Source: Candidatus Omnitrophota bacterium (GTDB lineage: Bacteria > Omnitrophota > Omnitrophia > Omnitrophales > JACROU01). Taken from it: 64,000 nt of DNA. Shown piece after piece: positions 1-64,000 of this stretch. Each line of letters opens with the position of its first letter. Positions within the stretch are counted from its first letter, which is position 1. The position numbers and the translations under genes are program-made. The stretch covers positions 186,001 to 250,000 of the forward strand of contig JAJDCD010000025.1 of assembly GCA_029261035.1 (NCBI GenBank), given 5' to 3'. The notes under the pieces were generated by a model, which was given only the letters and a program-made list of their open reading frames with translations, did no database searches and was not told the origin of the DNA.

Positions 1-1092
1 ACTCTGAAAGACTTTCGTTACATAAAAGTAAGGATTATCAAAAGGATAAACATAATTCTCATCCTGGACTAAAAGAATATTTAAACGTGGCTGAACCTTA
101 GCTATTGCAAACCTCTTATTATCGATACTTAAGTTATCCCCACTCACCTTTACATGGATCGGAAATTCTCCCTGTGCAGGAAATGAATGATTAAACACGA
201 CTGCATTTCTTCCAAAACGAGTCAGCTCTATTTCCTTAGAAGCAACCATCGTTTCATCTACCCAAAAACTAAAATCTAAACGCGTTCCCAAAGGTAACCC
301 AGAATTACGATACACAACTTTAATATCTTCTTTAATGTTTGGCAAGAAAGGTTTGACCGGAAAAATCACATCTTCAATAAACACATTTTGATACTCCGAA
401 GGTCTGACTTGCATCAAATTAATTTTCAACCCATCGGATTTCATCTCGTCCTCAAAATTAAGATGAAGCTCTTCATCTAGAATAGAAAAATCGGACACTA
501 TATTAATCTCTGTCTTAGCCCATTCCTGTTGAGGAACCAAACTACTTACTTCTTGAGTCAACCGTTCAAAATTAGATGAAAAATCGGACAAAGAAATGTT
601 TTCTAAAGCATAAAATAATTGATCTTTTTCATCTGTCTTTAAAATCTCAGAATATATATTTTGATTAAAAACATACAAAGAATACAAAGGACTTTTGACT
701 TTATCTTGATTAATCTGCTTTACAATCCTCTCCTTCGCCTTTTCAAAGAGAGACTGGCCATCTTCTGAATAGCCCATACTATAAGAGTCATCCAGTATAA
801 AAATAGAGTGCTTATCAGATTTCGCCTGAAGCAAATCAGATCTTTGTATAATAAAAGGTAACGTGAAAACCAAAACCAGCAATGCCAAAATAAGCAAACG
901 AAGAATCAGTAGAAATAATTTCTTCCACTCAATCGTATTATAAGAACGCTTAGATATTTCAGCAAGAAACTCCACAGAACTAAAACTTGTTGTCTTCAAA
1001 GTTTTTGCTTTCGTCAACAAAAGTAAAAATGGAATAATAAGGGCCAGTAAACCCCAAAAAAATATAGGTGTTACAAAATTTAAAAATTCCAT
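1..1092 (-). CDS. BatA-like membrane protein with von Willebrand A domain (partial, C-terminus off the left edge)
   Basis: I translated this by hand: the frame is open from the ATG at 1092 to the window edge (364 codons). The N-terminus matches the BatA N-terminal domain, with a membrane segment at about residues 8-27 containing FFWGLLALIIPFLLLL and a second at about 58-82. A von Willebrand A domain with a MIDAS-like DDSYSMG (101-107) follows, then Ig-like β-rich sequence. The start overlaps the stop of the preceding gene (TGATG at 1090-1094), so translation is probably coupled. With the upstream DUF58 and MoxR genes this is the usual MoxR/Bat layout, thought to act in envelope stress or protein-complex maturation. 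The specific role here is unknown. The missing end lies beyond base 1. Confidence 0.85.
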   Translation of the reverse strand, partial: MEFLNFVTPIFFWGLLALIIPFLLLLTKAKTLKTTSFSSVEFLAEISKRSYNTIEWKKLFLLILRLLILALLVLVFTLPFIIQRSDLLQAKSDKHSIFILDDSYSMGYSEDGQSLFEKAKERIVKQINQDKVKSPLYSLYVFNQNIYSEILKTDEKDQLFYALENISLSDFSSNFERLTQEVSSLVPQQEWAKTEINIVSDFSILDEELHLNFEDEMKSDGLKINLMQVRPSEYQNVFIEDVIFPVKPFLPNIKEDIKVVYRNSGLPLGTRLDFSFWVDETMVASKEIELTRFGRNAVVFNHSFPAQGEFPIHVKVSGDNLSIDNKRFAIAKVQPRLNILLVQDENYVYPFDNPYFYVTKVFQS

Positions 1093-2000
1093 CAATTCAT
1101 CTTCTCTCTCGTTTGAAGAAATACCCTTAACGCCTGATCAAAGGACGTTGTTGTTTCCAACATTTTATAAGTCACTTTCAATTTATGACATATTTGCTGA
1201 ATCTGATCTAAGTATTTTTTCATCTGCTCAACATATTCTTCTTTGAAATAATTAGGTTGCATCAAAATGCGATCTTTTGTTTCTAAATCTTCAAAAAACC
1301 CAAACTTTTCAAATGGAAATTTAAGCTCTTCTTCACTCAACACTTGAAACACAATTAGCTCGTTCTTCTTATGCATGAAATGTTTTAACGTTTGCTCTAT
1401 ATGTTCAGGGTTCGCTAATAAGTCTGAAAAAAGAATAATAAGACTTCTTTTCTTGATTCGATTAGCTACTAATTTTGCAGAATCATTAAAGTGAGACTTA
1501 CCACCTTCTTTTAAATGTTTAAACTCCTTTAGCAAACGACCCAATTGTTGATGAGAGGAGCTGGGATTAATTATTTTTCGAATCTTTCCGTCAAAAAGAA
1601 TAACTCCAACCATATCTCTTTGCTTTAACAACATGTAAGATAATGCCGCTGCAATATAAGAAGCATACTCTCTTTTACTCATGGCTATCTTATCGCCGGA
1701 ATAGCTCATAGACTTACTGATATCAATAACAATCCAAGCTTGAAGGTTTGTTTCTTCTTCAAACTGTTTTACAAAATAACGATCTGTCTTTCCAAACAAT
1801 TTCCAATCAACTAACTTTAAAGGATCTCCAGGGTAATAATCACGGTGCTTACTGTAGTCTAGTGAAACGGTATGACGCGGCCCTTTATGAAATCCCATAA
1901 AAAACCCGTCTATAATCAACCGAGCCAATAATTTATAATCAGAAATTGCAGAAATTACTTTAGGATCAAGAAATTTCTTACTTTCTTTAAAAGAAACCAC
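1092..2000 (-). CDS. DUF58 family protein (MoxR/Bat operon)
   Basis: 302 residues. The DUF58 signature YSKHRDYYPGDPLKLVDW is at residues 49-66, and a degenerate von Willebrand A fold begins with DISKS at 93-97, a MIDAS-like site. No membrane segment is visible, so this is the short soluble form of the family. The start is GTG, 17 bases after the MoxR stop, with GGAG upstream. The stop overlaps the start of the BatA-like gene. DUF58 proteins usually accompany MoxR ATPases and vWA membrane proteins and are thought to act with them as a chaperone-like complex. That is family knowledge; the sequence gives no substrate. Confidence 0.9.
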   Translation of the reverse strand: MVSFKESKKFLDPKVISAISDYKLLARLIIDGFFMGFHKGPRHTVSLDYSKHRDYYPGDPLKLVDWKLFGKTDRYFVKQFEEETNLQAWIVIDISKSMSYSGDKIAMSKREYASYIAAALSYMLLKQRDMVGVILFDGKIRKIINPSSSHQQLGRLLKEFKHLKEGGKSHFNDSAKLVANRIKKRSLIILFSDLLANPEHIEQTLKHFMHKKNELIVFQVLSEEELKFPFEKFGFFEDLETKDRILMQPNYFKEEYVEQMKKYLDQIQQICHKLKVTYKMLETTTSFDQALRVFLQTREKMN

Positions 2001-2017
2001 TCTAGAAGCTCCAATAA

Positions 2018-3076
2018 TTACTTTTTATGCTCAGGAACAGCATCCAATATCTTCCGAACAATTTCCATGGATGTTATTCCTTCTGCATCAGCAGAAAAGT
2101 TAACCTTGATTCGGTGTCTAAGAACAGAAGATGCAACAGCTCGTACATCTTCCGTTGAAACACAAAAATTTCCTTTAATTAATGCCCGTGCTTTTGCCGC
2201 TAACACCAAATTTAAAGAAGCTCTAGGACCCGCCCCCCACTCAACCCAATCATTAACAAAATCATACTTGTTTTCCTTAGAAGGACGTGTAGCAACAATA
2301 ATATCAACAGCATAACGAAGCACAGAGTCAGAAATGAGCATTGCTCTTACCAGTTGCTGCAAATCAAGAATATCTTCTTTTGTAATAGTCTCTCTCACCT
2401 TACTCGTACTCGATTGAGTATACTTTTGAGTAATTTTCACTTCTTCATCATATTTTGGATAGTCAATAAACACATTAAACATAAAACGATCTAACTGAGC
2501 TTCAGGTAAAGAATAGACCCCTTCTTGATCAATTGGATTTTGTGTTGCCACTACAAAAAAAGGTTCTTCCAAAGAATAAGTTGTGTTTCCAACAGAAACT
2601 TCTTTATCTTGCATGGCTTGAAGAAGAGCTGATTGTGTCTTGGGAGAAGTTCTGTTAATTTCATCAGCCAAAAGAAAGTGACAAAAAATAGGCCCTTTTA
2701 AAAACTTCAAAATTCGTTGATTTGTCTCAGGATCTTCTTGAATAATTTCTGTTCCGATAATATCAGAGGGCATCAGGTCTGGGGTAAATTGAACCTGCTT
2801 AAAATTTAAGTTCATAATTCTAGATAAGGTTCTGAAAATAAGGGTTTTTCCTAAACCTGGAACCCCCTCTAGAAGAACATTTCCTTTACATAAAATACAA
2901 ATAATAATTAAATCGATAATTTCTTGTTGACCCACAATAACTCTGCCCATTTCCTGGCGAAGCTCATTATAAAATACTTTAATTTTATCGATGACTTCCT
3001 GGCCAGCTTCAGCAGAATCAGCTCCTTTAGAAAGTATAAATAATCTTTTTTTCTCTTCTTTGGAATCAGACATCAA
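2018..3076 (-). CDS. MoxR family AAA+ ATPase
   Basis: 352 residues, the usual length for MoxR. Walker A GVPGLGKT is at 71-78, Walker B LLADE with the family sequence INRTSPKTQSALLQAM at about 135-155, and sensor 1 ATQNPIDQEGVYSLPEAQLDRF at about 177-198. MoxR proteins are AAA+ chaperone-like ATPases that work with vWA-domain partners, and both kinds of partner follow here (DUF58, BatA-like). First gene of a three-gene minus-strand operon. M1 and M2 are adjacent ATG codons and the choice between them is arbitrary. The first 30 residues are charged and of no known function. Confidence 0.95.
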   Translation of the reverse strand: MMSDSKEEKKRLFILSKGADSAEAGQEVIDKIKVFYNELRQEMGRVIVGQQEIIDLIIICILCKGNVLLEGVPGLGKTLIFRTLSRIMNLNFKQVQFTPDLMPSDIIGTEIIQEDPETNQRILKFLKGPIFCHFLLADEINRTSPKTQSALLQAMQDKEVSVGNTTYSLEEPFFVVATQNPIDQEGVYSLPEAQLDRFMFNVFIDYPKYDEEVKITQKYTQSSTSKVRETITKEDILDLQQLVRAMLISDSVLRYAVDIIVATRPSKENKYDFVNDWVEWGAGPRASLNLVLAAKARALIKGNFCVSTEDVRAVASSVLRHRIKVNFSADAEGITSMEIVRKILDAVPEHKK

Positions 3077-3246
3077 AACACCCTCTTAAAATCGGTAACT
3101 TCAGTTATAAAAAATAGTTACACAGCATACTCAAACAGACGCATTTTACAGGTAAAAGCACCCTAACGCAACCAACAGTATATCTCAAAGAATAGCTTAC
3201 TTCCTATAGAGGGGTATTTACTTGGCGCTCTTCGGTCACGTATCTA

Positions 3247-3272
3247 GTGTGCCGGGTCAAAAACCTGAGACA
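3247..3272. repeat. Short palindromic repeat, family B, copy 1 (GTGCCGGGTC type, degenerate)
   Basis: GTGTGCCGGGTC, a short loop, then ACCTGAGACAC: an imperfect hairpin in the 273-base gap between pcm and moxR. The core GTGCCGGGTC recurs at 49204-49213 and, inverted, at 57083-57092, each time in a gap at or near the edge of a gene block. The right arm here has decayed. The rest of the gap is AT-rich; I saw no gene or clear promoter in it. Confidence 0.6.
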
Positions 3273-3349
3273 CCATAGTCATAAATATAATATTTATTTA
3301 TATTTTTATTAAATATTATTTAAATATTGGGGTGATTTAAAGTTTTTAC

Positions 3350-4096
3350 TCATTCACTTGAGGGGTCTTGAGGAACCAAAGGAACAAATCGTACAGGAAG
3401 GATTACTTTCTTTTTGACCTGATCTAGAGTCTTGGTCACTAAAATTAACTGCTGTCTCACATCCCCTACAGGAATAACCATCTTCCCACCCTTATCACTT
3501 AATTGCTCAATTAACGCCTCCGGAATTTCTTCGGGTGCTGCCGTCACAATAATGGCATCAAATGGCTGCTCTTCAGGCCAGCCCTTATAACCATCACCTA
3601 CTAAAATAGAAATATTTTTATATCCCATGGAGCTTAATAATGCTTCAGCATTTTTTGCTAATTCGGGAATAATCTCCATAGAATAAACGCGCTCAACAAT
3701 CTCTGCAAGTACAGCCGCTTGATAACCAGACCCCGTTCCAATTTCCAAAACTCTATCCGTGGGTTTCAGATCCAAAACTTGAGTCATCAGAGCAACAATA
3801 TACGGCTGAGAAATCGTTTGTTCATAACCTATCGAAAGAGGACCATCTATATAAGCCATTGATCTAAAAGATTCAGGAACAAACAAATGTCTCTGAACTA
3901 CCTTCATCGCTTCCAAAACCCTTTCATCACTTATGCCTCTTTCTTTTAAATGTTTCTTTAGCATGACTTTTCTCTCTTTATTTAACTGTTTACCCAAGTC
4001 AGGGTCGGCAGCAATAAAATCTTGCGTTTTAAAAGCAGCAAGGCCTGCAACAAAAATAAATACAACAATGACACCTAAAACTATTTTTTTCATCAC
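3350..4096 (-). CDS. pcm: Protein-L-isoaspartate O-methyltransferase, membrane-anchored or exported form
   Basis: 248 residues. Transfers a methyl group from SAM to isoaspartyl residues of damaged proteins, starting their repair. Family motifs: the substrate/SAM loop TISQPYI (94-100), SAM motif I LEIGTGSGY (117-125), and VGDGYKGWPEEQPFDAIIVTAA further on. Unlike the usual cytoplasmic enzyme it starts with a signal-anchor or signal peptide, MMKKIVLGVIVVFIFVAGLA (1-20), followed by about 35 linker residues, so the catalytic domain may face the periplasm. That is inferred from the hydrophobic segment. It begins 18 bases after the permease stop and is probably co-transcribed with it. Confidence 0.92.
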   Translation of the reverse strand: MMKKIVLGVIVVFIFVAGLAAFKTQDFIAADPDLGKQLNKERKVMLKKHLKERGISDERVLEAMKVVQRHLFVPESFRSMAYIDGPLSIGYEQTISQPYIVALMTQVLDLKPTDRVLEIGTGSGYQAAVLAEIVERVYSMEIIPELAKNAEALLSSMGYKNISILVGDGYKGWPEEQPFDAIIVTAAPEEIPEALIEQLSDKGGKMVIPVGDVRQQLILVTKTLDQVKKKVILPVRFVPLVPQDPSSE

Positions 4097-4114
4097 GATC
4101 CCTATCTCAAATCT

Positions 4115-5413
4115 TTAATGTTGCTTCACAAAGTAATAAACAGGAAGCCCTGTCAGCAACAAACATAACCCAATAAGCGACTCATATGGAAAAAAGAGCC
4201 ACGTATTCAAAAACAAAGAGACACACACCAACAAAAAAGCCAATGGAACCCAAGGGTACATTGGAACTCGGTATGGACGATCCATATCTGGGTATTTCTT
4301 CCTCAAACGAAAAAGCCCCCAAGTAACTAAAATAAAACTTAGCCAAACAATCATCCCTGAAAAAAACAACAGCTTTTCAAAAGTTCCCAACACCACAAAA
4401 GTAATAGCCAGAACCATAATCATTCCAATAGACAAAGTTAATCTTTTTTTAGGGTACAAATTCTTTTGATGAATCCCGAAAACAGGATGATCCTCAACCA
4501 AAGCATAGGTGATTCTACCCCCTGTAATAATAGTACCATTCATCGTAGCTAAAGAGGCAATCAAAATAAACAGTTTTACAATAATTCCTCCTAGTTGTTT
4601 AAACACAATATTAACAACATCTTCGATCACCAGAGGACTAGTAGCCATTTTATCAATCGGAATCAAATATAAATAAACCACATTCATGGCTAAGTACAAA
4701 AACGTTATAACACCTAAAGAAATCATTAGAGCTTTAGGAATCAAAACAGAAGGGTTTCGGGTCTCTCCAGACAAAAAAGTATTTTCATGCCAACCACCAA
4801 AAGCCCACAGAATAGGAACGAGCGCCAGAAAAAAAGCTTGAAAAAAAGAAGTCTCTAAAACGTATGCTGTCGGGAGTAATCGAACCCAATCCCCTTTAGA
4901 AGAAAAACTACCCGCACCTATCAAATAGAGCAATAATAAAACGGCACAAGTCACAACAACCCACTGAATCTTTTTGCCCATCGACAAACCAGATAGATTG
5001 AAAATACAAAGAAATGCAATAGAACTGACTGCAATCCACTTCACAAAATAAGTATCTATGGAAAAAAGAGAACACGTTGCTTGTGCGGAAATAAAAGAAA
5101 CGGCTGCAATGGATCCAGGTCGAATAATCACCCACTCAACCCAACCATAAAGAAAGCTGACTAAAGGCCCAAAACTTTCCCTTAAATAAATATAATTTCC
5201 TCCAGACTTTGGAAAGGACGTAGCAAGCTCCGCATAACACAGGGCACCCAGAAAACAAATCCCCCCTCCCACGAGCCAAGCCAACAAAACCCAATGAGGT
5301 TGAGGTAAATAGTACGCCACCTGAGAAGGAACCTTAAAGATACCCACACCCACAACGATACCCACAACAATAATAACCGAATCCCAAAGCCCTAGAACTT
5401 TTTTATTTAGCAT
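4115..5413 (-). CDS. APC superfamily amino-acid permease
   Basis: 432 residues, about twelve hydrophobic segments over the whole length, as in the amino acid-polyamine-organocation superfamily. TM1 carries GIVVGVGIF, the family's helix-breaking substrate-site motif (usually GSGIF). SFPKSGGNYIYLRE near residues 66-79 and the loop FGGWHENTFLSGETRNP resemble the L-type/SteT exchanger branch. Inner-membrane transport of an amino acid, possibly by exchange; the substrate cannot be read from sequence. It lies just upstream of the exported isoaspartyl methyltransferase. Confidence 0.88.
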   Translation of the reverse strand: MLNKKVLGLWDSVIIVVGIVVGVGIFKVPSQVAYYLPQPHWVLLAWLVGGGICFLGALCYAELATSFPKSGGNYIYLRESFGPLVSFLYGWVEWVIIRPGSIAAVSFISAQATCSLFSIDTYFVKWIAVSSIAFLCIFNLSGLSMGKKIQWVVVTCAVLLLLYLIGAGSFSSKGDWVRLLPTAYVLETSFFQAFFLALVPILWAFGGWHENTFLSGETRNPSVLIPKALMISLGVITFLYLAMNVVYLYLIPIDKMATSPLVIEDVVNIVFKQLGGIIVKLFILIASLATMNGTIITGGRITYALVEDHPVFGIHQKNLYPKKRLTLSIGMIMVLAITFVVLGTFEKLLFFSGMIVWLSFILVTWGLFRLRKKYPDMDRPYRVPMYPWVPLAFLLVCVSLFLNTWLFFPYESLIGLCLLLTGLPVYYFVKQH

Positions 5414-5644
5414 TTACTTCAAACCTCCAAGAAAAAGCATTCTAACATTTTTTACTTTCAATAGGGAAAACTCCATGAAAGAAAAGTTCAAGCAGCTTAA
5501 AAAAAGATCTTAATAGATGAGACTCTCTAGTTTTTAAAATATGGGAAAATTTAATCGAATAAGAAGAAAAGATTTTATCTAACAGAAACTAACACTTCCA
5601 TGTCATTAGCTTCTGCCAGACAAAACCTAAAGGAAAGATAGAGC

Positions 5645-5920
5645 TTACTTATTAACTGCTTTTTTAAGATCAGATCCTGCAGAAAATGCTGGAACTTTTT
5701 TAGCAGCGATTTTGATACTTTGTCCTGTCTTAGGATTACGACCGGTGCGTGCTTTTCTTTTACGAACCAAAAAACTACCAAAACCAACTAATTGAACTCT
5801 GTTACCTTTTTTCAAAGATCCTTTAATCGCATCAAAAGTAACATTCAGCGTTTCTAGAGCTTTAGCTTTAGAAATACCTGTTTTCTTAGCGATTTCTTGT
5901 GCAAGTTCTTGTTTATTCAT
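5645..5920 (-). CDS. hup: HU-type DNA-binding protein
   Basis: 91 residues, the standard HU length. The family pattern is complete: dimerisation helices (MNKQELAQEIAKKTGISKAKA), GFGSF at about 46-50, and the DNA-binding arm RKARTGRNPKTGQ at about 55-67 with the Arg/Pro residues that intercalate in the minor groove. It compacts and bends DNA. A strong ribosome-binding site (AAGGAGGAG) precedes the ATG, as expected for an abundant protein. I cannot tell HU from IHF with certainty; the arm RNPKTG favours HU. Confidence 0.95.
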   Translation of the reverse strand: MNKQELAQEIAKKTGISKAKALETLNVTFDAIKGSLKKGNRVQLVGFGSFLVRKRKARTGRNPKTGQSIKIAAKKVPAFSAGSDLKKAVNK

Positions 5921-5949
5921 TATATTTCTCCTCCTTAGTTGTTGATATA

Positions 5950-5976
5950 TTAACTAGGGCAAACGCCCTCAGTTAA
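5950..5976. other. Hairpin between gpsA and hup
   Basis: TTAACT, A, GGGC, loop AAAC, GCCC, TC, AGTTAA: two nested perfect arms of 6 and 4 bp in the 58-base gap downstream of gpsA and just upstream of the hup ribosome-binding site. There is no T-tract on either strand, so a classic terminator is unlikely. An mRNA-processing site or a leader structure of hup is possible. Confidence 0.4.
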
Positions 5977-5978
5977 AA

Positions 5979-6989
5979 TTAGCGATGAGCTTGAGTAACA
6001 ATAAACTCCGGTCGTACTTTTCGACTCATCAATGACTCTACGGCCTCTTCAGCCGACTTACCTTGAAACAGAACTTGGTAAATTTCTTGAGTAATTGGCA
6101 TATCTACTTGATACTTCTTAGATAACTCAATAGCAGCCTCCGTTGTTGGAACACCCTCGGCCACCATGTGCATCGACTCTAAAATCTCATCTAATGACTT
6201 TCCTTCCCCAATCAATGTACCTACTTTTAGATTTCTACCATAAGGAGAAAAACAAGTCGTAACTAAATCACCCATACCAGATAGCCCAAAAAAAGTATTC
6301 GCTTGAGCTCCCATACAAATCCCTAACCGAGCAATCTCAATCATACCCCGAGTCATAACGGCTGCTTTAGCATTCTCACCCAGCTTCAAACCATTGATAA
6401 TCCCAACAGCCAGCGCAATGACATTCTTAAAAGCACCTCCAAGCTCTACACCAATAACATCTTCAGACGTGTATATGCGGAAATGTTCATCAATAAAATT
6501 AGATTGTATAAATTGAGCGTACATCGGATTCGTACTTGCAGCAACTACGCATGTAGGTATTTTATGAGCCACTTCTTCTGCATGTGAAGGCCCTGAAAGA
6601 ACAACAAGTTTTGCTTTTGGAAAATGGGAAAGAATAATTTCGGAAGGACGAAAATTTGTTTTCTTCTCAATCCCTTTAGAAACACTGACAAGAGTTTTTT
6701 CATAAAACCACTCTTCATCACATTGATATAGAACATTTCTTAAAAACTGAGTAGGAATTGCTGAAATAACAACATCCCCAAACTCAACAGCTTCTTTTAA
6801 ATTAGATGAAATTTGAAGAGACTCTGGAAATGGAATGTTAGGGAGAAACTTTACGTTCTCTCTTTTCTTCTTTAATTCTTCTGCATACTCAGGAAAAGCA
6901 CTCCAAATAAGCACTTCTTTTTTTTGACTTTCGAATAACAATGCGAGCGCTGTTCCCCAACCACCATCACCAAGAATTGTAACCTTCAA
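5979..6989 (-). CDS. gpsA: Glycerol-3-phosphate dehydrogenase [NAD(P)+]
   Basis: 336 residues. Reduces dihydroxyacetone phosphate to sn-glycerol 3-phosphate, the backbone of phospholipids. Rossmann motif GDGGWGTALA at 7-16, the SVSKGIEKKT strand, GPSHAEEVA, and the C-terminal GLSGMGDLVTTCFSPYGRN motif typical of GpsA. The start is TTG, placed so that the protein begins MKVTILGDGGWG as in the family; no ATG lies in a suitable place. Followed after 58 bases by hup. Confidence 0.96.
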   Translation of the reverse strand: MKVTILGDGGWGTALALLFESQKKEVLIWSAFPEYAEELKKKRENVKFLPNIPFPESLQISSNLKEAVEFGDVVISAIPTQFLRNVLYQCDEEWFYEKTLVSVSKGIEKKTNFRPSEIILSHFPKAKLVVLSGPSHAEEVAHKIPTCVVAASTNPMYAQFIQSNFIDEHFRIYTSEDVIGVELGGAFKNVIALAVGIINGLKLGENAKAAVMTRGMIEIARLGICMGAQANTFFGLSGMGDLVTTCFSPYGRNLKVGTLIGEGKSLDEILESMHMVAEGVPTTEAAIELSKKYQVDMPITQEIYQVLFQGKSAEEAVESLMSRKVRPEFIVTQAHR

Positions 6990-7137
6990 TAGAAAACCCC
7001 AGTTTTATTAATCAGTTAACAACCAATCGTTTGATAAGCCTTGTCCCACAAGGAATTACAAGAGGTCGTAGTATAACAAGCGCTCCAAGAAGGGTCAAAG
7101 GGTTTTTTGAGAAAAAACAAAAATATTTTTAGAGCAT

Positions 7138-7545
7138 TTAATGACTCAAAATTTGACAAACTTCCTCAGGAATTCTCTTAGGTTTCATTTCTGAATTCAC
7201 AAATACATGGCTCGAAGAACCTTCAGCGACTTTCCTCATCCCCTCCTTAAGAAACACCTCATAAGTGAATTTTAGAGAAGTTTTACCTATAAAATCAATA
7301 ACAGTACGTATCACAATCAAATCATCATAGCGTGTCGGAGCCAAATAGGTACAATCTACATTTACAACGGTCAAAAAATACCCCTGCTCTTCTAGTTCCG
7401 TATAAATAACTCCCTTGTCCCTAAAATGCTCTGTCCTGGCAACTTCAAACCAAGTAAAATAATTCCCATAATAAGAAACCCCCATCTGATCCGTCTCAGC
7501 ATACCGAACCCTAATCTCACAATCAAAAAATTCCTCCGCCATCAT
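7138..7545 (-). CDS. Acyl-CoA thioesterase of the YbgC/4-hydroxybenzoyl-CoA hotdog family
   Basis: 135 residues, the normal length for a single hotdog domain. RVRYAETDQMGVSYYGNYF (12-30) is the family signature with the catalytic Asp at 19, and FEVARTEHFRD continues the long central helix. These cytoplasmic enzymes hydrolyse acyl-CoA or acyl-ACP; YbgC homologues are often linked to the Tol-Pal system, but no tol genes are present here. M1 and M2 are adjacent ATG codons. It is followed by a gap full of repeats (composite element copy 1). Confidence 0.9.
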   Translation of the reverse strand: MMAEEFFDCEIRVRYAETDQMGVSYYGNYFTWFEVARTEHFRDKGVIYTELEEQGYFLTVVNVDCTYLAPTRYDDLIVIRTVIDFIGKTSLKFTYEVFLKEGMRKVAEGSSSHVFVNSEMKPKRIPEEVCQILSH

Positions 7546-7561
7546 TTTCTCCTTTCCTTAC

Positions 7562-7585
7562 TAGCGTTTAGCGTAGAGCGTATAG
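7562..7585. repeat. TAGCGTTTAGCGTA-type repeat, single arm
   Basis: TAGCGTTTAGCGTAGAGCG followed by TATAG. The same string occurs at 32228-32246, where it has an inverted partner at 32329-32359. Here it stands alone at the upstream end of the gap holding composite hairpin element copy 1. It probably marks one end of an old element insertion. Confidence 0.6.
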
Positions 7586-7608
7586 ACTTCCTTTGTCTTA
7601 TTAACCCG

Positions 7609-7923
7609 ATCGTCACACACGTGACGATACCACCTGAATCCTAAACCAACTTATCTGCACAATTAGGCATTTATCCCTGCAATTCTATAATCTTCCTGTA
7701 AACAATTAAATGTTTCGTTATTTAGACCAATAACGAAACTCATTACACCCAGGCAAAATAAGTGCTCGATGCACTTATTTTGGCAACCCTCCACACCCCC
7801 CACTTGTATTAAAACACTTCAGGAGGAGGAAGGAATATTCCCCGCCGCGAGTTCACAAAAGGGACAGTCCCCAATGGGGACAATCCCTTTTGTGCTGTCT
7901 GAGCGCTGGGGAATATTCCTTCC
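7609..7923. repeat. Composite hairpin element, copy 1 (long form)
   Basis: Non-coding gap between the thioesterase and VanZ genes. In order: palindrome ATCGTCAC/GTGACGAT (7609-7628); hairpin with 11-bp arms GTTTCGTTATT/AATAACGAAAC (7712-7739); hairpin with perfect arms AAAATAAGTGC/GCACTTATTTT around loop TCGAT (7755-7781); and a large hairpin with perfect 16-bp outer arms (7828-7843, 7908-7923) and inner arms CACAAAAGGGA/TCCCTTTTGTG (7854-7864, 7884-7894). The large hairpin's internal loop carries the conserved strings GCCGCGAGTT (7844-7853) and CTGTCTGAGCGCT (7895-7907). Its apex is GTCCCC/GGGGAC. Related copies lie at 26929, 28146 and 33301. Confidence 0.85.
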
Positions 7924-7947
7924 GACGACGAGCCCTTCACAACAACT

Positions 7948-8301
7948 CTAAACCTCTTTAAAGACCCGATATAACAACACTCCTGCAATAATCCCCAGAC
8001 AATCAAACACCCCATCCCAAAAACTCATCATTCTTGTTGGGACAAAGTACTGATGAACCTCATCAGATACAGCATAAAGCACTGCCAAAACAATCCCTAT
8101 AAAAATAAAGTCTGAAATCCAAGTTCTAAGAAAACGAAAAAATAAAATAGGCACAGGGATGTACAACAAAAAATGAAACAACTTGTCTATAAATGGAATA
8201 GGATTTTCAACAGGGGTAATAGGAACACTAGAAAGGTAAAACAAAAAGGACAAATAGCCCAACAGAGGAATTACTGAGAAAAAGAGATAAGAAAGATTCA
8301 A
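7948..8301 (-). CDS. VanZ-like membrane protein
   Basis: 117 residues with about four membrane segments. The VanZ signature is present: IPFIDKLFHFLLY (35-47) and SDEVHQYFVPTRMMSFWDGVFDCLG (79-103). VanZ homologues have no settled enzymatic role; the founding member gives teicoplanin resistance. Two bases separate it from the FmdB-type gene upstream, so the two are probably co-transcribed. The 3' end runs almost to the outer stem of composite element copy 1. Confidence 0.85.
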   Translation of the reverse strand: MNLSYLFFSVIPLLGYLSFLFYLSSVPITPVENPIPFIDKLFHFLLYIPVPILFFRFLRTWISDFIFIGIVLAVLYAVSDEVHQYFVPTRMMSFWDGVFDCLGIIAGVLLYRVFKEV

Positions 8302-8303
8302 GA

Positions 8304-8588
8304 TTAACTTTCTTGTTTTTTGGAACTAGTCCCACACGCAGAAGCTGAAGGCTCTACTTTCTTGCTTTTCAAACCTTGATCTTCTTTAGCTTTCTTTTGA
8401 TAATCTGAAGTTCTGTAATCTGTTTGGTAAAAACCTTTTCCTTTAAACAGAACTCCCCCACCCAAACTAATCAAACGCTTAACAGCGCCTTTACATTCCG
8501 AACATTCTGTAAGAGGTTCCGCAGTCATACTCTGGAATTGATCGAAACGAAAACCGCATTCTTGACACTCATATTCATATGTTGGCAA
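8304..8588 (-). CDS. FmdB-type putative regulatory zinc-ribbon protein
   Basis: 94 residues. The N-terminal domain MPTYEYECQECGFRF with CQEC (8-11) and CSEC (29-32) is the CxxC...CxxC zinc ribbon of the FmdB family. A GGG turn follows, then FKGKGFYQTDY (about 49-59), also conserved in the family. The Lys/Ser-rich tail is probably disordered. Function is not established for the family. It follows dnaJ by 20 bases and ends 2 bases before the VanZ gene, so it is probably the end of the hrcA-grpE-dnaJ transcript. Confidence 0.88.
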   Translation of the reverse strand: MPTYEYECQECGFRFDQFQSMTAEPLTECSECKGAVKRLISLGGGVLFKGKGFYQTDYRTSDYQKKAKEDQGLKSKKVEPSASACGTSSKKQES

Positions 8589-8608
8589 TTAAGTTCTCCT
8601 CAAATTCT

Positions 8609-9730
8609 TTACTTAAATGTATCTTTTAATTTATCCAAAAAGCCCTTAGAAACCTCTACATTTTCTTTTCTTTTTTGTGCTAATAAACAAATAATCTTTT
8701 TTTCTTCATCCGATAATTTTTTTGGAATTTCTATTTGGACACGAACCAACTCATCCCCACGACCTCCTCCATGCAAACGAGGTAAGCCCTTTTCTTTTAG
8801 ACGAAAAATTTTAGCACTTTGTGTTCCTGAAGGAATCTTAAGTTTAACTTTCCCTTCCAAAGAAGGTACTTCAACAGAGCCTCCAACACAGGCTACCGTA
8901 AACGGAATTTCCACATCACACAAAACATCATCATCCAACCGCTTAAATTGTGTATGTGGACGCACTTGAACTAAAACAAACAAATTACCTCTTGGACCGC
9001 CCCGTTCCCCCGCTTCACCTTCTCCAGATATCTTAAGCCTAGAACCCGATTCCATTCCAGGTGGGATTTTCACTTGAATCTTTCGTGTTTTTTCAGTTCT
9101 GCCATTTCCTCGGCACTGCTTACAAGGGTTTGAAATAATCTCTCCTGCACCTTGGCAACGACGGCAAGTTTGAGCAATACTAAAAAAACCTTGAGTCATT
9201 CTAACTTGACCGGCCCCTCTACAATCAGAACATGTCTCCGCTTTAGAACCCGGTTCTGCTCCGCTACCCGTACAAGCATCACAAGTTTCTAATCGAGGTA
9301 TATTCAAAGTTACTTTCTTCCCATGAAGAACTTCAGTCAATTCTATTTCTAAACTATATTGTAAATCAGAACCTCTAGCGACTCGAGACCCCCCGCCCCT
9401 TGCAGAGCCTCCGAAGAAATCTTCAAATAAATCACCAAAAATGTCCCCAAAATCTCTGAAAGAGTCCTGAAAACCTTCAAACCCTGAAAATCCTTGCCCA
9501 CCCATAGAGTGCCCAAATTGATCATACTGAGCTCTTTTACTCGAGTCACTCAGCACAGCATAGGCCTCTGCCGCTTCTTTAAAATTATTTTCCGCTTGTT
9601 GATCTCCTGGGTTTCTGTCAGGATGATATTTTAAAGCTAGCTTTCTATAAGCCTTCTTAATCTCACCTTCAGACGACTCCTTAGTAACTCCTAAAACTTG
9701 ATAGTAATCTCTCTTTTGTGTATTTGCCAT
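8609..9730 (-). CDS. dnaJ: Chaperone protein DnaJ
   Basis: 373 residues, full length. J domain with HPD at 36-38, Gly/Phe-rich linker (about 75-115), four CxxCxGxG zinc-finger repeats ([32 protein letters not shown]) and C-terminal substrate-binding domains. It delivers unfolded proteins to DnaK and stimulates DnaK's ATPase. It lies 4 bases after grpE in a heat-shock operon headed by hrcA; dnaK itself is not in this window. Confidence 0.98.
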
Positions 9731-9734
9731 TATC

Positions 9735-10313
9735 TTATTCCTTTATGTCAACGTCGTTTTGTTCTGGTTTTTTTGATACAACCACTTTCGAAGGCCTTAA
9801 CAGTTTTCCTTGAAATAAATAGCCCCCCTCAATCTCCTCTAGAATAGTTCCATCTTCTTTTTCAAGATTCTCCAGAGCAGTTAACGCTTCATGAAAGTGA
9901 GGATCAAAAGGCTTTTCTAAAACTTCTAACCTTTCCAAGCCGTGTGCCTTTAAAATATCACACATATGTTTTTTAATTATTTGAACTCCTTCTAAAATTG
10001 ACTCCTTTGAATCACTGTGTGTTTTAGCATGAACCAAAGCTCTATCTAAATGATCCAACACAGGAAGAAACTCTTGAATCAATCGTTCATTAGCAAACTT
10101 AAGAAATTCAGATTTTTCTTTTTCAAATCTTTTCTTTACATTTGCATACTCTGCCGCAGTCCGAAGCATCCCATCTTTTAAAGCTTCAAGCTCCTCTATC
10201 TTTTTAATCAACTCTTGGTATTCCGCTTCAGATATTTTTCTTTCTACATTTTCAAGTTTTTCTTTTCGCTTCTTTTCTGATTTTTCACTCTTTTTTTTGG
10301 CTTCCTCGCTCAT
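9735..10313 (-). CDS. grpE: Nucleotide exchange factor GrpE
   Basis: 192 residues. A charged N-terminal region is followed by a long coiled coil (about 25-95, with [37 protein letters not shown]) and a β-rich head containing FDPHFHEAL and the C-terminal [16 protein letters not shown] motif. It releases ADP from DnaK. Twelve bases after hrcA and 4 before dnaJ, it shares the CIRCE-controlled operon. Confidence 0.96.
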
Positions 10314-10325
10314 AAACTACCTCCC

Positions 10326-11357
10326 TTAAAATGTCTGTTTTAACAAGCTTTGCATTTCATCAGACATATATTCCACAACTGAAATAATATTTCCGTAATC
10401 CATTCGTTTTGGACCTAAAACACCCAAAAAACCAACCGACTGATCTTTAAGCTTATAACTTGATGTAATGAGAGAACAATCTAAAATAGAATTCAACTGA
10501 GTCTCATGACCAATCTGAACTTTCAAACCTTGTTCTGTTGTAATGTCTCTATCAAATAATTGCAGCAATGAAATTTTATCCTCAAAAAAATCGATGATTG
10601 TTCTCGTTTTATTCAAATCATCAAATTCCGGATTACTTAAAACATTGGCTGAACCTTCTAATGAAAATTTAAGCTCCTGCAACACAACCATACTTTCTTG
10701 AACAATTCTACAAGCCACATCCGATAATCGATATAAAGAATCTTTCCTAGATCCCAATTGACTCAATAGTTCTATCTCTAAATTAGAAAATAAGACTCCC
10801 TTCAATTCTTGATTTATAAAATTACAAATAGTTTTTAATTCTTCTGCTTCTAGAGATTCTTCTATTTCAAGAAACCCTTGCCATACCATACCACTAGCAG
10901 AAACCCAAACCACCAGCATACGCACATCATCTATTGGAACCAAATTAACCGACTTAAAATACTGCGACTCTAGTTTAGGATAAAATACCAAACTCGCTTG
11001 ATTCGTTAAACTAGACAAGATTTTAGAAGAATTCTGAATAACATCATCAATACTCTGAGCCTTCACACGAAACGAATCCATGACTTGTCCCGCCATATCT
11101 TGTGAGACCCGCCCTCTTCTCATTAAATGATCTACAAAGTAACGGTAGCCTAAATCCGTTGGCAACCTTCCTGCAGACGTATGAGGATGTGTAATATACC
11201 CTTTATCTTCTAGAACACCCAGTTCGTTCCTAATGGTCGCAGGAGAAACTCCCAAACTAGAACTTTGAGCAATCATTTGAGAACTGACTGGAATCACAGA
11301 ATGAATGTACTCTGTCACAACCAAAGATAAAATGTTCTTTTGTCTATCTGTTAGCAT
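10326..11357 (-). CDS. hrcA: Heat-inducible transcription repressor HrcA
   Basis: About 343 residues from the chosen ATG at 11357 (MLTDRQKNILSLVVTEYI). The N-terminal winged helix has the family sequence SSSLGVSPATIRNELGVLEDKGYITHPHTSAGRLPTDLGYRYFVD; the rest is the GAF-like effector and dimer domain. HrcA represses heat-shock genes by binding CIRCE, which lies 28 bases upstream of this start. An upstream in-frame ATG at 11381 is rejected because it lies inside the promoter/operator and upstream of the likely transcript start, while GGAGATTG precedes the chosen ATG. The gene is therefore likely to be self-regulated. Confidence 0.95.
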   Translation of the reverse strand: MLTDRQKNILSLVVTEYIHSVIPVSSQMIAQSSSLGVSPATIRNELGVLEDKGYITHPHTSAGRLPTDLGYRYFVDHLMRRGRVSQDMAGQVMDSFRVKAQSIDDVIQNSSKILSSLTNQASLVFYPKLESQYFKSVNLVPIDDVRMLVVWVSASGMVWQGFLEIEESLEAEELKTICNFINQELKGVLFSNLEIELLSQLGSRKDSLYRLSDVACRIVQESMVVLQELKFSLEGSANVLSNPEFDDLNKTRTIIDFFEDKISLLQLFDRDITTEQGLKVQIGHETQLNSILDCSLITSSYKLKDQSVGFLGVLGPKRMDYGNIISVVEYMSDEMQSLLKQTF

Positions 11358-11381
11358 CCACAATCTCCAAAAAAGGGGCAT

Positions 11382-11411
11382 ATTCTAGCACTCTTTAACT
11401 TTGAGTGCTAA
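11382..11411 (-). promoter_or_regulatory. CIRCE operator with overlapping extended -10 promoter for hrcA-grpE-dnaJ
   Basis: CTAGCACTC, nine bases, GAGTGCTAA at 11385-11411 is a CIRCE inverted repeat with one mismatch to the consensus TTAGCACTC-N9-GAGTGCTAA. On the minus strand its proximal half runs straight into TGCTAGAAT (11390 to 11382), an extended -10 element. Bound HrcA would cover the -10 region. The inferred transcript start is near 11375, about 18 bases before the hrcA ATG. Confidence 0.92.
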
Positions 11412-11486
11412 TAAAAAGTATTTAGAAATTAGCTTTTTCTATGGGAAATAGATAGATTAACACCCTAACCTCAGACAGGCTAAGGG

Positions 11487-12905
11487 CTACACAACAGAAG
11501 GGAATATATTCTGGAAGTCTGCTTTTTTTCTTCTAATTTGCTCTAATTGCTGTGTATCCACAAATACTTTCTCGCTCGAAAATGGAAGTTCAATTTCTAT
11601 TCCAGAAAAATCTTTAAATGAGTACGCCCTTAAAACCTTACCTATCAAACGTAATATAGTATCAACATAATAGTTTACATCCTCAGGGTTTTGAGTTCCC
11701 ACAACTTGAGGAAGTACGTCTGGCACAAGACCCTCTTCTAAAGCTGTCTTAAAAGAAAAATAACCTACTTGATCTAAAGCTTCTATAGATTGATCTGTTT
11801 TTTCCTCCGGAAGATTATAAACAATCTCAGGCTTCACCTTTCCCAAGGTATTCTCAATACGCTCATCCGAAAACATTAAATTTCCGGCACGTCGAGACAA
11901 TTGTTTTGCCAAAAATCCAGGAAAAGTTACTTCTTCTAATTCATACTTCGTAGCCCAGTTTTCAAAATTTTCATAAAGCTTTAATTCTTGAGGAAATTTA
12001 ATCTTCTGCAAATTCCCATCAGGTCCCTTAAAATCAAAAGGAATCACACGACTTATTTGATATTGATTTCCCTGCTGCACCAACACAAATAAAAACTCAG
12101 TTTCATATTCTGACGGAATTAGAAACTCATGCTCACTGTACTCTTCTTTAGGTTTAAATTCTTCTTTTAACTTCACATAAACCAAAGCCTGATTTTGTTT
12201 AAAAGCAATAGAACGTATATCAACAATTTCAGGACCCTCACTTTTTTTAAACTGAGACTCAAGTAAATAAGAATAAAAAAATGGGGAAATCATATTTAAA
12301 TTTGTTCCAGAAATAAAATATTTATCCAAAAGTTCAACAACCTGCAACTGATTCATATCTTTAAATAAGTGCTGAACAGGTCTATTCCATATAACAGCTC
12401 GATTAATCTTAAGATCATGAGAAACACGTTCTCTGTATTCACTTCTAGGAATATCCCAAAAACGAACTCTCTTAACATCATCCACATAGCCCAAGAGAAC
12501 AAGTTCTATTCCCGTCACTTCTGTATCAATGGCTTTAAGTAAATAAAAATCAAGATGAGAATCGGTACTCAACATCACTCTGGAAGTTGAAAAAAGAACA
12601 TCCTCCACCTTTTCCATCGCTTCAGGAGAAAATTGCAATAAATTTTCTATGTTTTTCACTTTTCCTGTAGCTAAAACATGTTCGAAGTCACTATGAAACA
12701 ATTGATTCAAAGGAAGAAAAACTCCTACAGTCTTTCCCTTAATAATCACCTCAACATCTTTAATATCATATTCTTTTAGGCAAATTTCTTTTATTGATTT
12801 TTTTACTTTTTCTTCAGGGTAAGTAGGTCCATCACAAGCAGAAAAAATAAGAGGTAGTAAAACAAGAAAACACGTTGTATATAAAAAAGTTCGGATATAA
12901 ACCAT
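11487..12905 (-). CDS. Predicted lipoprotein of unknown function
   Basis: About 472 residues from the ATG at 12905. I do not recognise the family. The N-terminus MVYIRTFLYTTCFLVLLPLIFSAC is a lipoprotein signal with Cys at about 24, although Phe at -3 is not ideal. The mature part is a mixed α/β protein without obvious repeats. An ATG at 12977 would lie before the terminator hairpin of the upstream gene, so the 12905 start, preceded by AAGG, is preferred. It lies directly downstream of the FtsH-like gene but behind that terminator, so it may have its own promoter or depend on read-through. Confidence 0.8.
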   Translation of the reverse strand: MVYIRTFLYTTCFLVLLPLIFSACDGPTYPEEKVKKSIKEICLKEYDIKDVEVIIKGKTVGVFLPLNQLFHSDFEHVLATGKVKNIENLLQFSPEAMEKVEDVLFSTSRVMLSTDSHLDFYLLKAIDTEVTGIELVLLGYVDDVKRVRFWDIPRSEYRERVSHDLKINRAVIWNRPVQHLFKDMNQLQVVELLDKYFISGTNLNMISPFFYSYLLESQFKKSEGPEIVDIRSIAFKQNQALVYVKLKEEFKPKEEYSEHEFLIPSEYETEFLFVLVQQGNQYQISRVIPFDFKGPDGNLQKIKFPQELKLYENFENWATKYELEEVTFPGFLAKQLSRRAGNLMFSDERIENTLGKVKPEIVYNLPEEKTDQSIEALDQVGYFSFKTALEEGLVPDVLPQVVGTQNPEDVNYYVDTILRLIGKVLRAYSFKDFSGIEIELPFSSEKVFVDTQQLEQIRRKKADFQNIFPSVV

Positions 12906-12931
12906 AAGTGCCTTAATTTCATTTAAAACAA

Positions 12932-12971
12932 AAAAGCCGTTTCTCCCTATAGATAGAGAAAAACGGCTTTT
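12932..12971 (-). terminator. Intrinsic terminator of the FtsH-like gene
   Basis: On the minus strand the arms AAAAGCCGTTT and AAACGGCTTTT form a stem with a CTC/GAG extension and a short loop, followed by a T-run, 20 bases after the FtsH-like stop codon. GC core plus U-tract make a typical rho-independent terminator. Confidence 0.85.
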
Positions 12972-12990
12972 AAACAATGATTAAAAAAAT

Positions 12991-14664
12991 CTAATTGTCT
13001 GAAGCATCTTCTCCAGAAAATGAATCTTTCTTCTCTTTACCCGCAGCAAATTCTCTCGGATTTGATTTGCCATATTCATTGAAAATTGCTTCAATTTCAT
13101 CAAAGTCTAATTCTTGACGACTCAAAAGCTCTTTAGCGAATCGTTCAAAAAGGTCATTTTCTTTCTTCAATAACTCTTCAACCTCTTTGATACATTCTTG
13201 AATAATTCTATTTGACGCTTCATTCAACTTCAGTTTAAAATCATTCGACAATTGAGCTTCAGGAATTGAGGTGAAATCTCCATACAAACCATCCCCACCC
13301 ATTCCAAGTCGCCACACCATATTATGGGCAATCGCAGTTGCTTGTTTAAAATCACTAGATACCCCTGTCGTTGTCGTTTGAAATTTTAATTTTTCAGCAA
13401 CATACCCACCCAGAGCCACTTTAATATTAGCAAGTAAAGTATGACTGTCATGACTGAAAAGTTCTTCCCTAGGAGTATGATGAACTACACCTAATGAAGA
13501 TTTTCTGGGAATAATGGATGCTTTAAAAACATCGTCCGTAGGGTGAAGTAAATAAGTGGTTATCAAATGACCTGTTTCATGATAAGCCGTCATTGTCTTC
13601 TCTCTATCCGTCATCTTAATCTTTTGTTTAACACCTAATTCAACACGTTCAATTGCTTCGGAAATATCTTTAGCAGAAACAACATCTTTATGGTTTCTTG
13701 TTGCAATCAAAGCAGATTCCTTAACAAGCATTTCGATGTCAGCAGGGCTTTTTCCCACAGCTTTACGAGCCAAGCGAGAAACATCAATGGACGCATCATG
13801 TTTCACTTTACCTAAATAATAACGAAACAATTTTTCACGTCCGTCTAAACTCGGCTTTGTGATATAAACCTTACGATCAAACCTTCCAGGTCTCAATAAC
13901 GCTTCGTCCATAGAATCTTCAGGAGCATTCGTAGCTCCAATCACAATAACATCTTCCAATTTAGAACCAAGACCATCCATTTCTACCAGTAATTGGTTCT
14001 GTGTATTATTAGATTCTTGTCCACCGAATTGATTAAAAGTTCTTTTATGTCCCATTGCATCTAACTCGTCAATAAATACAATGCAACCACCAAAACCATA
14101 AGCAAGAGTACGCGCTCTCTTAAATAGCTGACGTATTCGCGAAGAACCCACACCCACGAAAACTTCGTTAAATTCACTTGCTGCCATAGAAAGAAAAGGA
14201 AGGCCCGCTTCTGTAGCAATTGCTTTGGCTAAATAGGTTTTTCCACACCCAGGAGGTCCTAACATCAAAATACCTCTTAAGATTTTTCCCCCAATTTTTT
14301 TAAGGCGTGCATGATCCTTAATTAATTGAACCACTTCCCATGCTTCTTCTTTAGCTTCATCAATTCCAACAACATCAGAAAAACGCACGCTCACATCTTT
14401 CCCTTTAATTTCTTTTTTATCTGTCTTTGTCATTCCTCCACGGAGAACGACTTGATACATAAATACGAAAACAGCAGCATGGACCATACCCAAAAGTAAC
14501 GATAGTGGCATTTGTGCTAATGTAATGTTTCTATAAAAACTCTCCAGAGAATACATACCCCAAATAGATAGGCCAATCAGAACCAAAATTCCTGCAGAAA
14601 TTAAAATTTTAACTTTATGATTCATCCAATACATTTTTGCTCTTCTTAAGTATCTTTTTTCCAT
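12991..14664 (-). CDS. FtsH-like membrane AAA+ zinc metalloprotease with minimal periplasmic loop
   Basis: 557 residues against about 610-650 for typical FtsH. Two membrane segments (about 18-37 and 53-74) are separated by only some 15 residues, so the 75-residue periplasmic domain of classic FtsH is missing. The AAA+ module has Walker A GPPGCGKT (136-143), Walker B IVFIDE (195-200) and the second region of homology NAPEDSMDEALLRPGRFDRK (246-265). The protease module has HETGH (362-366) and the third zinc ligand Asp at about 438 in TTTGVSSDFKQAT. All catalytic residues are present. It probably degrades membrane or regulatory proteins from the cytoplasmic side; it may be a paralogue of a classic FtsH elsewhere. 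A strong AAGGAG precedes the start. Confidence 0.92.
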   Translation of the reverse strand: MEKRYLRRAKMYWMNHKVKILISAGILVLIGLSIWGMYSLESFYRNITLAQMPLSLLLGMVHAAVFVFMYQVVLRGGMTKTDKKEIKGKDVSVRFSDVVGIDEAKEEAWEVVQLIKDHARLKKIGGKILRGILMLGPPGCGKTYLAKAIATEAGLPFLSMAASEFNEVFVGVGSSRIRQLFKRARTLAYGFGGCIVFIDELDAMGHKRTFNQFGGQESNNTQNQLLVEMDGLGSKLEDVIVIGATNAPEDSMDEALLRPGRFDRKVYITKPSLDGREKLFRYYLGKVKHDASIDVSRLARKAVGKSPADIEMLVKESALIATRNHKDVVSAKDISEAIERVELGVKQKIKMTDREKTMTAYHETGHLITTYLLHPTDDVFKASIIPRKSSLGVVHHTPREELFSHDSHTLLANIKVALGGYVAEKLKFQTTTTGVSSDFKQATAIAHNMVWRLGMGGDGLYGDFTSIPEAQLSNDFKLKLNEASNRIIQECIKEVEELLKKENDLFERFAKELLSRQELDFDEIEAIFNEYGKSNPREFAAGKEKKDSFSGEDASDN

Positions 14665-14807
14665 ACAACTATCTCCTTGTCGAGGATACGACTTATCTCT
14701 CTAAAACCCTGTTTAGATCGCTAATCTTATAACCTTCTTACGTAAAATTATACGATCTGGATTTCAATTTATCGGCATATTATCTCTTAATCTAAATACA
14801 AAAAATA

Positions 14808-15101
14808 CTACCACTCGTCATAGTACTCATTCCACTCATCCCACTCAGAGCTTCCATCTTGAGATAAGGGACTATCTGTTTCAGAAAAAAAACTGGAAGT
14901 ATCCCCTACTTGATACTTAACCATGACAGGTTTCTCTTCTTCTTTTTTCACATCTGCATTCTTTTGATTTCCGCGGGCTTTTTCTATCCTTTTATGATAG
15001 GTCTGAGAATAAGCCTCCTCAGGAAGGATAAACCCCAATAGAAGGGCAAAAGAAATTATCAAAGTACTTAAGTAATTGATCTGAAATTTAATATTTAACA
15101 T
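14808..15101 (-). CDS. Small exported protein of unknown function
   Basis: About 97 residues from the ATG at 15101; a start at 15146 would add 15 residues ahead of the signal peptide. The N-terminus MLNIKFQINYLSTLIISFALLLGFILPEEAYS is a signal peptide with likely cleavage after AYS. The mature part has a basic stretch (HKRIEKARGNQK) and then a strongly acidic, aromatic C-terminus (EWDEWNEYYDEW). No family recognised. It stands between uvrA and the FtsH-like gene with about 140-230 bases on each side, so it may be transcribed alone. Confidence 0.55.
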   Translation of the reverse strand: MLNIKFQINYLSTLIISFALLLGFILPEEAYSQTYHKRIEKARGNQKNADVKKEEEKPVMVKYQVGDTSSFFSETDSPLSQDGSSEWDEWNEYYDEW

Positions 15102-15331
15102 ATTAATGCTCTTATCAGAATTTGTATTAAAATAGTTATATTGCAACTATCTCTAATTAACTATAGCACAATCTGTTACGAAACTCTAAAGAGTTAATCA
15201 ATACCAACAAATTAATACATTTAAAAAAGGTTTTAGGACTTAAAATTAGCATATTCTCTATCTATTGTCAAAACCTTATGTTTTCCTATTAGATGTTTAA
15301 AAATGACCTAAAATTCAATTGTTTCAGTAAA

Positions 15332-18169
15332 TCAGCTCTTAGAAGTCACTTTCATACAAGATTTCTTAAGGTACTGAGCTGTATAAGACTCTGAAACTTT
15401 AGACAAGTTTTTTTGGGGCCCTGAATACAGAACATCTCCACCTTCGTCACCACCCTCTGGACCAAGATCTATAATAAAATCTGCATTTCTTATAATTTCC
15501 ATATTATGCTCAATAACTAAAAGAGAATTCCCATTTTGAAGTAATTCATCAAAAGCTTTAATGAGAAACTGAATATCATGGTAATGAAGTCCTGTCGTTG
15601 GCTCATCAAATATGTAAAGAACTTCAGACTTGCAACAATCACTCATCTCTAATGCAAGCTTCAACCGTTGAGCTTCACCTGCTGACAAAGTCGTTGCTGA
15701 TTGCCCTAATCTTAAATAACCCAACCCAACACTTTTCAGCACTCTCAATTTACGAACTAGTTTGTGTTGTTCTTTAAAAAAATCTAAAGCCTCTTCAACT
15801 GTTAAACTCAAAACCTCATGAATATTCTTGCTTCTGTACTTAATCTCTAAAATGTGCGTTTGATATCGAGTTCCATTACACTGATCGCATTCCACATAGA
15901 CATCTGCCATAAAGTGCATTTCAACACATATCTTTCCTTCTCCATGACAGCCTTCACAACGCCCACCTGCAACATTAAAAGAAAAAGCTCCAGGCCCCAA
16001 ATGACGTCTCTGAGCATCTGGCGTTTTAGAAAATATTTGTCGTATATGATCAAATGCTTTCAAGTAAGTCACTGGATTTGAGCGAGGAGTTCGCCCAATG
16101 GGAGACTGGTCAATCAAAATAATATCATTCACAAAATCAAAACCTGTCACTTCTTTACAAGCTCCAACATCTGCAACAGACTTCCCTTTAGCTCTAAGAT
16201 AGTTTTTGTATAGAACATCATAAACCAAAGTGCTTTTTCCTGACCCAGAAACACCCGACACAACACAAAATTGTTTAAGAGGAATCTCGACATCAATGTT
16301 TTTTAAATTATGTTCTGAAGCACCTTTAATATGAATACACCCAGCTTCCTCACCTGGCTTAGAAACATACCCTCTCTCAATCTTCTCTTTTCCATTAAGG
16401 TACTTGGCCGTCAAAGAATTAGGATCTTTTAATAGTTTTTTCATCTCTCCACTAAATATAACTTCTCCTCCATACGCCCCAGCAAAAGGCCCCATATCGA
16501 TCACTTTATCTGCCATTCGCATCATCGAAGCATCATGTTCAACAACAACAACTGTATTTCCCAAACCTCTCAATTCTTGAAGTAGATTAATCAACAATTC
16601 ATTATCTCGTTCATGCAACCCAATACTAGGTTCGTCTAAAACATAAAGGGTATCCACAAGACTAGAACCTAAAGATTTTGCCAAGTTGATTCTTTGACTT
16701 TCTCCACCGGATAAATTTCGAGAAAGACGCCCTAAAGTTAAATACCCTAACCCAACATCATTTAAGAACTTAATCCTCTTGTTTAACTCCAATAAAATAG
16801 GCCCTGTAATTTTCTCTTCATGTTCCGTCAACTTCAATTTGTGAAAAAACTTTTTCAGATGAACCAAAGGGATCTGACATAATTCATCTACATTTTTTTT
16901 ATTAATTGTCACATTTAAAACACGTTCCTTTAACCTACTTCCCTTACATTCAGGGCAAACAAAATATCCTCTATACTTACTTAAAAAAATTCGAACATGC
17001 ATTTTGTATGTTTTCTTTTTTAAGTATTCAAAAAATCCTTCCACACTATAAAAGTCATTTTCCTTATCCCCTTCGTGAAGAATAATATCTTTTTGTTTCT
17101 GACTTAATTCTTCAAATGGTTTGTCCCAAGAAATTTTTTTCTTTTTACAGTATTTTTCTAACTGTTCCGCTTCCCAAGCGGCACTCGGTTTGGTCCAAGG
17201 CTCAATAACACCTTCACCTAAAGACTTTTTAGGGTTCGGTATAACCAAATTCCAATCAATGTCAATAATCCGGCCAAACCCCTGACAGGTTTCACAAGCT
17301 CCTAGCGGGCTATTAAAAGAAAACATATTGGGGACGGGTTTTTGAAATTCTTGTGTATAAGGCGAACAATTAAATAACCTAGAATAGGTTTTACACTCCC
17401 ACCCTAAAAAGTCTTTTTGTTCTGATGGAAATTTTTCAGAAATATTTGGAGAGACATAAACTGAAAGAAATTCTTTACCAAAGCGATAAGCTGATTCCAA
17501 GGACTCAACAACTCGGACTTTTTTTGAATCTTCCAATAAAATACGATCTGCAATAATGGATAATTTATCTATACATTCATCTTCTAAAATCGATTTTTCC
17601 AAAGGAACGATTTGACTCTTCCATAATACACGTGTAAAACCTTGTTGCGACATTTCCGACATAAGTTCATCTGGATATGTTCGAACTTTCTCTGAAAGAG
17701 GGACATCGAATACGATTATGGCCCAATGGCCTTTGTATTGCTTAAACAAATCCTCCACAACATACTGAGGTTCCTCTTCCTGAACTAGTTGATGCGTTTC
17801 TGGGCAATAAGTCTTTCCAATACGAGAGAAAAGGATTCTTAAATAATCATTCACTTCTGTTTGAGTTCCAACGGTAGAACGAGCATTCGAAATTCGATTT
17901 TCTGCTTGAATAGCAATGGCAGGTAAAATTCCAGAAACAGAATCTAAATCAGGTTTTTCCATACGCTCAAGAAATTGGCGCGCATACGAGGACAAAGACT
18001 CAACATACCTTCTTTGTCCTTCCGCATATAAAGTATCAAAGGCAAGCGAAGACTTTCCAGAACCACTCACTCCTGTAATAACCACTAATTGATTATGCGG
18101 AATGGATATATCCAGATTTTTTAAATTATGAGTTTTCACTCCCTTAAGAGAAATCTCACCTTGAGACAT
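15332..18169 (-). CDS. uvrA: UvrABC system protein A
   Basis: 945 residues from the ATG at 18169, preceded by AGGTGG at good spacing; a GTG four codons upstream is the alternative. Two ABC-type ATPase domains: Walker A GVSGSGKS near 33-40 and again in the second half, with signatures LSGGESQR and LSAGEAQR. It detects DNA damage in nucleotide excision repair with UvrB and UvrC. The second zinc module (CEGC...CDQC) is intact. The first reads CSPY (268-271) where CxxC is usual, followed by the normal GACETC, so one zinc ligand seems to be replaced by Tyr. Confidence 0.97.
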   Translation of the reverse strand: MSQGEISLKGVKTHNLKNLDISIPHNQLVVITGVSGSGKSSLAFDTLYAEGQRRYVESLSSYARQFLERMEKPDLDSVSGILPAIAIQAENRISNARSTVGTQTEVNDYLRILFSRIGKTYCPETHQLVQEEEPQYVVEDLFKQYKGHWAIIVFDVPLSEKVRTYPDELMSEMSQQGFTRVLWKSQIVPLEKSILEDECIDKLSIIADRILLEDSKKVRVVESLESAYRFGKEFLSVYVSPNISEKFPSEQKDFLGWECKTYSRLFNCSPYTQEFQKPVPNMFSFNSPLGACETCQGFGRIIDIDWNLVIPNPKKSLGEGVIEPWTKPSAAWEAEQLEKYCKKKKISWDKPFEELSQKQKDIILHEGDKENDFYSVEGFFEYLKKKTYKMHVRIFLSKYRGYFVCPECKGSRLKERVLNVTINKKNVDELCQIPLVHLKKFFHKLKLTEHEEKITGPILLELNKRIKFLNDVGLGYLTLGRLSRNLSGGESQRINLAKSLGSSLVDTLYVLDEPSIGLHERDNELLINLLQELRGLGNTVVVVEHDASMMRMADKVIDMGPFAGAYGGEVIFSGEMKKLLKDPNSLTAKYLNGKEKIERGYVSKPGEEAGCIHIKGASEHNLKNIDVEIPLKQFCVVSGVSGSGKSTLVYDVLYKNYLRAKGKSVADVGACKEVTGFDFVNDIILIDQSPIGRTPRSNPVTYLKAFDHIRQIFSKTPDAQRRHLGPGAFSFNVAGGRCEGCHGEGKICVEMHFMADVYVECDQCNGTRYQTHILEIKYRSKNIHEVLSLTVEEALDFFKEQHKLVRKLRVLKSVGLGYLRLGQSATTLSAGEAQRLKLALEMSDCCKSEVLYIFDEPTTGLHYHDIQFLIKAFDELLQNGNSLLVIEHNMEIIRNADFIIDLGPEGGDEGGDVLYSGPQKNLSKVSESYTAQYLKKSCMKVTSKS

Positions 18170-18218
18170 GCGTATGACCACCTATAGACTATGAAAATGG
18201 GCTAATAACAAACTTACT

Positions 18219-18224
18219 ATTATA
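18219..18224 (-). promoter_or_regulatory. Candidate -10 element upstream of uvrA
   Basis: TATAAT on the minus strand, about 50 bases upstream of the uvrA ATG. At 17 bases upstream there is only a weak TTTTCT. No LexA-type box was recognised nearby. Confidence 0.35.
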
Positions 18225-18314
18225 AGGGAAAAGAAGGTCAGAGAAAATAAGAAAAGTTTAAATAGCGGGGTAATTAGCTAATAATATGTGTTTTGTAGGT
18301 ATTCTTGGGAAGCA

Positions 18315-18713
18315 TTAAGCCGTCGAACGGTTCATATTACCTTTGATTTCCTTCATCAAATCAGCAACTCCCACTACAGACTGAGAAGATGGAGTTACTC
18401 GAACAGAGGTCTTACTACGAGCCAAACGCTCTAACCTAAAGTGAACCATTCGTTGATCTATAGGGGCAAAGATATCAGGGTACTTTTCATTAAACGCGGT
18501 AATACGCCCTTCCTTCTTTTCCGTCTCAAACAACGTCCAATCAGGAGTATTCAAAACTGCGTCCATCACACGTAAATAAGTGTAATCTAGAGCTCTGTCA
18601 AAAATAAGTGTCTCATCATGAACAGGCAAAATAGCTTTTTTAGCAGAAGAACATCCAGAAATAGCTACTGCTGTAAAAAGAACAAGAAATGCTATTGAAA
18701 GTATTCTACTCAT
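18315..18713 (-). CDS. Small lipoprotein of unknown function
   Basis: 132 residues. A clear lipoprotein signal MSRILSIAFLVLFTAVAISGC with lipobox ISGC (18-21) is followed by a domain of about 100 residues (YTYLRVMDAVLNTPDWTLF...) resembling small α/β periplasmic lipoprotein domains. I cannot name the family. It starts 34 bases after the stop of the 1553-residue surface protein, so it is probably the third gene of that operon and may help assemble or anchor the barrel protein (inference from position). Confidence 0.75.
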   Translation of the reverse strand: MSRILSIAFLVLFTAVAISGCSSAKKAILPVHDETLIFDRALDYTYLRVMDAVLNTPDWTLFETEKKEGRITAFNEKYPDIFAPIDQRMVHFRLERLARSKTSVRVTPSSQSVVGVADLMKEIKGNMNRSTA

Positions 18714-18747
18714 ATGTCATCTACCTCTTCCTCTAATAAATACGGTG

Positions 18748-21700
18748 TTAGAACTCCCCTGTCAAACGAGCGTAAAACCCATTAAATTCATAACCACTAT
18801 CTGGAGTAATTCCATCATCAAAATTTGAAAAATCATAACCAATACCTAATCGCATATAATCCATTAATTTACGATCAACCTCAAATAAGAATCCATGCTT
18901 ACGGTCGTCTGCAGCGCTATCTTGATACAACACTCGATACTCAGCAGAAATATCCCACTTACGAGTTACATGAAAATTAACTCTAGAAGCCCAAAGAAAA
19001 CGATTCACAATAGAATCTTGACCCGTGTTTAAAGCAAATTTAGAACTTCTCAAAGCAACTTTTTGAACCAATTGGAAATATTTATTTACCTCATAAGCAC
19101 CTTCAAACGCTACTGTATGAGATTTTTGCTGAAATGGAATTGCGTTCTGGAAAGCTCTATCAGGACTCTTATCATCTAAATAAGTGTATCGTGAGATAAA
19201 ATTTAAACGATCAAATTTAATAGGACGATAAGCGATTCCAACGTTCAATTCGGTAAAATATGATTCTGTTTGTTGTAGTGATTTACTACGTGTTCTAGAG
19301 GTATTCAAACGGCCTTTAAAAGTGAGGTCATCATTAAATTTAAATGTTGTAGAGTTTTGAAAGGTTATTTGATAACGTTCATTGGATGTAGTATCTTTTC
19401 TAAGCTCTGCTTTTGTTGCTGTTTTTAAACGTTTTCCATCATCATAGGCAACCGTTACAGAACCTGTATTACGTTTATCCGGAATACTCAACTCGTCAAT
19501 AACACTGCGTTCATAAGTTGCATTAACAGCCCATTTATTTGCTAGCTTAATTTCATAACCAAAAACATCTTGTTGATTAATTCCTGTAGAAGCGTAATCC
19601 GAATAGCGTTTTTCAGTATAGATACGACTACGATCATCTAAAATATGGCTTGTTCCCATAGATGTCAAAAGACTTCTTTGACCATTATGACGATCTACAA
19701 CAGAAAAGTTATTATAAATTCTAGTATTCTCAGACAACTCTCGTTCAACACCAATCAAAACAGAATCCCCAATATTACCAATCATTTGCTCAAACCGAGC
19801 CGTGGTTTTATTATCAGGAAGTTTAATTTCCGCTCCAACCCCAAACTGATTATTCGAATCTTCTCCACCCAAAGCCCACTGAGCCCGAACATAAGGTTTA
19901 AACCAATCATAAACTTGATAGGCTACCTTAAGTGCAACTGCATTTTCAAAACGTTCGTTATCCAAAATATCTTCAACAGCTCTAAATGGCGTAGCTACAT
20001 CAATATCTTGCTTACGATATTCCGCAATAATATCCCAAGGACCTCTTGCGTAAACAGCCTGCAACATGGTTGTTGTACGTTTCTCAGGATCAAAGAAAAT
20101 TTGAGGGACAACAGATATTCTAGGAGCCACAATTTCAGCCTGATCATGTCTGAAACGCGCATGCAAATGATCTGTAATTTTATAACGCACATTCACACCA
20201 TACTTCAATGTCCCTTGCTGACTCGCCAAATCTGAAACAGCAAAACCTGGTGTTAATTTCTGGAAATAAGCAGATAATTCTGTTCGTTTTCCAATACGTG
20301 TTTGCCCCTTAATTGAATAAGCTTCACTTCTCGTTGGAGCACCTGTTTGATTATCTGCAAAGCTCAAACCGCCGTCGAAAGAAACTGCAGCACCGCCAGG
20401 GGTATTACTTGTCTCTGCAACTTCAGCAACAATCTTAGTATTTTCTCCAATACGCAAGGTAGCATCAATTCCTCTAACAATATAATCATCTGCTGTAGAC
20501 AATGCTGTCTGCCTCACATAAGAACCACCAAATTTTAAATTTTCCCCTACATTAGTCCAAGCACGAAGCCCTCTTGAATTAAAATCAAAAATTGCATGTG
20601 TTTCATATTCATAATCCGCAATTAAAATAACTCTATTTCCATTCAAAATATTATTAGAAATAATCGATTGCGAAGATGCCACCGAAAGAAGAGGTTTTGT
20701 TAAAATAATTCGGCCTGCCTGGTAATCAATTTCATAATCTTGACCTTCAACAAGTTCTGTCTCTGTAATATTAATTCCCTGCACTTTATCCCGAACAACA
20801 ACCTTTAATTTTTCACTCCCCTCAATCACTAAACGATGTCTCAAATAATAAACAGACCCCCCGGTACCCACAAACTCATTATGATCTCCTGCTTGACGAG
20901 CACTCGCAGACATCATTGTCACACCCGCTTTAGCATCACCATATTTCGTCGTTGAAAGGGTTTCGTAATGAGCTTTAACGCCCGACAAAGTCCTGTTATA
21001 TTGAACCAAATCAGTTTCATCAAAATCAGTTTCAAAACTACCGTATTTAAAGAAAGATCTGTCCGCTTCAATCAGTAAATAGAATCGTTCCTGAGAATCC
21101 TGTGCACTGTAATCGATCACAGAACCATCTCCATAAACAGGATAATAAGAATCTGGGTCTAAATTGGTAAACAGTCGAGAAAGGTTATCGCCCTCAGCAC
21201 TATCATCCGAATCCATATGAGCTGTTACCAAGAAACGACCTTTAATCTTCCCTTTTAAATAAAAAGCCACTCTTCCATCTTGGTAGAAAGAGTCTTGAAA
21301 TTCATCGGAGTCTCCTAAAGTTTCCGTACTTCCTTCAACTACGTTAAATCCCAATTCTCCTTCAGCAAGACCCACCATAAAAAAGTATCTATCTTTAACA
21401 TCCACTTCTTTAGAGTAACTTACAGTAGAACCTTCACGATCGACACTTGCTACTTGAACATTATTAACACCATAAGGCATATACATAAGTTCATTAAAGA
21501 CCCCTTCGGAGTCCACATTAACCTTTCGGTCATTAATAACAACATCCCTCTCATCTCCTACAGTTCCTCGAACTTGAACAGGAGCACCATATTTATCAAG
21601 GGGAATACTTTGTTTTCCATCTTTCTGTACGTTAAAGAAGCCCGTGTCACTAAAAGGTTGATCAAAACGCTGACCCTCACCGGTTAATTTATCAATAACT

Positions 21701-23409
21701 CTAAAGTATTTAAGTACAGTCCAGTCAGAAAAATTATCTCGGTCTGAAACAATCATGCGATAAGCATAATCCCCTGGTTCAAGAATTTTTTCATTGTCTC
21801 CAATACCCGACCATGGAACTTCTCGCGGAGGAGAACCTTCTCCATAACCTGTCCAAACCAACTCACCATATTCATTACGAACTTCAATTTTCCAATCAGA
21901 AATAAAGCTACCATAGTTTGTATCAAAATGAAAAACAGGATTTATTTCAAACATCCCCTGTCCTCTCTTTAACTCAAGAGGATTCATGCCAACATTAAGA
22001 ATAGGATTTGCTTTATCCTGATACTGAGCCGCATAAACGTTCAACTCATCTTGATATTGTTCAGGAACTTGTCCTTTAGGGAGTTTTACAGCAAAACTAA
22101 CCTTACTAAGCATCCCAGGAGTCGTTTTAAAAAGAAAGGTCTCTTCAGTAATAAACTTTGTTCCCTCAGGTAAAGAATGTCCATCTATTTTGATAAGATG
22201 CCTATTCGGCTCTAAACCTGGAATGTTATATTTACCATGATTATCTGTGTAAACAACAAGGCCATCTTCTGTTGCAAGACGAACATTAGGAATACCTTCC
22301 TCCCCTTCATCTTGCATCCCATTTTCATTTTTATCATTAAAAACCTTACCCAACAGAGTTCCTGAATCAAACAAACCATCCGGAATAATACGAATAGGAA
22401 TTCTTGTAGCAGAACTTAAAATAATTGACGTTAACGGGTTTCTTGCGGATATAACAATATCATACACCTCACCAATAGTAACTCCCGAGGTAACGAGAAT
22501 TTGCATCGAGATAGGTCTAATTTCACCTACAGCTAATGCCCCCTGAATTGGAAACGTGTGATTCGGTCCTGATTTTTCTGGAATTACAAGACGGCCATTC
22601 AAAAGCGCGGTATTTCTAACAATGTTTAAACCAAAAGGAATTGTTAAATTAATTTCAGAAGCTGGGATCGCTGCCGCTGTTGTATTTTGAATATTAAAAG
22701 AAAGTGTAATTAACTTTCCTGGCCAAGCTTCAACGTTATTGATACCGGTACTAATACTAATAGGAAAAAGTTTTGGAGCTCCTGTAAAGTTTTGAGTAAA
22801 AGCACCTCTAACATTATCAAAAACAACGTCTCCAGCACCTAAACCTCCTGCCGCCAAGACTGTTGTTAGTGTAGCACGTGCAAAATTGGTTCCTGCAGGT
22901 GCAATCCCCTGTGCTGTAAAAGTACCAAAAGCAGCTCCGGTGCTTGCTGTAGTAATTTGAGCGGATTGATAAGCCCCTATTTGAACGCCTCCTGCATTAA
23001 AAAACTCAAGACGAACAATGGCAAAACCATCCCCCGCACCACCGGCTAAGTTCGGTGTTCTAGCATCCACCGAACAGCTAATATGATCTCCTGCTGTAAC
23101 CCCTGTAATATTCTGAAAAATACCTGCCGTGTTTCCACCAAAAGCATTTACTTGAACAGAAGCGATTCCTTGAGTTAAGAATGGGGCTCCTATCGGACCT
23201 GGAGCTACAGTCACACGGTTGGCAATCGTACCACCACCCGTACTAAATGAAGTCCAATCATTAGCGGTCGTCGCACCCCCAGCTCCAGCAGTTTCAAAGC
23301 CGGCATTGGTGACAACATTCGCCCATGCACTTGGTGCTGCAAAAGCAAATAGCCCAAAAACGACAAGCCCTAACAAAATGTGATTTAACTTAAAGTTTTT
23401 ATTCATCAT
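18748..23409 (-). CDS. Very large multidomain surface protein with C-terminal outer-membrane β-barrel
   Basis: 1553 residues. Signal peptide 1-30 (cut after AWA). Then, by eye: a jelly-roll carbohydrate-binding-like domain (about 31-208, beginning VVTNAGFETAG); a DUF11-like Ig domain (about 209-345); an SdrD B-like domain (about 346-450, GKVFNDKNENGMQDEGEEGIPNV, calcium-binding type); a FlgD-like Ig domain (about 450-580, ending GDYAYRMIVSD). A long region of alternating polar/hydrophobic β-strands from about 680 ends YARLTGEF, a C-terminal Phe typical of BAM substrates. Inference: a barrel-anchored protein displaying Ig and lectin-like domains, perhaps an adhesin or polymer-export component. 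It lies 22 bases after another barrel-like gene and before a lipoprotein. Confidence 0.8.
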   Translation of the reverse strand: MMNKNFKLNHILLGLVVFGLFAFAAPSAWANVVTNAGFETAGAGGATTANDWTSFSTGGGTIANRVTVAPGPIGAPFLTQGIASVQVNAFGGNTAGIFQNITGVTAGDHISCSVDARTPNLAGGAGDGFAIVRLEFFNAGGVQIGAYQSAQITTASTGAAFGTFTAQGIAPAGTNFARATLTTVLAAGGLGAGDVVFDNVRGAFTQNFTGAPKLFPISISTGINNVEAWPGKLITLSFNIQNTTAAAIPASEINLTIPFGLNIVRNTALLNGRLVIPEKSGPNHTFPIQGALAVGEIRPISMQILVTSGVTIGEVYDIVISARNPLTSIILSSATRIPIRIIPDGLFDSGTLLGKVFNDKNENGMQDEGEEGIPNVRLATEDGLVVYTDNHGKYNIPGLEPNRHLIKIDGHSLPEGTKFITEETFLFKTTPGMLSKVSFAVKLPKGQVPEQYQDELNVYAAQYQDKANPILNVGMNPLELKRGQGMFEINPVFHFDTNYGSFISDWKIEVRNEYGELVWTGYGEGSPPREVPWSGIGDNEKILEPGDYAYRMIVSDRDNFSDWTVLKYFRVIDKLTGEGQRFDQPFSDTGFFNVQKDGKQSIPLDKYGAPVQVRGTVGDERDVVINDRKVNVDSEGVFNELMYMPYGVNNVQVASVDREGSTVSYSKEVDVKDRYFFMVGLAEGELGFNVVEGSTETLGDSDEFQDSFYQDGRVAFYLKGKIKGRFLVTAHMDSDDSAEGDNLSRLFTNLDPDSYYPVYGDGSVIDYSAQDSQERFYLLIEADRSFFKYGSFETDFDETDLVQYNRTLSGVKAHYETLSTTKYGDAKAGVTMMSASARQAGDHNEFVGTGGSVYYLRHRLVIEGSEKLKVVVRDKVQGINITETELVEGQDYEIDYQAGRIILTKPLLSVASSQSIISNNILNGNRVILIADYEYETHAIFDFNSRGLRAWTNVGENLKFGGSYVRQTALSTADDYIVRGIDATLRIGENTKIVAEVAETSNTPGGAAVSFDGGLSFADNQTGAPTRSEAYSIKGQTRIGKRTELSAYFQKLTPGFAVSDLASQQGTLKYGVNVRYKITDHLHARFRHDQAEIVAPRISVVPQIFFDPEKRTTTMLQAVYARGPWDIIAEYRKQDIDVATPFRAVEDILDNERFENAVALKVAYQVYDWFKPYVRAQWALGGEDSNNQFGVGAEIKLPDNKTTARFEQMIGNIGDSVLIGVERELSENTRIYNNFSVVDRHNGQRSLLTSMGTSHILDDRSRIYTEKRYSDYASTGINQQDVFGYEIKLANKWAVNATYERSVIDELSIPDKRNTGSVTVAYDDGKRLKTATKAELRKDTTSNERYQITFQNSTTFKFNDDLTFKGRLNTSRTRSKSLQQTESYFTELNVGIAYRPIKFDRLNFISRYTYLDDKSPDRAFQNAIPFQQKSHTVAFEGAYEVNKYFQLVQKVALRSSKFALNTGQDSIVNRFLWASRVNFHVTRKWDISAEYRVLYQDSAADDRKHGFLFEVDRKLMDYMRLGIGYDFSNFDDGITPDSGYEFNGFYARLTGEF

Positions 23410-23431
23410 CTATCTATGTGTGTGTAAAACG

Positions 23432-25015
23432 TTAAAAACGGTTGAGAGAAACGTTAATGCCTAAACGGTAATCCCTATCGGGAACACTGCTTGGAGGATT
23501 TCTCTTACTATATTGAGTTGATCCAACACCTTCATATTCAAAAAATAATTTTGTTTTAAATAACCATTGAGAATTTAAAAATCGATAAGATCTAAAAGGC
23601 ATCAAACGAACACCTGCGCCAACAAAATAACGGTTTTGAAAAAAGAATCCCGTTCCTGTTGTATTGACATGCTCAAAAAGAAAATAAGGCATCACTACTA
23701 ACTCATCATTAATAGGATTCTCAGGCAAAGGAATTCGAGGCCATTTAATACCCATACGAACAGCTGAGTTTAAAACATAAGAATCAAAATCGTCTGTCGA
23801 GCCCAAACCTGTTTTAGAGAAGTAATAATTTCCAAACCATTCTCCCCATAGAAAACTATCATCATCCCCTTCTTTAGGAAGATCAATACCCCACTCTTTA
23901 AAGTAGTCAATACCCACTTGAAGATCATGGTCTCTATCGCCAAAGCTAATGTCTTTAATAGGGTCTCGGCGAGTATAAGTCAAATACATACGAATGTTCT
24001 TGGCCCATTCGGTCCAAGGAGACTTTTCTAAGGCTTTATTTAACCTAAAAGGACGATATTCCAAACCACCCGTCCAGTCAATGCTGTTACTAAATGCTCG
24101 AGAATTTGTTTCAAAACGAATAATACCTTCTACGTATGGATCAATGCTTGATCCAAAAAATTTCAAACCTCTAAAAACAACTCGATTTGAATTAAACCCG
24201 GTAACGGCATTAAAACTACGATTATCTAAATTAGTATTACGAAAAGTAGCTTCACCGACAGCTTGATATAAAAACCATTCATCTTCGGGATACTTGCCGT
24301 AGAATTTATTAAGTTCCAATCCATCAATAACATCAAAGAAAAATTCTTCTTCATTTTGAAAGTTAGGTTTCTCTCCCAAACCAACTTCTTCTTTGGCCGC
24401 TACTTTCTCAGCACCTGTAAAACTCTGAGAATAATTTTCTGCAACTTCAACGCTATCATCAAAATTTAAATTCTTAGCATCTAATATTTTTTTAATTTTT
24501 AAAACAGCTCCCTGAGCTTGTTCTAAATTTGAGAAAGCCTTTTGGCCAACCCAATACATTTGGTAGTCACTTCCATCTTTCTTTTTTAAGGTCACTTCTA
24601 AAATAGACGCGCCTTTATAATCGATGCGTTTAGAATTAGACTCAAAATAATCTCGAGCTTCATCAACCGTTTGTACATCTTTTAAAATTCTAGTTTCTAA
24701 AATGGATTGATCAAAACCTGTAACAACAGAAAAGAAAGAATTCCAATCGTCAACCTCTTGCTTGGTTAAAATAAAACTCAAACAATCATAAGTCGCATAT
24801 TTCAAGCGCGTCTCATGAGGCATATAAAACTGATCTTTAAATTGAGAAATGGAGGAGTCTTGATTAGAAGAATTTGTTTGGGCTAAAACAGAAGGCACAC
24901 TGATCAGCTGAGCAGCAATAAAAATAAACAGAAAGCTACTGAATAAAAAATGTTTCAAAACAGAGTAGTTGTATTTTAAATTTGAAGTAATTTTGGGGTG
25001 AATATCCATACTCAC
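23432..25015 (-). CDS. Predicted outer-membrane protein, barrel-like C-terminus
   Basis: 527 residues. A long signal peptide ends near residue 46 (SVPSVLAQ). Residues about 70-230 form a mixed domain with Lys/Glu-rich stretches. From about 250 to the end the sequence alternates polar and hydrophobic residues, is rich in aromatics, and ends RLGINVSLNRF with a terminal Phe. The tail (FFFQNRYFVGAGVRLMPFR, KLFFEYEGVG) recalls the C-terminal barrels of polysaccharide-export proteins of the PgaA/NfrA kind, but that is only a resemblance. First gene of a three-gene envelope operon, 22 bases before the 1553-residue surface protein; the two may form an export or anchoring pair. Confidence 0.7.
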   Translation of the reverse strand: MSMDIHPKITSNLKYNYSVLKHFLFSSFLFIFIAAQLISVPSVLAQTNSSNQDSSISQFKDQFYMPHETRLKYATYDCLSFILTKQEVDDWNSFFSVVTGFDQSILETRILKDVQTVDEARDYFESNSKRIDYKGASILEVTLKKKDGSDYQMYWVGQKAFSNLEQAQGAVLKIKKILDAKNLNFDDSVEVAENYSQSFTGAEKVAAKEEVGLGEKPNFQNEEEFFFDVIDGLELNKFYGKYPEDEWFLYQAVGEATFRNTNLDNRSFNAVTGFNSNRVVFRGLKFFGSSIDPYVEGIIRFETNSRAFSNSIDWTGGLEYRPFRLNKALEKSPWTEWAKNIRMYLTYTRRDPIKDISFGDRDHDLQVGIDYFKEWGIDLPKEGDDDSFLWGEWFGNYYFSKTGLGSTDDFDSYVLNSAVRMGIKWPRIPLPENPINDELVVMPYFLFEHVNTTGTGFFFQNRYFVGAGVRLMPFRSYRFLNSQWLFKTKLFFEYEGVGSTQYSKRNPPSSVPDRDYRLGINVSLNRF

Positions 25016-25182
25016 CGGGTATCCCTAAATGGGTTTTGCAAACACTATTAATGAATATTTAACTGCACATAATTGCGGTTATTTTAACCTAATCGTTATT
25101 TTTTGGCTATGAACAAGATTTAATAAAAGCATAAACTATTATAAATAAAGGACTTAGGATTTTGTGAAAATTTGACTTTTTC

Positions 25183-26004
25183 CTATTTCAGCCCTAAAAC
25201 GTCCTTCATCGTATAAAAGCCCGATTTTTTCGAAGACAAAAACTGAGCGGCTCTCAAAGCACCCGAAGCAAAAGAATCTCGACTTGAAGCTCGGTGTGAA
25301 ATTTCAATCGTTTCTCCCTGCGTTAAAAAACGAACGGTATGTTCCCCTACAATGTCTCCACCCCGAAGCGCATGAACACCAATACTTCCTTTTTTGCGTT
25401 CACCTGTAAAACCTTTTCTACCATAAACTCCCATTTCATCCAGATCCACTTCTCTGCCCGCAGCAACACGTTTTGCTAATTCCAAAGCAGTGCCACTGGG
25501 TGCGTCATTTTTAAAACGATGATGCGTCTCGATAATCTCAACATCATATTCTTCATCCAATAATTTCCCTAACAATTCAGAAAGTTGAAATACAATATTT
25601 ACACCCACACTCATATTCGGAGCCAAAACCACAGGAGTTTTTTTAGAAAGAGTTTGAACTTCTTCTAATTGAGCTTTTGAAAATCCTGTTGTTCCAATAA
25701 CAATTCCTTTTTTAAATCCAGCTAACTCTCGAATATGTTCCATAGTGACATCGGGATGAGTGAAATCAATAACAACTTCTGCATTCCCTATTTGTTCAGA
25801 AAGAGAATCTGAAACCTGTACCCCATTCGCACTAATACCTGAAATCAGGTTAGGTAACTGAACTCCAATTTGAGGATGCCCTTTTGCTTCAACGGCGCCT
25901 ACGATATCATACGGGCCTTGATCTGCTAGCTCAAGAATTCTCATACCCATTCTTCCGCAAGCTCCCGCAACGATAATTTTTGTATTTGAATTTTTTTGAC
26001 TCAT
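25183..26004 (-). CDS. dapB: 4-hydroxy-tetrahydrodipicolinate reductase
   Basis: 273 residues. Reduces the DapA product with NAD(P)H in the diaminopimelate/lysine pathway. N-terminal Rossmann motif VAGACGRMG, VIDFTHPD, IGTTGFS, APNMSVGVN, and the DapB signature ETHHRFKNDAPSGTALELAK with the catalytic His-His and Lys. Standard length. Last gene of the arg-lys-dap run, 12 bases after dapA. I found no terminator in the 167 bases downstream. Confidence 0.97.
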   Translation of the reverse strand: MSQKNSNTKIIVAGACGRMGMRILELADQGPYDIVGAVEAKGHPQIGVQLPNLISGISANGVQVSDSLSEQIGNAEVVIDFTHPDVTMEHIRELAGFKKGIVIGTTGFSKAQLEEVQTLSKKTPVVLAPNMSVGVNIVFQLSELLGKLLDEEYDVEIIETHHRFKNDAPSGTALELAKRVAAGREVDLDEMGVYGRKGFTGERKKGSIGVHALRGGDIVGEHTVRFLTQGETIEISHRASSRDSFASGALRAAQFLSSKKSGFYTMKDVLGLK

Positions 26005-26016
26005 AACACCATTCCT

Positions 26017-26907
26017 TTACGCTTTGGCTTTTTTCTTTCGTTTGATCAGACCATGCTTTGTTAACATACTTTTCAACTTTGCCTTATTTGCTTTTTCCAT
26101 CGTACATAATGGCAATCGAAACTCTTCTCTAACCATTCCCATTAAAGACAAAGCCGTCTTCACAGGGATTGGGTTCGTCTCTATAAATAAAGATTGAGCC
26201 AAGTCATAGATCTGATAATGAATCTGTTGAGCATCTTCAATATCACCATTCAAGTAAGAATGCACCAATCGAGACATTAAATTAGGAATAATATTAGCCA
26301 CCACCGAGATCACCCCTCTAGCACCTACAGAAAGAAGAGGTAAGGTCAACGCATCATCCCCTGAAATAACGGTAATGTCAGAAGATTGTATAATTTCTGT
26401 CGCTTGATTCAAACTCCCACTAGCCTCTTTAATGGCAACTACATTAGGAATTTTAGCCAGTTGAGTCACTGTCTTAACATCCATAGAAACACCCGTACGG
26501 CTTGGCACATTATATAAAACAAAAGGAATATCTACTTTTTTAGCCAAAAACTCAAAATGTTTATACAAACCTATTTGAGTGGGCTTATTATAATAAGGAG
26601 TAACCACAAGCACACCATCTGCCTTAATCTTCTTAGCATGCTTCACAAGCAGCACTGCTTCAGCCGTGTTATTAGACCCCGCCCCACAAATAACAGGAAC
26701 TTGTTTATTAACAACCTCTGTTACATAACTCAGAACATCGCAATGCTCTTTATGAGACATAGTGGCAGCCTCACCCGTCGTACCACAAGGCACAATTACA
26801 TCCGTTCCATTTTCTAAATGGAACTCCACTAACCTCTTCAAACCCGGAAAATCAATCTTTCCATTCTTAAGTGGTGTAACCAAAGCCACCATCGATCCCT
26901 GGAACAT
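26017..26907 (-). CDS. dapA: 4-hydroxy-tetrahydrodipicolinate synthase
   Basis: 296 residues. Condenses pyruvate with aspartate semialdehyde. Motifs: GTTGEAATMSHKEH, VTPYYNKPTQIGLYKHF, LYNVPSRTGV with the catalytic Tyr, and VVAIKEASG with the Schiff-base Lys near 161. A short basic tail (KRKKKAKA) is unusual. GGAGA precedes the ATG. A 370-base gap full of repeats separates it from dapF upstream, while dapB follows after 12 bases. Confidence 0.97.
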   Translation of the reverse strand: MFQGSMVALVTPLKNGKIDFPGLKRLVEFHLENGTDVIVPCGTTGEAATMSHKEHCDVLSYVTEVVNKQVPVICGAGSNNTAEAVLLVKHAKKIKADGVLVVTPYYNKPTQIGLYKHFEFLAKKVDIPFVLYNVPSRTGVSMDVKTVTQLAKIPNVVAIKEASGSLNQATEIIQSSDITVISGDDALTLPLLSVGARGVISVVANIIPNLMSRLVHSYLNGDIEDAQQIHYQIYDLAQSLFIETNPIPVKTALSLMGMVREEFRLPLCTMEKANKAKLKSMLTKHGLIKRKKKAKA

Positions 26908-26928
26908 AAATGTCTCCTTTGTTTATAG

Positions 26929-27264
26929 CTATCGGCCATCAGCTTTTAGCTTCTTCCGCCTGATGCGGATCTGCCAAGCTTTACGGCAGATAATAAATCC
27001 TAAACCAACTCTTATAAACAGCAAACGCCTTTATCCCTAACACTAAATTAACAGTGCAAATAACAACCACGTATCTCGTTATTAATACATAACGAGACAA
27101 CATTATACCTAGGAAACAAGAGCCCTCGATGGCGCTCTTGTTTCCAACACCTTCACACACTCCCAAAGCGAATAATAGAAGAGGTTAGGTAGCGTTCCAC
27201 GCCGCGAGTTGCGCAGCCCTAAAGGGCGAGCATGTCTGAGCGCCGGGGAACGCTACTCAACCTC
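26929..27264. repeat. Composite hairpin element, copy 2 (long form)
   Basis: Fills most of the 370-base gap between dapF and dapA. Starts with AGCTATCGGCCATCAGCTTTTAGCT-like sequence, then small GC hairpins, then AATCCTAAACCAACT, shared with copy 1 (7638-7652). A TCTCGTTAT/ATAACGAGA hairpin matches copy 1's position but with altered arms. Next a hairpin with AAACAAGAGC/GCTCTTGTTT arms around a TCGATG-containing loop (about 27112-27144). The large terminal hairpin has outer arms at 27181-27200 and 27245-27264 (three mismatches), internal-loop strings GCCGCGAGTT (27201-27210) and TGTCTGAGCGCC (27233-27244), and apex GCCCT/AGGGC. No coding sequence recognised. Confidence 0.8.
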
Positions 27265-27277
27265 CAACACATCTCAA

Positions 27278-28087
27278 CTAAGTAACAATCAACTCCCCAC
27301 GAAAAGAGATATGAGCTTCTCCTTCCATAAAAACTTCTTTAACATCATCCCCTTCAAGCTCAAAACAAATCTTCAAAACTTCTCCACCCGTAGTAAATAC
27401 ATTCACGGGAGACTTTACTTTATTTTGAAGCGCTGAAATAAGCGCACTTGCCGTAGATCCAGTACCACAAGCAAACGTTTCAGACTCAACACCTCTCTCG
27501 TAAGTTCTAACAGAAATATCATGAGGGCCTGTTACTTCAACAAAATTAACATTCACACCTAAAGGACTAAACTTCTCGTGAAAACGAATCGCTCCACCAA
27601 TTTCATTTACAGGAAAGTCTGAAAGACTCTCTGGAAAATGAATCACATGAGGAACTCCCGTATTAATAAAGGATAATTCTTTTTTATTTCCATCGACATC
27701 CAGTTCAAATGCCGCTTTATAATCTATAGGTTTCGTTAGCTGAACTTTAATTTTCTTTTCCGAAATCACCGCAGAAATAATACCTGCTCCTGTTTCAATT
27801 CTCATTTTATCTGGAAACTTTAAAAGCTCATGGGCAAACAAAGCAATACAACGAGAACCATTCCCACACATATCCGCTTCAGATCCATCCGCATTAATAA
27901 TTCTCATTTTAAAATCTGCATCATCTGATTTCTCTACCAACAACACGCCATCCGCTCCAACACCGAACTGACGTACACACACATGTTGAGCAAATTCATT
28001 CACATCGGTTATAAAGCTCTCTCTGTGGTCAATGACAACAAAATCATTACCCGATGCTTGCATTTTATAAAAAGTAATTGTATTCAT
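27278..28087 (-). CDS. dapF: Diaminopimelate epimerase
   Basis: About 269 residues from the ATG at 28087 (MNTITFYKMQASGNDFVVID), preceded by GGATAAG; a TTG four codons upstream is the alternative. Interconverts LL- and meso-diaminopimelate with two catalytic cysteines, found here in ADMCGNGSRC and FACGTGSTAS. It lies between lysA (upstream) and dapA (downstream), with a hairpin element in the gap on each side. Confidence 0.97.
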   Translation of the reverse strand: MNTITFYKMQASGNDFVVIDHRESFITDVNEFAQHVCVRQFGVGADGVLLVEKSDDADFKMRIINADGSEADMCGNGSRCIALFAHELLKFPDKMRIETGAGIISAVISEKKIKVQLTKPIDYKAAFELDVDGNKKELSFINTGVPHVIHFPESLSDFPVNEIGGAIRFHEKFSPLGVNVNFVEVTGPHDISVRTYERGVESETFACGTGSTASALISALQNKVKSPVNVFTTGGEVLKICFELEGDDVKEVFMEGEAHISFRGELIVT

Positions 28088-28145
28088 AATCTTATCCAAT
28101 CTGTAGCTATAAGCTCTCAGCTAATACCCCTTAGCTAAATCAACG

Positions 28146-28328
28146 ATCATCACACATGTGATGATGCTGTTACTTCACAAAACAAACGTGCTCGACGTGC
28201 TTTTGTTTTGACCCTCTATCACCACCCAAAAACAAATTCCAAAAAGGCCAGAGAAAATTCCCCGCCGCGAGTTCACAAAAGCGACTTCACTTTTGTGCTG
28301 TCTGAGCGCCGGAGAACTTTCTCTGGCC
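28146..28328. repeat. Composite hairpin element, copy 3 (short form)
   Basis: In the 256-base gap between lysA and dapF. Palindrome ATCATCACA/TGTGATGAT (28146-28165); a hairpin with CAAAACAAA/TTTTGTTTTG arms around GCTCGACG (inner arm degenerate); and the large hairpin with outer arms GGCCAGAGAAAATTCCCC (28246-28263) and GGAGAACTTTCTCTGGCC (28311-28328). Inner arms are CACAAAAG/CTTTTGTG (28274-28281, 28290-28297) and the internal-loop strings GCCGCGAGTT (28264-28273) and CTGTCTGAGCGCC (28298-28310). It lacks the middle module of copies 1 and 2. Confidence 0.85.
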
Positions 28329-28355
28329 ACCCAACTCATATTTACCCCAACATCC

Positions 28356-29615
28356 TTACTTCAAAAAAGAAGGGATTTTTTCTCCTCTAACTAAATCTTC
28401 TATGGTTTCCCTCTTACGAATCACTTCAAACTGATTCCCCTTCACCATAACCTCACACACACGAGGTCGGGTATTGTAATTACTTGCCATGGTAAAACCA
28501 TAAGCTCCAGCACTCATAATAGCCAGTAAATCTTTATCTTGAAAATCAGGCACTCTTCGATCTTTTGCAAAGAAATCTCCTGTTTCACAGATAGGGCCAA
28601 CAATATCCGACTTTATAGATTTCAGTTTTATATTCTTCATCACAGGCTTAACATCGTGGTAAGCTTCATACAAACTAGGTCTTATCAAGTCGTTCATTGC
28701 CCCATCCACAATAATAAAATTTTTAGCCTCTGTCTTTTTTGTATAAAGAACCTGTGTAACAAAAGCCCCTGCATTCCCTGCAATAAAACGTCCTGGTTCA
28801 AAAATAACCTTAAATTTCTTACTTTTAATCAAAGGTAAAATTTTAGAGGCGTATTCAGCCGCAGTTTGAGGCTTCTCATTATCATAAGTAATTCCAAGCC
28901 CACCCCCTAGATTTAAAAATTTTATTTTTATCCCCTGGTTCTCTAAGTTCGTTACAAAAATCATTACTTTTCTAAAAGCGCGGACAAAAGGTTCTCCCGT
29001 TGTAATTTGAGATCCAATATGAACATGGATACCACACATATTGACATAAGGATATCGATTCTTATCTAAGAATAGGGCTCGTGCCGTATCCATATCAATC
29101 CCAAACTTACTTTCTTTTTTTCCTGTTGTAATATAGTCATGCGTATTTGCAGATACGTCTGGATTTACACGAATTGAAATACTTGCTTTCTTTTTTAATT
29201 TAGTTGCGACACGATTAATAGCAACAACCTCAGCAGCGGACTCCACATTAAAAAGTAAAATCCCTTTCTGAATCGCAAATTTAATTTCTTCATCCGTCTT
29301 CCCAACTCCCGCATAAACTATCTTATTTGGCTTCACCCCTGCTTTTAATGCTCTGTACAGCTCTCCACCAGAAACAATATCAAGACCAGACCCTTTTTTA
29401 ACTAACGCTGTAAGCACAGCTATATTCGAGTTTGCTTTTGTCGAATAACAAATTAAAGGCTTAATGGATTTAAATGCTTTAGCCAACTCTGTGTAAGAGT
29501 CTGTAAAAGACTTATAACTATAAACATAAAAAGGAGTGCCTACTTTTTTTGCTATATCTTTAATAGCAACAGACTCACAATATAAATCATTTTTCTTATA
29601 ATCAAAATTACGCAC
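28356..29615 (-). CDS. lysA: Diaminopimelate decarboxylase
   Basis: 419 residues. PLP enzyme of fold type III that turns meso-diaminopimelate into lysine. The PLP Lys is in ICYSTKANSN, the Gly-rich phosphate loop in NLGGGLGI, EPGRFIAGNAG follows, and the catalytic Cys is in CETGDFFAKDR; all family motifs are present. Starts with GTG (MRNFDYKKND) behind AAAGGT. 24 bases after argH. A composite hairpin element follows before dapF. Confidence 0.97.
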   Translation of the reverse strand: MRNFDYKKNDLYCESVAIKDIAKKVGTPFYVYSYKSFTDSYTELAKAFKSIKPLICYSTKANSNIAVLTALVKKGSGLDIVSGGELYRALKAGVKPNKIVYAGVGKTDEEIKFAIQKGILLFNVESAAEVVAINRVATKLKKKASISIRVNPDVSANTHDYITTGKKESKFGIDMDTARALFLDKNRYPYVNMCGIHVHIGSQITTGEPFVRAFRKVMIFVTNLENQGIKIKFLNLGGGLGITYDNEKPQTAAEYASKILPLIKSKKFKVIFEPGRFIAGNAGAFVTQVLYTKKTEAKNFIIVDGAMNDLIRPSLYEAYHDVKPVMKNIKLKSIKSDIVGPICETGDFFAKDRRVPDFQDKDLLAIMSAGAYGFTMASNYNTRPRVCEVMVKGNQFEVIRKRETIEDLVRGEKIPSFLK

Positions 29616-29639
29616 TTGTTCTTACCTTTCTCAAAAAAT

Positions 29640-31040
29640 CTATTTTAATTTATTCTTCCACTTAACTAATTGCTTCTTAACACTAGAAGGAGAAGTACTT
29701 CCATGCGTTTTCTTTTTCGTGATAGAAACCGTTGGATTATAAATTTTATACACACTTTTATCTACTTTACTACACAGCTTCTGATAAACATCCAGTGAAA
29801 GTTGGTCCAATTCAAAACCCTCTGAGATTGCATATTGAACAATCTCCCCAGAAATTCGATGAGCATCAGAAAAAGACAACCCTTTACCCACTAAATAATC
29901 CAGCAAATCAGTTGCATACAAAAAACTATCCTCGGAACAGATCTGACAATTCAAATGGTTGACTTGAGTTGTTTTAATGGCTCCTTGTAAAACTTCCAGA
30001 GTTGCAAACGCCAAATGAAGCGCTGGAAACAAATCTTCCTTATCCTCTTGAAGATCTCGGTTATAACACAAAGGCAAACCTTTTTGATTCATCAACGCAG
30101 ACACCAAATGGCCCACAGCTTTACCGCTTCGCCCTCGAGTCAATTCAAATAAATCAGGGTTCTTTTTTTGCGGCATCAAACTGGAACCCGTAGCATAAGC
30201 ATCGTCCAAAGTAATAAAATCAAATTCGGTTGAATTCCACAAAATCATATCTTCGGATAATCGAGAAAGATGAATATACATTTGCGAAACCCCAGACAAC
30301 ACTTCAATCACATAGTCTCGATCTGCGGTCGCATCAATGCTATTGTCTGAAACTTTTGAAAAACCTAATAACTTCTTCAAATTATCTCGAGACAAAGAGT
30401 AAGTCGCACCACCTAAAGCTCCACTCCCTAAAGGCAGAACATCGATTCGCTTCAAAGCATCCTGAAAACGTTCCTTATCTCGCTCAAGCATTTCAACATA
30501 GGCTAAAATCGCATGAGACATAGAAACAACCTGCGCTCGTTGCAAGTGAGTATAACCGGGTATCGTTACCTTTTGATTCTTCTGTGCAAATTGCACAAGC
30601 ACTTTTTGAAAGTGAGTCACAGACTTAATCAGCTCCGGTATCACCTTTTTCAAATAGAGTCGCAATGCTGTTGTCACTTGATCATTCCGACTTCGACCTG
30701 TTCGAAGCTTCTTGGCTACAGCCCCTGCTGATTTTTCCAACTCAACCTGAATCAAAGAATGCACATCTTCATGTTCGTAACACAAATCTAAAAACTCTTT
30801 CGGCGTTTTATCGATTTCATAATACTTCATAAACCGTTTTTTGACAGAGGCTAGGCCTTTGAGCAATTTAGTCTTCTCTGCAGATTTCAAAATCTTAGCT
30901 TGGGCCAACACTTTTACCCACGCTTCATTCAGTTGAATATCTGCTTCAAAAAGCTCAAAATCGGTTGCTAAAGAATAAGAGAAAGCTTTTGCTTCTTCAG
31001 CTAATTCTGATTTAAATCTTCCGCCCCACATTTTTTTCAT
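29640..31040 (-). CDS. argH: Argininosuccinate lyase
   Basis: About 466 residues from the ATG at 31040 (MKKMWGGRFKSE, the usual argH start). Splits argininosuccinate into arginine and fumarate. The signature GSSLMPQKKNPD with catalytic Ser is present, along with TGRSRNDQVTT and the HxH-region GYTHLQRAQ. The start lies inside the end of argG: the two genes overlap by 29 bases in different frames, so translation is probably coupled. The tail is basic (KKKTHGSTSPSSVKKQLVKWKNKLK), normal for the family. Confidence 0.96.
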   Translation of the reverse strand: MKKMWGGRFKSELAEEAKAFSYSLATDFELFEADIQLNEAWVKVLAQAKILKSAEKTKLLKGLASVKKRFMKYYEIDKTPKEFLDLCYEHEDVHSLIQVELEKSAGAVAKKLRTGRSRNDQVTTALRLYLKKVIPELIKSVTHFQKVLVQFAQKNQKVTIPGYTHLQRAQVVSMSHAILAYVEMLERDKERFQDALKRIDVLPLGSGALGGATYSLSRDNLKKLLGFSKVSDNSIDATADRDYVIEVLSGVSQMYIHLSRLSEDMILWNSTEFDFITLDDAYATGSSLMPQKKNPDLFELTRGRSGKAVGHLVSALMNQKGLPLCYNRDLQEDKEDLFPALHLAFATLEVLQGAIKTTQVNHLNCQICSEDSFLYATDLLDYLVGKGLSFSDAHRISGEIVQYAISEGFELDQLSLDVYQKLCSKVDKSVYKIYNPTVSITKKKTHGSTSPSSVKKQLVKWKNKLK

Positions 31041-32202
31041 AAGGAAGTCCCCACAATTTAATAAAACCTTCTGCTGATTTATGATCAAACATATCTCCTT
31101 CAGAATATGTCGCTAACGCTTCAGAATACAAAGCATAAGGAGATTTGCGTCCTGCAATAATCACATGTCCTTGATCTAACTTTAACTTCACAATTCCCGT
31201 CACTCGATCTTGGTGCTTTGAAACAAATGCATCAAAAGCTTCCTTCAAAGGAGTAAACCAAAAACCATCATAAACTAAGTCCGCATACTTCTCGGAAATA
31301 AGCTTTTTATAATGGAGGTGCGCTCGGTCAAATACCAACGCTTCTAACTCTTCATGAGCTGTCATTAATACCGTTCCTGCCGGAGATTCATAAATCTCTC
31401 GACTTTTGATCCCCACCACTCGGTTTTCAATTAAATCGAGCCGACCCACACCATACTTCCCCGCTAAGTCGTTTAGCTTTTCAATCATGGCAACAAGAGG
31501 CATCTTCTTGCCATTTAAAGAAACCGGAATGCCTTTCTTAAATTCCAAAGTCACAGTAGTAGATTTTTTAGGAACCTCAGACAAAGCTCGAGTCATCACG
31601 TAAGCATCTTTAGGAGGCTCTACCCAAGGATCTTCTAGAACACCTGCTTCAATCGCAATACCCCAAATATTTTTATCAATCGAATAAATACTTTTTTTTG
31701 TAATATCAATTGGTATTTTATTTTGCTTTGCATAATCAATCTCTTCTTCACGTGTTTTGAATTCCCACTCCCGTAAAGGAGCAATGATTTTCAATTTAGA
31801 ATCCAAGCTTCGAATTCCCACTTCAAGCCGAACCTGGTCATTCCCTTTTCCAGTACAACCATGAGCTACATATTTTGCTTTTTCTTTTTGCGCAATCTGA
31901 ACCAAATGCTTAGAAATCAAAGGTCGGCCTAAAGAAGTCGCTAACAAATACTTCCCTTCATACTTAGCATGTGCCTGTAATGCAGGAAGAATAAAATCTT
32001 CAGCAAATTCCTTCTTAAGATCTTTAATATAAACTTTTGAAGCCCCTGATGCTTTTGCCTTTTTTTCTAATGCTTTTTTATCAGGCACTTCCCCTATAAA
32101 TGCAGAAAAGCAAATAACCTCCACATTATATTTATCTTTTAACCACTTGATTGCACATGAAGTATCTAATCCACCTGAGTAAGCTAAAATTACTTTATCC
32201 AT
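31012..32202 (-). CDS. argG: Argininosuccinate synthase
   Basis: 396 residues. Joins citrulline and aspartate with ATP. The P-loop AYSGGLDTS (8-16) typical of N-type ATP pyrophosphatases is present, as are HGCTGKGNDQVRLE and GRKSPYALYSEALATY near the C-terminus. Standard length. Follows argF after a 154-base gap holding an inverted repeat, and overlaps argH at its 3' end by 29 bases. Confidence 0.97.
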   Translation of the reverse strand: MDKVILAYSGGLDTSCAIKWLKDKYNVEVICFSAFIGEVPDKKALEKKAKASGASKVYIKDLKKEFAEDFILPALQAHAKYEGKYLLATSLGRPLISKHLVQIAQKEKAKYVAHGCTGKGNDQVRLEVGIRSLDSKLKIIAPLREWEFKTREEEIDYAKQNKIPIDITKKSIYSIDKNIWGIAIEAGVLEDPWVEPPKDAYVMTRALSEVPKKSTTVTLEFKKGIPVSLNGKKMPLVAMIEKLNDLAGKYGVGRLDLIENRVVGIKSREIYESPAGTVLMTAHEELEALVFDRAHLHYKKLISEKYADLVYDGFWFTPLKEAFDAFVSKHQDRVTGIVKLKLDQGHVIIAGRKSPYALYSEALATYSEGDMFDHKSAEGFIKLWGLPYEKNVGRKI

Positions 32203-32220
32203 AACTCTTCCTTTCTCAAT

Positions 32221-32359
32221 TAGCGGGTAGCGTTTAGCGTAGAGCGGATAGGTTCCTTAATCAAAAGATTCTCTTACCAAACCACCCTCTCCTAAGTTCA
32301 AGAAATCTAAAAGCTTTTGGCAAAGGATCTATACGCTAAACGCTATGCGCTATACGCTA
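32221..32359. repeat. Inverted repeat of TAGCGTTTAGCGTA type between argF and argG
   Basis: Left arm 32221-32251 (TAGCG, GG, TAGCGTTTAGCGTA, GAGCGGATAG) and right arm 32329-32359 (CTATACGCTAAACGCTATGC then GCTATACGCTA) are near-reverse complements around a spacer of about 77 bases. A single arm of the same family lies at 7562-7585. The right arm contains the argF stop codon (TAG, 32357-32359), so the insertion reaches the last codon of that gene. It looks like a small non-autonomous element; no gene inside. Confidence 0.75.
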
Positions 32360-33268
32360 TTTCTTCAACAACCACAAAAGAATCGCTTTTTCTGCATGTA
32401 ATCGATTCTCTGCTTGATCAAAAACAATCGATTTGCTACTTTCCATAATCTCATCCGTTATTTCTTCATCCCGATGAGCCGGCAAACAATGCATAATAAA
32501 AGGAGGCTTTTTTGCTTTAGAGAGTAACTTCTTATTTAGTTGAAACCCTTTAAACTCCGAAAGCTTTTTCTTCTTCAGTTTTTCCTCACCCATACTCACC
32601 CAAACATCGGTATAAACAAAGTCTGCAAATTTAATAGCGCCTTCTGGAGTCGTTTTCTGCTGAATCAAAGCCCCCGATTTTTTAGCTAAAGCCATAATTT
32701 CTTTTAAATCCTTTGGATTTACTTGATGCTTTTTTGGGCAAACAAAATGAAAATGGCCGCCAATTTTAGCAAATAAATAAAGCAACGACGTTAGTACATT
32801 ATTTCCGTCACCCACATAAGCAACAATAGCCTGTTTCTTTTTACTCTTTTCTATCACCGTTAAATAGTCTGCCAAAGCCTGACACGGATGAGACCAATCA
32901 CTTAAACCATTAATCACAGGCACTTTCGAATAGTCCGAAAAATCCTCAATCGTTTTATGCTTAAATGTTCGAAGCACAATAGCATCCCAATATCGAGATA
33001 AAACTCGCGCCTCATCATGGAGAGCTTCTCGAGAACCCAGCTTAATATCGTGAGGACCTAAATACTGAGCTTCTCCACCCATCTGAGTCATAGCAACCTG
33101 AAAAGACACACGCGTCCGAGTCGAAGGCTTTTCAAAAACCAACCCCAAAGACTTTCCTTCTAAATGTCTAAGGTATTTCTTAGGGTGCTTCTTAACCTCA
33201 ACCGCAATCCCAATAATATCCAAAATATCCTTCTTAGATAAATCCTTAATCCCCAACAAATGCTTCAT
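32357..33268 (-). CDS. argF: Ornithine carbamoyltransferase
   Basis: About 303 residues from the ATG at 33268, preceded by GAGGGG; the codon before it is TTG. Makes citrulline from ornithine and carbamoyl phosphate. The carbamoyl-phosphate loop STRTR (about 49-53), HPCQALADYLT and HCLPAHRDEEI are all present, the last two distinguishing it from aspartate carbamoyltransferase. The stop TAG lies inside the right arm of an inverted repeat. The gap from argD upstream holds composite element copy 4. Confidence 0.96.
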   Translation of the reverse strand: MKHLLGIKDLSKKDILDIIGIAVEVKKHPKKYLRHLEGKSLGLVFEKPSTRTRVSFQVAMTQMGGEAQYLGPHDIKLGSREALHDEARVLSRYWDAIVLRTFKHKTIEDFSDYSKVPVINGLSDWSHPCQALADYLTVIEKSKKKQAIVAYVGDGNNVLTSLLYLFAKIGGHFHFVCPKKHQVNPKDLKEIMALAKKSGALIQQKTTPEGAIKFADFVYTDVWVSMGEEKLKKKKLSEFKGFQLNKKLLSKAKKPPFIMHCLPAHRDEEITDEIMESSKSIVFDQAENRLHAEKAILLWLLKK

Positions 33269-33300
33269 CAAATCCCCTCTTCTCTACAGCTTCTATAACG

Positions 33301-33486
33301 ATCGTCACACATGTGACGATACTGCCAACTTCACAAAAGAAAGTTACTCGATGTAACTTTCTTTTGCCCCTCCACACACACCACCAAGCTTAGTAACTTA
33401 AAGGCCAGGGATCGTTCCCCGCCGCGAGTTCACAAAAATAGCTTCACAATTTTTGTGCTGTCTGAGCGCCGGGGAACGATCCCTGG
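33301..33486. repeat. Composite hairpin element, copy 4 (short form, best preserved)
   Basis: In the 236-base gap between argD and argF. Palindrome ATCGTCACA/TGTGACGAT (33301-33320). Hairpin with perfect 14-bp arms CAAAAGAAAGTTAC/GTAACTTTCTTTTG around TCGAT (33334-33366). Large hairpin with perfect 16-bp outer arms CCAGGGATCGTTCCCC (33405-33420) and GGGGAACGATCCCTGG (33471-33486), inner arms CACAAAAAT/ATTTTTGTG (33431-33439, 33449-33457), and internal-loop strings GCCGCGAGTT (33421-33430) and CTGTCTGAGCGCC (33458-33470). Arms differ from copies 1-3 while pairing is kept. Confidence 0.88.
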
Positions 33487-33507
33487 TCTCCAACCCACTC
33501 CTAAACC

Positions 33508-34728
33508 CTAAAACGCATGACACCACTTACTAAGCGCATAATCCAACATATTCATAGCTGTATCAACCTGCTTCTTCGTCACCGTCATCGCAGGTAAAAT
33601 CCTCAAAATATTTCCTTGAGTCACATTAATAATCAACCCCTGCTTGAGACACTCATCCACAACAGGCTTTCCCGTAATAGACAATTCCATCCCTAACATC
33701 AAACCACGTCCGCGAATTTCTTTAACAACAGGATAACGTCGTTGCAATTTTTCTAAATGAAGTTTTAAATAATCTCCCAACTCCTGAGTCTTTTCTAACA
33801 AACTCTCTTTCTTAATGGCCTCAAATACGGCCAAGGAAGCTCTGGAAACCAAAGGATTTCCTCCATAAGTAGAACCATGAGATCCTGGAGTTAACACATT
33901 TTTCACTTTATTCGAAACAAGCGTAGCTCCAATAGGGACTCCCCCCCCTAACGATTTCGCCATGGTCATAATATCAGGCTTAACTTTCAAATGTTGAAAA
34001 GCAAACATCTTCCCTGTACGCCCCATTCCTGTTTGAACCTCATCAAAAATTAATAAAATCTTTTTGTCATTACATAGCTTTCGCAAGTTTTTAACAAACT
34101 CCCCTGTAGCCACATGAATACCACCCTCACCTTGAATTGGTTCTAATAAAATTGCAGCTGTTTTAGAAGTAACTAACTTCTTCACAGAATCAAAGTCGTT
34201 AAAAGTTGCATATTTAAACCCCTGCACTAATGGTTTAAAACCATCATGCATCACATCTTGTCCTGATGCGGACATCGCAGCATAAGAACGCCCATGAAAA
34301 GATTGCTTAAACGTAATGATTTCAGATCGTTTTTTCTCAGCCCCAAATTTCTTAGCAAACTTAATAGCAACCTCAACCGCTTCAGCCCCCGAATTACTAA
34401 AAAACAATTTACCAGGAAAACTATGCTCCACAATCGTTTTAGCCAGTCGAGCTTGAGTCAGGTTTAAAAAGTTATTAGGAATATGAATCACCTTTTTGGA
34501 TTGTTCTTTAATTGCAGAAACAACCGCAGGATGACAATGACCCAAACCACTAACAGCCCAGCCAGGGAAAAAGTCTAAATACTTCTTTCCCTCCAAGTCC
34601 CAAACCCAAGACCCCTTACCCTTCACCAAGCAAACAGGTAACTGTGTATACGTTGGCAAAATATAATCAGAGTACATTTTTTGAACATCTTTTGTTTTCA
34701 ATTTAAATTCCTCAATTAGAGTAGTCAT
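33508..34728 (-). CDS. argD: Acetylornithine aminotransferase
   Basis: 406 residues. PLP fold type I class III aminotransferase, converting N-acetylglutamate semialdehyde to N-acetylornithine with glutamate. FSNSGAEAVE, SFHGRSYAAMSASGQ, LIFDEVQTGMGRTG and the PLP Lys in MTMAKSLGGGVPIGA are all present. May also act in lysine synthesis as succinyl-DAP aminotransferase, as known for some homologues (not tested here). Four bases after argB. Confidence 0.96.
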   Translation of the reverse strand: MTTLIEEFKLKTKDVQKMYSDYILPTYTQLPVCLVKGKGSWVWDLEGKKYLDFFPGWAVSGLGHCHPAVVSAIKEQSKKVIHIPNNFLNLTQARLAKTIVEHSFPGKLFFSNSGAEAVEVAIKFAKKFGAEKKRSEIITFKQSFHGRSYAAMSASGQDVMHDGFKPLVQGFKYATFNDFDSVKKLVTSKTAAILLEPIQGEGGIHVATGEFVKNLRKLCNDKKILLIFDEVQTGMGRTGKMFAFQHLKVKPDIMTMAKSLGGGVPIGATLVSNKVKNVLTPGSHGSTYGGNPLVSRASLAVFEAIKKESLLEKTQELGDYLKLHLEKLQRRYPVVKEIRGRGLMLGMELSITGKPVVDECLKQGLIINVTQGNILRILPAMTVTKKQVDTAMNMLDYALSKWCHAF

Positions 34729-34732
34729 AAAA

Positions 34733-35587
34733 TTAGATAATTATCTCTGTTCCAATTCCTTTATCTGTAAAAACTTCCAGCAAAAGAGAATGCTTGATCC
34801 GCCCATCAATGATATGAGCTTTCTTAACACCTCCTTGAAGTGCTGTAATAGCTGAGTTCACTTTTGGAATCATTCCAGCAGTAATCACTTTATTCTCGAT
34901 TAAACCTTCAACCTCATCTACATGCAAAGAAGAAATTAAAGAGTTTTCATCTTCTGCATTTCTCATAATCCCGTGAACATTCGTTAAGATCAGTATTTTC
35001 TGCACATTCATTGCAACAGCAATTTTAGCCGCCGCCTCATCTGCATTCACGTTATAAGTCTCACCTTTCGAATCAATACCCAAGGGATAGATAGCAGGGA
35101 TAATATTAAATTCTGTCAACTCTTTAACAGGCATAATATTCACAGACTCTACATCCCCAACAAAACCAACATCTCCATTTGCTTGATGCTTTGTTACATT
35201 CAAAATTTCATTATCATGTCCACTCAAGCCAATAGCACGCGCACCTAATTGATTAATATCATGCACAATGCTTTTATTCAGCTCGGCAAGCGTTTGATTA
35301 ACCACATCAATAGTTTCCTGATCCGTCACGCGTAAACCATTAACAAACTTAGTTTGAATCCCTTTTCGCTTTAGGTTCTCTGTAATCGCAGGCCCCCCAC
35401 CATGAATCAAAATAGGCTTAATTCCTACATAATTCATAAATACTAAATCTTCAATCACATTGTGGCGTATTTCAGGATTATCCATTGCGGCACCACCGTA
35501 CTTAATCAAAACTTCTTTCCCTCGAAATTTTTTAATGTAAGGCAACGCTTCAATTAAAATATTAGCTTTCTCTACCAATGTTTCCAT
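34733..35587 (-). CDS. argB: Acetylglutamate kinase
   Basis: 284 residues. Phosphorylates N-acetylglutamate. Amino-acid kinase motifs are present: VLIKYGGAAM (26-35), ILIHGGGPAI (about 59-68), and NVNADEAAAKIA. The C-terminal KVITAGMIPKVNSA is typical. An N-terminal helix of about 20 residues before the kinase core, as in arginine-sensitive hexameric forms, hints at feedback inhibition, but that is inference. A 147-base gap with a long AT-rich inverted repeat precedes it. Confidence 0.96.
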   Translation of the reverse strand: METLVEKANILIEALPYIKKFRGKEVLIKYGGAAMDNPEIRHNVIEDLVFMNYVGIKPILIHGGGPAITENLKRKGIQTKFVNGLRVTDQETIDVVNQTLAELNKSIVHDINQLGARAIGLSGHDNEILNVTKHQANGDVGFVGDVESVNIMPVKELTEFNIIPAIYPLGIDSKGETYNVNADEAAAKIAVAMNVQKILILTNVHGIMRNAEDENSLISSLHVDEVEGLIENKVITAGMIPKVNSAITALQGGVKKAHIIDGRIKHSLLLEVFTDKGIGTEIII

Positions 35588-35613
35588 TACCTTCTCCTAC
35601 CATATTTAATTCA

Positions 35614-35728
35614 AAAATTTAAAGTAAAAAGTCTAAACCATAATTAAAAATCCAAAATTTCTTCTTATATCAAAAGATGTTCTTTTTAAATTTTGATTTA
35701 TGGTTTTTAGCCTTTACTTTTAAATTTT
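35614..35728. repeat. Long AT-rich inverted repeat between argJ and argB
   Basis: Left arm about 35614-35660 and right arm about 35688-35728 are near-reverse complements over about 40 bases with a few mismatches. Matching strings include TAAACCATAA against TTATGGTTTTTA, and AAATTTAAAGTAAA against TTTACTTTTAAATTT. The loop is about 27 bases. It looks like a small non-autonomous transposon-type element; no coding capacity. Confidence 0.7.
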
Positions 35729-35734
35729 TACTTT

Positions 35735-36946
35735 CTAAGTCGTGTATGCTGAGTTAATACGAACGTATTTACTCGTCAAATCAGAAGTTAAAAAAGAAAC
35801 CTTTGCATTCCCCTGATTTAAAACAATTCGCAATTGAAAATGTTTTTTCTTCAATGTTTTTCTCACCAAAGAAAGATGCTTATCAATCCCTTTACCTAGA
35901 GAGAAAATAAGATTCTTATCAAAATAAATCTCTAGCTTGTCCCAATGAATGTTTTGTTTTGTTGCACCCAAGGCTCCAATCACACGCCCCCAATTGGGGT
36001 CCGCCCCCGTCAACATCGTCTTCACCAACATCGAATTGGCTACTTGCCGTGCAAAAATTTCAGCACCCTTCTCTGTAGCTGCTTTCTCGACAACAACATC
36101 ACAAACGCGAGTTACGCCCTCACCATCTTCCACAAGTTTTAAAGAAACCTCTTTACAAAACTCTATAAGAATTTCAACAAACTTTAAATACTCCGGACCT
36201 TTATTTTGAATTGTCTTATTTTTAGCTAAACCATTCGACAAAATAAAAACCGTATCATTTGTACTCATATCATTATCAATGGCTATTCGATTAAAAGTTT
36301 TTGAAACAGCCTCTTTCAACGCTGACTGCAACAGCGTTTTCTTAATACTTAAATCTGTTGTTATAAAACAAAGCATGGTTGCCATATTGGGATGCACCAT
36401 ACCCGCACCTTTAGCAATTGCGCCCAAACGCACTTTTTTTCCATTGAAGAGAAATTCAATAGAAAGCTCTTTCGTTAGCTTATCTGTAGTCAGTATCCCC
36501 AAAGCCGCATCTTGATCCCCAGCACGAGATAGTTGATTTACCAACTTAGGAATTCCTCGTTGAAATTTAGGCCAAGGAAAAGTCCTCCCAATAACTCCTG
36601 TAGAACAAACTAATATTTCTTTTTCCTTGATCTTCAACTGCGAAGCTAGTTTTTTTACAGACTCTTTAACCGTCTTCTGACCTATAGCGCCATTAAAACA
36701 ATTAGCATTTCCACTATTACAAAGAATAGCCTTATGCGTCTTCCCTTTAATTGCTTTCATAGAATAAAGAACAGGCCATGCCTTTGCTTTGTTGGTTGTG
36801 AAAACAGCAGCAGAAACACAAGGCGTCTCTGAATAAATCAAAGAAGCATCCATTTTGCGTTTCTTTATTCCACAATGAATTCCAGAAGCCAAAAATCCTT
36901 TCGCAACCGAAACACTCCCTTTACTACGCCAGTCAAATTTTGCCAT
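35735..36946 (-). CDS. argJ: Glutamate N-acetyltransferase / amino-acid N-acetyltransferase
   Basis: 403 residues. Transfers acetyl from N-acetylornithine to glutamate; bifunctional members also use acetyl-CoA. Autoprocessing site in KGAGMVHPNMATML, where the Thr becomes the β-chain N-terminus. CSTGVIGRTFPW, NDMSTNDTV and the C-terminal region GADPNWGRVIGALG are present. ArgJ makes the pathway cyclic, so argA and argE may not be needed; neither is in the window. One base after argC. Confidence 0.96.
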   Translation of the reverse strand: MAKFDWRSKGSVSVAKGFLASGIHCGIKKRKMDASLIYSETPCVSAAVFTTNKAKAWPVLYSMKAIKGKTHKAILCNSGNANCFNGAIGQKTVKESVKKLASQLKIKEKEILVCSTGVIGRTFPWPKFQRGIPKLVNQLSRAGDQDAALGILTTDKLTKELSIEFLFNGKKVRLGAIAKGAGMVHPNMATMLCFITTDLSIKKTLLQSALKEAVSKTFNRIAIDNDMSTNDTVFILSNGLAKNKTIQNKGPEYLKFVEILIEFCKEVSLKLVEDGEGVTRVCDVVVEKAATEKGAEIFARQVANSMLVKTMLTGADPNWGRVIGALGATKQNIHWDKLEIYFDKNLIFSLGKGIDKHLSLVRKTLKKKHFQLRIVLNQGNAKVSFLTSDLTSKYVRINSAYTT

Positions 36947-36947
36947 T

Positions 36948-37973
36948 TTAAACGAGTCCTAATGTTTCATCATATCCAAATCGGATATTCATATTTTGAA
37001 CAGCTTGACCACTAGCACCTTTTACTAAGTTATCAATAGCGCTAATCACAATCACTTCTTTAGATCGAGCAGAAGACCAAATACCAATATCACAAAAATT
37101 GGTTCGAACCACATCTTTAATAGAAGGAAACGTTCCCAATGGCTTCACTCGTACAAAAGGCTCATCTTTGTATGCTTCTTTATAAGCCTTCAAAATCTTT
37201 TGAGGGGTAACGCCTTTAGCTTTCTTCAAATAAATCGTCGACAAAATCCCACGTTCAATAGGTAATAAATGGGGAACAAAAGCGATACTTACTTTCTTTC
37301 CCGAAAACTTCTTTAACAAAGCTTCTACTTCCGGCATATGTTGATGTTGGTTTACCTTGTATGCTTTAAAGTCTCCGTCTACGGTACAAAAGTGTGTCGC
37401 TTCAGACAGTTTCTTACCGGCACCACTCACTCCCGACTTTGAATCAACTACAATAGATTCAAAATCAACAAGTTTATTTTCAAGGGCTGGTTTCAACCCC
37501 AACAAAATACTTGTAGGATAACACCCAGGATTAGCGATGAGCTTTGCTTTTTTCAGCTTAGACCGAAACACCTCCGGTAATCCATAAACAGCATCTCCCA
37601 ACAAAAGCTTTTTAGTGTGCTTTTTCCCATACCAGATTTCATAAAGCTGAGCATCTTTAATTCGGAAGTCTGCCGAAAGATCAATTACCGTCTTCCCTTT
37701 TTTATATAAATCATAAGCCAAATCCATTGCCTGTGTGTGTGGTAATGCAAGAAAAACCACATCCGATTCTTTTACAACTTTATTCAACTTAAACGTTTCC
37801 AAAGTAAGCCCATGATTTTTAGGTAAAGTAGGAATAATTTCCTCAATATCCTTTGGGTCTTTACTTCGTGTTGTTAAAGAAGTAATTTTTACATTAGGAT
37901 GTTGTTGTAAGATCCGAACGAGCTCAATTCCCGTATAACCCGTAGCACCTACAACAGAAACACGAATCATCAT
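36948..37973 (-). CDS. argC: N-acetyl-gamma-glutamyl-phosphate reductase
   Basis: 341 residues. Reduces N-acetylglutamyl phosphate with NADPH. Rossmann motif VVGATGYTGIELVRIL (8-23), catalytic Cys in NPGCYPTS, and HQHMPEVE are present. First gene of the arg-lys-dap run; AGAGGAG precedes the ATG, and M1/M2 are adjacent ATG codons. The 222-base leader from the inferred promoter contains a terminator-like hairpin (38043-38100), so expression is probably controlled by attenuation. Confidence 0.97.
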   Translation of the reverse strand: MMIRVSVVGATGYTGIELVRILQQHPNVKITSLTTRSKDPKDIEEIIPTLPKNHGLTLETFKLNKVVKESDVVFLALPHTQAMDLAYDLYKKGKTVIDLSADFRIKDAQLYEIWYGKKHTKKLLLGDAVYGLPEVFRSKLKKAKLIANPGCYPTSILLGLKPALENKLVDFESIVVDSKSGVSGAGKKLSEATHFCTVDGDFKAYKVNQHQHMPEVEALLKKFSGKKVSIAFVPHLLPIERGILSTIYLKKAKGVTPQKILKAYKEAYKDEPFVRVKPLGTFPSIKDVVRTNFCDIGIWSSARSKEVIVISAIDNLVKGASGQAVQNMNIRFGYDETLGLV

Positions 37974-38042
37974 TTTCTCCTCTTAAGTTCTATGAACTTT
38001 CAATCATGATACTGCTAAACAACTTATAACTATTCCAAAGAC

Positions 38043-38100
38043 AAAAAAACCAGAAACTATGCCTAGGGTTTAGAACCCTTTAGAAAGGATTAGCTTCTGG
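38043..38100 (-). terminator. Terminator-like hairpin in the argC leader (candidate attenuator)
   Basis: On the minus strand CCAGAAGCTA (38100-38091) pairs with TAGTTTCTGG (38059-38050) in ten pairs including one G-T. An inner stem GGGTT/AACCC lies at the apex, and seven T residues (38049-38043) follow directly. It lies 70 bases upstream of argC with no gene ending nearby on this strand, so it must act within the leader or end a small RNA of about 150 nt. Leader hairpins upstream include GGGGCA/TGCTCC, CCTT/AAGG, GTATC/GATAC and CTTGG-containing stems that could compete with it. Confidence 0.75.
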
Positions 38101-38201
38101 TAGTCCAAGTTTCTCTTAGGTATCAAAATTTCATTCGATACAATTATCCTTCGTTATCCAAAGGTACTGGAGCAAAAAATGCCCCCTAAAGAAAAGAGCC
38201 A

Positions 38202-38230
38202 ATTATAGAGGAAAAAACCCAAGAAATCAA
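38202..38230 (-). promoter_or_regulatory. Sigma-70-type promoter of the argC operon
   Basis: TTGATT (38230-38225), 17 bases, TATAAT (38207-38202) on the minus strand, close to consensus. The inferred transcript start near 38195 gives a leader of about 220 nt before argC. No ARG box (ArgR site) was recognised around it. Confidence 0.75.
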
Positions 38231-38316
38231 ACATCCATACATCCTAGCTCAATTCAATACTAATTCCCTAAGGGAGATCTTCGTCTTAAGTTCAAAATAG
38301 AGGCTCTTCCACAAAG

Positions 38317-38373
38317 CTTTCTCTCGTAGAGAAAGGAGCTGTAATTCAGGCTAAATACTATTAAATTTTAGCC
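38317..38373. other. Two hairpins in the argC-rnc gap
   Basis: CTTTCTCT/AGAGAAAG around CGT (38317-38335, extended by flanking AG/CT) and GGCTAAA/TTTAGCC (38349-38355, 38367-38373). They lie in the 471-base divergent gap, between the argC promoter and the rnc -10 element. They could belong to a small RNA or a longer rnc leader. The rest of the gap, 38231-38316, shows nothing I can name. Confidence 0.35.
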
Positions 38374-38390
38374 CTACCGCTTGTATCTCA

Positions 38391-38399
38391 TGCTATATT
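38391..38399 (+). promoter_or_regulatory. Extended -10 promoter for rnc
   Basis: TGCTATATT: the TGn extension joined to a near-consensus -10. No good -35 is seen. The inferred start near 38406 leaves a leader of about 40 bases before the rnc ATG at 38445. The same TGCTA(T/G)(A)(A/C/T)T pattern heads rplM and hrcA. Confidence 0.55.
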
Positions 38400-38444
38400 A
38401 TGCGCTTACTTGCTTTGCTGTAGCCATTCGTAGAAAGGTACCTA

Positions 38445-39359
38445 ATGATACAAAAGCTTAAGAAACACGTCGATTGGAAAAAATTAGAGAAAAGTTTAGG
38501 GGTTAAGCTTAAGAATCACAAATTTGCTCTTGCAGCATTAACCCACCCATCTTACCGAAACGAAATGAGACTGCACAATTTACTCTGTTTCGAAAGAATG
38601 GAATTCTTAGGAGATTCTATTTTAAACTTTACCATCAGTGAAATCTTATATGAAAAATATAAAGATGGTGATGAAGGAATGCTCTCTAAACTAAAATCCA
38701 TCCTCGTATCCGGGAAAATTCTAGCAAAAATAGCTAAGAAATTAAAACTAAGACAATTCATGATTTTAGGAAGAAGTGAACGTCATCATCCTGATTTGGA
38801 AAGAGCAAAAATTATGGCGGATACTTTCGAAGCTATTCTAGCTGCTATTTATTTTGATCGAGGGCTTCCAACAGCACAACGTTTCATAAAAAAACAATTT
38901 AAATTTTATTTCAGCCCTAAACGCCTCCACACTATTGGCGTCAGCCCAAAAACAATCCTGCAAGAATTATCACAAAAACATTTAAAAATTTTACCACAAT
39001 ACCAATCAGAGTTAAAAAAAGGTCTTTTTCATTGTACTGTGAGCTTAAAAAAAATCGGAAAAACAAAAGGTTCAGGGAGAACAAAAAAAGATGGTGAAGA
39101 AGCGGCCGCAAAACTGCTTATTGAAAAATTTGAATCCACAAAAGTTCCAACTACAATCACTTCAAGAATTCAAAGAAAAACAGAACCCAAGTCAAATTCC
39201 ACAACAACGGATGCCCCTAAAAAGAAAATAGTTTTAAAAAAATCGAAAAAGAAAGCATCTCCTAAAAAGCCTACTTTAAAGACAAGCGTCAAAAAGAAAA
39301 CTACAACTTCCAAAAAACCAGTTTCTAAATCAAAGAGTCCTGCTAAAAAGAAGAAATAA
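38445..39359 (+). CDS. rnc: Ribonuclease III with lysine-rich C-terminal tail
   Basis: 304 residues against about 225-240 for most RNase III. Nuclease domain with signature ERMEFLGDS and acidic residues E53, D57, D126 and E129; a dsRNA-binding domain follows (about 165-230, with GSGRTKKDGEEAAAKLLIEKF). It processes rRNA and cleaves structured RNA. The extra 70 or so residues (231-304) are Lys/Ser/Thr/Pro repeats such as KKIVLKKSKKKASPKK and resemble disordered nucleic-acid-binding tails. Alone on the plus strand, its stop lies 5 bases from the stop of the convergent AsmA gene. Confidence 0.95.
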   Translation: MIQKLKKHVDWKKLEKSLGVKLKNHKFALAALTHPSYRNEMRLHNLLCFERMEFLGDSILNFTISEILYEKYKDGDEGMLSKLKSILVSGKILAKIAKKLKLRQFMILGRSERHHPDLERAKIMADTFEAILAAIYFDRGLPTAQRFIKKQFKFYFSPKRLHTIGVSPKTILQELSQKHLKILPQYQSELKKGLFHCTVSLKKIGKTKGSGRTKKDGEEAAAKLLIEKFESTKVPTTITSRIQRKTEPKSNSTTTDAPKKKIVLKKSKKKASPKKPTLKTSVKKKTTTSKKPVSKSKSPAKKKK

Positions 39360-39364
39360 AGTTT

Positions 39365-42049
39365 CTACCCAAAAATAGAGCTGATAATTTTAGAAGCTTG
39401 GTCCACGGTATCCTGCATAGAGCTATCTTCAGAACCTCCACTAAAAATTGAGCCTATTTTACTAATGATGGCACGTCCAATAGCCCTTTTATCAACTGAA
39501 ACCTTAGGGTCTGAAATCGTTCCACTCAGCCTAAAAGGAACAACTACAGCATTTGTTTCGGAGGGTGTTTGTTGCAACTCAAATTCTGAGATTTCGCCAA
39601 GTTGAGCCTTAGAATGAAAATCTATATTCTCATCAAAATCTACGATACCTTCACTGGTTACGTATAATTTATTTGAAAGCAAATAAGTGTCTGCAAATTT
39701 CACCTTTCGATCTGCAATCTGAATACGTCCTTTGAGATTTCGAAAGCTCGTAAATTTAACTAAAGGATCACTTAAATTAAAACTCACCAATTCCGGCAAA
39801 GTTGAAAAAGCCCCTAATAAATTTACCCCATAAATTTCCCCGTTACTAATATCAAAAGCACCTTGGCCAATAATCGTTTCTTCCAACTGATCCCGACCCC
39901 CTATTTCCCCTTGAACATTTAAGCTAGCGTTAAGAAGCCCCGACATAATTTTTTTCTCAAATTTCTGAAATAGGATTTCCATCGGCACGTTAACACTATC
40001 CAACTTCAAAACATAACGAGGAGGAAGAGAATCGAAAGACGCCTTTCCTACTACTTCCACAGAACCCTGGCCTGCTCTTATTTTTAAAGTTTGAATATCC
40101 GCCTTTCCATTATCAAACTGAATTACTCCTTTCAAATCCGTCAACGAAATACCTTGAAACAAAACTTCTTTAAGGCTGATATTAATATTGCCTGTCGCTT
40201 TTCTTAAAGGCTCGGGCAAACTGTTTGTGACCCGAGAGGAATCCGGAGAAGCTAAAAGGGAGTCAAAGGAAATTAGAGAAGAAGCCTCTTCTGCATAAGC
40301 GGTTCTTTCCCAAAAAGAAGATCTTGCTGTTTTAATAGCTTGAGTTTGCGCTTGAGCGATCGTAGGATTTTGAATTTCTTTAACAGTGTCTATAAGTGAG
40401 ATAAAATCATCAACCACAAATTTATCCGATTGAATATCCATTTCAAATTGAGGAGCCAAAGGATCATTTAAAGCTAAATTCATTTTAAGATCCGTGTCAT
40501 TCAATTTTAGCAATACTTCCTGAAAGGCTATTCGATCCGAATTAAAATCAAAAGAACCGGACAAATGCCGCACCAACACCTTATCTCCAGAAGACAAGGT
40601 TACGGAATCCAAAATAGTATGCGTCCCATATTTAGATTGTTTAAAATCTGTCAACTTCCCTTTTAAAGTAGCCAATAGCTTCGCTTCACCCTCCAAAGTT
40701 AAGCCCTTCATAGGAACAAAAACTCCATCAAAATCACTAAGAGGAAATTTATTAGATATAAAGTTTACGTCTCCCTCAAGAGTCTCTAGACTCAACCTTG
40801 CACTCGTACCTTTCACATTCATACTTCCAAAACGGATATTAAATTCCACATCTTCTAACTCTTCCGAAGCAATTTTAGACTGTAATGAAGCTGAAAAACT
40901 TTGCCCTGACTTCTTCTTTAAAACTTGAGGCACTTCCAGTAGAGCTTCTTTTAAATCGACATCTAAACTCACCGCTAGATTATCCGCAGGACCTTTCACA
41001 ATAACCGAAGCAGCGGCATTCCCTTCAGCAGTCCAATTTGAGAGATAACCTATCTCAGCCAATAAATTCGAAGGTAATTGTGGGATGAATTCGTTTAAAT
41101 TAAGGTCTCGGATACGTAATGTAAAATCAATTTGAGGTTGTTCACTCATGCTCACACTGCCAAAACTAACCCCCTCAAGACCTAGGCCAGTAATATTCAT
41201 GTTATCCATTTGAAAAGTTTGATTAGCTTGAGTCCAACTGTAATCCGTCTCAAACTTAAGAGGAATAGAAAAAGGCAGCGACTCAACAACCTCCCCTTCC
41301 ACTACCGTCTTAATTGTATTTAATTTACCTTCACCATAATCCAAATCTTGAAAAGTTAATATAGAGGTCCCATTCACATCCTGAGATGTAGAATTAAACG
41401 AAACAACCCCTTGTGAACCCAACATCAAAGATCGGATTGGCAACGAAGTTCTAATCAACCCCGACTTCACTAGTACTGCCCAATCTAACTGAGAAACATC
41501 ATAACGCATACTCATTTCATTAAATTCAAACTTACCTTCATCAAGAGATAAAAAAGCATCTCCTTCCACTTCAAAAGTACTATCTGTTTCAAATAAATGT
41601 CCTTCAAAAGAAAATCTCGAAGGGGTTTTAAAATCAACCGACTTCACCCTTCCTTCCACATCCGTTAATTGAATAAAAGCTTTCTTTCCCTTTTCCACCC
41701 ATTCATAGTAAACATCAACACCTTTCATCTGAACAGAACTCGCTTCAATATTTTTAAAAATTAATGGGAATAATTTCAAAAATACTTTTGCTTTTTTTGC
41801 TTTTAATACAGGAATTTCCTTTGAGGATTTAGGAGAGTAAACAACAACATTAGAAACCTCAATAAATGCAGATGGAATAAACCCTACACCAATTTCACCA
41901 ATTTCAAATTGGTCCCCTGCACGAGCTTTTATTTGAGATGTAAGATAGTCTTGAATATCAGAATTTGAAACAAATAAAGGAAGAGCAAAAATAACAGCAG
42001 CAACAATTAGAACAATAACAATAAGAAGAATGCTAATAACTTTTTTCAT
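39365..42049 (-). CDS. AsmA family protein
   Basis: 894 residues. An N-terminal signal anchor (MKKVISILLIVIVLIVAAVIFALPLFV) is followed by a long periplasmic β-rich region. The C-terminal AsmA-like part includes GKADIQTLKIRAGQGSVEVVGKASFD and IQGEIG/SGTISDPKVSVD-type repeats. AsmA and its TamB/YhdP relatives bridge the periplasm and are thought to help lipid transport to the outer membrane. Which of these activities this one has cannot be read. Preceded by a small lipoprotein gene 33 bases upstream. Confidence 0.88.
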   Translation of the reverse strand: MKKVISILLIVIVLIVAAVIFALPLFVSNSDIQDYLTSQIKARAGDQFEIGEIGVGFIPSAFIEVSNVVVYSPKSSKEIPVLKAKKAKVFLKLFPLIFKNIEASSVQMKGVDVYYEWVEKGKKAFIQLTDVEGRVKSVDFKTPSRFSFEGHLFETDSTFEVEGDAFLSLDEGKFEFNEMSMRYDVSQLDWAVLVKSGLIRTSLPIRSLMLGSQGVVSFNSTSQDVNGTSILTFQDLDYGEGKLNTIKTVVEGEVVESLPFSIPLKFETDYSWTQANQTFQMDNMNITGLGLEGVSFGSVSMSEQPQIDFTLRIRDLNLNEFIPQLPSNLLAEIGYLSNWTAEGNAAASVIVKGPADNLAVSLDVDLKEALLEVPQVLKKKSGQSFSASLQSKIASEELEDVEFNIRFGSMNVKGTSARLSLETLEGDVNFISNKFPLSDFDGVFVPMKGLTLEGEAKLLATLKGKLTDFKQSKYGTHTILDSVTLSSGDKVLVRHLSGSFDFNSDRIAFQEVLLKLNDTDLKMNLALNDPLAPQFEMDIQSDKFVVDDFISLIDTVKEIQNPTIAQAQTQAIKTARSSFWERTAYAEEASSLISFDSLLASPDSSRVTNSLPEPLRKATGNINISLKEVLFQGISLTDLKGVIQFDNGKADIQTLKIRAGQGSVEVVGKASFDSLPPRYVLKLDSVNVPMEILFQKFEKKIMSGLLNASLNVQGEIGGRDQLEETIIGQGAFDISNGEIYGVNLLGAFSTLPELVSFNLSDPLVKFTSFRNLKGRIQIADRKVKFADTYLLSNKLYVTSEGIVDFDENIDFHSKAQLGEISEFELQQTPSETNAVVVPFRLSGTISDPKVSVDKRAIGRAIISKIGSIFSGGSEDSSMQDTVDQASKIISSIFG

Positions 42050-42082
42050 CGATGACCCCAGAATACTTCTAGTAAGAATAGA

Positions 42083-42271
42083 TTAATATCCAGAAGGACT
42101 ATAAGCTCCATAGCTTGAAAACGGGTCTCTAGACCCAGAAGAACTCGCATCCGATTGCGCTGCCGCAAGCCCCCCAGAACCATAGGAGTAGTCCTCAAAG
42201 AACTCTGCACAACCAGAAACAATAAGAGATGAAAATAGAATCATAATTACAAACATGAGTTTAAAATTCAT
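42083..42271 (-). CDS. Small Ser/Gly/Tyr-rich lipoprotein
   Basis: 62 residues. A clear lipoprotein signal MNFKLMFVIMILFSSLIVSGC (lipobox VSGC, Cys 21) is followed by about 40 residues rich in Ser, Gly, Tyr and Ala (YSYGSGGLAAAQSDASSSGS, SSYGAYSPSGY), probably disordered. Function unknown. It lies between the rpsI terminator and the AsmA gene and is probably co-transcribed with the latter. Confidence 0.65.
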   Translation of the reverse strand: MNFKLMFVIMILFSSLIVSGCAEFFEDYSYGSGGLAAAQSDASSSGSRDPFSSYGAYSPSGY

Positions 42272-42287
42272 AATAACCTTCTAAAAT

Positions 42288-42322
42288 AAAAAAGGTGACA
42301 TAAAACCTATGTCACCTTTTTT
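42288..42322 (-). terminator. Intrinsic terminator of rplM-rpsI
   Basis: Perfect 14-bp arms AAAAAAGGTGACAT and ATGTCACCTTTTTT around a 7-base loop, 31 bases after the rpsI stop. The T-run on either strand makes it potentially bidirectional, but only the minus strand has a gene ending here. Confidence 0.92.
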
Positions 42323-42352
42323 GAGCTTAAACTTAAAACTAAATAATAAATA

Positions 42353-42760
42353 TTAACGTTTTACGAATTGGAACTTACGACGAGCACCCTTTTGTCCAAA
42401 CTTTTTACGTTCTTTTTCTCTAGGGTCTCGTGTTAAAAATCCGAATTTTCTTAAAGATGCCTTTAAATCTGGATTCCACTCTACAAGAGCACGGGAAATC
42501 CCCAACTGAAGAGCTCCTGCTTGCCCACTAAGCCCTCCGCCATTTAAAGTTGCTTTAACTTTAAACTGATTGATTGTTTTAGACTCTTCAAGGGGTTGAC
42601 GAATTAACATGATTTGAATTGGAGTGAAATTATTTGCTTCTAACGGCTTTCCATCTACCTCAAATCCAGATTCTCCTTCTTCTAACCAAACGCGAGCAAC
42701 AGCTGATTTTCTTCTTCCTGTTGCGTAATATTTCTTTGTTTCTTTTGTAGCAGCTGACAT
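42353..42760 (-). CDS. rpsI: 30S ribosomal protein S9
   Basis: 135 residues. YATGRRKSAVARVWLEEG at the N-terminus and the basic tail REKERKKFGQKGARRKFQFVKR, which reaches the ribosomal P site, are diagnostic. Follows rplM by 26 bases, the usual L13-S9 pair, and is followed by a strong terminator. Confidence 0.98.
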   Translation of the reverse strand: MSAATKETKKYYATGRRKSAVARVWLEEGESGFEVDGKPLEANNFTPIQIMLIRQPLEESKTINQFKVKATLNGGGLSGQAGALQLGISRALVEWNPDLKASLRKFGFLTRDPREKERKKFGQKGARRKFQFVKR

Positions 42761-42786
42761 ATTTAAAATCTCCTTAAACGAACGGG

Positions 42787-43263
42787 CTATTTAATTTCAA
42801 AAATTTCCGGATTCTGTGCTTGATGTTTATGAGCACTATCAGGATAAACAAGTAATCTTTTTAACATTCTGGAACCCAACTTATTCTTTGGAAGCATTCC
42901 CTTTACCGCTTTGGTAAGAGCTGCTGTAGGTTTTTTTTCCATCAAAGTTTCTAAACTATACTCTTTAAGACCGCCTTGATAACCGGTGTAATAAGAATAC
43001 ACTTTATCTTTTACTTTTCTTCCTGTAACCAAAACATCTTTAGCATTAAGAACAACAACATGATCTCCATTATCCCAATGAGGAACATATGTTTTTTTGT
43101 TCTTTCCAATTAGCTTGCCAGCAATTTGTACTGCCGCACGCCCTAAAACCTTGCCTTTAACATCAACAACAAACCACTTACCTTCATCAAGGGTTCCACG
43201 TGTTGCCGCAAGTCTAACTTCACCTTTTTTCTTTATACCTGTAATTGTTTTAGCTTCTGACAT
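42787..43263 (-). CDS. rplM: 50S ribosomal protein L13
   Basis: 158 residues, slightly longer than the usual 140-145 because of an N-terminal extension of about 25 residues (MSEAKTITGIKKKGEVRLAATRGTL). Core motifs are present: KWFVVDVKGKVLGRAAVQIA, DNGDHVVVLNAKDVLVTGRK, and AVKGMLPKNKLGSRMLKRL. First gene of the rplM-rpsI operon. Confidence 0.98.
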   Translation of the reverse strand: MSEAKTITGIKKKGEVRLAATRGTLDEGKWFVVDVKGKVLGRAAVQIAGKLIGKNKKTYVPHWDNGDHVVVLNAKDVLVTGRKVKDKVYSYYTGYQGGLKEYSLETLMEKKPTAALTKAVKGMLPKNKLGSRMLKRLLVYPDSAHKHQAQNPEIFEIK

Positions 43264-43335
43264 GACTCTTTAAGACTCCTAATTCGTATTCGTTTTATCT
43301 TAATAAAGGGTATTTTCCCCATAGAAAAGGCTCGA

Positions 43336-43344
43336 AGTATAGCA
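43336..43344 (-). promoter_or_regulatory. Extended -10 promoter of rplM-rpsI
   Basis: TGCTATACT on the minus strand (43344 to 43336). A weak pyrimidine-rich -35 lies about 17 bases upstream. The inferred start near 43329 gives a leader of about 66 bases before rplM. Confidence 0.6.
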
Positions 43345-43409
43345 TAAAGCTCTAGTTGAAGGAAAGTTTTTTTACCCAAATACCCCTTAGTTTTTTTAGG
43401 TAAAACAAC

Positions 43410-43438
43410 CCTAAGTTATTTAATTAATATAACTTAGG
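43410..43438 (-). terminator. Candidate terminator of truA
   Basis: Perfect 10-bp arms CCTAAGTTAT/ATAACTTAGG around a 9-base AT loop, followed on the minus strand by GTTGTTTT. It lies 64 bases after the truA stop. The stem is AT-rich and the T-tract imperfect, so termination may be partial. Confidence 0.5.
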
Positions 43439-43501
43439 AAAATTAAAAATTATTCTCCTTAAGCACCCCACCGTCACAACGCTATACCCACTGAGGTTTA
43501 T

Positions 43502-44248
43502 CTAATACTTCACCCTAATCAAACAAAGTCCTTTTCCGGGAACGTTCGGACCCGCTTTTTTCCGGTCTTTTGCCTTTAAAATAGTTCTCAATTCTTTAAT
43601 ATCAATTTTTTCAAGGCCAACCCAAATCAAGGTGCCTACAATATTTCTTACCATATTATACAAAAACCCATTTGCTTCTAAAGTAAAATAAATCAAAGCT
43701 CCTTTTTTCTGAATGCTCAATCGAGTTAAATTACGTACAGTACTCATCTCTTTATTTCCACCACTGGACTGAAACGATTTAAAATCATGGCGTCCAATCA
43801 AAACTTTAGCCGCTGCTTTCATTTTAGAAACATTCAAAGGCATAATGTAATGATAAACAGTACGATCTTGAAGTGGAGTTCTTAACCGAGAGTTCCAAAC
43901 AGAGTATCGATACACTTTTCCTTTAGCATCATAGCGCGCATGAAAGTCATCTTTAACTTTTTCCAGTTTCTTAATCACAATATCTTTGGAAAGGTTTGCA
44001 TTTATTGCTCGTTGCAAATCATTCAACTTCATTTTGTCAGGAACTTTTACATGAGCTGTTTGAGCTAAAGCATGAACCCCACTATCTGTTCTTCCAGCAC
44101 CCGACACTTTAATGGGCTTCTGAAAGATCTTGGAGAATGCCTTCTCCAAGTCCTCCTGAACCGTACGGTGCTTCTTTTGTATCTGAAACCCATACAAGCG
44201 GGTCCCATCATATTCCATCGTTAATTTTAAAGTATGGACTTTAATCAT
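43502..44248 (-). CDS. truA: tRNA pseudouridine synthase A
   Basis: 248 residues. Makes pseudouridine at positions 38-40 of the tRNA anticodon stem. Catalytic Asp 55 is in GAGRTDSGVHALAQ; MEYDGTRLYGFQIQ and the C-terminal NGFLYNMVRNIVGTLIWVG are diagnostic. Follows asd by 79 bases, a gap holding two copies of an 11-base palindrome. Confidence 0.97.
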   Translation of the reverse strand: MIKVHTLKLTMEYDGTRLYGFQIQKKHRTVQEDLEKAFSKIFQKPIKVSGAGRTDSGVHALAQTAHVKVPDKMKLNDLQRAINANLSKDIVIKKLEKVKDDFHARYDAKGKVYRYSVWNSRLRTPLQDRTVYHYIMPLNVSKMKAAAKVLIGRHDFKSFQSSGGNKEMSTVRNLTRLSIQKKGALIYFTLEANGFLYNMVRNIVGTLIWVGLEKIDIKELRTILKAKDRKKAGPNVPGKGLCLIRVKY

Positions 44249-44263
44249 AAGTTAAGTTTCGCG

Positions 44264-44307
44264 GTGACTGTCACGCGGATTCAAAGACCGAAGGATGTGA
44301 CTGTCAC
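44264..44307. repeat. Pair of GTGACTGTCAC palindromes between asd and truA
   Basis: GTGACTGTCAC at 44264-44274 and 44297-44307, identical perfect palindromes 33 bases apart (centre to centre) in the 79-base gap. Both sites are followed by CG. They could be a paired operator or arms of a small mobile hairpin; the intervening bases also pair weakly (CGG/CCG). Confidence 0.6.
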
Positions 44308-44327
44308 GGACCAACCCCACAGCCCCA

Positions 44328-45323
44328 TCACAGGTTTTCTGCAATTTGAACTGCGTTTAAAGCAGCTCCTTTGCGAAGATTATCTGAAACAAGCCACAAG
44401 TTAATGCTCGAAGGATGAGAAACATCCTCTCGGATTCGTCCTACAAAAGTTTCATCTCGACCTGCCAAATCATATGGCATGGGATACTGATTGTTTTCAG
44501 GATCATCAAGCAAACAGATTCCAGGAGCAGAAGACAACAACTCTTTAACTTCTGCTGCACTCAACTTCTTCTCAGTCTCAATCGTTAAACTTTCAGAATG
44601 CGCAAAGAAGACAGGAACACGCACACAAGTAGCCGTTACTTGTATGGAATCATCCCCAAGAATTTTTTTAGTTTCTTCTACCATTTTCATTTCTTCTTTG
44701 GTATATCCGTTATCCATAAAAACATCAATATGTGGGATACAATTAAAAGCTATGGGATGTTGGAATTTATCAACAACAAGGTCTTTCCCATCCACCCAAT
44801 CTTTAACTTGAGTTTTTAACTCCTCTATCGCAGTAGCTCCGGCTCCCGAAACAGACTGATAGGTGCTCACCACAACTCTCTTAATTTTTGCCACTTGATG
44901 AATCGGGTTTAACGCCAATACCATTCCGATAGTAGAACAATTAGGATTTGCAATAATCCCTTTATGCTTTTCTATATCCGCTGCATTCACTTCAGGAACC
45001 ACTAGAGGAACATTCGGGTCCATGCGAAATTGACTCGTATTATCTACAACAACAGCACCCGCTGCAGCAGCTATTGGCGCAAATTCTTTACTCCGAGCGG
45101 CACCGGCACTGAATAAAGCAATATCAATTCCTTGAAAAGAATCTTTGTTTAAAGCCTCAACGGTTAATTCTTGTCCTAAAAAAGATATTTTTTTACCTGC
45201 AGATCTTTCTGAAGCAAGCAAACGAATACTGTTAAAAGGAAAATTCCTCTGCTCCAAAACTTCTAACATTTTTTGTCCTACAGCACCTGTAGCCCCTACA
45301 ACAGCAATATTTTTCTTCTCCAT
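44328..45323 (-). CDS. asd: Aspartate-semialdehyde dehydrogenase
   Basis: About 331 residues from the ATG at 45323, preceded by AAGGGGAAG; a GTG one codon upstream is the alternative. Reduces aspartyl phosphate to aspartate semialdehyde, the substrate of DapA. NADP motif VVGATGAVGQKMLEVL, catalytic Cys in NPNCSTIGMV near 130, and SVSGAGATAIEEL are present. Follows leuB by about 20 bases. It supplies the dap branch encoded 18 kb away. Confidence 0.97.
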   Translation of the reverse strand: MEKKNIAVVGATGAVGQKMLEVLEQRNFPFNSIRLLASERSAGKKISFLGQELTVEALNKDSFQGIDIALFSAGAARSKEFAPIAAAAGAVVVDNTSQFRMDPNVPLVVPEVNAADIEKHKGIIANPNCSTIGMVLALNPIHQVAKIKRVVVSTYQSVSGAGATAIEELKTQVKDWVDGKDLVVDKFQHPIAFNCIPHIDVFMDNGYTKEEMKMVEETKKILGDDSIQVTATCVRVPVFFAHSESLTIETEKKLSAAEVKELLSSAPGICLLDDPENNQYPMPYDLAGRDETFVGRIREDVSHPSSINLWLVSDNLRKGAALNAVQIAENL

Positions 45324-45344
45324 CACTCTTCCCCTTCCAAACTT

Positions 45345-46415
45345 CTAGTCTAAATTCTTAATAACCTGCTCTCCCATTTCGGTGCAACTAACCAATTGAC
45401 AACCTTCAGACATGATATCTGGGGTTCTAAAACCTGCCTCTAACACTTTCTCTACCGCTTTCTCAATACTATCAGCAAGTTCCGGAAGATTCAAAGTATA
45501 GCGCATCATCATTCCAACAGAAAGAATAGTAGCTAAAGGATTAGCCTTGTTCTGCCCTTCAATATCAGGAGCACTTCCATGAACAGGTTCATACATCGCA
45601 TGCTTCTCTCCCAAACTCGCAGATGGCAACATCCCAATCGACCCCGTCAACATAGCTGCCTCATCACTCAAAATATCTCCAAATAGATTGGTCGTCACAA
45701 TCACATCAAACTGTTTTGGATTCCGAATCAACTGCATTGCACAGTTATCCACATACATGTGGTCTAACTCTACATCTTTATAATCTTTAGCAACATCAAC
45801 AACCGTATTCCTCCACAACTCTGAAGACTCTAGAACATTTGCTTTATCGACAGAAAGAACTTTTTTTCTTCTTTTGCGTGCAAGCTCAAAAGCTTTATGG
45901 GCAATTCTTTCCACTTCTGGCGTTGTGTATACTTCTGTATTAACACCTTTCTGTGTCCCATCAGGTAAAGTCTCAACCCCCTTAGGTTCCCCAAAATAAA
46001 TTCCACCAATCAATTCACGTAGAACCATCAAATCAATTCCATCCACAATTTCCGGCTTCAATGTACTTGCATGAACCAAACTCGAGAAAACTTTCACGGG
46101 TCTTAAATTAGCAAACAAACCCAACTCTTCTCTTAATTTTAAAAGCGCTCTTTCAGGACGAATAGCATAATCCAAACCTTCCCACTTCGGGCCTCCCACA
46201 GCTCCCAAAAGAACAACGTCTGCGGCTTTAGCTTTGTTTAAAACTTGATCGGTAATCGGAACACCATGAGCATCAATAGACGTACCGCCAACAATATCTT
46301 CCTCAAGCTCAAAAACGAGGTGATGTTTTTCAGCAAGCGCTTGAATCAATTTAACCGCTTCAACAGTTACTTCTTTTCCAATCCCATCTCCAGGCAATAC
46401 ACAAATCTTATACAT
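45345..46415 (-). CDS. leuB: 3-isopropylmalate dehydrogenase
   Basis: 356 residues. Oxidative decarboxylation in leucine synthesis. [17 protein letters not shown] (7-23), [18 protein letters not shown], the DNCAMQL and [23 protein letters not shown] metal and substrate motifs, and [16 protein letters not shown] are all present. The motif [13 protein letters not shown] favours leuB over isocitrate dehydrogenase. No other leu genes are in the window; asd follows. Confidence 0.96.
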
Positions 46416-46447
46416 TGCATTCTCCTTTTATAACAAACATCAAAAAA

Positions 46448-47227
46448 TTATTTTATCGCTAACCCTTCTTGAGGGCTAGAAGCGGAAGCGTATTCTTTCA
46501 TTGGAATACGACCAGCAAAAAAAGCATTTCTTCCTGCTAAAACACCTTGCTTCATTGCTTCAGCCATCAGTGTGGCATCATCCGCAAGAGCAATTGCTGT
46601 ATTCATCAACACGCCGTCCACACCCAACTCCATACAAACAGCAGCGTCTGAAGCCGTGCCGACTCCGGCATCCACAATTACAGGACAACTTACTGCTTCT
46701 TTAATAAACTTAATATTCAATGGGTTTTGAATTCCTCTTCCAGAACCAATCGGAGCTGCTAAAGGCATGACACAAGCCGCACCCGCATCTTCTAACTTCT
46801 TTGCCATAATTAAATCATCATTAGTATAAGGCATTACCGTAAAACCTTCTTTAACCAATACTTTCGTAGCTTCTAAAAGCCCTTCAGTGTCGGGTAATAA
46901 TGTTTTCTTATCTCCAATAACTTCCAATTTAACTAAATCTCCAACCCCTGCGGCACGCGCTAAACGAGAAATGCGAATAGCATCCTCCGCTGTATAAGCA
47001 CCTGCTGTATTAGGCAACAATGTAAACTGATCCCGGTCAATAAAATCCAGAATTGTTTTTTCATCTTTAGACTCTAAATTTACTCGCCCAATAGCAACCG
47101 TAACCAGATCTGCACCTGAAGCAGCTAAAGCAGAAACCATTTCTTCATTTGTTCTGTACTTCCCTGTCCCTATAATTAATCGAGATTTAAATGTATATTC
47201 CCCTATTTTAAGCATATCGTCTTTCAT
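46448..47227 (-). CDS. thiG: Thiazole synthase
   Basis: 259 residues. Forms the thiazole phosphate of thiamine from deoxyxylulose phosphate, dehydroglycine and ThiS thiocarboxylate. [18 protein letters not shown] at the N-terminus, [15 protein letters not shown] with the Schiff-base Lys, and [29 protein letters not shown] are present. Found alone, without thiS, thiH or thiF nearby. AAGGAG precedes the ATG. It follows glgA by 34 bases. Confidence 0.96.
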
Positions 47228-47261
47228 CTTTTTCTCCTTATATAAATATTGAACAAAAGTT

Positions 47262-48722
47262 CTATTCTAAAACCGTTTTTCTTTTTGCATTTTTATAAAG
47301 CTCAATATATTTCTGTGCTGTCTTCTGAACCGAAAAATCACTATTCATCGCATTATGTATTAACTGATTCCACTCAGCTTTGTTTCTATAAGCTTCAACA
47401 GCTTCATCCAATTTAGACAAAAACGCTTCAGATGTATTTTCTAAAAATACAAAACCATTCCCTTCTCCCGTCGCTGTATCGTAGTTCGTTACTGTGTCTG
47501 CCAACCCGCCTATTTCACGAACAAGAGGAATTGTTCCGTAACGCATAGAAATAATTTGCCCTAAACCGCAAGGTTCAAAAACAGAAGGCATCAAAAAGAT
47601 ATCTGAAGATGCATAAATTCGACGCGCTAACTTTTCATCAAATTTTAAATTAAAGCTAAAGCTTCCTGCATATTTTTGAGCTACTTTCATCAATTCATTG
47701 TGATAACGATTCATTCCTTTTCCCAAAAGCACAAATTGCAAATTGCGCTTATGAATTTTTTCCAAAGAAGCTAAAAGCAAATCAATCCCCTTTTGATCGA
47801 CAAGCCGTGTCACAATTCCAAGCAAAGGAATCTGAGGATCAACCGTCAAATGAAATTCTTTTTGCAGCGCAGCTTTATTAACCGCCTTAGCTTCCATGTT
47901 TGAACTAGAAAAAGGAGTTTCCAACTCTTTATCCGTTTCCGGATTCCATAAGTCAAAATCAATCCCATTCAAAATCCCATACAAATCTTCATTACGCCTT
48001 TGAAGCACTCCTTCAAGCCCGCACCCAAACTCTTCTGTCTGAATCTCTTTAGCATAAGTCTCACTTACGGTAGTAACCACATCCGAGTACACAAGCCCTG
48101 TTTTTAAAAAACTAAATTTCCCATAAAACTCCATACGCTGCATTGAAAACTCTTTCCAGTCAAAACCGGACAAAGCCAAAGTGTCTGGCGGGAAATTACC
48201 CTGATACGCCAAATTATGAATCGTAAAAAATGATTTTGTCTTCTGAAACGCTGCCTTATCTTGATAATCAAGCTTCAAGAAAGCCGGGACTAATCCTGTT
48301 TGCCAATCATGACAATGAATAATATCTGGCTTTATCCCTAGAAGTTTTAGTAATTCTAGAGAAGCCTTAGAGAACATAATAAAACGTTTATCATTATCTT
48401 CATAGTCTCCCAAGCTCGTTCCGTAAATACCTTCTCGGTCAAAAAAATAAGGATGCTCCAAAAAGAAAACTTCAAGACGTTCTGATAATCGAGAACTCTT
48501 AACCGACAACTTCTCTGTTTCTTGTCCTAAAGAAACTTCAACAAACTCGCCTAATTTCTTTAACGAAAATTTACGGCCATCAACACAATGATAACGTGGC
48601 AAAACCACATATACTTGATGCCCTAACTCTGCAATCTTATTTGGAAGATCCCCCAAGACATCTGCCAAACCACCTACCTTAGCAAAAGGAGACATCTCCG
48701 CTGCAACAAAAACTATTTTCAT
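47262..48722 (-). CDS. glgA: Glycogen synthase (ADP-glucose type)
   Basis: 486 residues, GT5 family. Elongates α-1,4-glucan. ADP-glucose motif [13 protein letters not shown] (15-27), [12 protein letters not shown], a GT-B second domain with [16 protein letters not shown], and the catalytic [33 protein letters not shown] region. The small glycogen-binding-domain gene lies 45 bases upstream, so the two are probably an operon. thiG follows. Confidence 0.96.
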
Positions 48723-48767
48723 GAATCAATAACCCTTATGAGTATAAGTATTAATTAGGAAGGACTC

Positions 48768-49031
48768 TTATCTGACAACTAACACATTATTAAATGTGCC
48801 TACATGATTAGGAACGATCTCATTATTATTCTGATCATTTTCCCAGTTACCATCAACGACAAAGCGATATTCATACCTTCCTGGCTCTAATTGATAACCT
48901 GCATTCCAATAACCTTCTTCATCCTTCTTCAAAGCCCACTCTTCCGGCTTCCATTCATTAAAGGAACCCGCAACACAAACTGTTAACGCTAAAGGAGCAA
49001 AATAAGAAAACTTCACTTTTTTTAAACTCAT
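48768..49031 (-). CDS. Stand-alone CBM48/AMPK-β-type glycogen-binding domain protein
   Basis: 87 residues from the ATG at 49031 (MSLKKVKFSYFAPLALTVCV), preceded by GAGGTGAAG; upstream in-frame codons to 49115 lack a ribosome-binding site. The whole protein is one early-set domain: VAGSFNEWKPEEWALKKDEEGYWNAGYQLEPGRYEYRFVVDGNWEND, with the aromatic residues and KYRFVVDG strand of AMPK-β glycogen-binding modules. It binds α-glucan in homologues. It has no catalytic part and probably tethers or regulates GlgA, encoded next. Confidence 0.85.
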   Translation of the reverse strand: MSLKKVKFSYFAPLALTVCVAGSFNEWKPEEWALKKDEEGYWNAGYQLEPGRYEYRFVVDGNWENDQNNNEIVPNHVGTFNNVLVVR

Positions 49032-49178
49032 TTCTTCACCTCTTTCTCCAATAGACCTGCTAATCAGGTCTACTGAGAGCTGACCAGTATAGCTCAAGAC
49101 ATAGAATTCTTCCATGATTTTTACCCTAAGTCAGATCTCAAAGTTGAACGGTAGCTTCAAATCTACCCGTCTATTATT

Positions 49179-49225
49179 GGCACACTATAGTTTAGGACCA
49201 AGTGTGCCGGGTCAACGACCTGGCA
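49179..49225. repeat. Short palindromic repeat, family B, copy 2
   Basis: TGCCGGGTC (49205-49213), AAC, GACCTGGCA (49217-49225), with one G-T pair. The GTGCC arm can also pair with an upstream GGCACACT (49179-49186) through AGTGTGCC (49201-49208), giving two alternative hairpins. In the gap between the DegT-type gene and the CBM48 gene. Copies at 3247 and 57070. Confidence 0.7.
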
Positions 49226-49289
49226 AGACAAATAGATAGATATTCTGATTAAATTAAATAGGAATTAACAAACAAACTTACACTGCCCA

Positions 49290-50390
49290 TTAGGAGGTTA
49301 ATTTGTTGATGGTATTAGCCACTATCTCAATATCCTCGTGATTCAGATAGGGGTGTATAGGAAGAGCAACAATACGGTTTGCCAACGACTCAGACACAGA
49401 TAAGGTCTCAGAGGACTCAAAGCAAGGCTGTTTATTTAACGGAATAGGATAATGAACAGCAGACTGCACGCCCTCATCTTTCAGCTGCTGAACAAACTCA
49501 TCACGAGAAACATTCAATTTGTCGAGTTGTAAACCAATAGAAAAATAATTATAACTTGGATTAGAATCACTAGTTTCTTTTTGTAATTGAATAGCAGGGT
49601 TGTTTTTAAAACTCTCAATATAATACTGAGCAACTTGTTTTCTTTTAGCTATGAATTGCTGAACCTTCTCTAATTGAAAAATTCCTAACACCGCTTGTAA
49701 ATCAGTAATTCGATAATTAAAACCTACAGAGGGGTGTTGATACCGGTCCGACTCTCCATGAGATTTTAATGCTCTGATCTTTTGAGCCAATTCATCCGAG
49801 TCCGTCGTAATCATCCCACCCTCACCCGTTGTCATATTTTTTGTAGGATAAAAAGAAAAACAAGCTATGTCGGCATATGAAGCCACTGATTTCCCTTTAT
49901 ACTGGGAGCCTAATGCTTGAGCCGCGTCCCAAATCACACTCAATTTGTTTTGTTGAGCAAAAGATTGAATCGATTGAATATCACAAGAATTTCCAAATAA
50001 ATGAACTGGAGCAACTGCTTTCGTTCTTTCTGTTTTCTTTCTTTCACATTCTTCCACAGATAAAGTCCAAGTATCTGGATCAATATCACAAAAAACCGGT
50101 TTGGCGCCTGAAAGCATAACCATGCTCGCAGTGGAAATAAATGTAAAGGCAGGAACTAAAACCTCATCCCCTGGCTCCAATAGAGAAAAATAAGCTAAGT
50201 GAAGCGCTGCCGTACCCGAAGTGACGCTAATCGCATGCTTCACTCCCATCATAGTAGCGAACTGATCCTCAAATTGACGTGTCTTCTCTCCCTCACGCAA
50301 ATTACCCGAACGGAGAACATCACAGCAAGCTTGAATCTCGTCTTCAGTTAGCCTAACTTGGCATATAGGTATCATATTCTTTGCTTTCAT
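49290..50390 (-). CDS. DegT/DnrJ/EryC1 sugar aminotransferase
   Basis: About 366 residues from the ATG at 50390; an ATG five codons later is also possible and no clear ribosome-binding site decides. PLP fold type I: TSGTAALHLAYFSLLEPGDEVLVPAFTF near 75-100, the Asp-Ala pair in WDAAQALG, and the PLP Lys in FSFYPTKNMTTGEGGMITT. It adds an amino group to a keto-sugar nucleotide for surface glycans. Which sugar is unknown. Divergent from the ABC exporter genes, with a methyltransferase 47 bases upstream. Confidence 0.9.
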   Translation of the reverse strand: MKAKNMIPICQVRLTEDEIQACCDVLRSGNLREGEKTRQFEDQFATMMGVKHAISVTSGTAALHLAYFSLLEPGDEVLVPAFTFISTASMVMLSGAKPVFCDIDPDTWTLSVEECERKKTERTKAVAPVHLFGNSCDIQSIQSFAQQNKLSVIWDAAQALGSQYKGKSVASYADIACFSFYPTKNMTTGEGGMITTDSDELAQKIRALKSHGESDRYQHPSVGFNYRITDLQAVLGIFQLEKVQQFIAKRKQVAQYYIESFKNNPAIQLQKETSDSNPSYNYFSIGLQLDKLNVSRDEFVQQLKDEGVQSAVHYPIPLNKQPCFESSETLSVSESLANRIVALPIHPYLNHEDIEIVANTINKLTS

Positions 50391-50437
50391 AGATAAAGAT
50401 TGTAACAAATCTGGATAAAAGAAGATAGAGGGTTATA

Positions 50438-51283
50438 TTAAGCTTTTTCCCCAATTAGAACCAACGCGTAACCAAAGGTATCGTCTAAAAAAGTGTGCGG
50501 GTCGTAAGAATAATAACGAAATCGATTCTTAAGAGCAGGAGCCGGCTTTTTGTTTTTTTTAAAGAACTTATGCTTAAGTTTATCGAATAAATGCGCCGGC
50601 AGATGGATCAGCCGTTGAATGAGCCAAAAATTAAGCGTATCTCCTACAACTCCAGAACCTATTACTTTCCAATTTTTTAATTGAAGCCTTTTCGCTATTT
50701 TTTTCTTCTCAGATTTATAATAAGGCACTTCTAAACCGAGCATCCATTTATTCATTTTACTCAAAACCCACTTTCCAATACGGTAAGGCAGAAATGCGGC
50801 ATTAGGAACACTGATAACAAGCAACCCTCCAGGTTTGAGCAGTTTTTTATGCGCTTCATAAATATCATATCGTTCGGGATACAAAAAGTGTTCAGTAAAA
50901 CCATAAGACATAACAACGTCGTATTGCCCCACTAAGTTTTCAGGTATATTAAATATGTCGGCTAAGACAGGTTCAAATTTCTTTCCCCACTGCCCAAAGA
51001 GTTGCCCCGCTTTATCCAAAGCAATTTGGTTATTATCTAAAAGAGATGTCTGAACACCTTCCAAGTTGAGAATCATCGAATAAATTCCTCGACCCGCTCC
51101 TACCTCAATCACTTTAAGGTCTTTAAACGAACCGAATCGATCCAAAATAGATTGTTTAATTTTTTTAGCCCGAACCGTTTTAGCTTCTCTTTCAATATCT
51201 AGCTTATTTTCTTCAAACTGAAAATCACGATCCCAAACTTGTGTCCAAGCATTCTCATTGGGTGTATTCGAATTATACTTCAT
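50438..51283 (-). CDS. SAM-dependent methyltransferase (class I)
   Basis: 281 residues. Motif I IEVGAGRGIYSMIL (57-70), post-motif acid in LLDNN, motif II-like YDVVMSYGFTEHFLYPE, motif III LLKPGGLLVISVPN. Resembles sugar or lipid methyltransferases of glycan clusters; the acceptor is unknown. The C-terminal 100 residues are basic (KLKHKFFKKNKK). Divergent from the ABC permease gene, it probably heads the short minus-strand operon with the aminotransferase. Confidence 0.88.
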   Translation of the reverse strand: MKYNSNTPNENAWTQVWDRDFQFEENKLDIEREAKTVRAKKIKQSILDRFGSFKDLKVIEVGAGRGIYSMILNLEGVQTSLLDNNQIALDKAGQLFGQWGKKFEPVLADIFNIPENLVGQYDVVMSYGFTEHFLYPERYDIYEAHKKLLKPGGLLVISVPNAAFLPYRIGKWVLSKMNKWMLGLEVPYYKSEKKKIAKRLQLKNWKVIGSGVVGDTLNFWLIQRLIHLPAHLFDKLKHKFFKKNKKPAPALKNRFRYYSYDPHTFLDDTFGYALVLIGEKA

Positions 51284-51445
51284 AATTTAGATTATCCCTT
51301 TTTGAAAAAAATGATACCTTTACCTCAAATTCTATAGGTAAAATCTTATTTTGACACCGGAAGACTCTTTCGTCAATCCTTGGATGTACGTAAATCTCTC
51401 TTTGTAAGGCCTTAACACCCCCTTAAAAGATCAAATCTCTTTCCG

Positions 51446-51474
51446 TTGCCGGATACCTAAAAACAGTCTATAAT
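51446..51474 (+). promoter_or_regulatory. Promoter of the glycan-export operon
   Basis: TTGCCG (51446-51451), 17 bases, TATAAT (51469-51474). The inferred start near 51481 is only a few bases before the first ATG (51485), so the mRNA would be almost leaderless unless translation begins at the ATG at 51509. Confidence 0.7.
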
Positions 51475-51484
51475 ACCTTCTTTT

Positions 51485-52339
51485 ATGGACCTCAAAAAAA
51501 ATATACCTATGCTAAAAACTACGGAACAAATTCAAATTAAGCCTTCAAAAGGCTGGGTTTCTCTAAATCTCAAAGAAATTTGGAAATTTAGGGAATTGCT
51601 TTACTTTCTAACCTGGAGAGATATCAAGGTTAGGTACAAGCAAACAGCCATTGGTGTAATGTGGGTTCTATTACAACCCTTATTTACGATGCTCTTATTC
51701 AGTCTTATTTTTGGACGCTTAGCAAAAATTCCTTCTGATGGTATTCCCTATCCCGCGTTTATTTTTTCAGGATTATTACCCTGGCTTCTATTTGCAAAAG
51801 CACTCACAGACGCCAGTACAAGTTTGGTTTCCAATGAACAGATTATTACAAAGGTCTATTTCCCAAGAGTCATTGTGCCCACATCTGCTGTTCTCGCAGG
51901 AGTTATGGACTTCCTAATTGCATCTTGTTTACTGCTTGGACTTTTATTATTTTATGGAATTGTTCCTAACTGGAATATTTTAGCACTCCCTTTCTTTGTC
52001 CTCATGACTATTTTATGCGCTTTAGGTGTTGGTTTTTGGCTGTGTGCCTTAGATGTAGTTTACAGAGATGTTCGCTACACAATTCCCTTCTTAACTCAAC
52101 TCTGGTTTTTTGGGACACCTATTGTTTACCCCTCTAGCCTCATTCCAGATCAATGGAAATTATTATTTGGAATGAACCCAATGGCTGGAGTTATTGAGGG
52201 GTTTCGCTGGTCTCTCCTAGGCAAAGAAGATTTTCCTTTTTTAATTATTCTTTCATCTTCTATTACTGTCATTTTTCTTTTCACGACAGGCTTGTACTAT
52301 TTTAGAAGAATGGAAAAAAACTTTTCGGATATCATTTAA
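51485..52339 (+). CDS. wzm: ABC-2 type polysaccharide exporter, permease subunit (Wzm-like)
   Basis: 284 residues with six predicted membrane segments. FLTWRDIKVRYKQTAIGVMWVLLQPL (about 43-68) and VYRDVRYTIPFLTQLWFFGTPIVYP near 197-221 are the family signatures. It exports a lipid-linked glycan with the ATPase encoded 1 base later. The N-terminus may start at 51485 or 51509; neither has a clear ribosome-binding site. Confidence 0.93.
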   Translation: MDLKKNIPMLKTTEQIQIKPSKGWVSLNLKEIWKFRELLYFLTWRDIKVRYKQTAIGVMWVLLQPLFTMLLFSLIFGRLAKIPSDGIPYPAFIFSGLLPWLLFAKALTDASTSLVSNEQIITKVYFPRVIVPTSAVLAGVMDFLIASCLLLGLLLFYGIVPNWNILALPFFVLMTILCALGVGFWLCALDVVYRDVRYTIPFLTQLWFFGTPIVYPSSLIPDQWKLLFGMNPMAGVIEGFRWSLLGKEDFPFLIILSSSITVIFLFTTGLYYFRRMEKNFSDII

Positions 52340-52340
52340 A

Positions 52341-53636
52341 ATGACAACCAAAGTTATTGAAGTTAGCAAAATTGCAAAGCGTTATCGGATTGGTGGACTC
52401 GAACCCTACAAAGCGTTCAGAGACACTTTAACTTCTTTTCTAAAAAACCCGTTCACCTCAAAAAAAACTGCAAAAGACTCTAAAGTACACTGGGCCCTTG
52501 ATGATGTTTCTTTTGATGTAAACCAAGGGGATGTTTTAGGGATTATTGGAAGAAATGGTTCGGGTAAAACAACGCTTCTCAAGGTGTTATCTCGAGTTAC
52601 CTCCCCTACTCGAGGGAAAGCTTTGATTAAAGGAAATGTAGCTGCCTTGTTAGAAGTCGGCACTGGATTCCATCCCGAACTTACAGGAAGAGAAAACATA
52701 TATTTAAGTGGCGCAATTTTAGGGATGAAACGAAAAGAAATTAAAAGAAAATTTGACGAAATCGTAGCATTCTCTGAGGTAGAAAAATTTATCGATACTC
52801 CTTTAAAACGTTATTCCACTGGAATGAAAGTAAGGCTCGCCTTTGCCGTTCCAGCTCACTTAGAATCTGAAATTCTATTTATCGATGAAGTATTAGCCGT
52901 GGGTGACAACAATTTTCAAAAAAAATGTCTTGGCAAAATGGAAAATGCCAGCAAAGAAGGTAAAACAGCTCTCTTTGTCTCTCACAGTATGCCTGCAGTG
53001 CTTAGACTCTGTAACCGAGTGATTTTATTAAATAATGGAAAGTTAATTAAAGACGGACCTTCTAATGAAGTCATTAGATCCTATTTAGAATCTGAAATGG
53101 GAAGCACAGCAAAACGATCTTGGAATAATTTTAATGAAGCACCTGGGGACGATATCGCACGAATCAAATCTATTCAAGTTTTAAATCAAGAAGGAGTAAA
53201 TACGGAAACTTTAGATATAACAAAACCTTTTTCAGTAGAAGTGGAATATTGGAAAAATAACCCTAGAAGCAATCCTTCCGCTCTTCTATCGATATACAAT
53301 CAAGAAGGAATTTGTCTTTTTACTACCAGCGAACTGATTCATGATGAATGGAAAAAACAACCGAATGAATCTAGTTTAGTAAAAAGCACCTGCCACATTC
53401 CTGGAAACTTTTTTGCAGAAGGGCAATTTTCTATAACGCTTATACTAGGTTCGTTTAACCCTAATTTAGCACACGCATGTGAAAAGGATGCCGTTGCGTT
53501 TCAAATAGTAGATAAAAATGACGGAAACAGCGTGCGTGGTGAGTATGCAAATGAATGGGCCGGTGTTGTTCGTCCTTGTTTACAATGGAACACAAAATAT
53601 GAACCCCTTAAAAAACAGGTTGATTGTATCCAATAA
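52341..53636 (+). CDS. wzt: Polysaccharide ABC exporter ATPase with Wzt-type C-terminal domain
   Basis: 431 residues. Walker A GRNGSGKTT (70-78), ABC signature YSTGMKVRLAF near 157, Walker B ILFIDEVLAVGD. Residues about 255-431 form a β-rich Wzt C-terminal domain that in homologues recognises the finished, often terminally modified, glycan. Its presence suggests export depends on a chain-end signal, fitting the methyl-, sulfo- and carbamoyltransferases nearby. The stop overlaps the next start (TAATG). Confidence 0.94.
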   Translation: MTTKVIEVSKIAKRYRIGGLEPYKAFRDTLTSFLKNPFTSKKTAKDSKVHWALDDVSFDVNQGDVLGIIGRNGSGKTTLLKVLSRVTSPTRGKALIKGNVAALLEVGTGFHPELTGRENIYLSGAILGMKRKEIKRKFDEIVAFSEVEKFIDTPLKRYSTGMKVRLAFAVPAHLESEILFIDEVLAVGDNNFQKKCLGKMENASKEGKTALFVSHSMPAVLRLCNRVILLNNGKLIKDGPSNEVIRSYLESEMGSTAKRSWNNFNEAPGDDIARIKSIQVLNQEGVNTETLDITKPFSVEVEYWKNNPRSNPSALLSIYNQEGICLFTTSELIHDEWKKQPNESSLVKSTCHIPGNFFAEGQFSITLILGSFNPNLAHACEKDAVAFQIVDKNDGNSVRGEYANEWAGVVRPCLQWNTKYEPLKKQVDCIQ

Positions 53637-54634
53637 TGAAACAGTTCATTCCCTTAGAACACAAAATAGCAAATGGCATAGAGTATTTAAGAAGAAATTT
53701 GCCTGAGGCTATTAGAAAAGCAACTCCTCGCTGGGTCAAAGATAAAATTATTGACATAGAATGGTTTTTGTTTCGCTTTAAATACAAAAAAGCAAAAACA
53801 GAACTTAACAAACCCAAAAAACCAATCATTGTGATTAGCATTCCAAAAAACGGCACTAACCTCATTAAAATGTTTCTTCTGTCTATACCAGGAATGTCCT
53901 CTAGAACTCACTTTCCAAGTGGAATCCAATCTATTTCTAATCTAAAAACGACTATGGATTCTAACAAAAAAATCCTTTTAAAAGCAAAACCAGGAGAAGT
54001 TTATAGTTGGCACTTACCTTATGATAAAGAATTCTCTAAATGGCTAGATGATCATAATTTTAAAAAAATATTTATCTATAGAGACCCTAGAGATTACGCA
54101 GTTTCTTTGCTTCACTTTATTATGAATAACCCTCCCCACTTACCTCCTTACCCTTTTTTAGATATGTTTTCTAAACTAAACTCCGATGACGAAAGACTGA
54201 TGGCTTGCATCTGTGGTTATGGAGAAAATGCAGAAAAATCAATAATCACCGAAAACCACCTCCCCAATATAAAACAAATTTACAATCAATATATGGGTTG
54301 GATTAATGATGACAATACCTTTTGCCTTAAATACGAAGAGCTCTGTTATAGCGAAACAAGTAAGGAGCAAATGTTTAAAACTTCATCAAACATACTCCAC
54401 TTCCTTGGACTTAACCCTAAAATTACATCCGATGAAACGCTCCAAGAACTTTTAACAACGGGTTTAGACCATAAAAAATCTCCTACGTTTCGATCTGGAA
54501 AAATTGGTGCGTGGAAAAAATGCTTTAGCCCGAATCACATAGAAGCATTCCATCAGATTTCTGGCAGCTTATTAAATCAACTGAATTATAAAGAAGAGGA
54601 AACGAACTCAAAAAATGAATATTCTAGGACTTAA
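53636..54634 (+). CDS. Sulfotransferase family protein
   Basis: About 332 residues from the ATG at 53636, which overlaps the Wzt stop (TAATG). The PAPS 5'-phosphosulfate loop is in VISIPKNGTNLIKMF, and the 3'-phosphate motif is IFIYRDPRDYAVSLLH. SGKIGAWKKCFSPNHIEAFHQISG near the end matches the C-terminal RKGxxGxWK-type motif of sulfotransferases. It probably sulfates a glycan hydroxyl or amine; the acceptor is unknown. The stop lies 20 bases inside the next gene. Confidence 0.88.
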   Translation: MKQFIPLEHKIANGIEYLRRNLPEAIRKATPRWVKDKIIDIEWFLFRFKYKKAKTELNKPKKPIIVISIPKNGTNLIKMFLLSIPGMSSRTHFPSGIQSISNLKTTMDSNKKILLKAKPGEVYSWHLPYDKEFSKWLDDHNFKKIFIYRDPRDYAVSLLHFIMNNPPHLPPYPFLDMFSKLNSDDERLMACICGYGENAEKSIITENHLPNIKQIYNQYMGWINDDNTFCLKYEELCYSETSKEQMFKTSSNILHFLGLNPKITSDETLQELLTTGLDHKKSPTFRSGKIGAWKKCFSPNHIEAFHQISGSLLNQLNYKEEETNSKNEYSRT

Positions 54635-56342
54635 TGCTTATCATGGGGATGCTTCCGCATGTATCGTAAAAGATGGTAAAGTTATCTCTGCTTGCGAAGA
54701 AGAACGTTTAAATCGAATTAAACATTGTGCAGGGTTCCCGTCCCTCGCTATTCAAAGTTGTTTAAAAGAATCCAATCTAACCATAGATGATATTGATTTC
54801 ATTAGCATATCCAGAAACCCAAAAGCAAACTTATCAAAAAAGATTTTTTTTACTATTAAAAAAGGGGCTGGGCTATCCCATTTAATTAAATCCAGAATTA
54901 AAAATGCTGCTCGCATCATTAGTCTTAAAGACGAAATCAAAAATGCGCTTAACCTCTCTTCTCCTCCAAGAGCTAAAATAGAAAATGTGGAGCATCATCT
55001 AGCTCATATGGCGAGCGCTTTCTACCCTTCTCCTTTCGATCAAGCTGCTATTCTTTCTATTGATGGTTTTGGCGATTTTGTTAGCACCAAATGGGGTGTT
55101 GGAAACCAAGAAGACATTCAAGTTTTGGGGCAAGTAGAGTTTCCTCACTCAATGGGAGTACTTTATACTGCAATCACACAATACCTTGGTTTTCCTCATT
55201 ATGGGGATGAATACAAAGTAATGGGGCTAGCCTCTTACGGCAAACCTCTTTACATGGAACAATTTAAAGACATTGTTAAAATTGATGAAAAAAAAGGATT
55301 TGAACTTAACCTAGATTATTTTATCCACCATACCGAAGGTGTGGAAATGAATTGGGAAAAAGGCTATCCAGAACTAAGTACGTGCTTCTCTTCAAAGCTC
55401 GTTGAAATTTTTGGCCCTTCCCGAAAACCCAAAGAAGAAACAACCGACCATCACAGGAACATTGCCTCTTCTTTACAAAAAACGTTCGAAGAAGTTTATT
55501 TCCATATTCTCAATATGCTCTATGAAAAAACTCAAACTAAAAATTTATGTCTCGCTGGTGGTTGCGCGCTCAATGGAGTTGCTAATGGCCAGATTCATGA
55601 AAAAACACCTTTTGAAAATATTTACATTCAACCTGCCGCAGCAGATTCGGGCACATCTATAGGATCCGCTCTCTATGTCGAACACGCTATTTTAAAGAAC
55701 AAGAGAAAAAACCAAATGAAACACGCTTATCTTGGACCTGCTTTTTCCTCCGAACAAATTAAAAAAACCTTAGAAGAAAACAATCTCACTTATAAAGAGT
55801 TTGATAATGATAGTATGCTGGAAAAAACAGCCCAATCTCTTTCCGAAGGAAAAATCATTGGTTGGTTTCAAGACGAAATGGAATTTGGCCCACGTGCTTT
55901 AGGAAACCGAAGTCTTATTGCAGATCCTAGAAAAAAAGAAATGAAAGATATCTTAAATTCGCGTATTAAACGTAGAGAAGGCTTTAGACCTTTCGCACCC
56001 TCCATCCTAGAGGAAAATATTAATGATTACTTCGAACACAATCACCTCGTTCCTTTTATGACTCAGGTTTATAAAGTCAAAAAAGAAAAAAGAGAGCAAA
56101 TACCTGCTGTAACTCATATTGATGGAACAGGAAGACTTCAAACAGTAAACAAAGAAACAAACCCTAAATACTGGAATCTTATTAATACGTTCAAAGAACT
56201 AACAGGCGTTCCTGTGCTCCTCAACACCTCTTTTAACGAAAACGAGCCTATTGTTTGTACTCCTCAAGATGCCATCAACTGTTTTCAACGCGCGGATATG
56301 GACTGCTTAGCCATCGATCACTTTTGGGTCGAAAAATCTTAG
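54615..56342 (+). CDS. NodU/CmcH-type O-carbamoyltransferase
   Basis: 575 residues, full length. The N-terminal Kae1-like domain has GLNAYHGDASACIVKDGKVISACEEERLNRIKH and HHLAHMASAFYPSPF with the metal-binding His; GGCALNGVANG and the C-terminal domain FQDEMEFGPRALGNRSLIADPR follow. In NodU, CmcH and TobZ it transfers a carbamoyl group from carbamoyl phosphate through carbamoyl adenylate. The acceptor here is probably a glycan sugar. Overlaps the upstream sulfotransferase by 20 bases. Confidence 0.94.
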   Translation: MNILGLNAYHGDASACIVKDGKVISACEEERLNRIKHCAGFPSLAIQSCLKESNLTIDDIDFISISRNPKANLSKKIFFTIKKGAGLSHLIKSRIKNAARIISLKDEIKNALNLSSPPRAKIENVEHHLAHMASAFYPSPFDQAAILSIDGFGDFVSTKWGVGNQEDIQVLGQVEFPHSMGVLYTAITQYLGFPHYGDEYKVMGLASYGKPLYMEQFKDIVKIDEKKGFELNLDYFIHHTEGVEMNWEKGYPELSTCFSSKLVEIFGPSRKPKEETTDHHRNIASSLQKTFEEVYFHILNMLYEKTQTKNLCLAGGCALNGVANGQIHEKTPFENIYIQPAAADSGTSIGSALYVEHAILKNKRKNQMKHAYLGPAFSSEQIKKTLEENNLTYKEFDNDSMLEKTAQSLSEGKIIGWFQDEMEFGPRALGNRSLIADPRKKEMKDILNSRIKRREGFRPFAPSILEENINDYFEHNHLVPFMTQVYKVKKEKREQIPAVTHIDGTGRLQTVNKETNPKYWNLINTFKELTGVPVLLNTSFNENEPIVCTPQDAINCFQRADMDCLAIDHFWVEKS

Positions 56343-56345
56343 AAC

Positions 56346-57029
56346 ATGTTTCAATCCTTTAGGTTTAATCTAAGAAGATTTTTTTCTCGATCCCCTTTTC
56401 TTTTCCATGCTATTTATGCGTTAGCCCCATACAACAAAATCCGAATGGTTCAAGAAAAAACAGATATTGTTATTGAAGGCTTTCCTCGTTCCGGAAATAC
56501 ATTTACTGTATTTGCATTCAAGCAAGCTCAAATAAAAGAACCCTTCATCTCTCACCATCTACATTCTCAATCTCAAATTATTAAAGCCTGCAAAAACAAT
56601 GTGCCAACATGCGTTCTCATCAGAAATCCCAAAGATGCCGTCTCATCCTTAGTAATTAAATATCCCCAAATTTCTCCAAAAGATGCTTTAAAAGCTTACA
56701 TTGAATTTTACAAAGATATACTCCCCTTTAAAAATCAATTTGTAATCGCTCCTTACGAAAAGGCCATTCATCAATTGGATCAAGTGATTAAACAGATTAA
56801 CCAAAAATTTAAGACAGAATTTATTCCCTTTGAACATTCCACAGAAAAGCTTACTGAAGTTAAAAAAACAATACTGGAAATAGATCAAAAGGTTAATAAG
56901 AATAGGGAAAACAAAAGAACAGAGCCTTCTCCTATAAAAGAAAAGCTGAAAAAGGAGCTCTCCTTTGCCCCGTACCGGGAGGAGCTACAGGAAGCAGAGA
57001 GTATCTATTATGAATATGTATCAAGCTAA
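56346..57029 (+). CDS. Short sulfotransferase-like protein
   Basis: 227 residues. IEGFPRSGNTFTVFAFKQAQ (about 42-61) carries the PAPS loop, and VLIRNPKDAVSSLVIKYP the 3'-phosphate motif, both diagnostic of P-loop sulfotransferases. It is shorter than usual and ends in a Lys/Glu-rich stretch without the RKGxxGxWK-type motif of the other copy, so activity is uncertain. Three bases after the carbamoyltransferase; last gene of this sub-operon before a gap with a family B repeat. Confidence 0.8.
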   Translation: MFQSFRFNLRRFFSRSPFLFHAIYALAPYNKIRMVQEKTDIVIEGFPRSGNTFTVFAFKQAQIKEPFISHHLHSQSQIIKACKNNVPTCVLIRNPKDAVSSLVIKYPQISPKDALKAYIEFYKDILPFKNQFVIAPYEKAIHQLDQVIKQINQKFKTEFIPFEHSTEKLTEVKKTILEIDQKVNKNRENKRTEPSPIKEKLKKELSFAPYREELQEAESIYYEYVSS

Positions 57030-57069
57030 TCTCAACAACTTATAGTCTTATAATCTTTGCGCTCTTGTA

Positions 57070-57091
57070 TGCCAGGTCTAAAGACCCGGCA
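57070..57091. repeat. Short palindromic repeat, family B, copy 3
   Basis: TGCCAGGTC (57070-57078), TAAA, GACCCGGCA (57083-57091): inverted relative to copy 2. In the 206-base gap between the short sulfotransferase and the epimerase, 40 bases after the former's stop. It could end transcription only weakly, as no T-tract follows. Confidence 0.7.
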
Positions 57092-57194
57092 CACCGGGTA
57101 CATAACTTAGTAGCGCCGTAATAAGGCATAACGATATGAAGCATACTTTTTTGTGCGGGCTCAAAATAGGGCTAGAAATATAACTATAAACACT

Positions 57195-57200
57195 TATAAT
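57195..57200 (+). promoter_or_regulatory. Candidate -10 element for the epimerase sub-operon
   Basis: A perfect TATAAT about 36 bases upstream of the epimerase ATG, but no recognisable -35 or TGn extension. Confidence 0.35.
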
Positions 57201-57235
57201 AGTCCCATCTTTTTACATAATTGGAGGTAAATACA

Positions 57236-58303
57236 ATGTCTTTTTGGGAAAATAGAAAAGTTTTAGTAACAGGTGGTGCTTCTTTTATAGGCTCTAATTT
57301 AGCCGATTCTTTAGTATCTAAAGGAGCTCAAGTACGGGTTGTGGATAACTTATCCAGCGGCCAATTAGAAAACATACAACACCTTATAGATGCAGGTTCT
57401 GTCGAATTCTTAGAGGGTGACCTTCTAGAACCTTCTGTTGCTCAGCAAGCTGTTAAAGGTATTAATACCGTTTTTCATCTAGCTGCTGACCATGGGGGTA
57501 GAGGCTATGTTGATTTAAAACAAGTTCAGTGTTCAACCAATCTTATCTTAGATGGCCTTCTTTTCAAAGAAGCTCATAAGGCGGGTGTTGAAAAGGTCGT
57601 ATTCGCCTCTTCCGGTTGTGCTTATCCAAATTACATTCAAACGGACCCAAAAGAAATGCTTTACCTTACTGAAGATAAAGTAGGTCCTCCCTATGACGCA
57701 GATAATATGTATGGCTGGGCAAAACTAATGGCTGAACTGACTTTGCAATATTATCACAAGCAGTATGGTATGAAAGCAGCTTCTTGTCGTTACTTTACCG
57801 TTTATGGACCTCGCGGAAAAGAAAATCATGCTGTTATCGCTATGATTGCTCGTTCCTTTATCGGAGAAAACCCGTATGAAGTATGGGGTAATGGCGAGCA
57901 AATTAGAAACTGGACTTATGTGGATGACATCGTAGAAGGCACGATATTAGCAGGTGAAAAAATTGATGATGGTACCGCTGTTAACTTGGGAACGATGGAA
58001 CGTATTCGAGTTTTAGATGCCGTTCAAATGGTTTTTGAAATGACAGGTCATCAAGCAGACATCAAACTTCTAAAAGATATGCCTACGGGCCCTCTCAATC
58101 GTGTTGCGGATAACAGCCTAGCAAAACAACTCCTCGGCTGGGAACCAAAATACACCTTTAAAGACGGCTTAAAGAAAACCATCGATTGGTATTTTTCTAC
58201 AAAAAATAAAGAAACGGTTAAAGCAACCTTAAGCGAAACCCTCATTGAAAGAAAGCACGATAAGGGACAAGAAAAACTCGTTAGTTCATCGGAGGCAAAA
58301 TAA
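57236..58303 (+). CDS. NAD-dependent sugar epimerase/dehydratase
   Basis: About 355 residues from the ATG at 57236, preceded by TTGGAGG. Extended SDR: GGASFIG (13-19), active-site Tyr-x3-Lys in MYGWAKLMAEL, and FTVYGPRG. The sequence HLAADHGGRGYVD and SSGCAYPNY resembles GDP-mannose 3,5-epimerase-like or UDP-sugar epimerase branches; the exact substrate is not certain. The stop overlaps the next start (TAATG). Confidence 0.88.
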   Translation: MSFWENRKVLVTGGASFIGSNLADSLVSKGAQVRVVDNLSSGQLENIQHLIDAGSVEFLEGDLLEPSVAQQAVKGINTVFHLAADHGGRGYVDLKQVQCSTNLILDGLLFKEAHKAGVEKVVFASSGCAYPNYIQTDPKEMLYLTEDKVGPPYDADNMYGWAKLMAELTLQYYHKQYGMKAASCRYFTVYGPRGKENHAVIAMIARSFIGENPYEVWGNGEQIRNWTYVDDIVEGTILAGEKIDDGTAVNLGTMERIRVLDAVQMVFEMTGHQADIKLLKDMPTGPLNRVADNSLAKQLLGWEPKYTFKDGLKKTIDWYFSTKNKETVKATLSETLIERKHDKGQEKLVSSSEAK

Positions 58304-59652
58304 TGAAATTATCGGTTATCGGTTTAGGAAAGCTAGGACTTCCCCTTTCTGTGGCCTTAGCACAAAAAGGTCATGAAGTCATTGGTGTTGATATCTCACC
58401 TTCCGTTATTGAGAAACTCAACCAAGGCATTCCTCATCTTGAAGAACCTCAAGTTGAAGTTCTTTTAAAAGAAGCTGTGGAAAATAAAAAATTTACAGCA
58501 ACCGACAACTTTGAAGAAGCAATTCAAAATACAGAAATGAGTTTTATTTGTGTTAACACACCCGATAAAAACGATTTCGAAATGGATTTATCTCAACTTT
58601 CTTCTTCCTGTGAAATGCTTGGCTCTGCCTTAAAGAACAAAAATGATTTTCATACCTTTGTAATCAACTCTACCATTGTTCCTGAAACAGCAGATCAAGT
58701 AGCCATTCCAACTTTAGAAAAATTTTCTGATAAGAAACTAGGAGAAGGCTTTGGACTTTGCGTTAACCCTGTCTTTATTGCTCTCAGTACGGTAGTTAAA
58801 GACTTACTTCACCCTCCGGTTGTCACTTTGGGTTCTTCAGATAAAAAAACAGCTTCTTTTATGGAAGCTTTCTATAAATCGTTTAATGAAAATGGCGCAA
58901 AGGTAATACAGACAACCCCTATTATGGCTGAAATTATTAAACTAGCGCATAATGCCTATTGCACCTCAAAAATGGCTTTTATCAATGAGATCTCAGCTTT
59001 ATGCTCCAATACCCCAGGGGCAGATGTCAGCGCTATGAGTGAGTTTTTTAGAGCAGGCGGAGAGCGAACAGGCCGTTTCTTAGAAGCAGGAATGGGTTTT
59101 GGTGGTCCTTGCTTCCCTCGTGATTTAAAATTCTTCATCAAATATATCCAAGATAAAGTTTCAGCAAGTCCTTTAATTGAAGCTATTGATACATCCAATA
59201 GTGGTTACGCTGTTCGAATTGTAGAACTCATAGAACAAGAGCTAGGCTCTTTAAAAAACAAAACGGTCTCTGTTCTAGGGCTCGCTTATAAAGTAAATGC
59301 TGACATTACCGAGCGTTCTTTTTCTCTTAGATTGATCGAAGTCCTGCACGAAAAAGGAGCTACTATAAAATCTTTTGATCCTAGAGTAAAACAAGTTCCA
59401 GAAATTCATTGTCAAACCCCTTTCGAAATTAATAATTCTGTTGAGGGTTCTTTAAAGGATGCTAGTTTTTGCATCATTGCCACCGCATGGCAAGATTTTA
59501 AAGACCTAAATCCAGAAATTTTCAAACAGCATATGAGTGAAGCAAACCTCTTTGATCCTTGGAGACTATTTAACACTCCAGAGGCTAAACAACACTTTAA
59601 CCAATACGTAGGACTTGGAGTAAAACAAGAACTCAGTTTAGCTTCCATCTAA
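58303..59652 (+). CDS. Nucleotide-sugar dehydrogenase (UDP-glucose/GDP-mannose dehydrogenase family)
   Basis: 449 residues. Rossmann motif IGLGKLGLPLSVALAQKGHEVIGVD, GFGGPCFPRDLKFF with the catalytic Cys, and a second Rossmann-like domain with SVLGLAYKVNADITERS. It oxidises a sugar nucleotide twice to a uronic acid. Starts within the epimerase stop behind GGAGG, so the two enzymes probably act in one sugar pathway. A few usual residues differ (VNTPDKNDF for the common TPS/TP region), so the substrate is open. Confidence 0.92.
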   Translation: MKLSVIGLGKLGLPLSVALAQKGHEVIGVDISPSVIEKLNQGIPHLEEPQVEVLLKEAVENKKFTATDNFEEAIQNTEMSFICVNTPDKNDFEMDLSQLSSSCEMLGSALKNKNDFHTFVINSTIVPETADQVAIPTLEKFSDKKLGEGFGLCVNPVFIALSTVVKDLLHPPVVTLGSSDKKTASFMEAFYKSFNENGAKVIQTTPIMAEIIKLAHNAYCTSKMAFINEISALCSNTPGADVSAMSEFFRAGGERTGRFLEAGMGFGGPCFPRDLKFFIKYIQDKVSASPLIEAIDTSNSGYAVRIVELIEQELGSLKNKTVSVLGLAYKVNADITERSFSLRLIEVLHEKGATIKSFDPRVKQVPEIHCQTPFEINNSVEGSLKDASFCIIATAWQDFKDLNPEIFKQHMSEANLFDPWRLFNTPEAKQHFNQYVGLGVKQELSLASI

Positions 59653-59674
59653 CCTACGATTTCCTTCTAAGCTT

Positions 59675-60454
59675 ATGGAATCTCTTAAAAATAAAGTTAT
59701 GGATTTTTGGAATGAAACTCCTTGTAGTTTGAGAAACAAAGGAGCTAATTCTGAAGGAAGCAAAGAAAGCTTTCAACTGATAGCTGAGGATCGTTATCAA
59801 GGCGATTCTTTTATGAAAGACGTTGTGCCTTTTCATGCCATGAAAGGATTAAAAACCTTAGAAGTAGGCTGTGGTTTAGGAACCGACCTCGTTCAATTCG
59901 CTAAAGCAGAAGCGAACACTTACGCTCTTGATTTAAGCAAAAACTCCCTCTATCTTGCAAAACAAAACTTAGCAAACCACAACCTCTCTTCGAAGCTAAT
60001 TCATGCAGATGCAGAAAACATCCCCTATGAAGATGCGTCTTTTGACCTTATCTATTCCTGGGGCTGTCTTCACCATACAGAGACTCCAGAAAAAGCTTTC
60101 AAAGAGCTTTATCGCATTCTCAAACCTGGCGGAAAAATACTGATTATGCTGTATCACAAGTATTCTCTTGTCACTCTTCAGGCCTATTTACTGTACGGGC
60201 TTTTTAAAGGGAAACCTTTCTGTTCCTTAGATGAGATTCTAGCAAATCATATAGAAAGTCCAGGAACTAAAGCTTATAGTATGAATCAAATAAAAAAATT
60301 ATTTGCCGCATTTACTGCTTTAGAGGTGAAACCGATTATCACTCGTTATGATTTAAGGTACGGTAGATTCAGCTACCTCCCTTCATGGGTAGGGAAATGC
60401 CTTCCTCCGCGATGGGGATGGAATCTGATTATTTCTGGAGAAAAATTAAAATAA
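59675..60454 (+). CDS. SAM-dependent methyltransferase (class I)
   Basis: 259 residues. Motif I LEVGCGLGTDLVQFAKAEAN, acid-containing strand TYALDLSKN, motif II ASFDLIYSWGCLHHTETPEKAF, motif III LKPGGKILIMLYHKYS. Of the UbiE/methyltransferase type 11 group found in glycan clusters. The acceptor is unknown; the C-terminal 90 residues are hydrophobic and aromatic. 22 bases after the dehydrogenase and 3 before a glycosyltransferase. Confidence 0.88.
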   Translation: MESLKNKVMDFWNETPCSLRNKGANSEGSKESFQLIAEDRYQGDSFMKDVVPFHAMKGLKTLEVGCGLGTDLVQFAKAEANTYALDLSKNSLYLAKQNLANHNLSSKLIHADAENIPYEDASFDLIYSWGCLHHTETPEKAFKELYRILKPGGKILIMLYHKYSLVTLQAYLLYGLFKGKPFCSLDEILANHIESPGTKAYSMNQIKKLFAAFTALEVKPIITRYDLRYGRFSYLPSWVGKCLPPRWGWNLIISGEKLK

Positions 60455-60457
60455 ACT

Positions 60458-61663
60458 ATGAAGCTTCTCGTCCTCCATCAGTCTTTCTACCCCGATATTT
60501 CAGGTTCGAGCATTCGTCTTTCCGAAGTCATGTCCGGACTCCAAGAAAAGGGTTTTGATATCACGGTCCTTACAGGGCTCCCCGAAGTTGAAGATATAAA
60601 TAAAATTCCAAAAGTAGAAATTTACAACAACATACGTATTATTCGATTAGGTAGAATCCCTTTCAATAAAAACAAAAAATTAGGGCGCATCCTTCGAGCT
60701 TTAAGCTTCTTTACCTCTACATTTTTTAGAGTGCTCTTTTCTGACAGAAAGACCCTTGTCTACATTGGCTCAGACCCACCTTTTCTATGCATTGTTGGAT
60801 GGTTAATCAAAGTGCTTAAAAATCAAAACTACGTTCTTCACATTGCAGACCTTTACCCCGATATTGCCATTGAACTTGGTTATATAAAGGAAAAAAGTTT
60901 TTTGCATAAAATTTGGAAAGCTCTAAACAAACTTGCCTACTCTAAAGCGGAAAAAATAATTACCTTAGGTGAATGCATGAAAAGCAAGATTCTTCCGTAT
61001 AGTCAAAAAAATGAAATTTCGATCATAAAAAATTGGGAAAACTCAGAACTCATATCTCCAATCCACAAAGATCAAAACTGGTTTATCCAAGAACATAATC
61101 TCAACAAAAAAATGAACGTTCTCTATTCAGGAAATATGGGGTTAGCCCATGATTTAAAGAGTATTATCTTAGCTGCAGAAATATTAAAGACTGAAAAAGA
61201 ACTTTCATTTCTATTTATTGGAGGGGGCGGCCAAAAGGAGTATTTAAAAAACCTCGTAGAAGAAAAAAAACTCTCAAACGTTACCTTTCTTCCCTATCAA
61301 CCAAAAGAAGCTATGCCTTATAGCTTAAACTCGGGGGACATACAAATTATCACCATGAAACCCGGAACAGAAGGTCTGTGCATCCCGGGTAAATTTTACA
61401 CCGCCCTAGCAAGCAGCTCAGCAATTATCGCTCTAGTCCCTGAAACGACAGAAGTTGCCAAAGCGATAAAAGAGCACCAATGCGGCGTTGTTTTAGCTCC
61501 TTACCAACCAGAAGCATTATCAGATAGCATTCTACAGTTATTGAATGACCCAAATCTTTTAAAAGAATACCAACTGAATGCTCGCAAGGCTTTTGAAAAT
61601 TATTACACTGAAAAAAGAGCCGTAGAAGAATATACTCAACTCTTAGAGCACCTTACAACATGA
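60458..61663 (+). CDS. Glycosyltransferase family 4 (WbuB-like)
   Basis: 401 residues, GT-B fold. N-terminal VLHQSFYPDISGSSIRLSEVMSGLQEKGFDITVLTG, C-terminal LYSGNMGLAHDLKSI, FLPYQPKEAMP and GLCIPGKFYTALASSSAIIAL. Typical of WbuB-type enzymes that add N-acetylhexosamine or similar sugars to lipid-linked chains. The specificity is not readable. Shares an ATGA overlap with the next gene. Confidence 0.9.
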   Translation: MKLLVLHQSFYPDISGSSIRLSEVMSGLQEKGFDITVLTGLPEVEDINKIPKVEIYNNIRIIRLGRIPFNKNKKLGRILRALSFFTSTFFRVLFSDRKTLVYIGSDPPFLCIVGWLIKVLKNQNYVLHIADLYPDIAIELGYIKEKSFLHKIWKALNKLAYSKAEKIITLGECMKSKILPYSQKNEISIIKNWENSELISPIHKDQNWFIQEHNLNKKMNVLYSGNMGLAHDLKSIILAAEILKTEKELSFLFIGGGGQKEYLKNLVEEKKLSNVTFLPYQPKEAMPYSLNSGDIQIITMKPGTEGLCIPGKFYTALASSSAIIALVPETTEVAKAIKEHQCGVVLAPYQPEALSDSILQLLNDPNLLKEYQLNARKAFENYYTEKRAVEEYTQLLEHLTT

Positions 61664-62802
61664 AAATCTTACACATTATCCCAAGTAGTGCTCCAGAACA
61701 TGGGGGGCCTGCAACAGCCATCCAAGAAATCTGCCATCATCAAGTGAGCAAAGGACATTCCGTTGAAGTATTTACAACAGCGTTACAAGCTTCTACAGAA
61801 GATAAGAATGGTTTCAAAATACATCACTTTAAAAGAGAATTTCCTTACAACTACTTTTATAGCTCTTCCCTAAAAACGGCCTTATCCGAAAAAGTTTCCA
61901 ATTTTGATATCCTTCACATTCACACACTCTGGCTCTACCCTACGTGGATAGGAAGTCAACTAGCCTTAAAACATAAAATCCCTTACATAGTACGACCTTG
62001 CGGAATGTTAGACCAATACTGTTTGAATCAGAAAAAGCTAAAAAAATATTTATACGGAATGTTAAGAGAAAGAAAAGTTTTAAATCATGCACAATCGATT
62101 CATTTCACCTCTGTTTTTGAACAAAATGAAGCGAAACGTTTTGGTATTTCAAGACCGAGCAACATCTGTCCATTAGGGATTACAGTTAATGATGATACAT
62201 CCCCTCAAGCATCCCCTTTATTTCCTGAATTAAAAGAAAAACAAAACATTCTCTTCCTGGGGCGATTAAACCCCATTAAAGGTTTAGATCTGCTTATAAA
62301 AGCATTTGCACAAATAGCCCAAGGTCACCCTAAAGCTCATTTAGTTCTAGCCGGCCCCGATGAAAACAATTACAAAAAAAGCCTTTTAAGTTTGATTCAA
62401 AAATTTGATTTAATAGACAGAGTCACCTTTACCGGAATGCTCAATGCTTCAGAAAAAAAAGCGCTCTATCGCCAATCTCAGATTTTTTGCCTACCTTCTT
62501 ATCATGAAAGCTTCAGCATCACTTGCCTGGAAGCAATGAACGAGTCCTTGCCTGTAATCCTCTCGGATCAAGTCGGAATTGGTGATTCCGTTGAAAAAGG
62601 AAATGCTGGAATTATAGTTCCTTGCAAAGAAGACTCTTTAGCTCTCGCTATAAGAAAGCTTTTAGATTCAAAGGATTTAAGAAAAAATATGGGGGGAAAC
62701 GCTTCAACCCTGACCCAGAATTATTTTAGCTGGGATAAAGCAATCACTGCAATGGATGAAATGTATCAAGCTGCTTTAAATCAAGTATCAACTCACGCTT
62801 AG
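61660..62802 (+). CDS. Glycosyltransferase family 4
   Basis: 380 residues, GT-B fold. IIPSSAPEHGGPATAIQEICHHQVSKGHSVEVFTT at the N-terminus and LGRLNPIKGLDLLIKAFAQIAQGHPKAHLVLAGPDEN further on. The nucleotide-sugar motif ESFSITCLE (ExxxxxxxE) follows in SYHESFSITCLEAMNESLPVILSD. Last gene of the plus-strand glycan run; its stop abuts the stop of the convergent asparagine-synthase-like gene with no base between. Confidence 0.9.
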   Translation: MKILHIIPSSAPEHGGPATAIQEICHHQVSKGHSVEVFTTALQASTEDKNGFKIHHFKREFPYNYFYSSSLKTALSEKVSNFDILHIHTLWLYPTWIGSQLALKHKIPYIVRPCGMLDQYCLNQKKLKKYLYGMLRERKVLNHAQSIHFTSVFEQNEAKRFGISRPSNICPLGITVNDDTSPQASPLFPELKEKQNILFLGRLNPIKGLDLLIKAFAQIAQGHPKAHLVLAGPDENNYKKSLLSLIQKFDLIDRVTFTGMLNASEKKALYRQSQIFCLPSYHESFSITCLEAMNESLPVILSDQVGIGDSVEKGNAGIIVPCKEDSLALAIRKLLDSKDLRKNMGGNASTLTQNYFSWDKAITAMDEMYQAALNQVSTHA

Positions 62803-64000
62803 TTAGATGCTTGTCCCTATTTTTTTCTTGGAACAATAAGCGTTTAAAATAAATAAACTCCAAGGCAAAGACCAATGAAGTTCTCCTTTTAAAAATTGAG
62901 CCCAAATCTTTTCGATCTCTTTTTTAGAAATAAAATCGAAGCCTTCCTCTAAAAGAACCTGCTCCACTCTGGATTTCAAAACTCCTCGCATCCATTGATC
63001 TAAAGGAAAAGTAAACCCCTGCTTCTTCCTAAAAACACTTTTATCAGGCAATTCACTTCCTACAAGATCATAAAGTAATTTTTTTGGCACCTTAGGATCG
63101 AAACGATATTTATAATTTAATTGAAGCACATTTTCAATGAGGGTGTGATCCAAAAAAGGCACTCGCATTTCAATCGAGTGTGCCATACTCATCACATCCG
63201 CATCTTTAAGGAGCTGATCCTGAAGATAGCGATCAAATTCCAAATAAACGGCCTTATCCATATACGAAGATAATGCATTTGCATCTAAGCTAAGAGCGGG
63301 CTGAACCCTGTCAACATTACAATTCAACAACTGAGCTATCTGCTCTTTAGAAAAAACACCCCTATAAACTCGGTACATACTTTCAAACGAAGTGTCCATC
63401 AAATAGGAAAGCCGTCCGAACCCCTTGAGATTTCTATTTCTGGCAATCCATGTTAAACAATTAAGAATTGGCGGATGAAATCCTTTTGGACAAAATTCTA
63501 ATACCTTTTTAGCCGTATTTAAATAATGAATCAATTTAAAATGAGAGTAGCCTCCAAAAAGCTCATCTCCTCCAAGCCCTGACAACAAGACCTTTATCCC
63601 TTGTTCTTTTGCTACCTGCGTCACAACAAAGGTATTTAGGCCATCTACAGAAGGTTGATCTAAATGATTCAGAAACGCGTCAAAATACTTTAAAATATCC
63701 TCTTCTAATAACAAACATTCATAGTGCTCCGTATTAAACTTCTCACTCACTTGTTTTGCATATAAAGACTCATCAAAATCTTTTTCCGCAAATGAAATAT
63801 TCAAAGTTTTTAGTTTAATATCAGGGTTAGATGCTGAAAAGGCAACTAAAGCAGAAGAGTCCATACCCCCACTCAAAAGAATAGCTAGAGGGACATCACT
63901 CACTAAATGTTTATTGACTACGTTTTGGATAATTTTTTTTAAGTCTTTTATCTCTGGAGATTTTTTTATATTTTTATTAAGAATCTTTGCCAAACTCCAG
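62803..64000 (-). CDS. Asparagine synthase-related amidotransferase (partial, N-terminus off the right edge)
   Basis: At least 399 residues are readable and the frame is still open at base 64000 (WSLAKILNKN), so the N-terminal glutaminase domain is beyond the edge; the TTG at 63993 is not a real start. The ATP-pyrophosphatase domain has AILLSGGMDSSALVAF (P-loop SGGxDS), LLSGLGGDELFGGY and MRVPFLDHTLIE. In glycan clusters such AsnB homologues often amidate uronic acids or other sugar carboxylates, which fits the nucleotide-sugar dehydrogenase nearby (inference). Confidence 0.92.
   Translation of the reverse strand, partial: WSLAKILNKNIKKSPEIKDLKKIIQNVVNKHLVSDVPLAILLSGGMDSSALVAFSASNPDIKLKTLNISFAEKDFDESLYAKQVSEKFNTEHYECLLLEEDILKYFDAFLNHLDQPSVDGLNTFVVTQVAKEQGIKVLLSGLGGDELFGGYSHFKLIHYLNTAKKVLEFCPKGFHPPILNCLTWIARNRNLKGFGRLSYLMDTSFESMYRVYRGVFSKEQIAQLLNCNVDRVQPALSLDANALSSYMDKAVYLEFDRYLQDQLLKDADVMSMAHSIEMRVPFLDHTLIENVLQLNYKYRFDPKVPKKLLYDLVGSELPDKSVFRKKQGFTFPLDQWMRGVLKSRVEQVLLEEGFDFISKKEIEKIWAQFLKGELHWSLPWSLFILNAYCSKKKIGTSI

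Follow-up and report, generated by a model that had tools for sequence, protein, structure and literature searches.

A hairpin recurring at gene ends of an Omnitrophota bacterium, with free stems and a fixed internal loop

The window analysed here, a stretch of 64,000 nucleotides from a Candidatus Omnitrophota genome, harbors four copies of a large hairpin (hairpin A) whose arms differ from copy to copy and yet pair. This raises the question of what keeps the arms matched and what kind of element the hairpin represents. The initial annotation, made from the letters alone, suggested a REP-like element moved by a Y1 transposase, a conserved RNA motif, or both. All four hairpins were found where it had placed them, with both strings of the internal loop present. 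Each occupies a gap ∼20 nt past the stop codon of a gene on the minus strand, and the strings are carried by the other strand. The description of the copies as "antisense to nothing" was correct as to the gaps but misleading otherwise, the strings being antisense to the gene just upstream. The features are as follows:

7712..7739, unstranded: palindrome C of copy 1, GTTTCGTTATT...AATAACGAAAC
7754..7782, minus strand: hairpin B of copy 1, terminator-like, with fixed loop ATCGA and variable stem
7826..7925, plus strand: hairpin A, copy 1; the two strings lie at 7844-7853 and 7896-7906, and the inner loop holds a REP-like palindrome, GGGACAGTCCCC...GGGGACAATCCC
7948..8301, minus strand: VanZ-like gene, its end adjoining copy 1, which lies 3' in gene direction
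27074..27097, unstranded: variant of palindrome C belonging to copy 2, TCTCGTTAT...ATAACGAGA
27112..27145, minus strand: hairpin B of copy 2
27183..27262, plus strand: hairpin A, copy 2, with inner module GCGCAGCCC/GGGCGAGCA
27278..28099, minus strand: dapF (diaminopimelate epimerase), its end adjoining copy 2
28178..28210, minus strand: hairpin B of copy 3
28246..28328, plus strand: hairpin A, copy 3
28356..29615, minus strand: Orn/DAP/Arg decarboxylase-family gene (lysA-like), its end adjoining copy 3
33334..33366, minus strand: hairpin B of copy 4
33403..33488, plus strand: hairpin A, copy 4
33508..34728, minus strand: class-III aminotransferase gene (argD-like), its end adjoining copy 4

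On the string-bearing strand, hairpin A consists of an outer arm, a short flanking stem, GCGAGTT, an inner stem with its loop, TGTYTGAGC, and the second outer arm. The outer arm (17–20 bp), the inner stem and the inner loop are free in sequence, and the two strings, GCGAGTT on one side and TGTYTGAGC on the other, together make up an asymmetric internal loop that is fixed. The strings had been called fixed, and they are conserved, but the invariant part is shorter than was quoted and comprises these two motifs. The flanking stem is GCC..CGC here, with compensated variants in other copies. That the outer arms differ between copies and still pair was confirmed over 17–20 bp in the window copies. 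Two or more types of inner part exist, among them CACAAAA.../...TTTTGTG and GCGCAG.../...CGAGCA. The inner arms do differ as described, but the copy at 27183 carries the module listed above and no CACAAAA arm. In gene direction, a G-rich linker, hairpin B and often palindrome C come after hairpin A. Hairpin B keeps its ATCGA loop and varies in its stem. No B-type hairpin without A was seen in the window in a strict-score scan that recovered only two of the four known B hairpins. The composite at locus L341 has lost A, which is therefore dispensable there. A possible ORF within hairpin B was discarded, its reading frame not being conserved.

In the genome, which comprises 2.7 Mb on 26 contigs, the exact pair of strings was counted 32 times and the reversed control not once. 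A covariance model, the search proposed in the initial annotation, was trained on 34 copies from this genome, the four of the window among them, and found these four again with E-values of 2e-16 to 5e-25 (model E-values being rough). It detected 56 copies of A genome-wide and copies in 8 of 39 relatives. Across the 34 aligned copies and 22 stem pairs, 95.9% of the stem cells form a standard pair; in the outer arms of this genome, 922 of 988 cells hold a Watson–Crick pair. Changes on both sides were found in 17 of the 22 pairs, and the covariation score was 0.831 as compared with 0.213 after shuffling and 0.10–0.19 for slid controls, in agreement with the proposal that the hairpin is maintained by paired changes. 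The arms did not diverge without compensation, 244 cells having changed on both sides and 12 on one side. We read hairpin A as an interspersed palindromic repeat set by structure and not by sequence. Interspersed palindromes are mostly recognised from sequence; hairpin A keeps the internal loop alone and frees both stems, and for this reason it is missed by sequence searches. A literature search by sequence string found no relevant paper among those listed.

All 38 classifiable copies of this genome (25:0 and 13:0) follow the stop codon of a gene to which their strings are antisense, as counted with a simple gene caller of our own that is crude in GC-rich genomes; no sense-oriented copy was found among them. 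The distance from arm to stop codon is mostly 9–38 nt and usually ∼20 nt. The single orientation and intergenic placement described for the window are also those of the classifiable copies of the genome (38:0). The copies are scattered after ordinary or housekeeping genes, dapF, the lysA-like and argD-like genes and others, and form no arrays. Their orientation is nearly uniform per contig. Since most of these contigs have a corresponding strand bias in their sampled genes, orientation by replication strand adds nothing beyond the strand bias of the genes. An antisense promoter before A was likewise dropped, as a TATAAC-like stretch was seen by eye in some copies only and inconsistently.

Integron attC sites are structure-defined, strand-specific hairpins behind stop codons. 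Hairpin A resembles them in all these respects, and in addition its stems vary while staying self-complementary, unpaired bases are conserved and the structured form is on the antisense strand, so that it could be pictured as a recombination site read as a folded bottom strand. In contrast to attC, no core boxes were seen by eye, and the copies are scattered after housekeeping genes and not arranged in arrays; such an identity is very improbable.

REPs are known by a GTAG or CGTC tag and an associated RAYT gene (PMC3733652, PMC8266576). Like the REP/BIME elements with their RAYT genes (PMC8266576, PMC3733652, PMC2817692), hairpin A is a short imperfect palindrome in gene-end spacers, occurs in inverted pairs, has a conserved stem mismatch and is patchily distributed across phyla. 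These resemblances would suit a REP/REPIN mobilised by a genome-encoded Y1 (RAYT) transposase, and four Y1_Tnp genes are indeed present. However, each of these is flanked by its own, different palindromes, and the string pair was absent from all 29 Y1 loci checked, these four and 25 belonging to other carriers. A Y1_Tnp match was absent from six carriers (G006, G286, G292, G293, G294 and G295, some of them incomplete drafts). GTAG was present at the hairpin foot in 0 of 52 copies and CGTC in 6 of 52, and the stem sequence is not conserved within the genome. Several copies (7828, L339, L436–L442, L448) do hold palindromes of the local Y1 genes in their inner loop, where these are passengers. 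The findings largely contradict the proposed mobilisation by a Y1 transposase, and we consider it improbable. Further differences from REP/BIME elements are the sequence-free stems with only the internal loop fixed, the absence of the element from the Y1 genes checked and, in this genome, an almost strict orientation relative to the gene upstream.

The evidence on presence or absence, doubling and inversion came from species other than that of the window, namely from gene ends that are orthologous among Olsenella and its family. On the 3' side of nrdD, the element or a looser form of it is present in about half of 30 species of the Olsenella family (only six loci reach E 0.01 with the model, the others being assigned by eye), and most of the remaining spacers hold an ordinary terminator-like hairpin instead. 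On the 3' side of glnA in 31 related genomes, 30 of which were read, the element is absent, single, inverted, present as inverted pairs or recombined from two copies, and other palindromic repeats occupy the same spacer in several species. Arms at orthologous gene ends differ in whole blocks and are still complementary. Within the present genome, arms are more alike between copies up to 25 kb apart than between distant ones (0.593 versus 0.473; 0 of 2000 permutations).

The view that the matched arms reflect selection and not just common descent was only half right: as nearly all changes affect both arms and whole blocks are exchanged, template switching and copy exchange have to be considered besides selection. 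Template switching is a published mutation mechanism for joint arm changes, proposed for RNA genes (PMC8794818). As in that case, the arms of hairpin A change together without single-sided intermediates; here the mechanism would act on an interspersed repeat and not on RNA genes. The joint and blockwise arm changes, the likeness of neighbouring copies and the turnover at glnA and nrdD make hairpin A look like a repeat that spreads between gene ends, or is swapped among them, with arms copied from each other. Our preferred reading, to which we give about an even chance, sees in hairpin A a BIME-like palindromic repeat of gene ends, so far undescribed, that a putative factor spreads and whose arms are rewritten jointly. 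The fixed loop would serve as the recognition site for a putative protein binding the folded strand, copies would spread or be exchanged between gene ends, and one arm would be copied from the other by template switching, so that the arms stay matched; selection for a hairpin at the gene end possibly assists the matching. The element has the BIME-like habit of gene-end spacers, inverted pairs and presence or absence at orthologous sites. The very patchy distribution, the 56 copies here and a permuted form in viral contigs also count for this reading. Against it, no mobilising enzyme came to light, the orientation is stricter than random insertion gives and would be better explained by a role in RNA or termination, and some sites have long been kept, the same genes carrying A in several species. 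Many copies with block arm changes at orthologous ends offer a natural test of how perfect hairpins originate and are kept, one that would weigh template switching against selection.

The strict orientation also counts in favour of the main rival reading, in which hairpin A is a 3' UTR RNA element of the upstream gene, a terminator-like or 3'-end protecting hairpin with its loop read by an RNA-binding protein. The strings are antisense to the upstream gene by 38:0 here, 13:4 in relatives and 27:5 within 40 nt of the stop codon in other genomes (again with a gene caller crude in GC-rich genomes), and the distance from the stop codon is narrow. Hairpin A sits where relatives have an ordinary terminator-like hairpin, and at one locus (L351) a stem with TTTTTT after it contains a loosely similar core. 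The terminator-like hairpin B comes after A in this genome, and RNA folding slightly prefers the sense strand (26 of 34). On the other hand, G-U accounts for ∼2% of the outer stem with no sense-strand excess: G-T cells number 20 versus 17 of 988 for the two strands in this genome, about equally rare, and therefore no RNA strand is singled out. In other genomes the string strand had 74 against 32, much of the excess coming from a single position. Further, the tandem G.A pairs considered below would be on the antisense strand, inverted copies occur after glnA, the distribution is patchy, and Rfam 15 gave no match at the gathering score, while whatever matched up to E 1 was at chance level. The conserved RNA motif of the initial annotation stays a tentative alternative.

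Beyond this genome, the exact strings were found in 7 of 285 Omnitrophota genomes. Among the matches listed, Olsenella and its relatives had 5–15 copies per genome, Eisenbacteria six and one gammaproteobacterium six; among 398 genomes of the phylum of the latter, just one other matches, with a single match. Single matches in Halogranum and Citrifermentans fall within predicted genes and look like chance. The recurrence of the loop in a few unrelated bacteria suggests a family of gene-end repeats, mobile or exchangeable, that has not been described, and its sharing by unrelated phyla predicts a putative partner protein. As to the ligand, the strings could juxtapose tandem sheared G.A pairs (CGAG/TGAG) on the strand that bears them, and in other genomes GCGAAGC or GCGCAGC caps the inner stem of some copies. 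GCGAAGC and GCGCAGC are very stable DNA mini-hairpins. Owing to this G.A potential and these caps, folded single-stranded DNA is the likelier ligand of the loop, a step that combines established motif knowledge with inference. A kink-turn, judged by eye, would agree with the tandem G.A pairs but not with the 3-nt bulge and was rejected.

In viral contigs the same loop was found with the other helix closed and TGTYTGAGCGMAGCGAGTT at the tip of the free arms. A two-strand motif functioning in both orders would be the behaviour expected of a structural recognition site. The non-permuted pattern with full strings gave no match in viral contigs; a shorter version of it was set aside because its matches mostly lack arms and look like chance. 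A search for the permuted composite gave no match in plasmids, and in phages it matched only within coding genes. The identical two-strand loop in unrelated phyla and its permuted form in viral contigs argue against hairpin A being no more than a set of ordinary intrinsic terminators whose strings are common through descent or by chance, whose arms are under normal selection and which need no special factor. Such terminators, including those formed by paired DNA uptake sequences (PMC1852404), do lie behind the stop codon with a gene-specific stem, as A does at its terminator site. Unlike them, A has a fixed asymmetric internal loop that is no inverted repeat, and most of its stems have no U-tract directly after them; this explanation is unlikely. 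A wider joint reading, held only tentatively, is that of a new class of gene-end element with a fixed two-strand loop motif usable in circularly permuted hairpins. The companion part of that reading, a horizontally spread putative protein acting on folded single-stranded DNA (or on the transcript 3' end) and stems rewritten by template switching, is put forward with similar reserve. In the viral contigs, the permuted hairpin is followed by a second, T/A-rich hairpin.

The genome to which the window belongs harbors four genes encoding a Y1 transposase domain, Y1_Tnp, located at loci L153, L154, L155 and L156, and the flanking palindrome differs for each gene (GTGACTGTCAC, GGGCCCGGGCC, AAAGTGCCAGGCCTTTCA and GGGACAGTCCCC). 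The palindromes GTGACAGTCAC and GGGACAGTCCC were found within the inner loops of many copies of hairpin A, the gene-end hairpin with a fixed internal loop and variable stems (window 7859-7889; L339, L436-L442 and L448), and are also present at the flanks of the same genome's own Y1 transposase genes. The inner-loop palindromes resemble REPs, the short palindromic repeats tied to such transposases, as if these were nested in the hairpin A repeat. A further variant was observed in two copies (L338 and L340), with the AACTCGCGGC half of hairpin A replaced by GACCCGAAGGGTC and TGCCTGCCGGTAGGCA hairpins. Window positions 48001-64000, where the genes change to the plus strand, contained no hairpin A copies; the GC skew weakened there from -0.24 to about -0.09.

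In spacers of phage-like contigs from IMG/VR, the tip sequence TGTTTGAGCGMAGCGAGTT was located on long imperfect palindromes (L283, L289, L290, L303, L312, L327 and L333), behind which lies a T/A-rich hairpin, e.g., GGTTCTTTCTTGC-ACAA-GCAAGAAAGAAC. Scanning of five such palindrome loci revealed no Rfam match.

Other species of the Olsenella group have different palindromic repeats (GTAGGAGCGAAGCGACG..., GTCGCGACGCCCCCGC...) 3' of glnA (L383, L387, L389, L392, L395, L397, L398 and L401), so hairpin repeats seem to have a hot spot in the spacer downstream of this gene. The string CGAGAAGG / CCTTCTCG, widespread in Olsenella-group spacers (L372-L401) both within and outside hairpin arms, is perhaps a signal of its own.

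Follow-up and report, generated by a model that had tools for sequence, protein, structure and literature searches.

A candidate transcription-attenuator leader at the head of an arginine/lysine operon in a Candidatus Omnitrophota bacterium

We analysed a 64,000-nucleotide stretch (the window) of a Candidatus Omnitrophota genome (G000; 2.7 Mb, 26 contigs) and propose, with moderate confidence and from sequence, that the leader of argC is a transcription-attenuator leader of an arginine/lysine operon. The preliminary description of this DNA had suggested either an attenuator or a riboswitch here; the attenuator stands as the best reading, the riboswitch does not. In the proposed mechanism, RNA polymerase would start near 38195 on the minus strand, transcribe about 150 nt, and then reach an intrinsic terminator at 38101–38043; some polymerases would continue into argC and the downstream genes, in a proportion probably set by a cellular signal. 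We infer the termination itself, the regulation of read-through, and a signal tied to arginine or lysine. Attenuation is supported by the location of the terminator between the promoter and the start codon, by the divergent orientation of the neighbouring gene rnc, by retention of the terminator in the sister genome G002, and by the recurrence of such terminators in the order. The terminator probably limits how often the operon is read, and the leader is a fresh instance of an already known kind, the leader terminator.

The gene argC (36948 to 37973, minus strand, ATG at 37973) is the first of an eleven-gene run, argC-argJ-argB-argD-argF-argG-argH-lysA-dapF-dapA-dapB, that extends on the minus strand from 37973 to 25183. 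Upstream, rnc starts at 38445 on the opposite strand, so that the two genes form a divergent pair; this pair (window 36948–39359) is retained in most genomes of the order. G002 has these eleven genes too, in unchanged order. All eleven genes would plausibly depend on the argC leader; the run contains spacers of 147–370 nt, and because gaps of this size could hold them, internal promoters are possible. A sigma-70-type promoter lies before the leader at 38202–38230 (minus strand), with TTGATT at 38230–38225, a 17-nt spacer, and TATAAT at 38207–38202. The preliminary description had named this element, and our scan bore it out: it matched at 10 of 12 positions and was the top sigma-70-like match within 37000–39500, while the interval 25000–38300 held three 10/12 matches in all, the argC promoter among them. 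Transcription is expected to start near 38195.

Between this promoter and argC, and oriented toward argC, lies the intrinsic terminator (38043–38101, minus strand), composed of the arms ACCAGAAGCTA and TAGTTTCTGGT with an apical hairpin, followed by T7. Its outer arms occupy 38101–38091 (ACCAGAAGCUA) and 38059–38049 (UAGUUUCUGGU), forming a stem of 11 pairs, one of which is an A-U pair with the first T of the T run; the run itself, at 38049–38043, ends 69 nt ahead of the argC ATG. The hairpin energy was −23.0 kcal/mol and none of 100 dinucleotide-shuffled leaders yielded a hairpin plus T tract as strong, in agreement with the stem and seven T residues noted earlier. Folding of the terminator region gave a z-score of −2.9, and the whole leader folded at −53.8 kcal/mol compared with −37.7 ± 3.9 for shuffles (z-score −4.1). 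In 1.18 Mb of G000, with genes called by a simple ORF caller, there were 92 divergent leaders, and the argC terminator ranked within their three strongest leader-terminator loci. As the upstream neighbour rnc is divergent, the terminator cannot belong to another gene in the window. We take it to be real and probably functional as a leader terminator. The region between the terminator and argC (37974–38042, minus strand) contains a Shine-Dalgarno sequence and, directly 5' of the argC ribosome-binding site, a perfect palindrome, AAGTTC-ATA-GAACTT, at 37985–37999, which may act as an operator or form a hairpin in the mRNA. Elsewhere in the genome (contig C18, about 343196–345500, minus strand), a glutamine-synthetase-like gene (703 aa) with a divergent leader also has a hairpin of −15.8 kcal/mol with a T run, 43 nt ahead of its start.

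The family to which G000 belongs is represented here by three genomes, the others being the sister genera G001 and G002, whose ArgC proteins are 69% and 74% identical, respectively, to that of the window. The G002 argC promoter, TTGACT-N17-TATAAT, is followed about 85 nt later by a terminator, ACCAGAGAUUAACCC..GGGUUGAUAUCUGGU plus T7, and none of 100 shuffles of the G002 leader produced one as good. The ACCAGA/UCUGGU stem base, the T run, TTGGAC, and a GAATGAA..TTTGAT block are common to the G000 and G002 leaders. Alignment with the G002 leader (L014) located TTGGAC at 38103–38108 (minus strand), immediately 5' of the terminator and part of the CTTGG switch segment discussed below, and the conserved block, GAATGAA..TTTTGAT in the window, at 38120–38136 (minus strand), where it includes the three-codon frame ATG AAA TTT TGA. 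Any covariation would have to be read from these two sequences. The argC leader of G001 is short and the terminator is absent from it; of the two sister genera, G002 keeps the element at this place and G001 lacks it, a mixed picture for the conservation in relatives that the preliminary description had made a test of the element. In a search of 47 genomes, model R1 found only the G000 and G002 argC leaders and two weak matches. The match in G004 was rejected as a leader paralogue because it falls within a coding frame resembling enoyl-CoA hydratase; that in G036, the weaker of the two, had an E value of 0.5. At the DNA level, the leader matched nothing within the family except short words attributable to chance. 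A 1674-aa frame (L157:2157–7181), co-directional with argC, is inserted between rnc and argC in G002; because a large co-directional gene precedes argC there, the G002 terminator could also serve that upstream gene.

Across the order, in which related genomes are not independent, 12 of 42 argC leaders carried a compact terminator directed toward argC (dG ≤ −12, dG per nt ≤ −0.4, 6 or more T in 8), compared with 0 of 42 when the leaders were reversed. This contrast is somewhat weakened because the compact criterion was chosen after an initial looser scan had returned numerous large but imperfect folds in either orientation. The 12 leaders represent five families (f1, f2, f3, f4, and f6); terminator sequences differ between families, and ten genomes beyond G000 and G002 carry different ones. 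For the control gene uvrA, leader terminators numbered 3 of 30 in the forward and 1 of 30 in the reversed orientation, so that the enrichment of argC over another gene is only modest. Three argC leaders from one genus (L046, L049, and L033, in G027, G026, and G025) are about 80–85 nt long, are without a terminator, and share similar GATGGGTC- and GGAAGGAATCC-like segments; possibly they are translational control leaders.

The leader upstream of the terminator is itself strongly structured, with a minimum free energy of −27.5 kcal/mol compared with −16.0 ± 2.8 for shuffles, none of 300 of which folded as low. The predicted fold of this 5' domain (38111–38196, minus strand), found only in G000, comprises a closing helix (38195–38186 with 38119–38111) and three small hairpins at 38185–38169, 38164–38148, and 38141–38120, in agreement with the several small hairpins reported before. 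This arrangement, with a terminator downstream of three hairpins and a predicted closing helix, resembles known riboswitches, and the domain might bind arginine, lysine, or an intermediate and so control the terminator. We regard such a metabolite riboswitch as quite unlikely. In a riboswitch it is normally the aptamer that is conserved best, whereas a covariance model of the 5' domain had no match in the 383 other genomes of the phylum (384 including G000), G001 and G002 among them, although distant relatives could be missed by a model built from a single sequence. In G002 the part of the leader that precedes the terminator folded at −13.6 compared with −13.8 for its shuffles, i.e., with no excess folding. 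Being unmatched in the phylum and having a G002 counterpart that is not excess-folded, the domain is unlike a conserved aptamer. The leader had no Rfam match at gathering or relaxed thresholds, so that the Rfam search that had been recommended returned no known family. Although leaders of the lysine riboswitch type with a termination platform are alike in placing a multi-hairpin leader and a terminator before a lysine-related operon, the window leader has neither an Rfam match nor a conserved aptamer, and the suggestion of a new riboswitch is left unsupported.

The switch helices proposed for such a mechanism were also weak. In the preliminary description, the CTTGG string before the terminator had two alternative partners, CCTAAG upstream and CCAG in the 5' arm of the terminator, giving exclusive structures. 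These pairings exist on paper, but they amount to only −1.8 and −2.0 kcal/mol compared with −23.0 for the terminator, and exclusive structures are not supported. Until the 3' arm has been made, the terminator 5' arm pairs with upstream sequence at 0.29, less than the mean of its shuffles (0.52). For G002, high-probability pairing of the terminator 5' arm involves another upstream segment (GGGUAGUUUC); this upstream pairing was 0.69 compared with 0.54 for shuffles, and 15% of shuffles were equal or better. Measured against shuffles, therefore, no antiterminator exceeding chance was found in the window or G002 leader. A competing antiterminator is expected for RNA-switch attenuators; protein-dependent types may need none.

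The lack of a conserved antiterminator or sensor also fits a terminator that acts as an unregulated brake, either lowering operon expression by a constant factor or ending a small RNA unit of about 150 nt, with argC expressed from leaky read-through. The strong folding of the 5' domain, a property of many small RNAs, and the different upstream structure in G002 agree with this possibility, which we nevertheless consider doubtful: terminators recur ahead of argC in several families, which is more in keeping with control of this gene than with a small RNA unrelated to it, and no other promoter-like site of at least 9/12 was found by the sigma-70-like match scan between the terminator and argC.

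The leader also differs from known classes of amino acid operon attenuators. Like trp and his leader-peptide attenuators, it has a promoter, a leader, and a terminator before an amino acid biosynthetic operon, but unlike them it lacks a leader peptide enriched in codons for Arg or Lys: 38196–38043 encodes only MKF, or MYRMKF from a poorly spaced TTG. The claim that an Arg-rich leader peptide is lacking thus holds, as does the lack of a T-box sequence; T-box leaders likewise have a terminator within an amino acid operon leader, but no Rfam T-box match was obtained here. The tiny frame ATG AAA TTT TGA (ATG AAC ATT TGA in G002), just 5' of TTGGAC, might couple attenuation to translation, as it belongs to the block that G000 and G002 share and precedes TTGGAC by 14 nt in the former and 11 nt in the latter. 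Its codons, however, are not conserved in kind (MKF versus MNI), no series of Arg or Lys codons occurs among them, and in the window its ribosome-binding site is badly spaced, making this explanation very unlikely. With the switch weak, the aptamer unconserved, Rfam blank, and the frame devoid of consecutive regulatory codons, attenuation or a constant brake is the best reading. Counting against attenuation are the lack of the terminator in G001, of a better-than-chance antiterminator, and of a conserved sensor, together with the co-directional gene in G002 and the modest contrast with uvrA.

Premature (5') terminators constitute a large class of attenuators, most of them uncharacterised (Naville and Gautheret 2010, PMC2965389). 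The argC leader resembles the members of that class in that its intrinsic terminator follows the promoter and precedes the start codon, and resembles the rpsL leader of the same study in being present across relatives without a conserved sensing structure. It differs from them in heading an arginine/lysine operon in Omnitrophota; neither argC nor arginine occurs in the main text of that paper. Our literature searches yielded nothing relevant on an arginine riboswitch or an argC attenuator, and no paper linking Omnitrophota with riboswitches.

The arginine repressor ArgR was not detectable in the order: its C-terminal domain, PF02863, was found in 0 of 47 genomes, whereas 8 of 14 control genomes were positive. 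This result, together with the conservation of TTGGAC and the ACCAGA stem base between both genera, would suit an RNA-binding regulator that recognises these elements and mediates antitermination or termination. We judge that explanation very unlikely, as the conservation is seen in two sequences only and no candidate regulator was found; a search of G000 for the ANTAR domain, run without a positive control, gave no match.

In relatives, a 25-bp element with the consensus TAACtTnTTaAaTTGACAAaGGATA (pattern TAAC(T/C)T.TT.A.TTGACAA.GGATA) overlaps the argC −35 hexamer in 25 argC upstream regions (e.g., L035, L036, and L018) from four families, f3–f6. Scanning of whole genomes returned 28 matches, spread over 27 genomes: 25 were at argC, and the three located elsewhere had one or two mismatches each; a reversed control pattern gave one match. 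The element is absent from the family of G000, including the window. Most of the argC promoters bearing it are perfect TTGACA-17/18-TATAAT promoters, which would suit repression, and in sequence the element looks like a candidate operator of an unknown arginine regulator. A shift of arginine control, in a lineage without ArgR, from this promoter operator to leader attenuation with an undescribed RNA- or protein-borne sensor is conceivable, but we consider it unlikely. Control of arginine synthesis in Omnitrophota appears undescribed, and the argC leader offers a concrete site at which it can be tested; the operator-like element in relatives points toward an unknown regulator and merits separate study.
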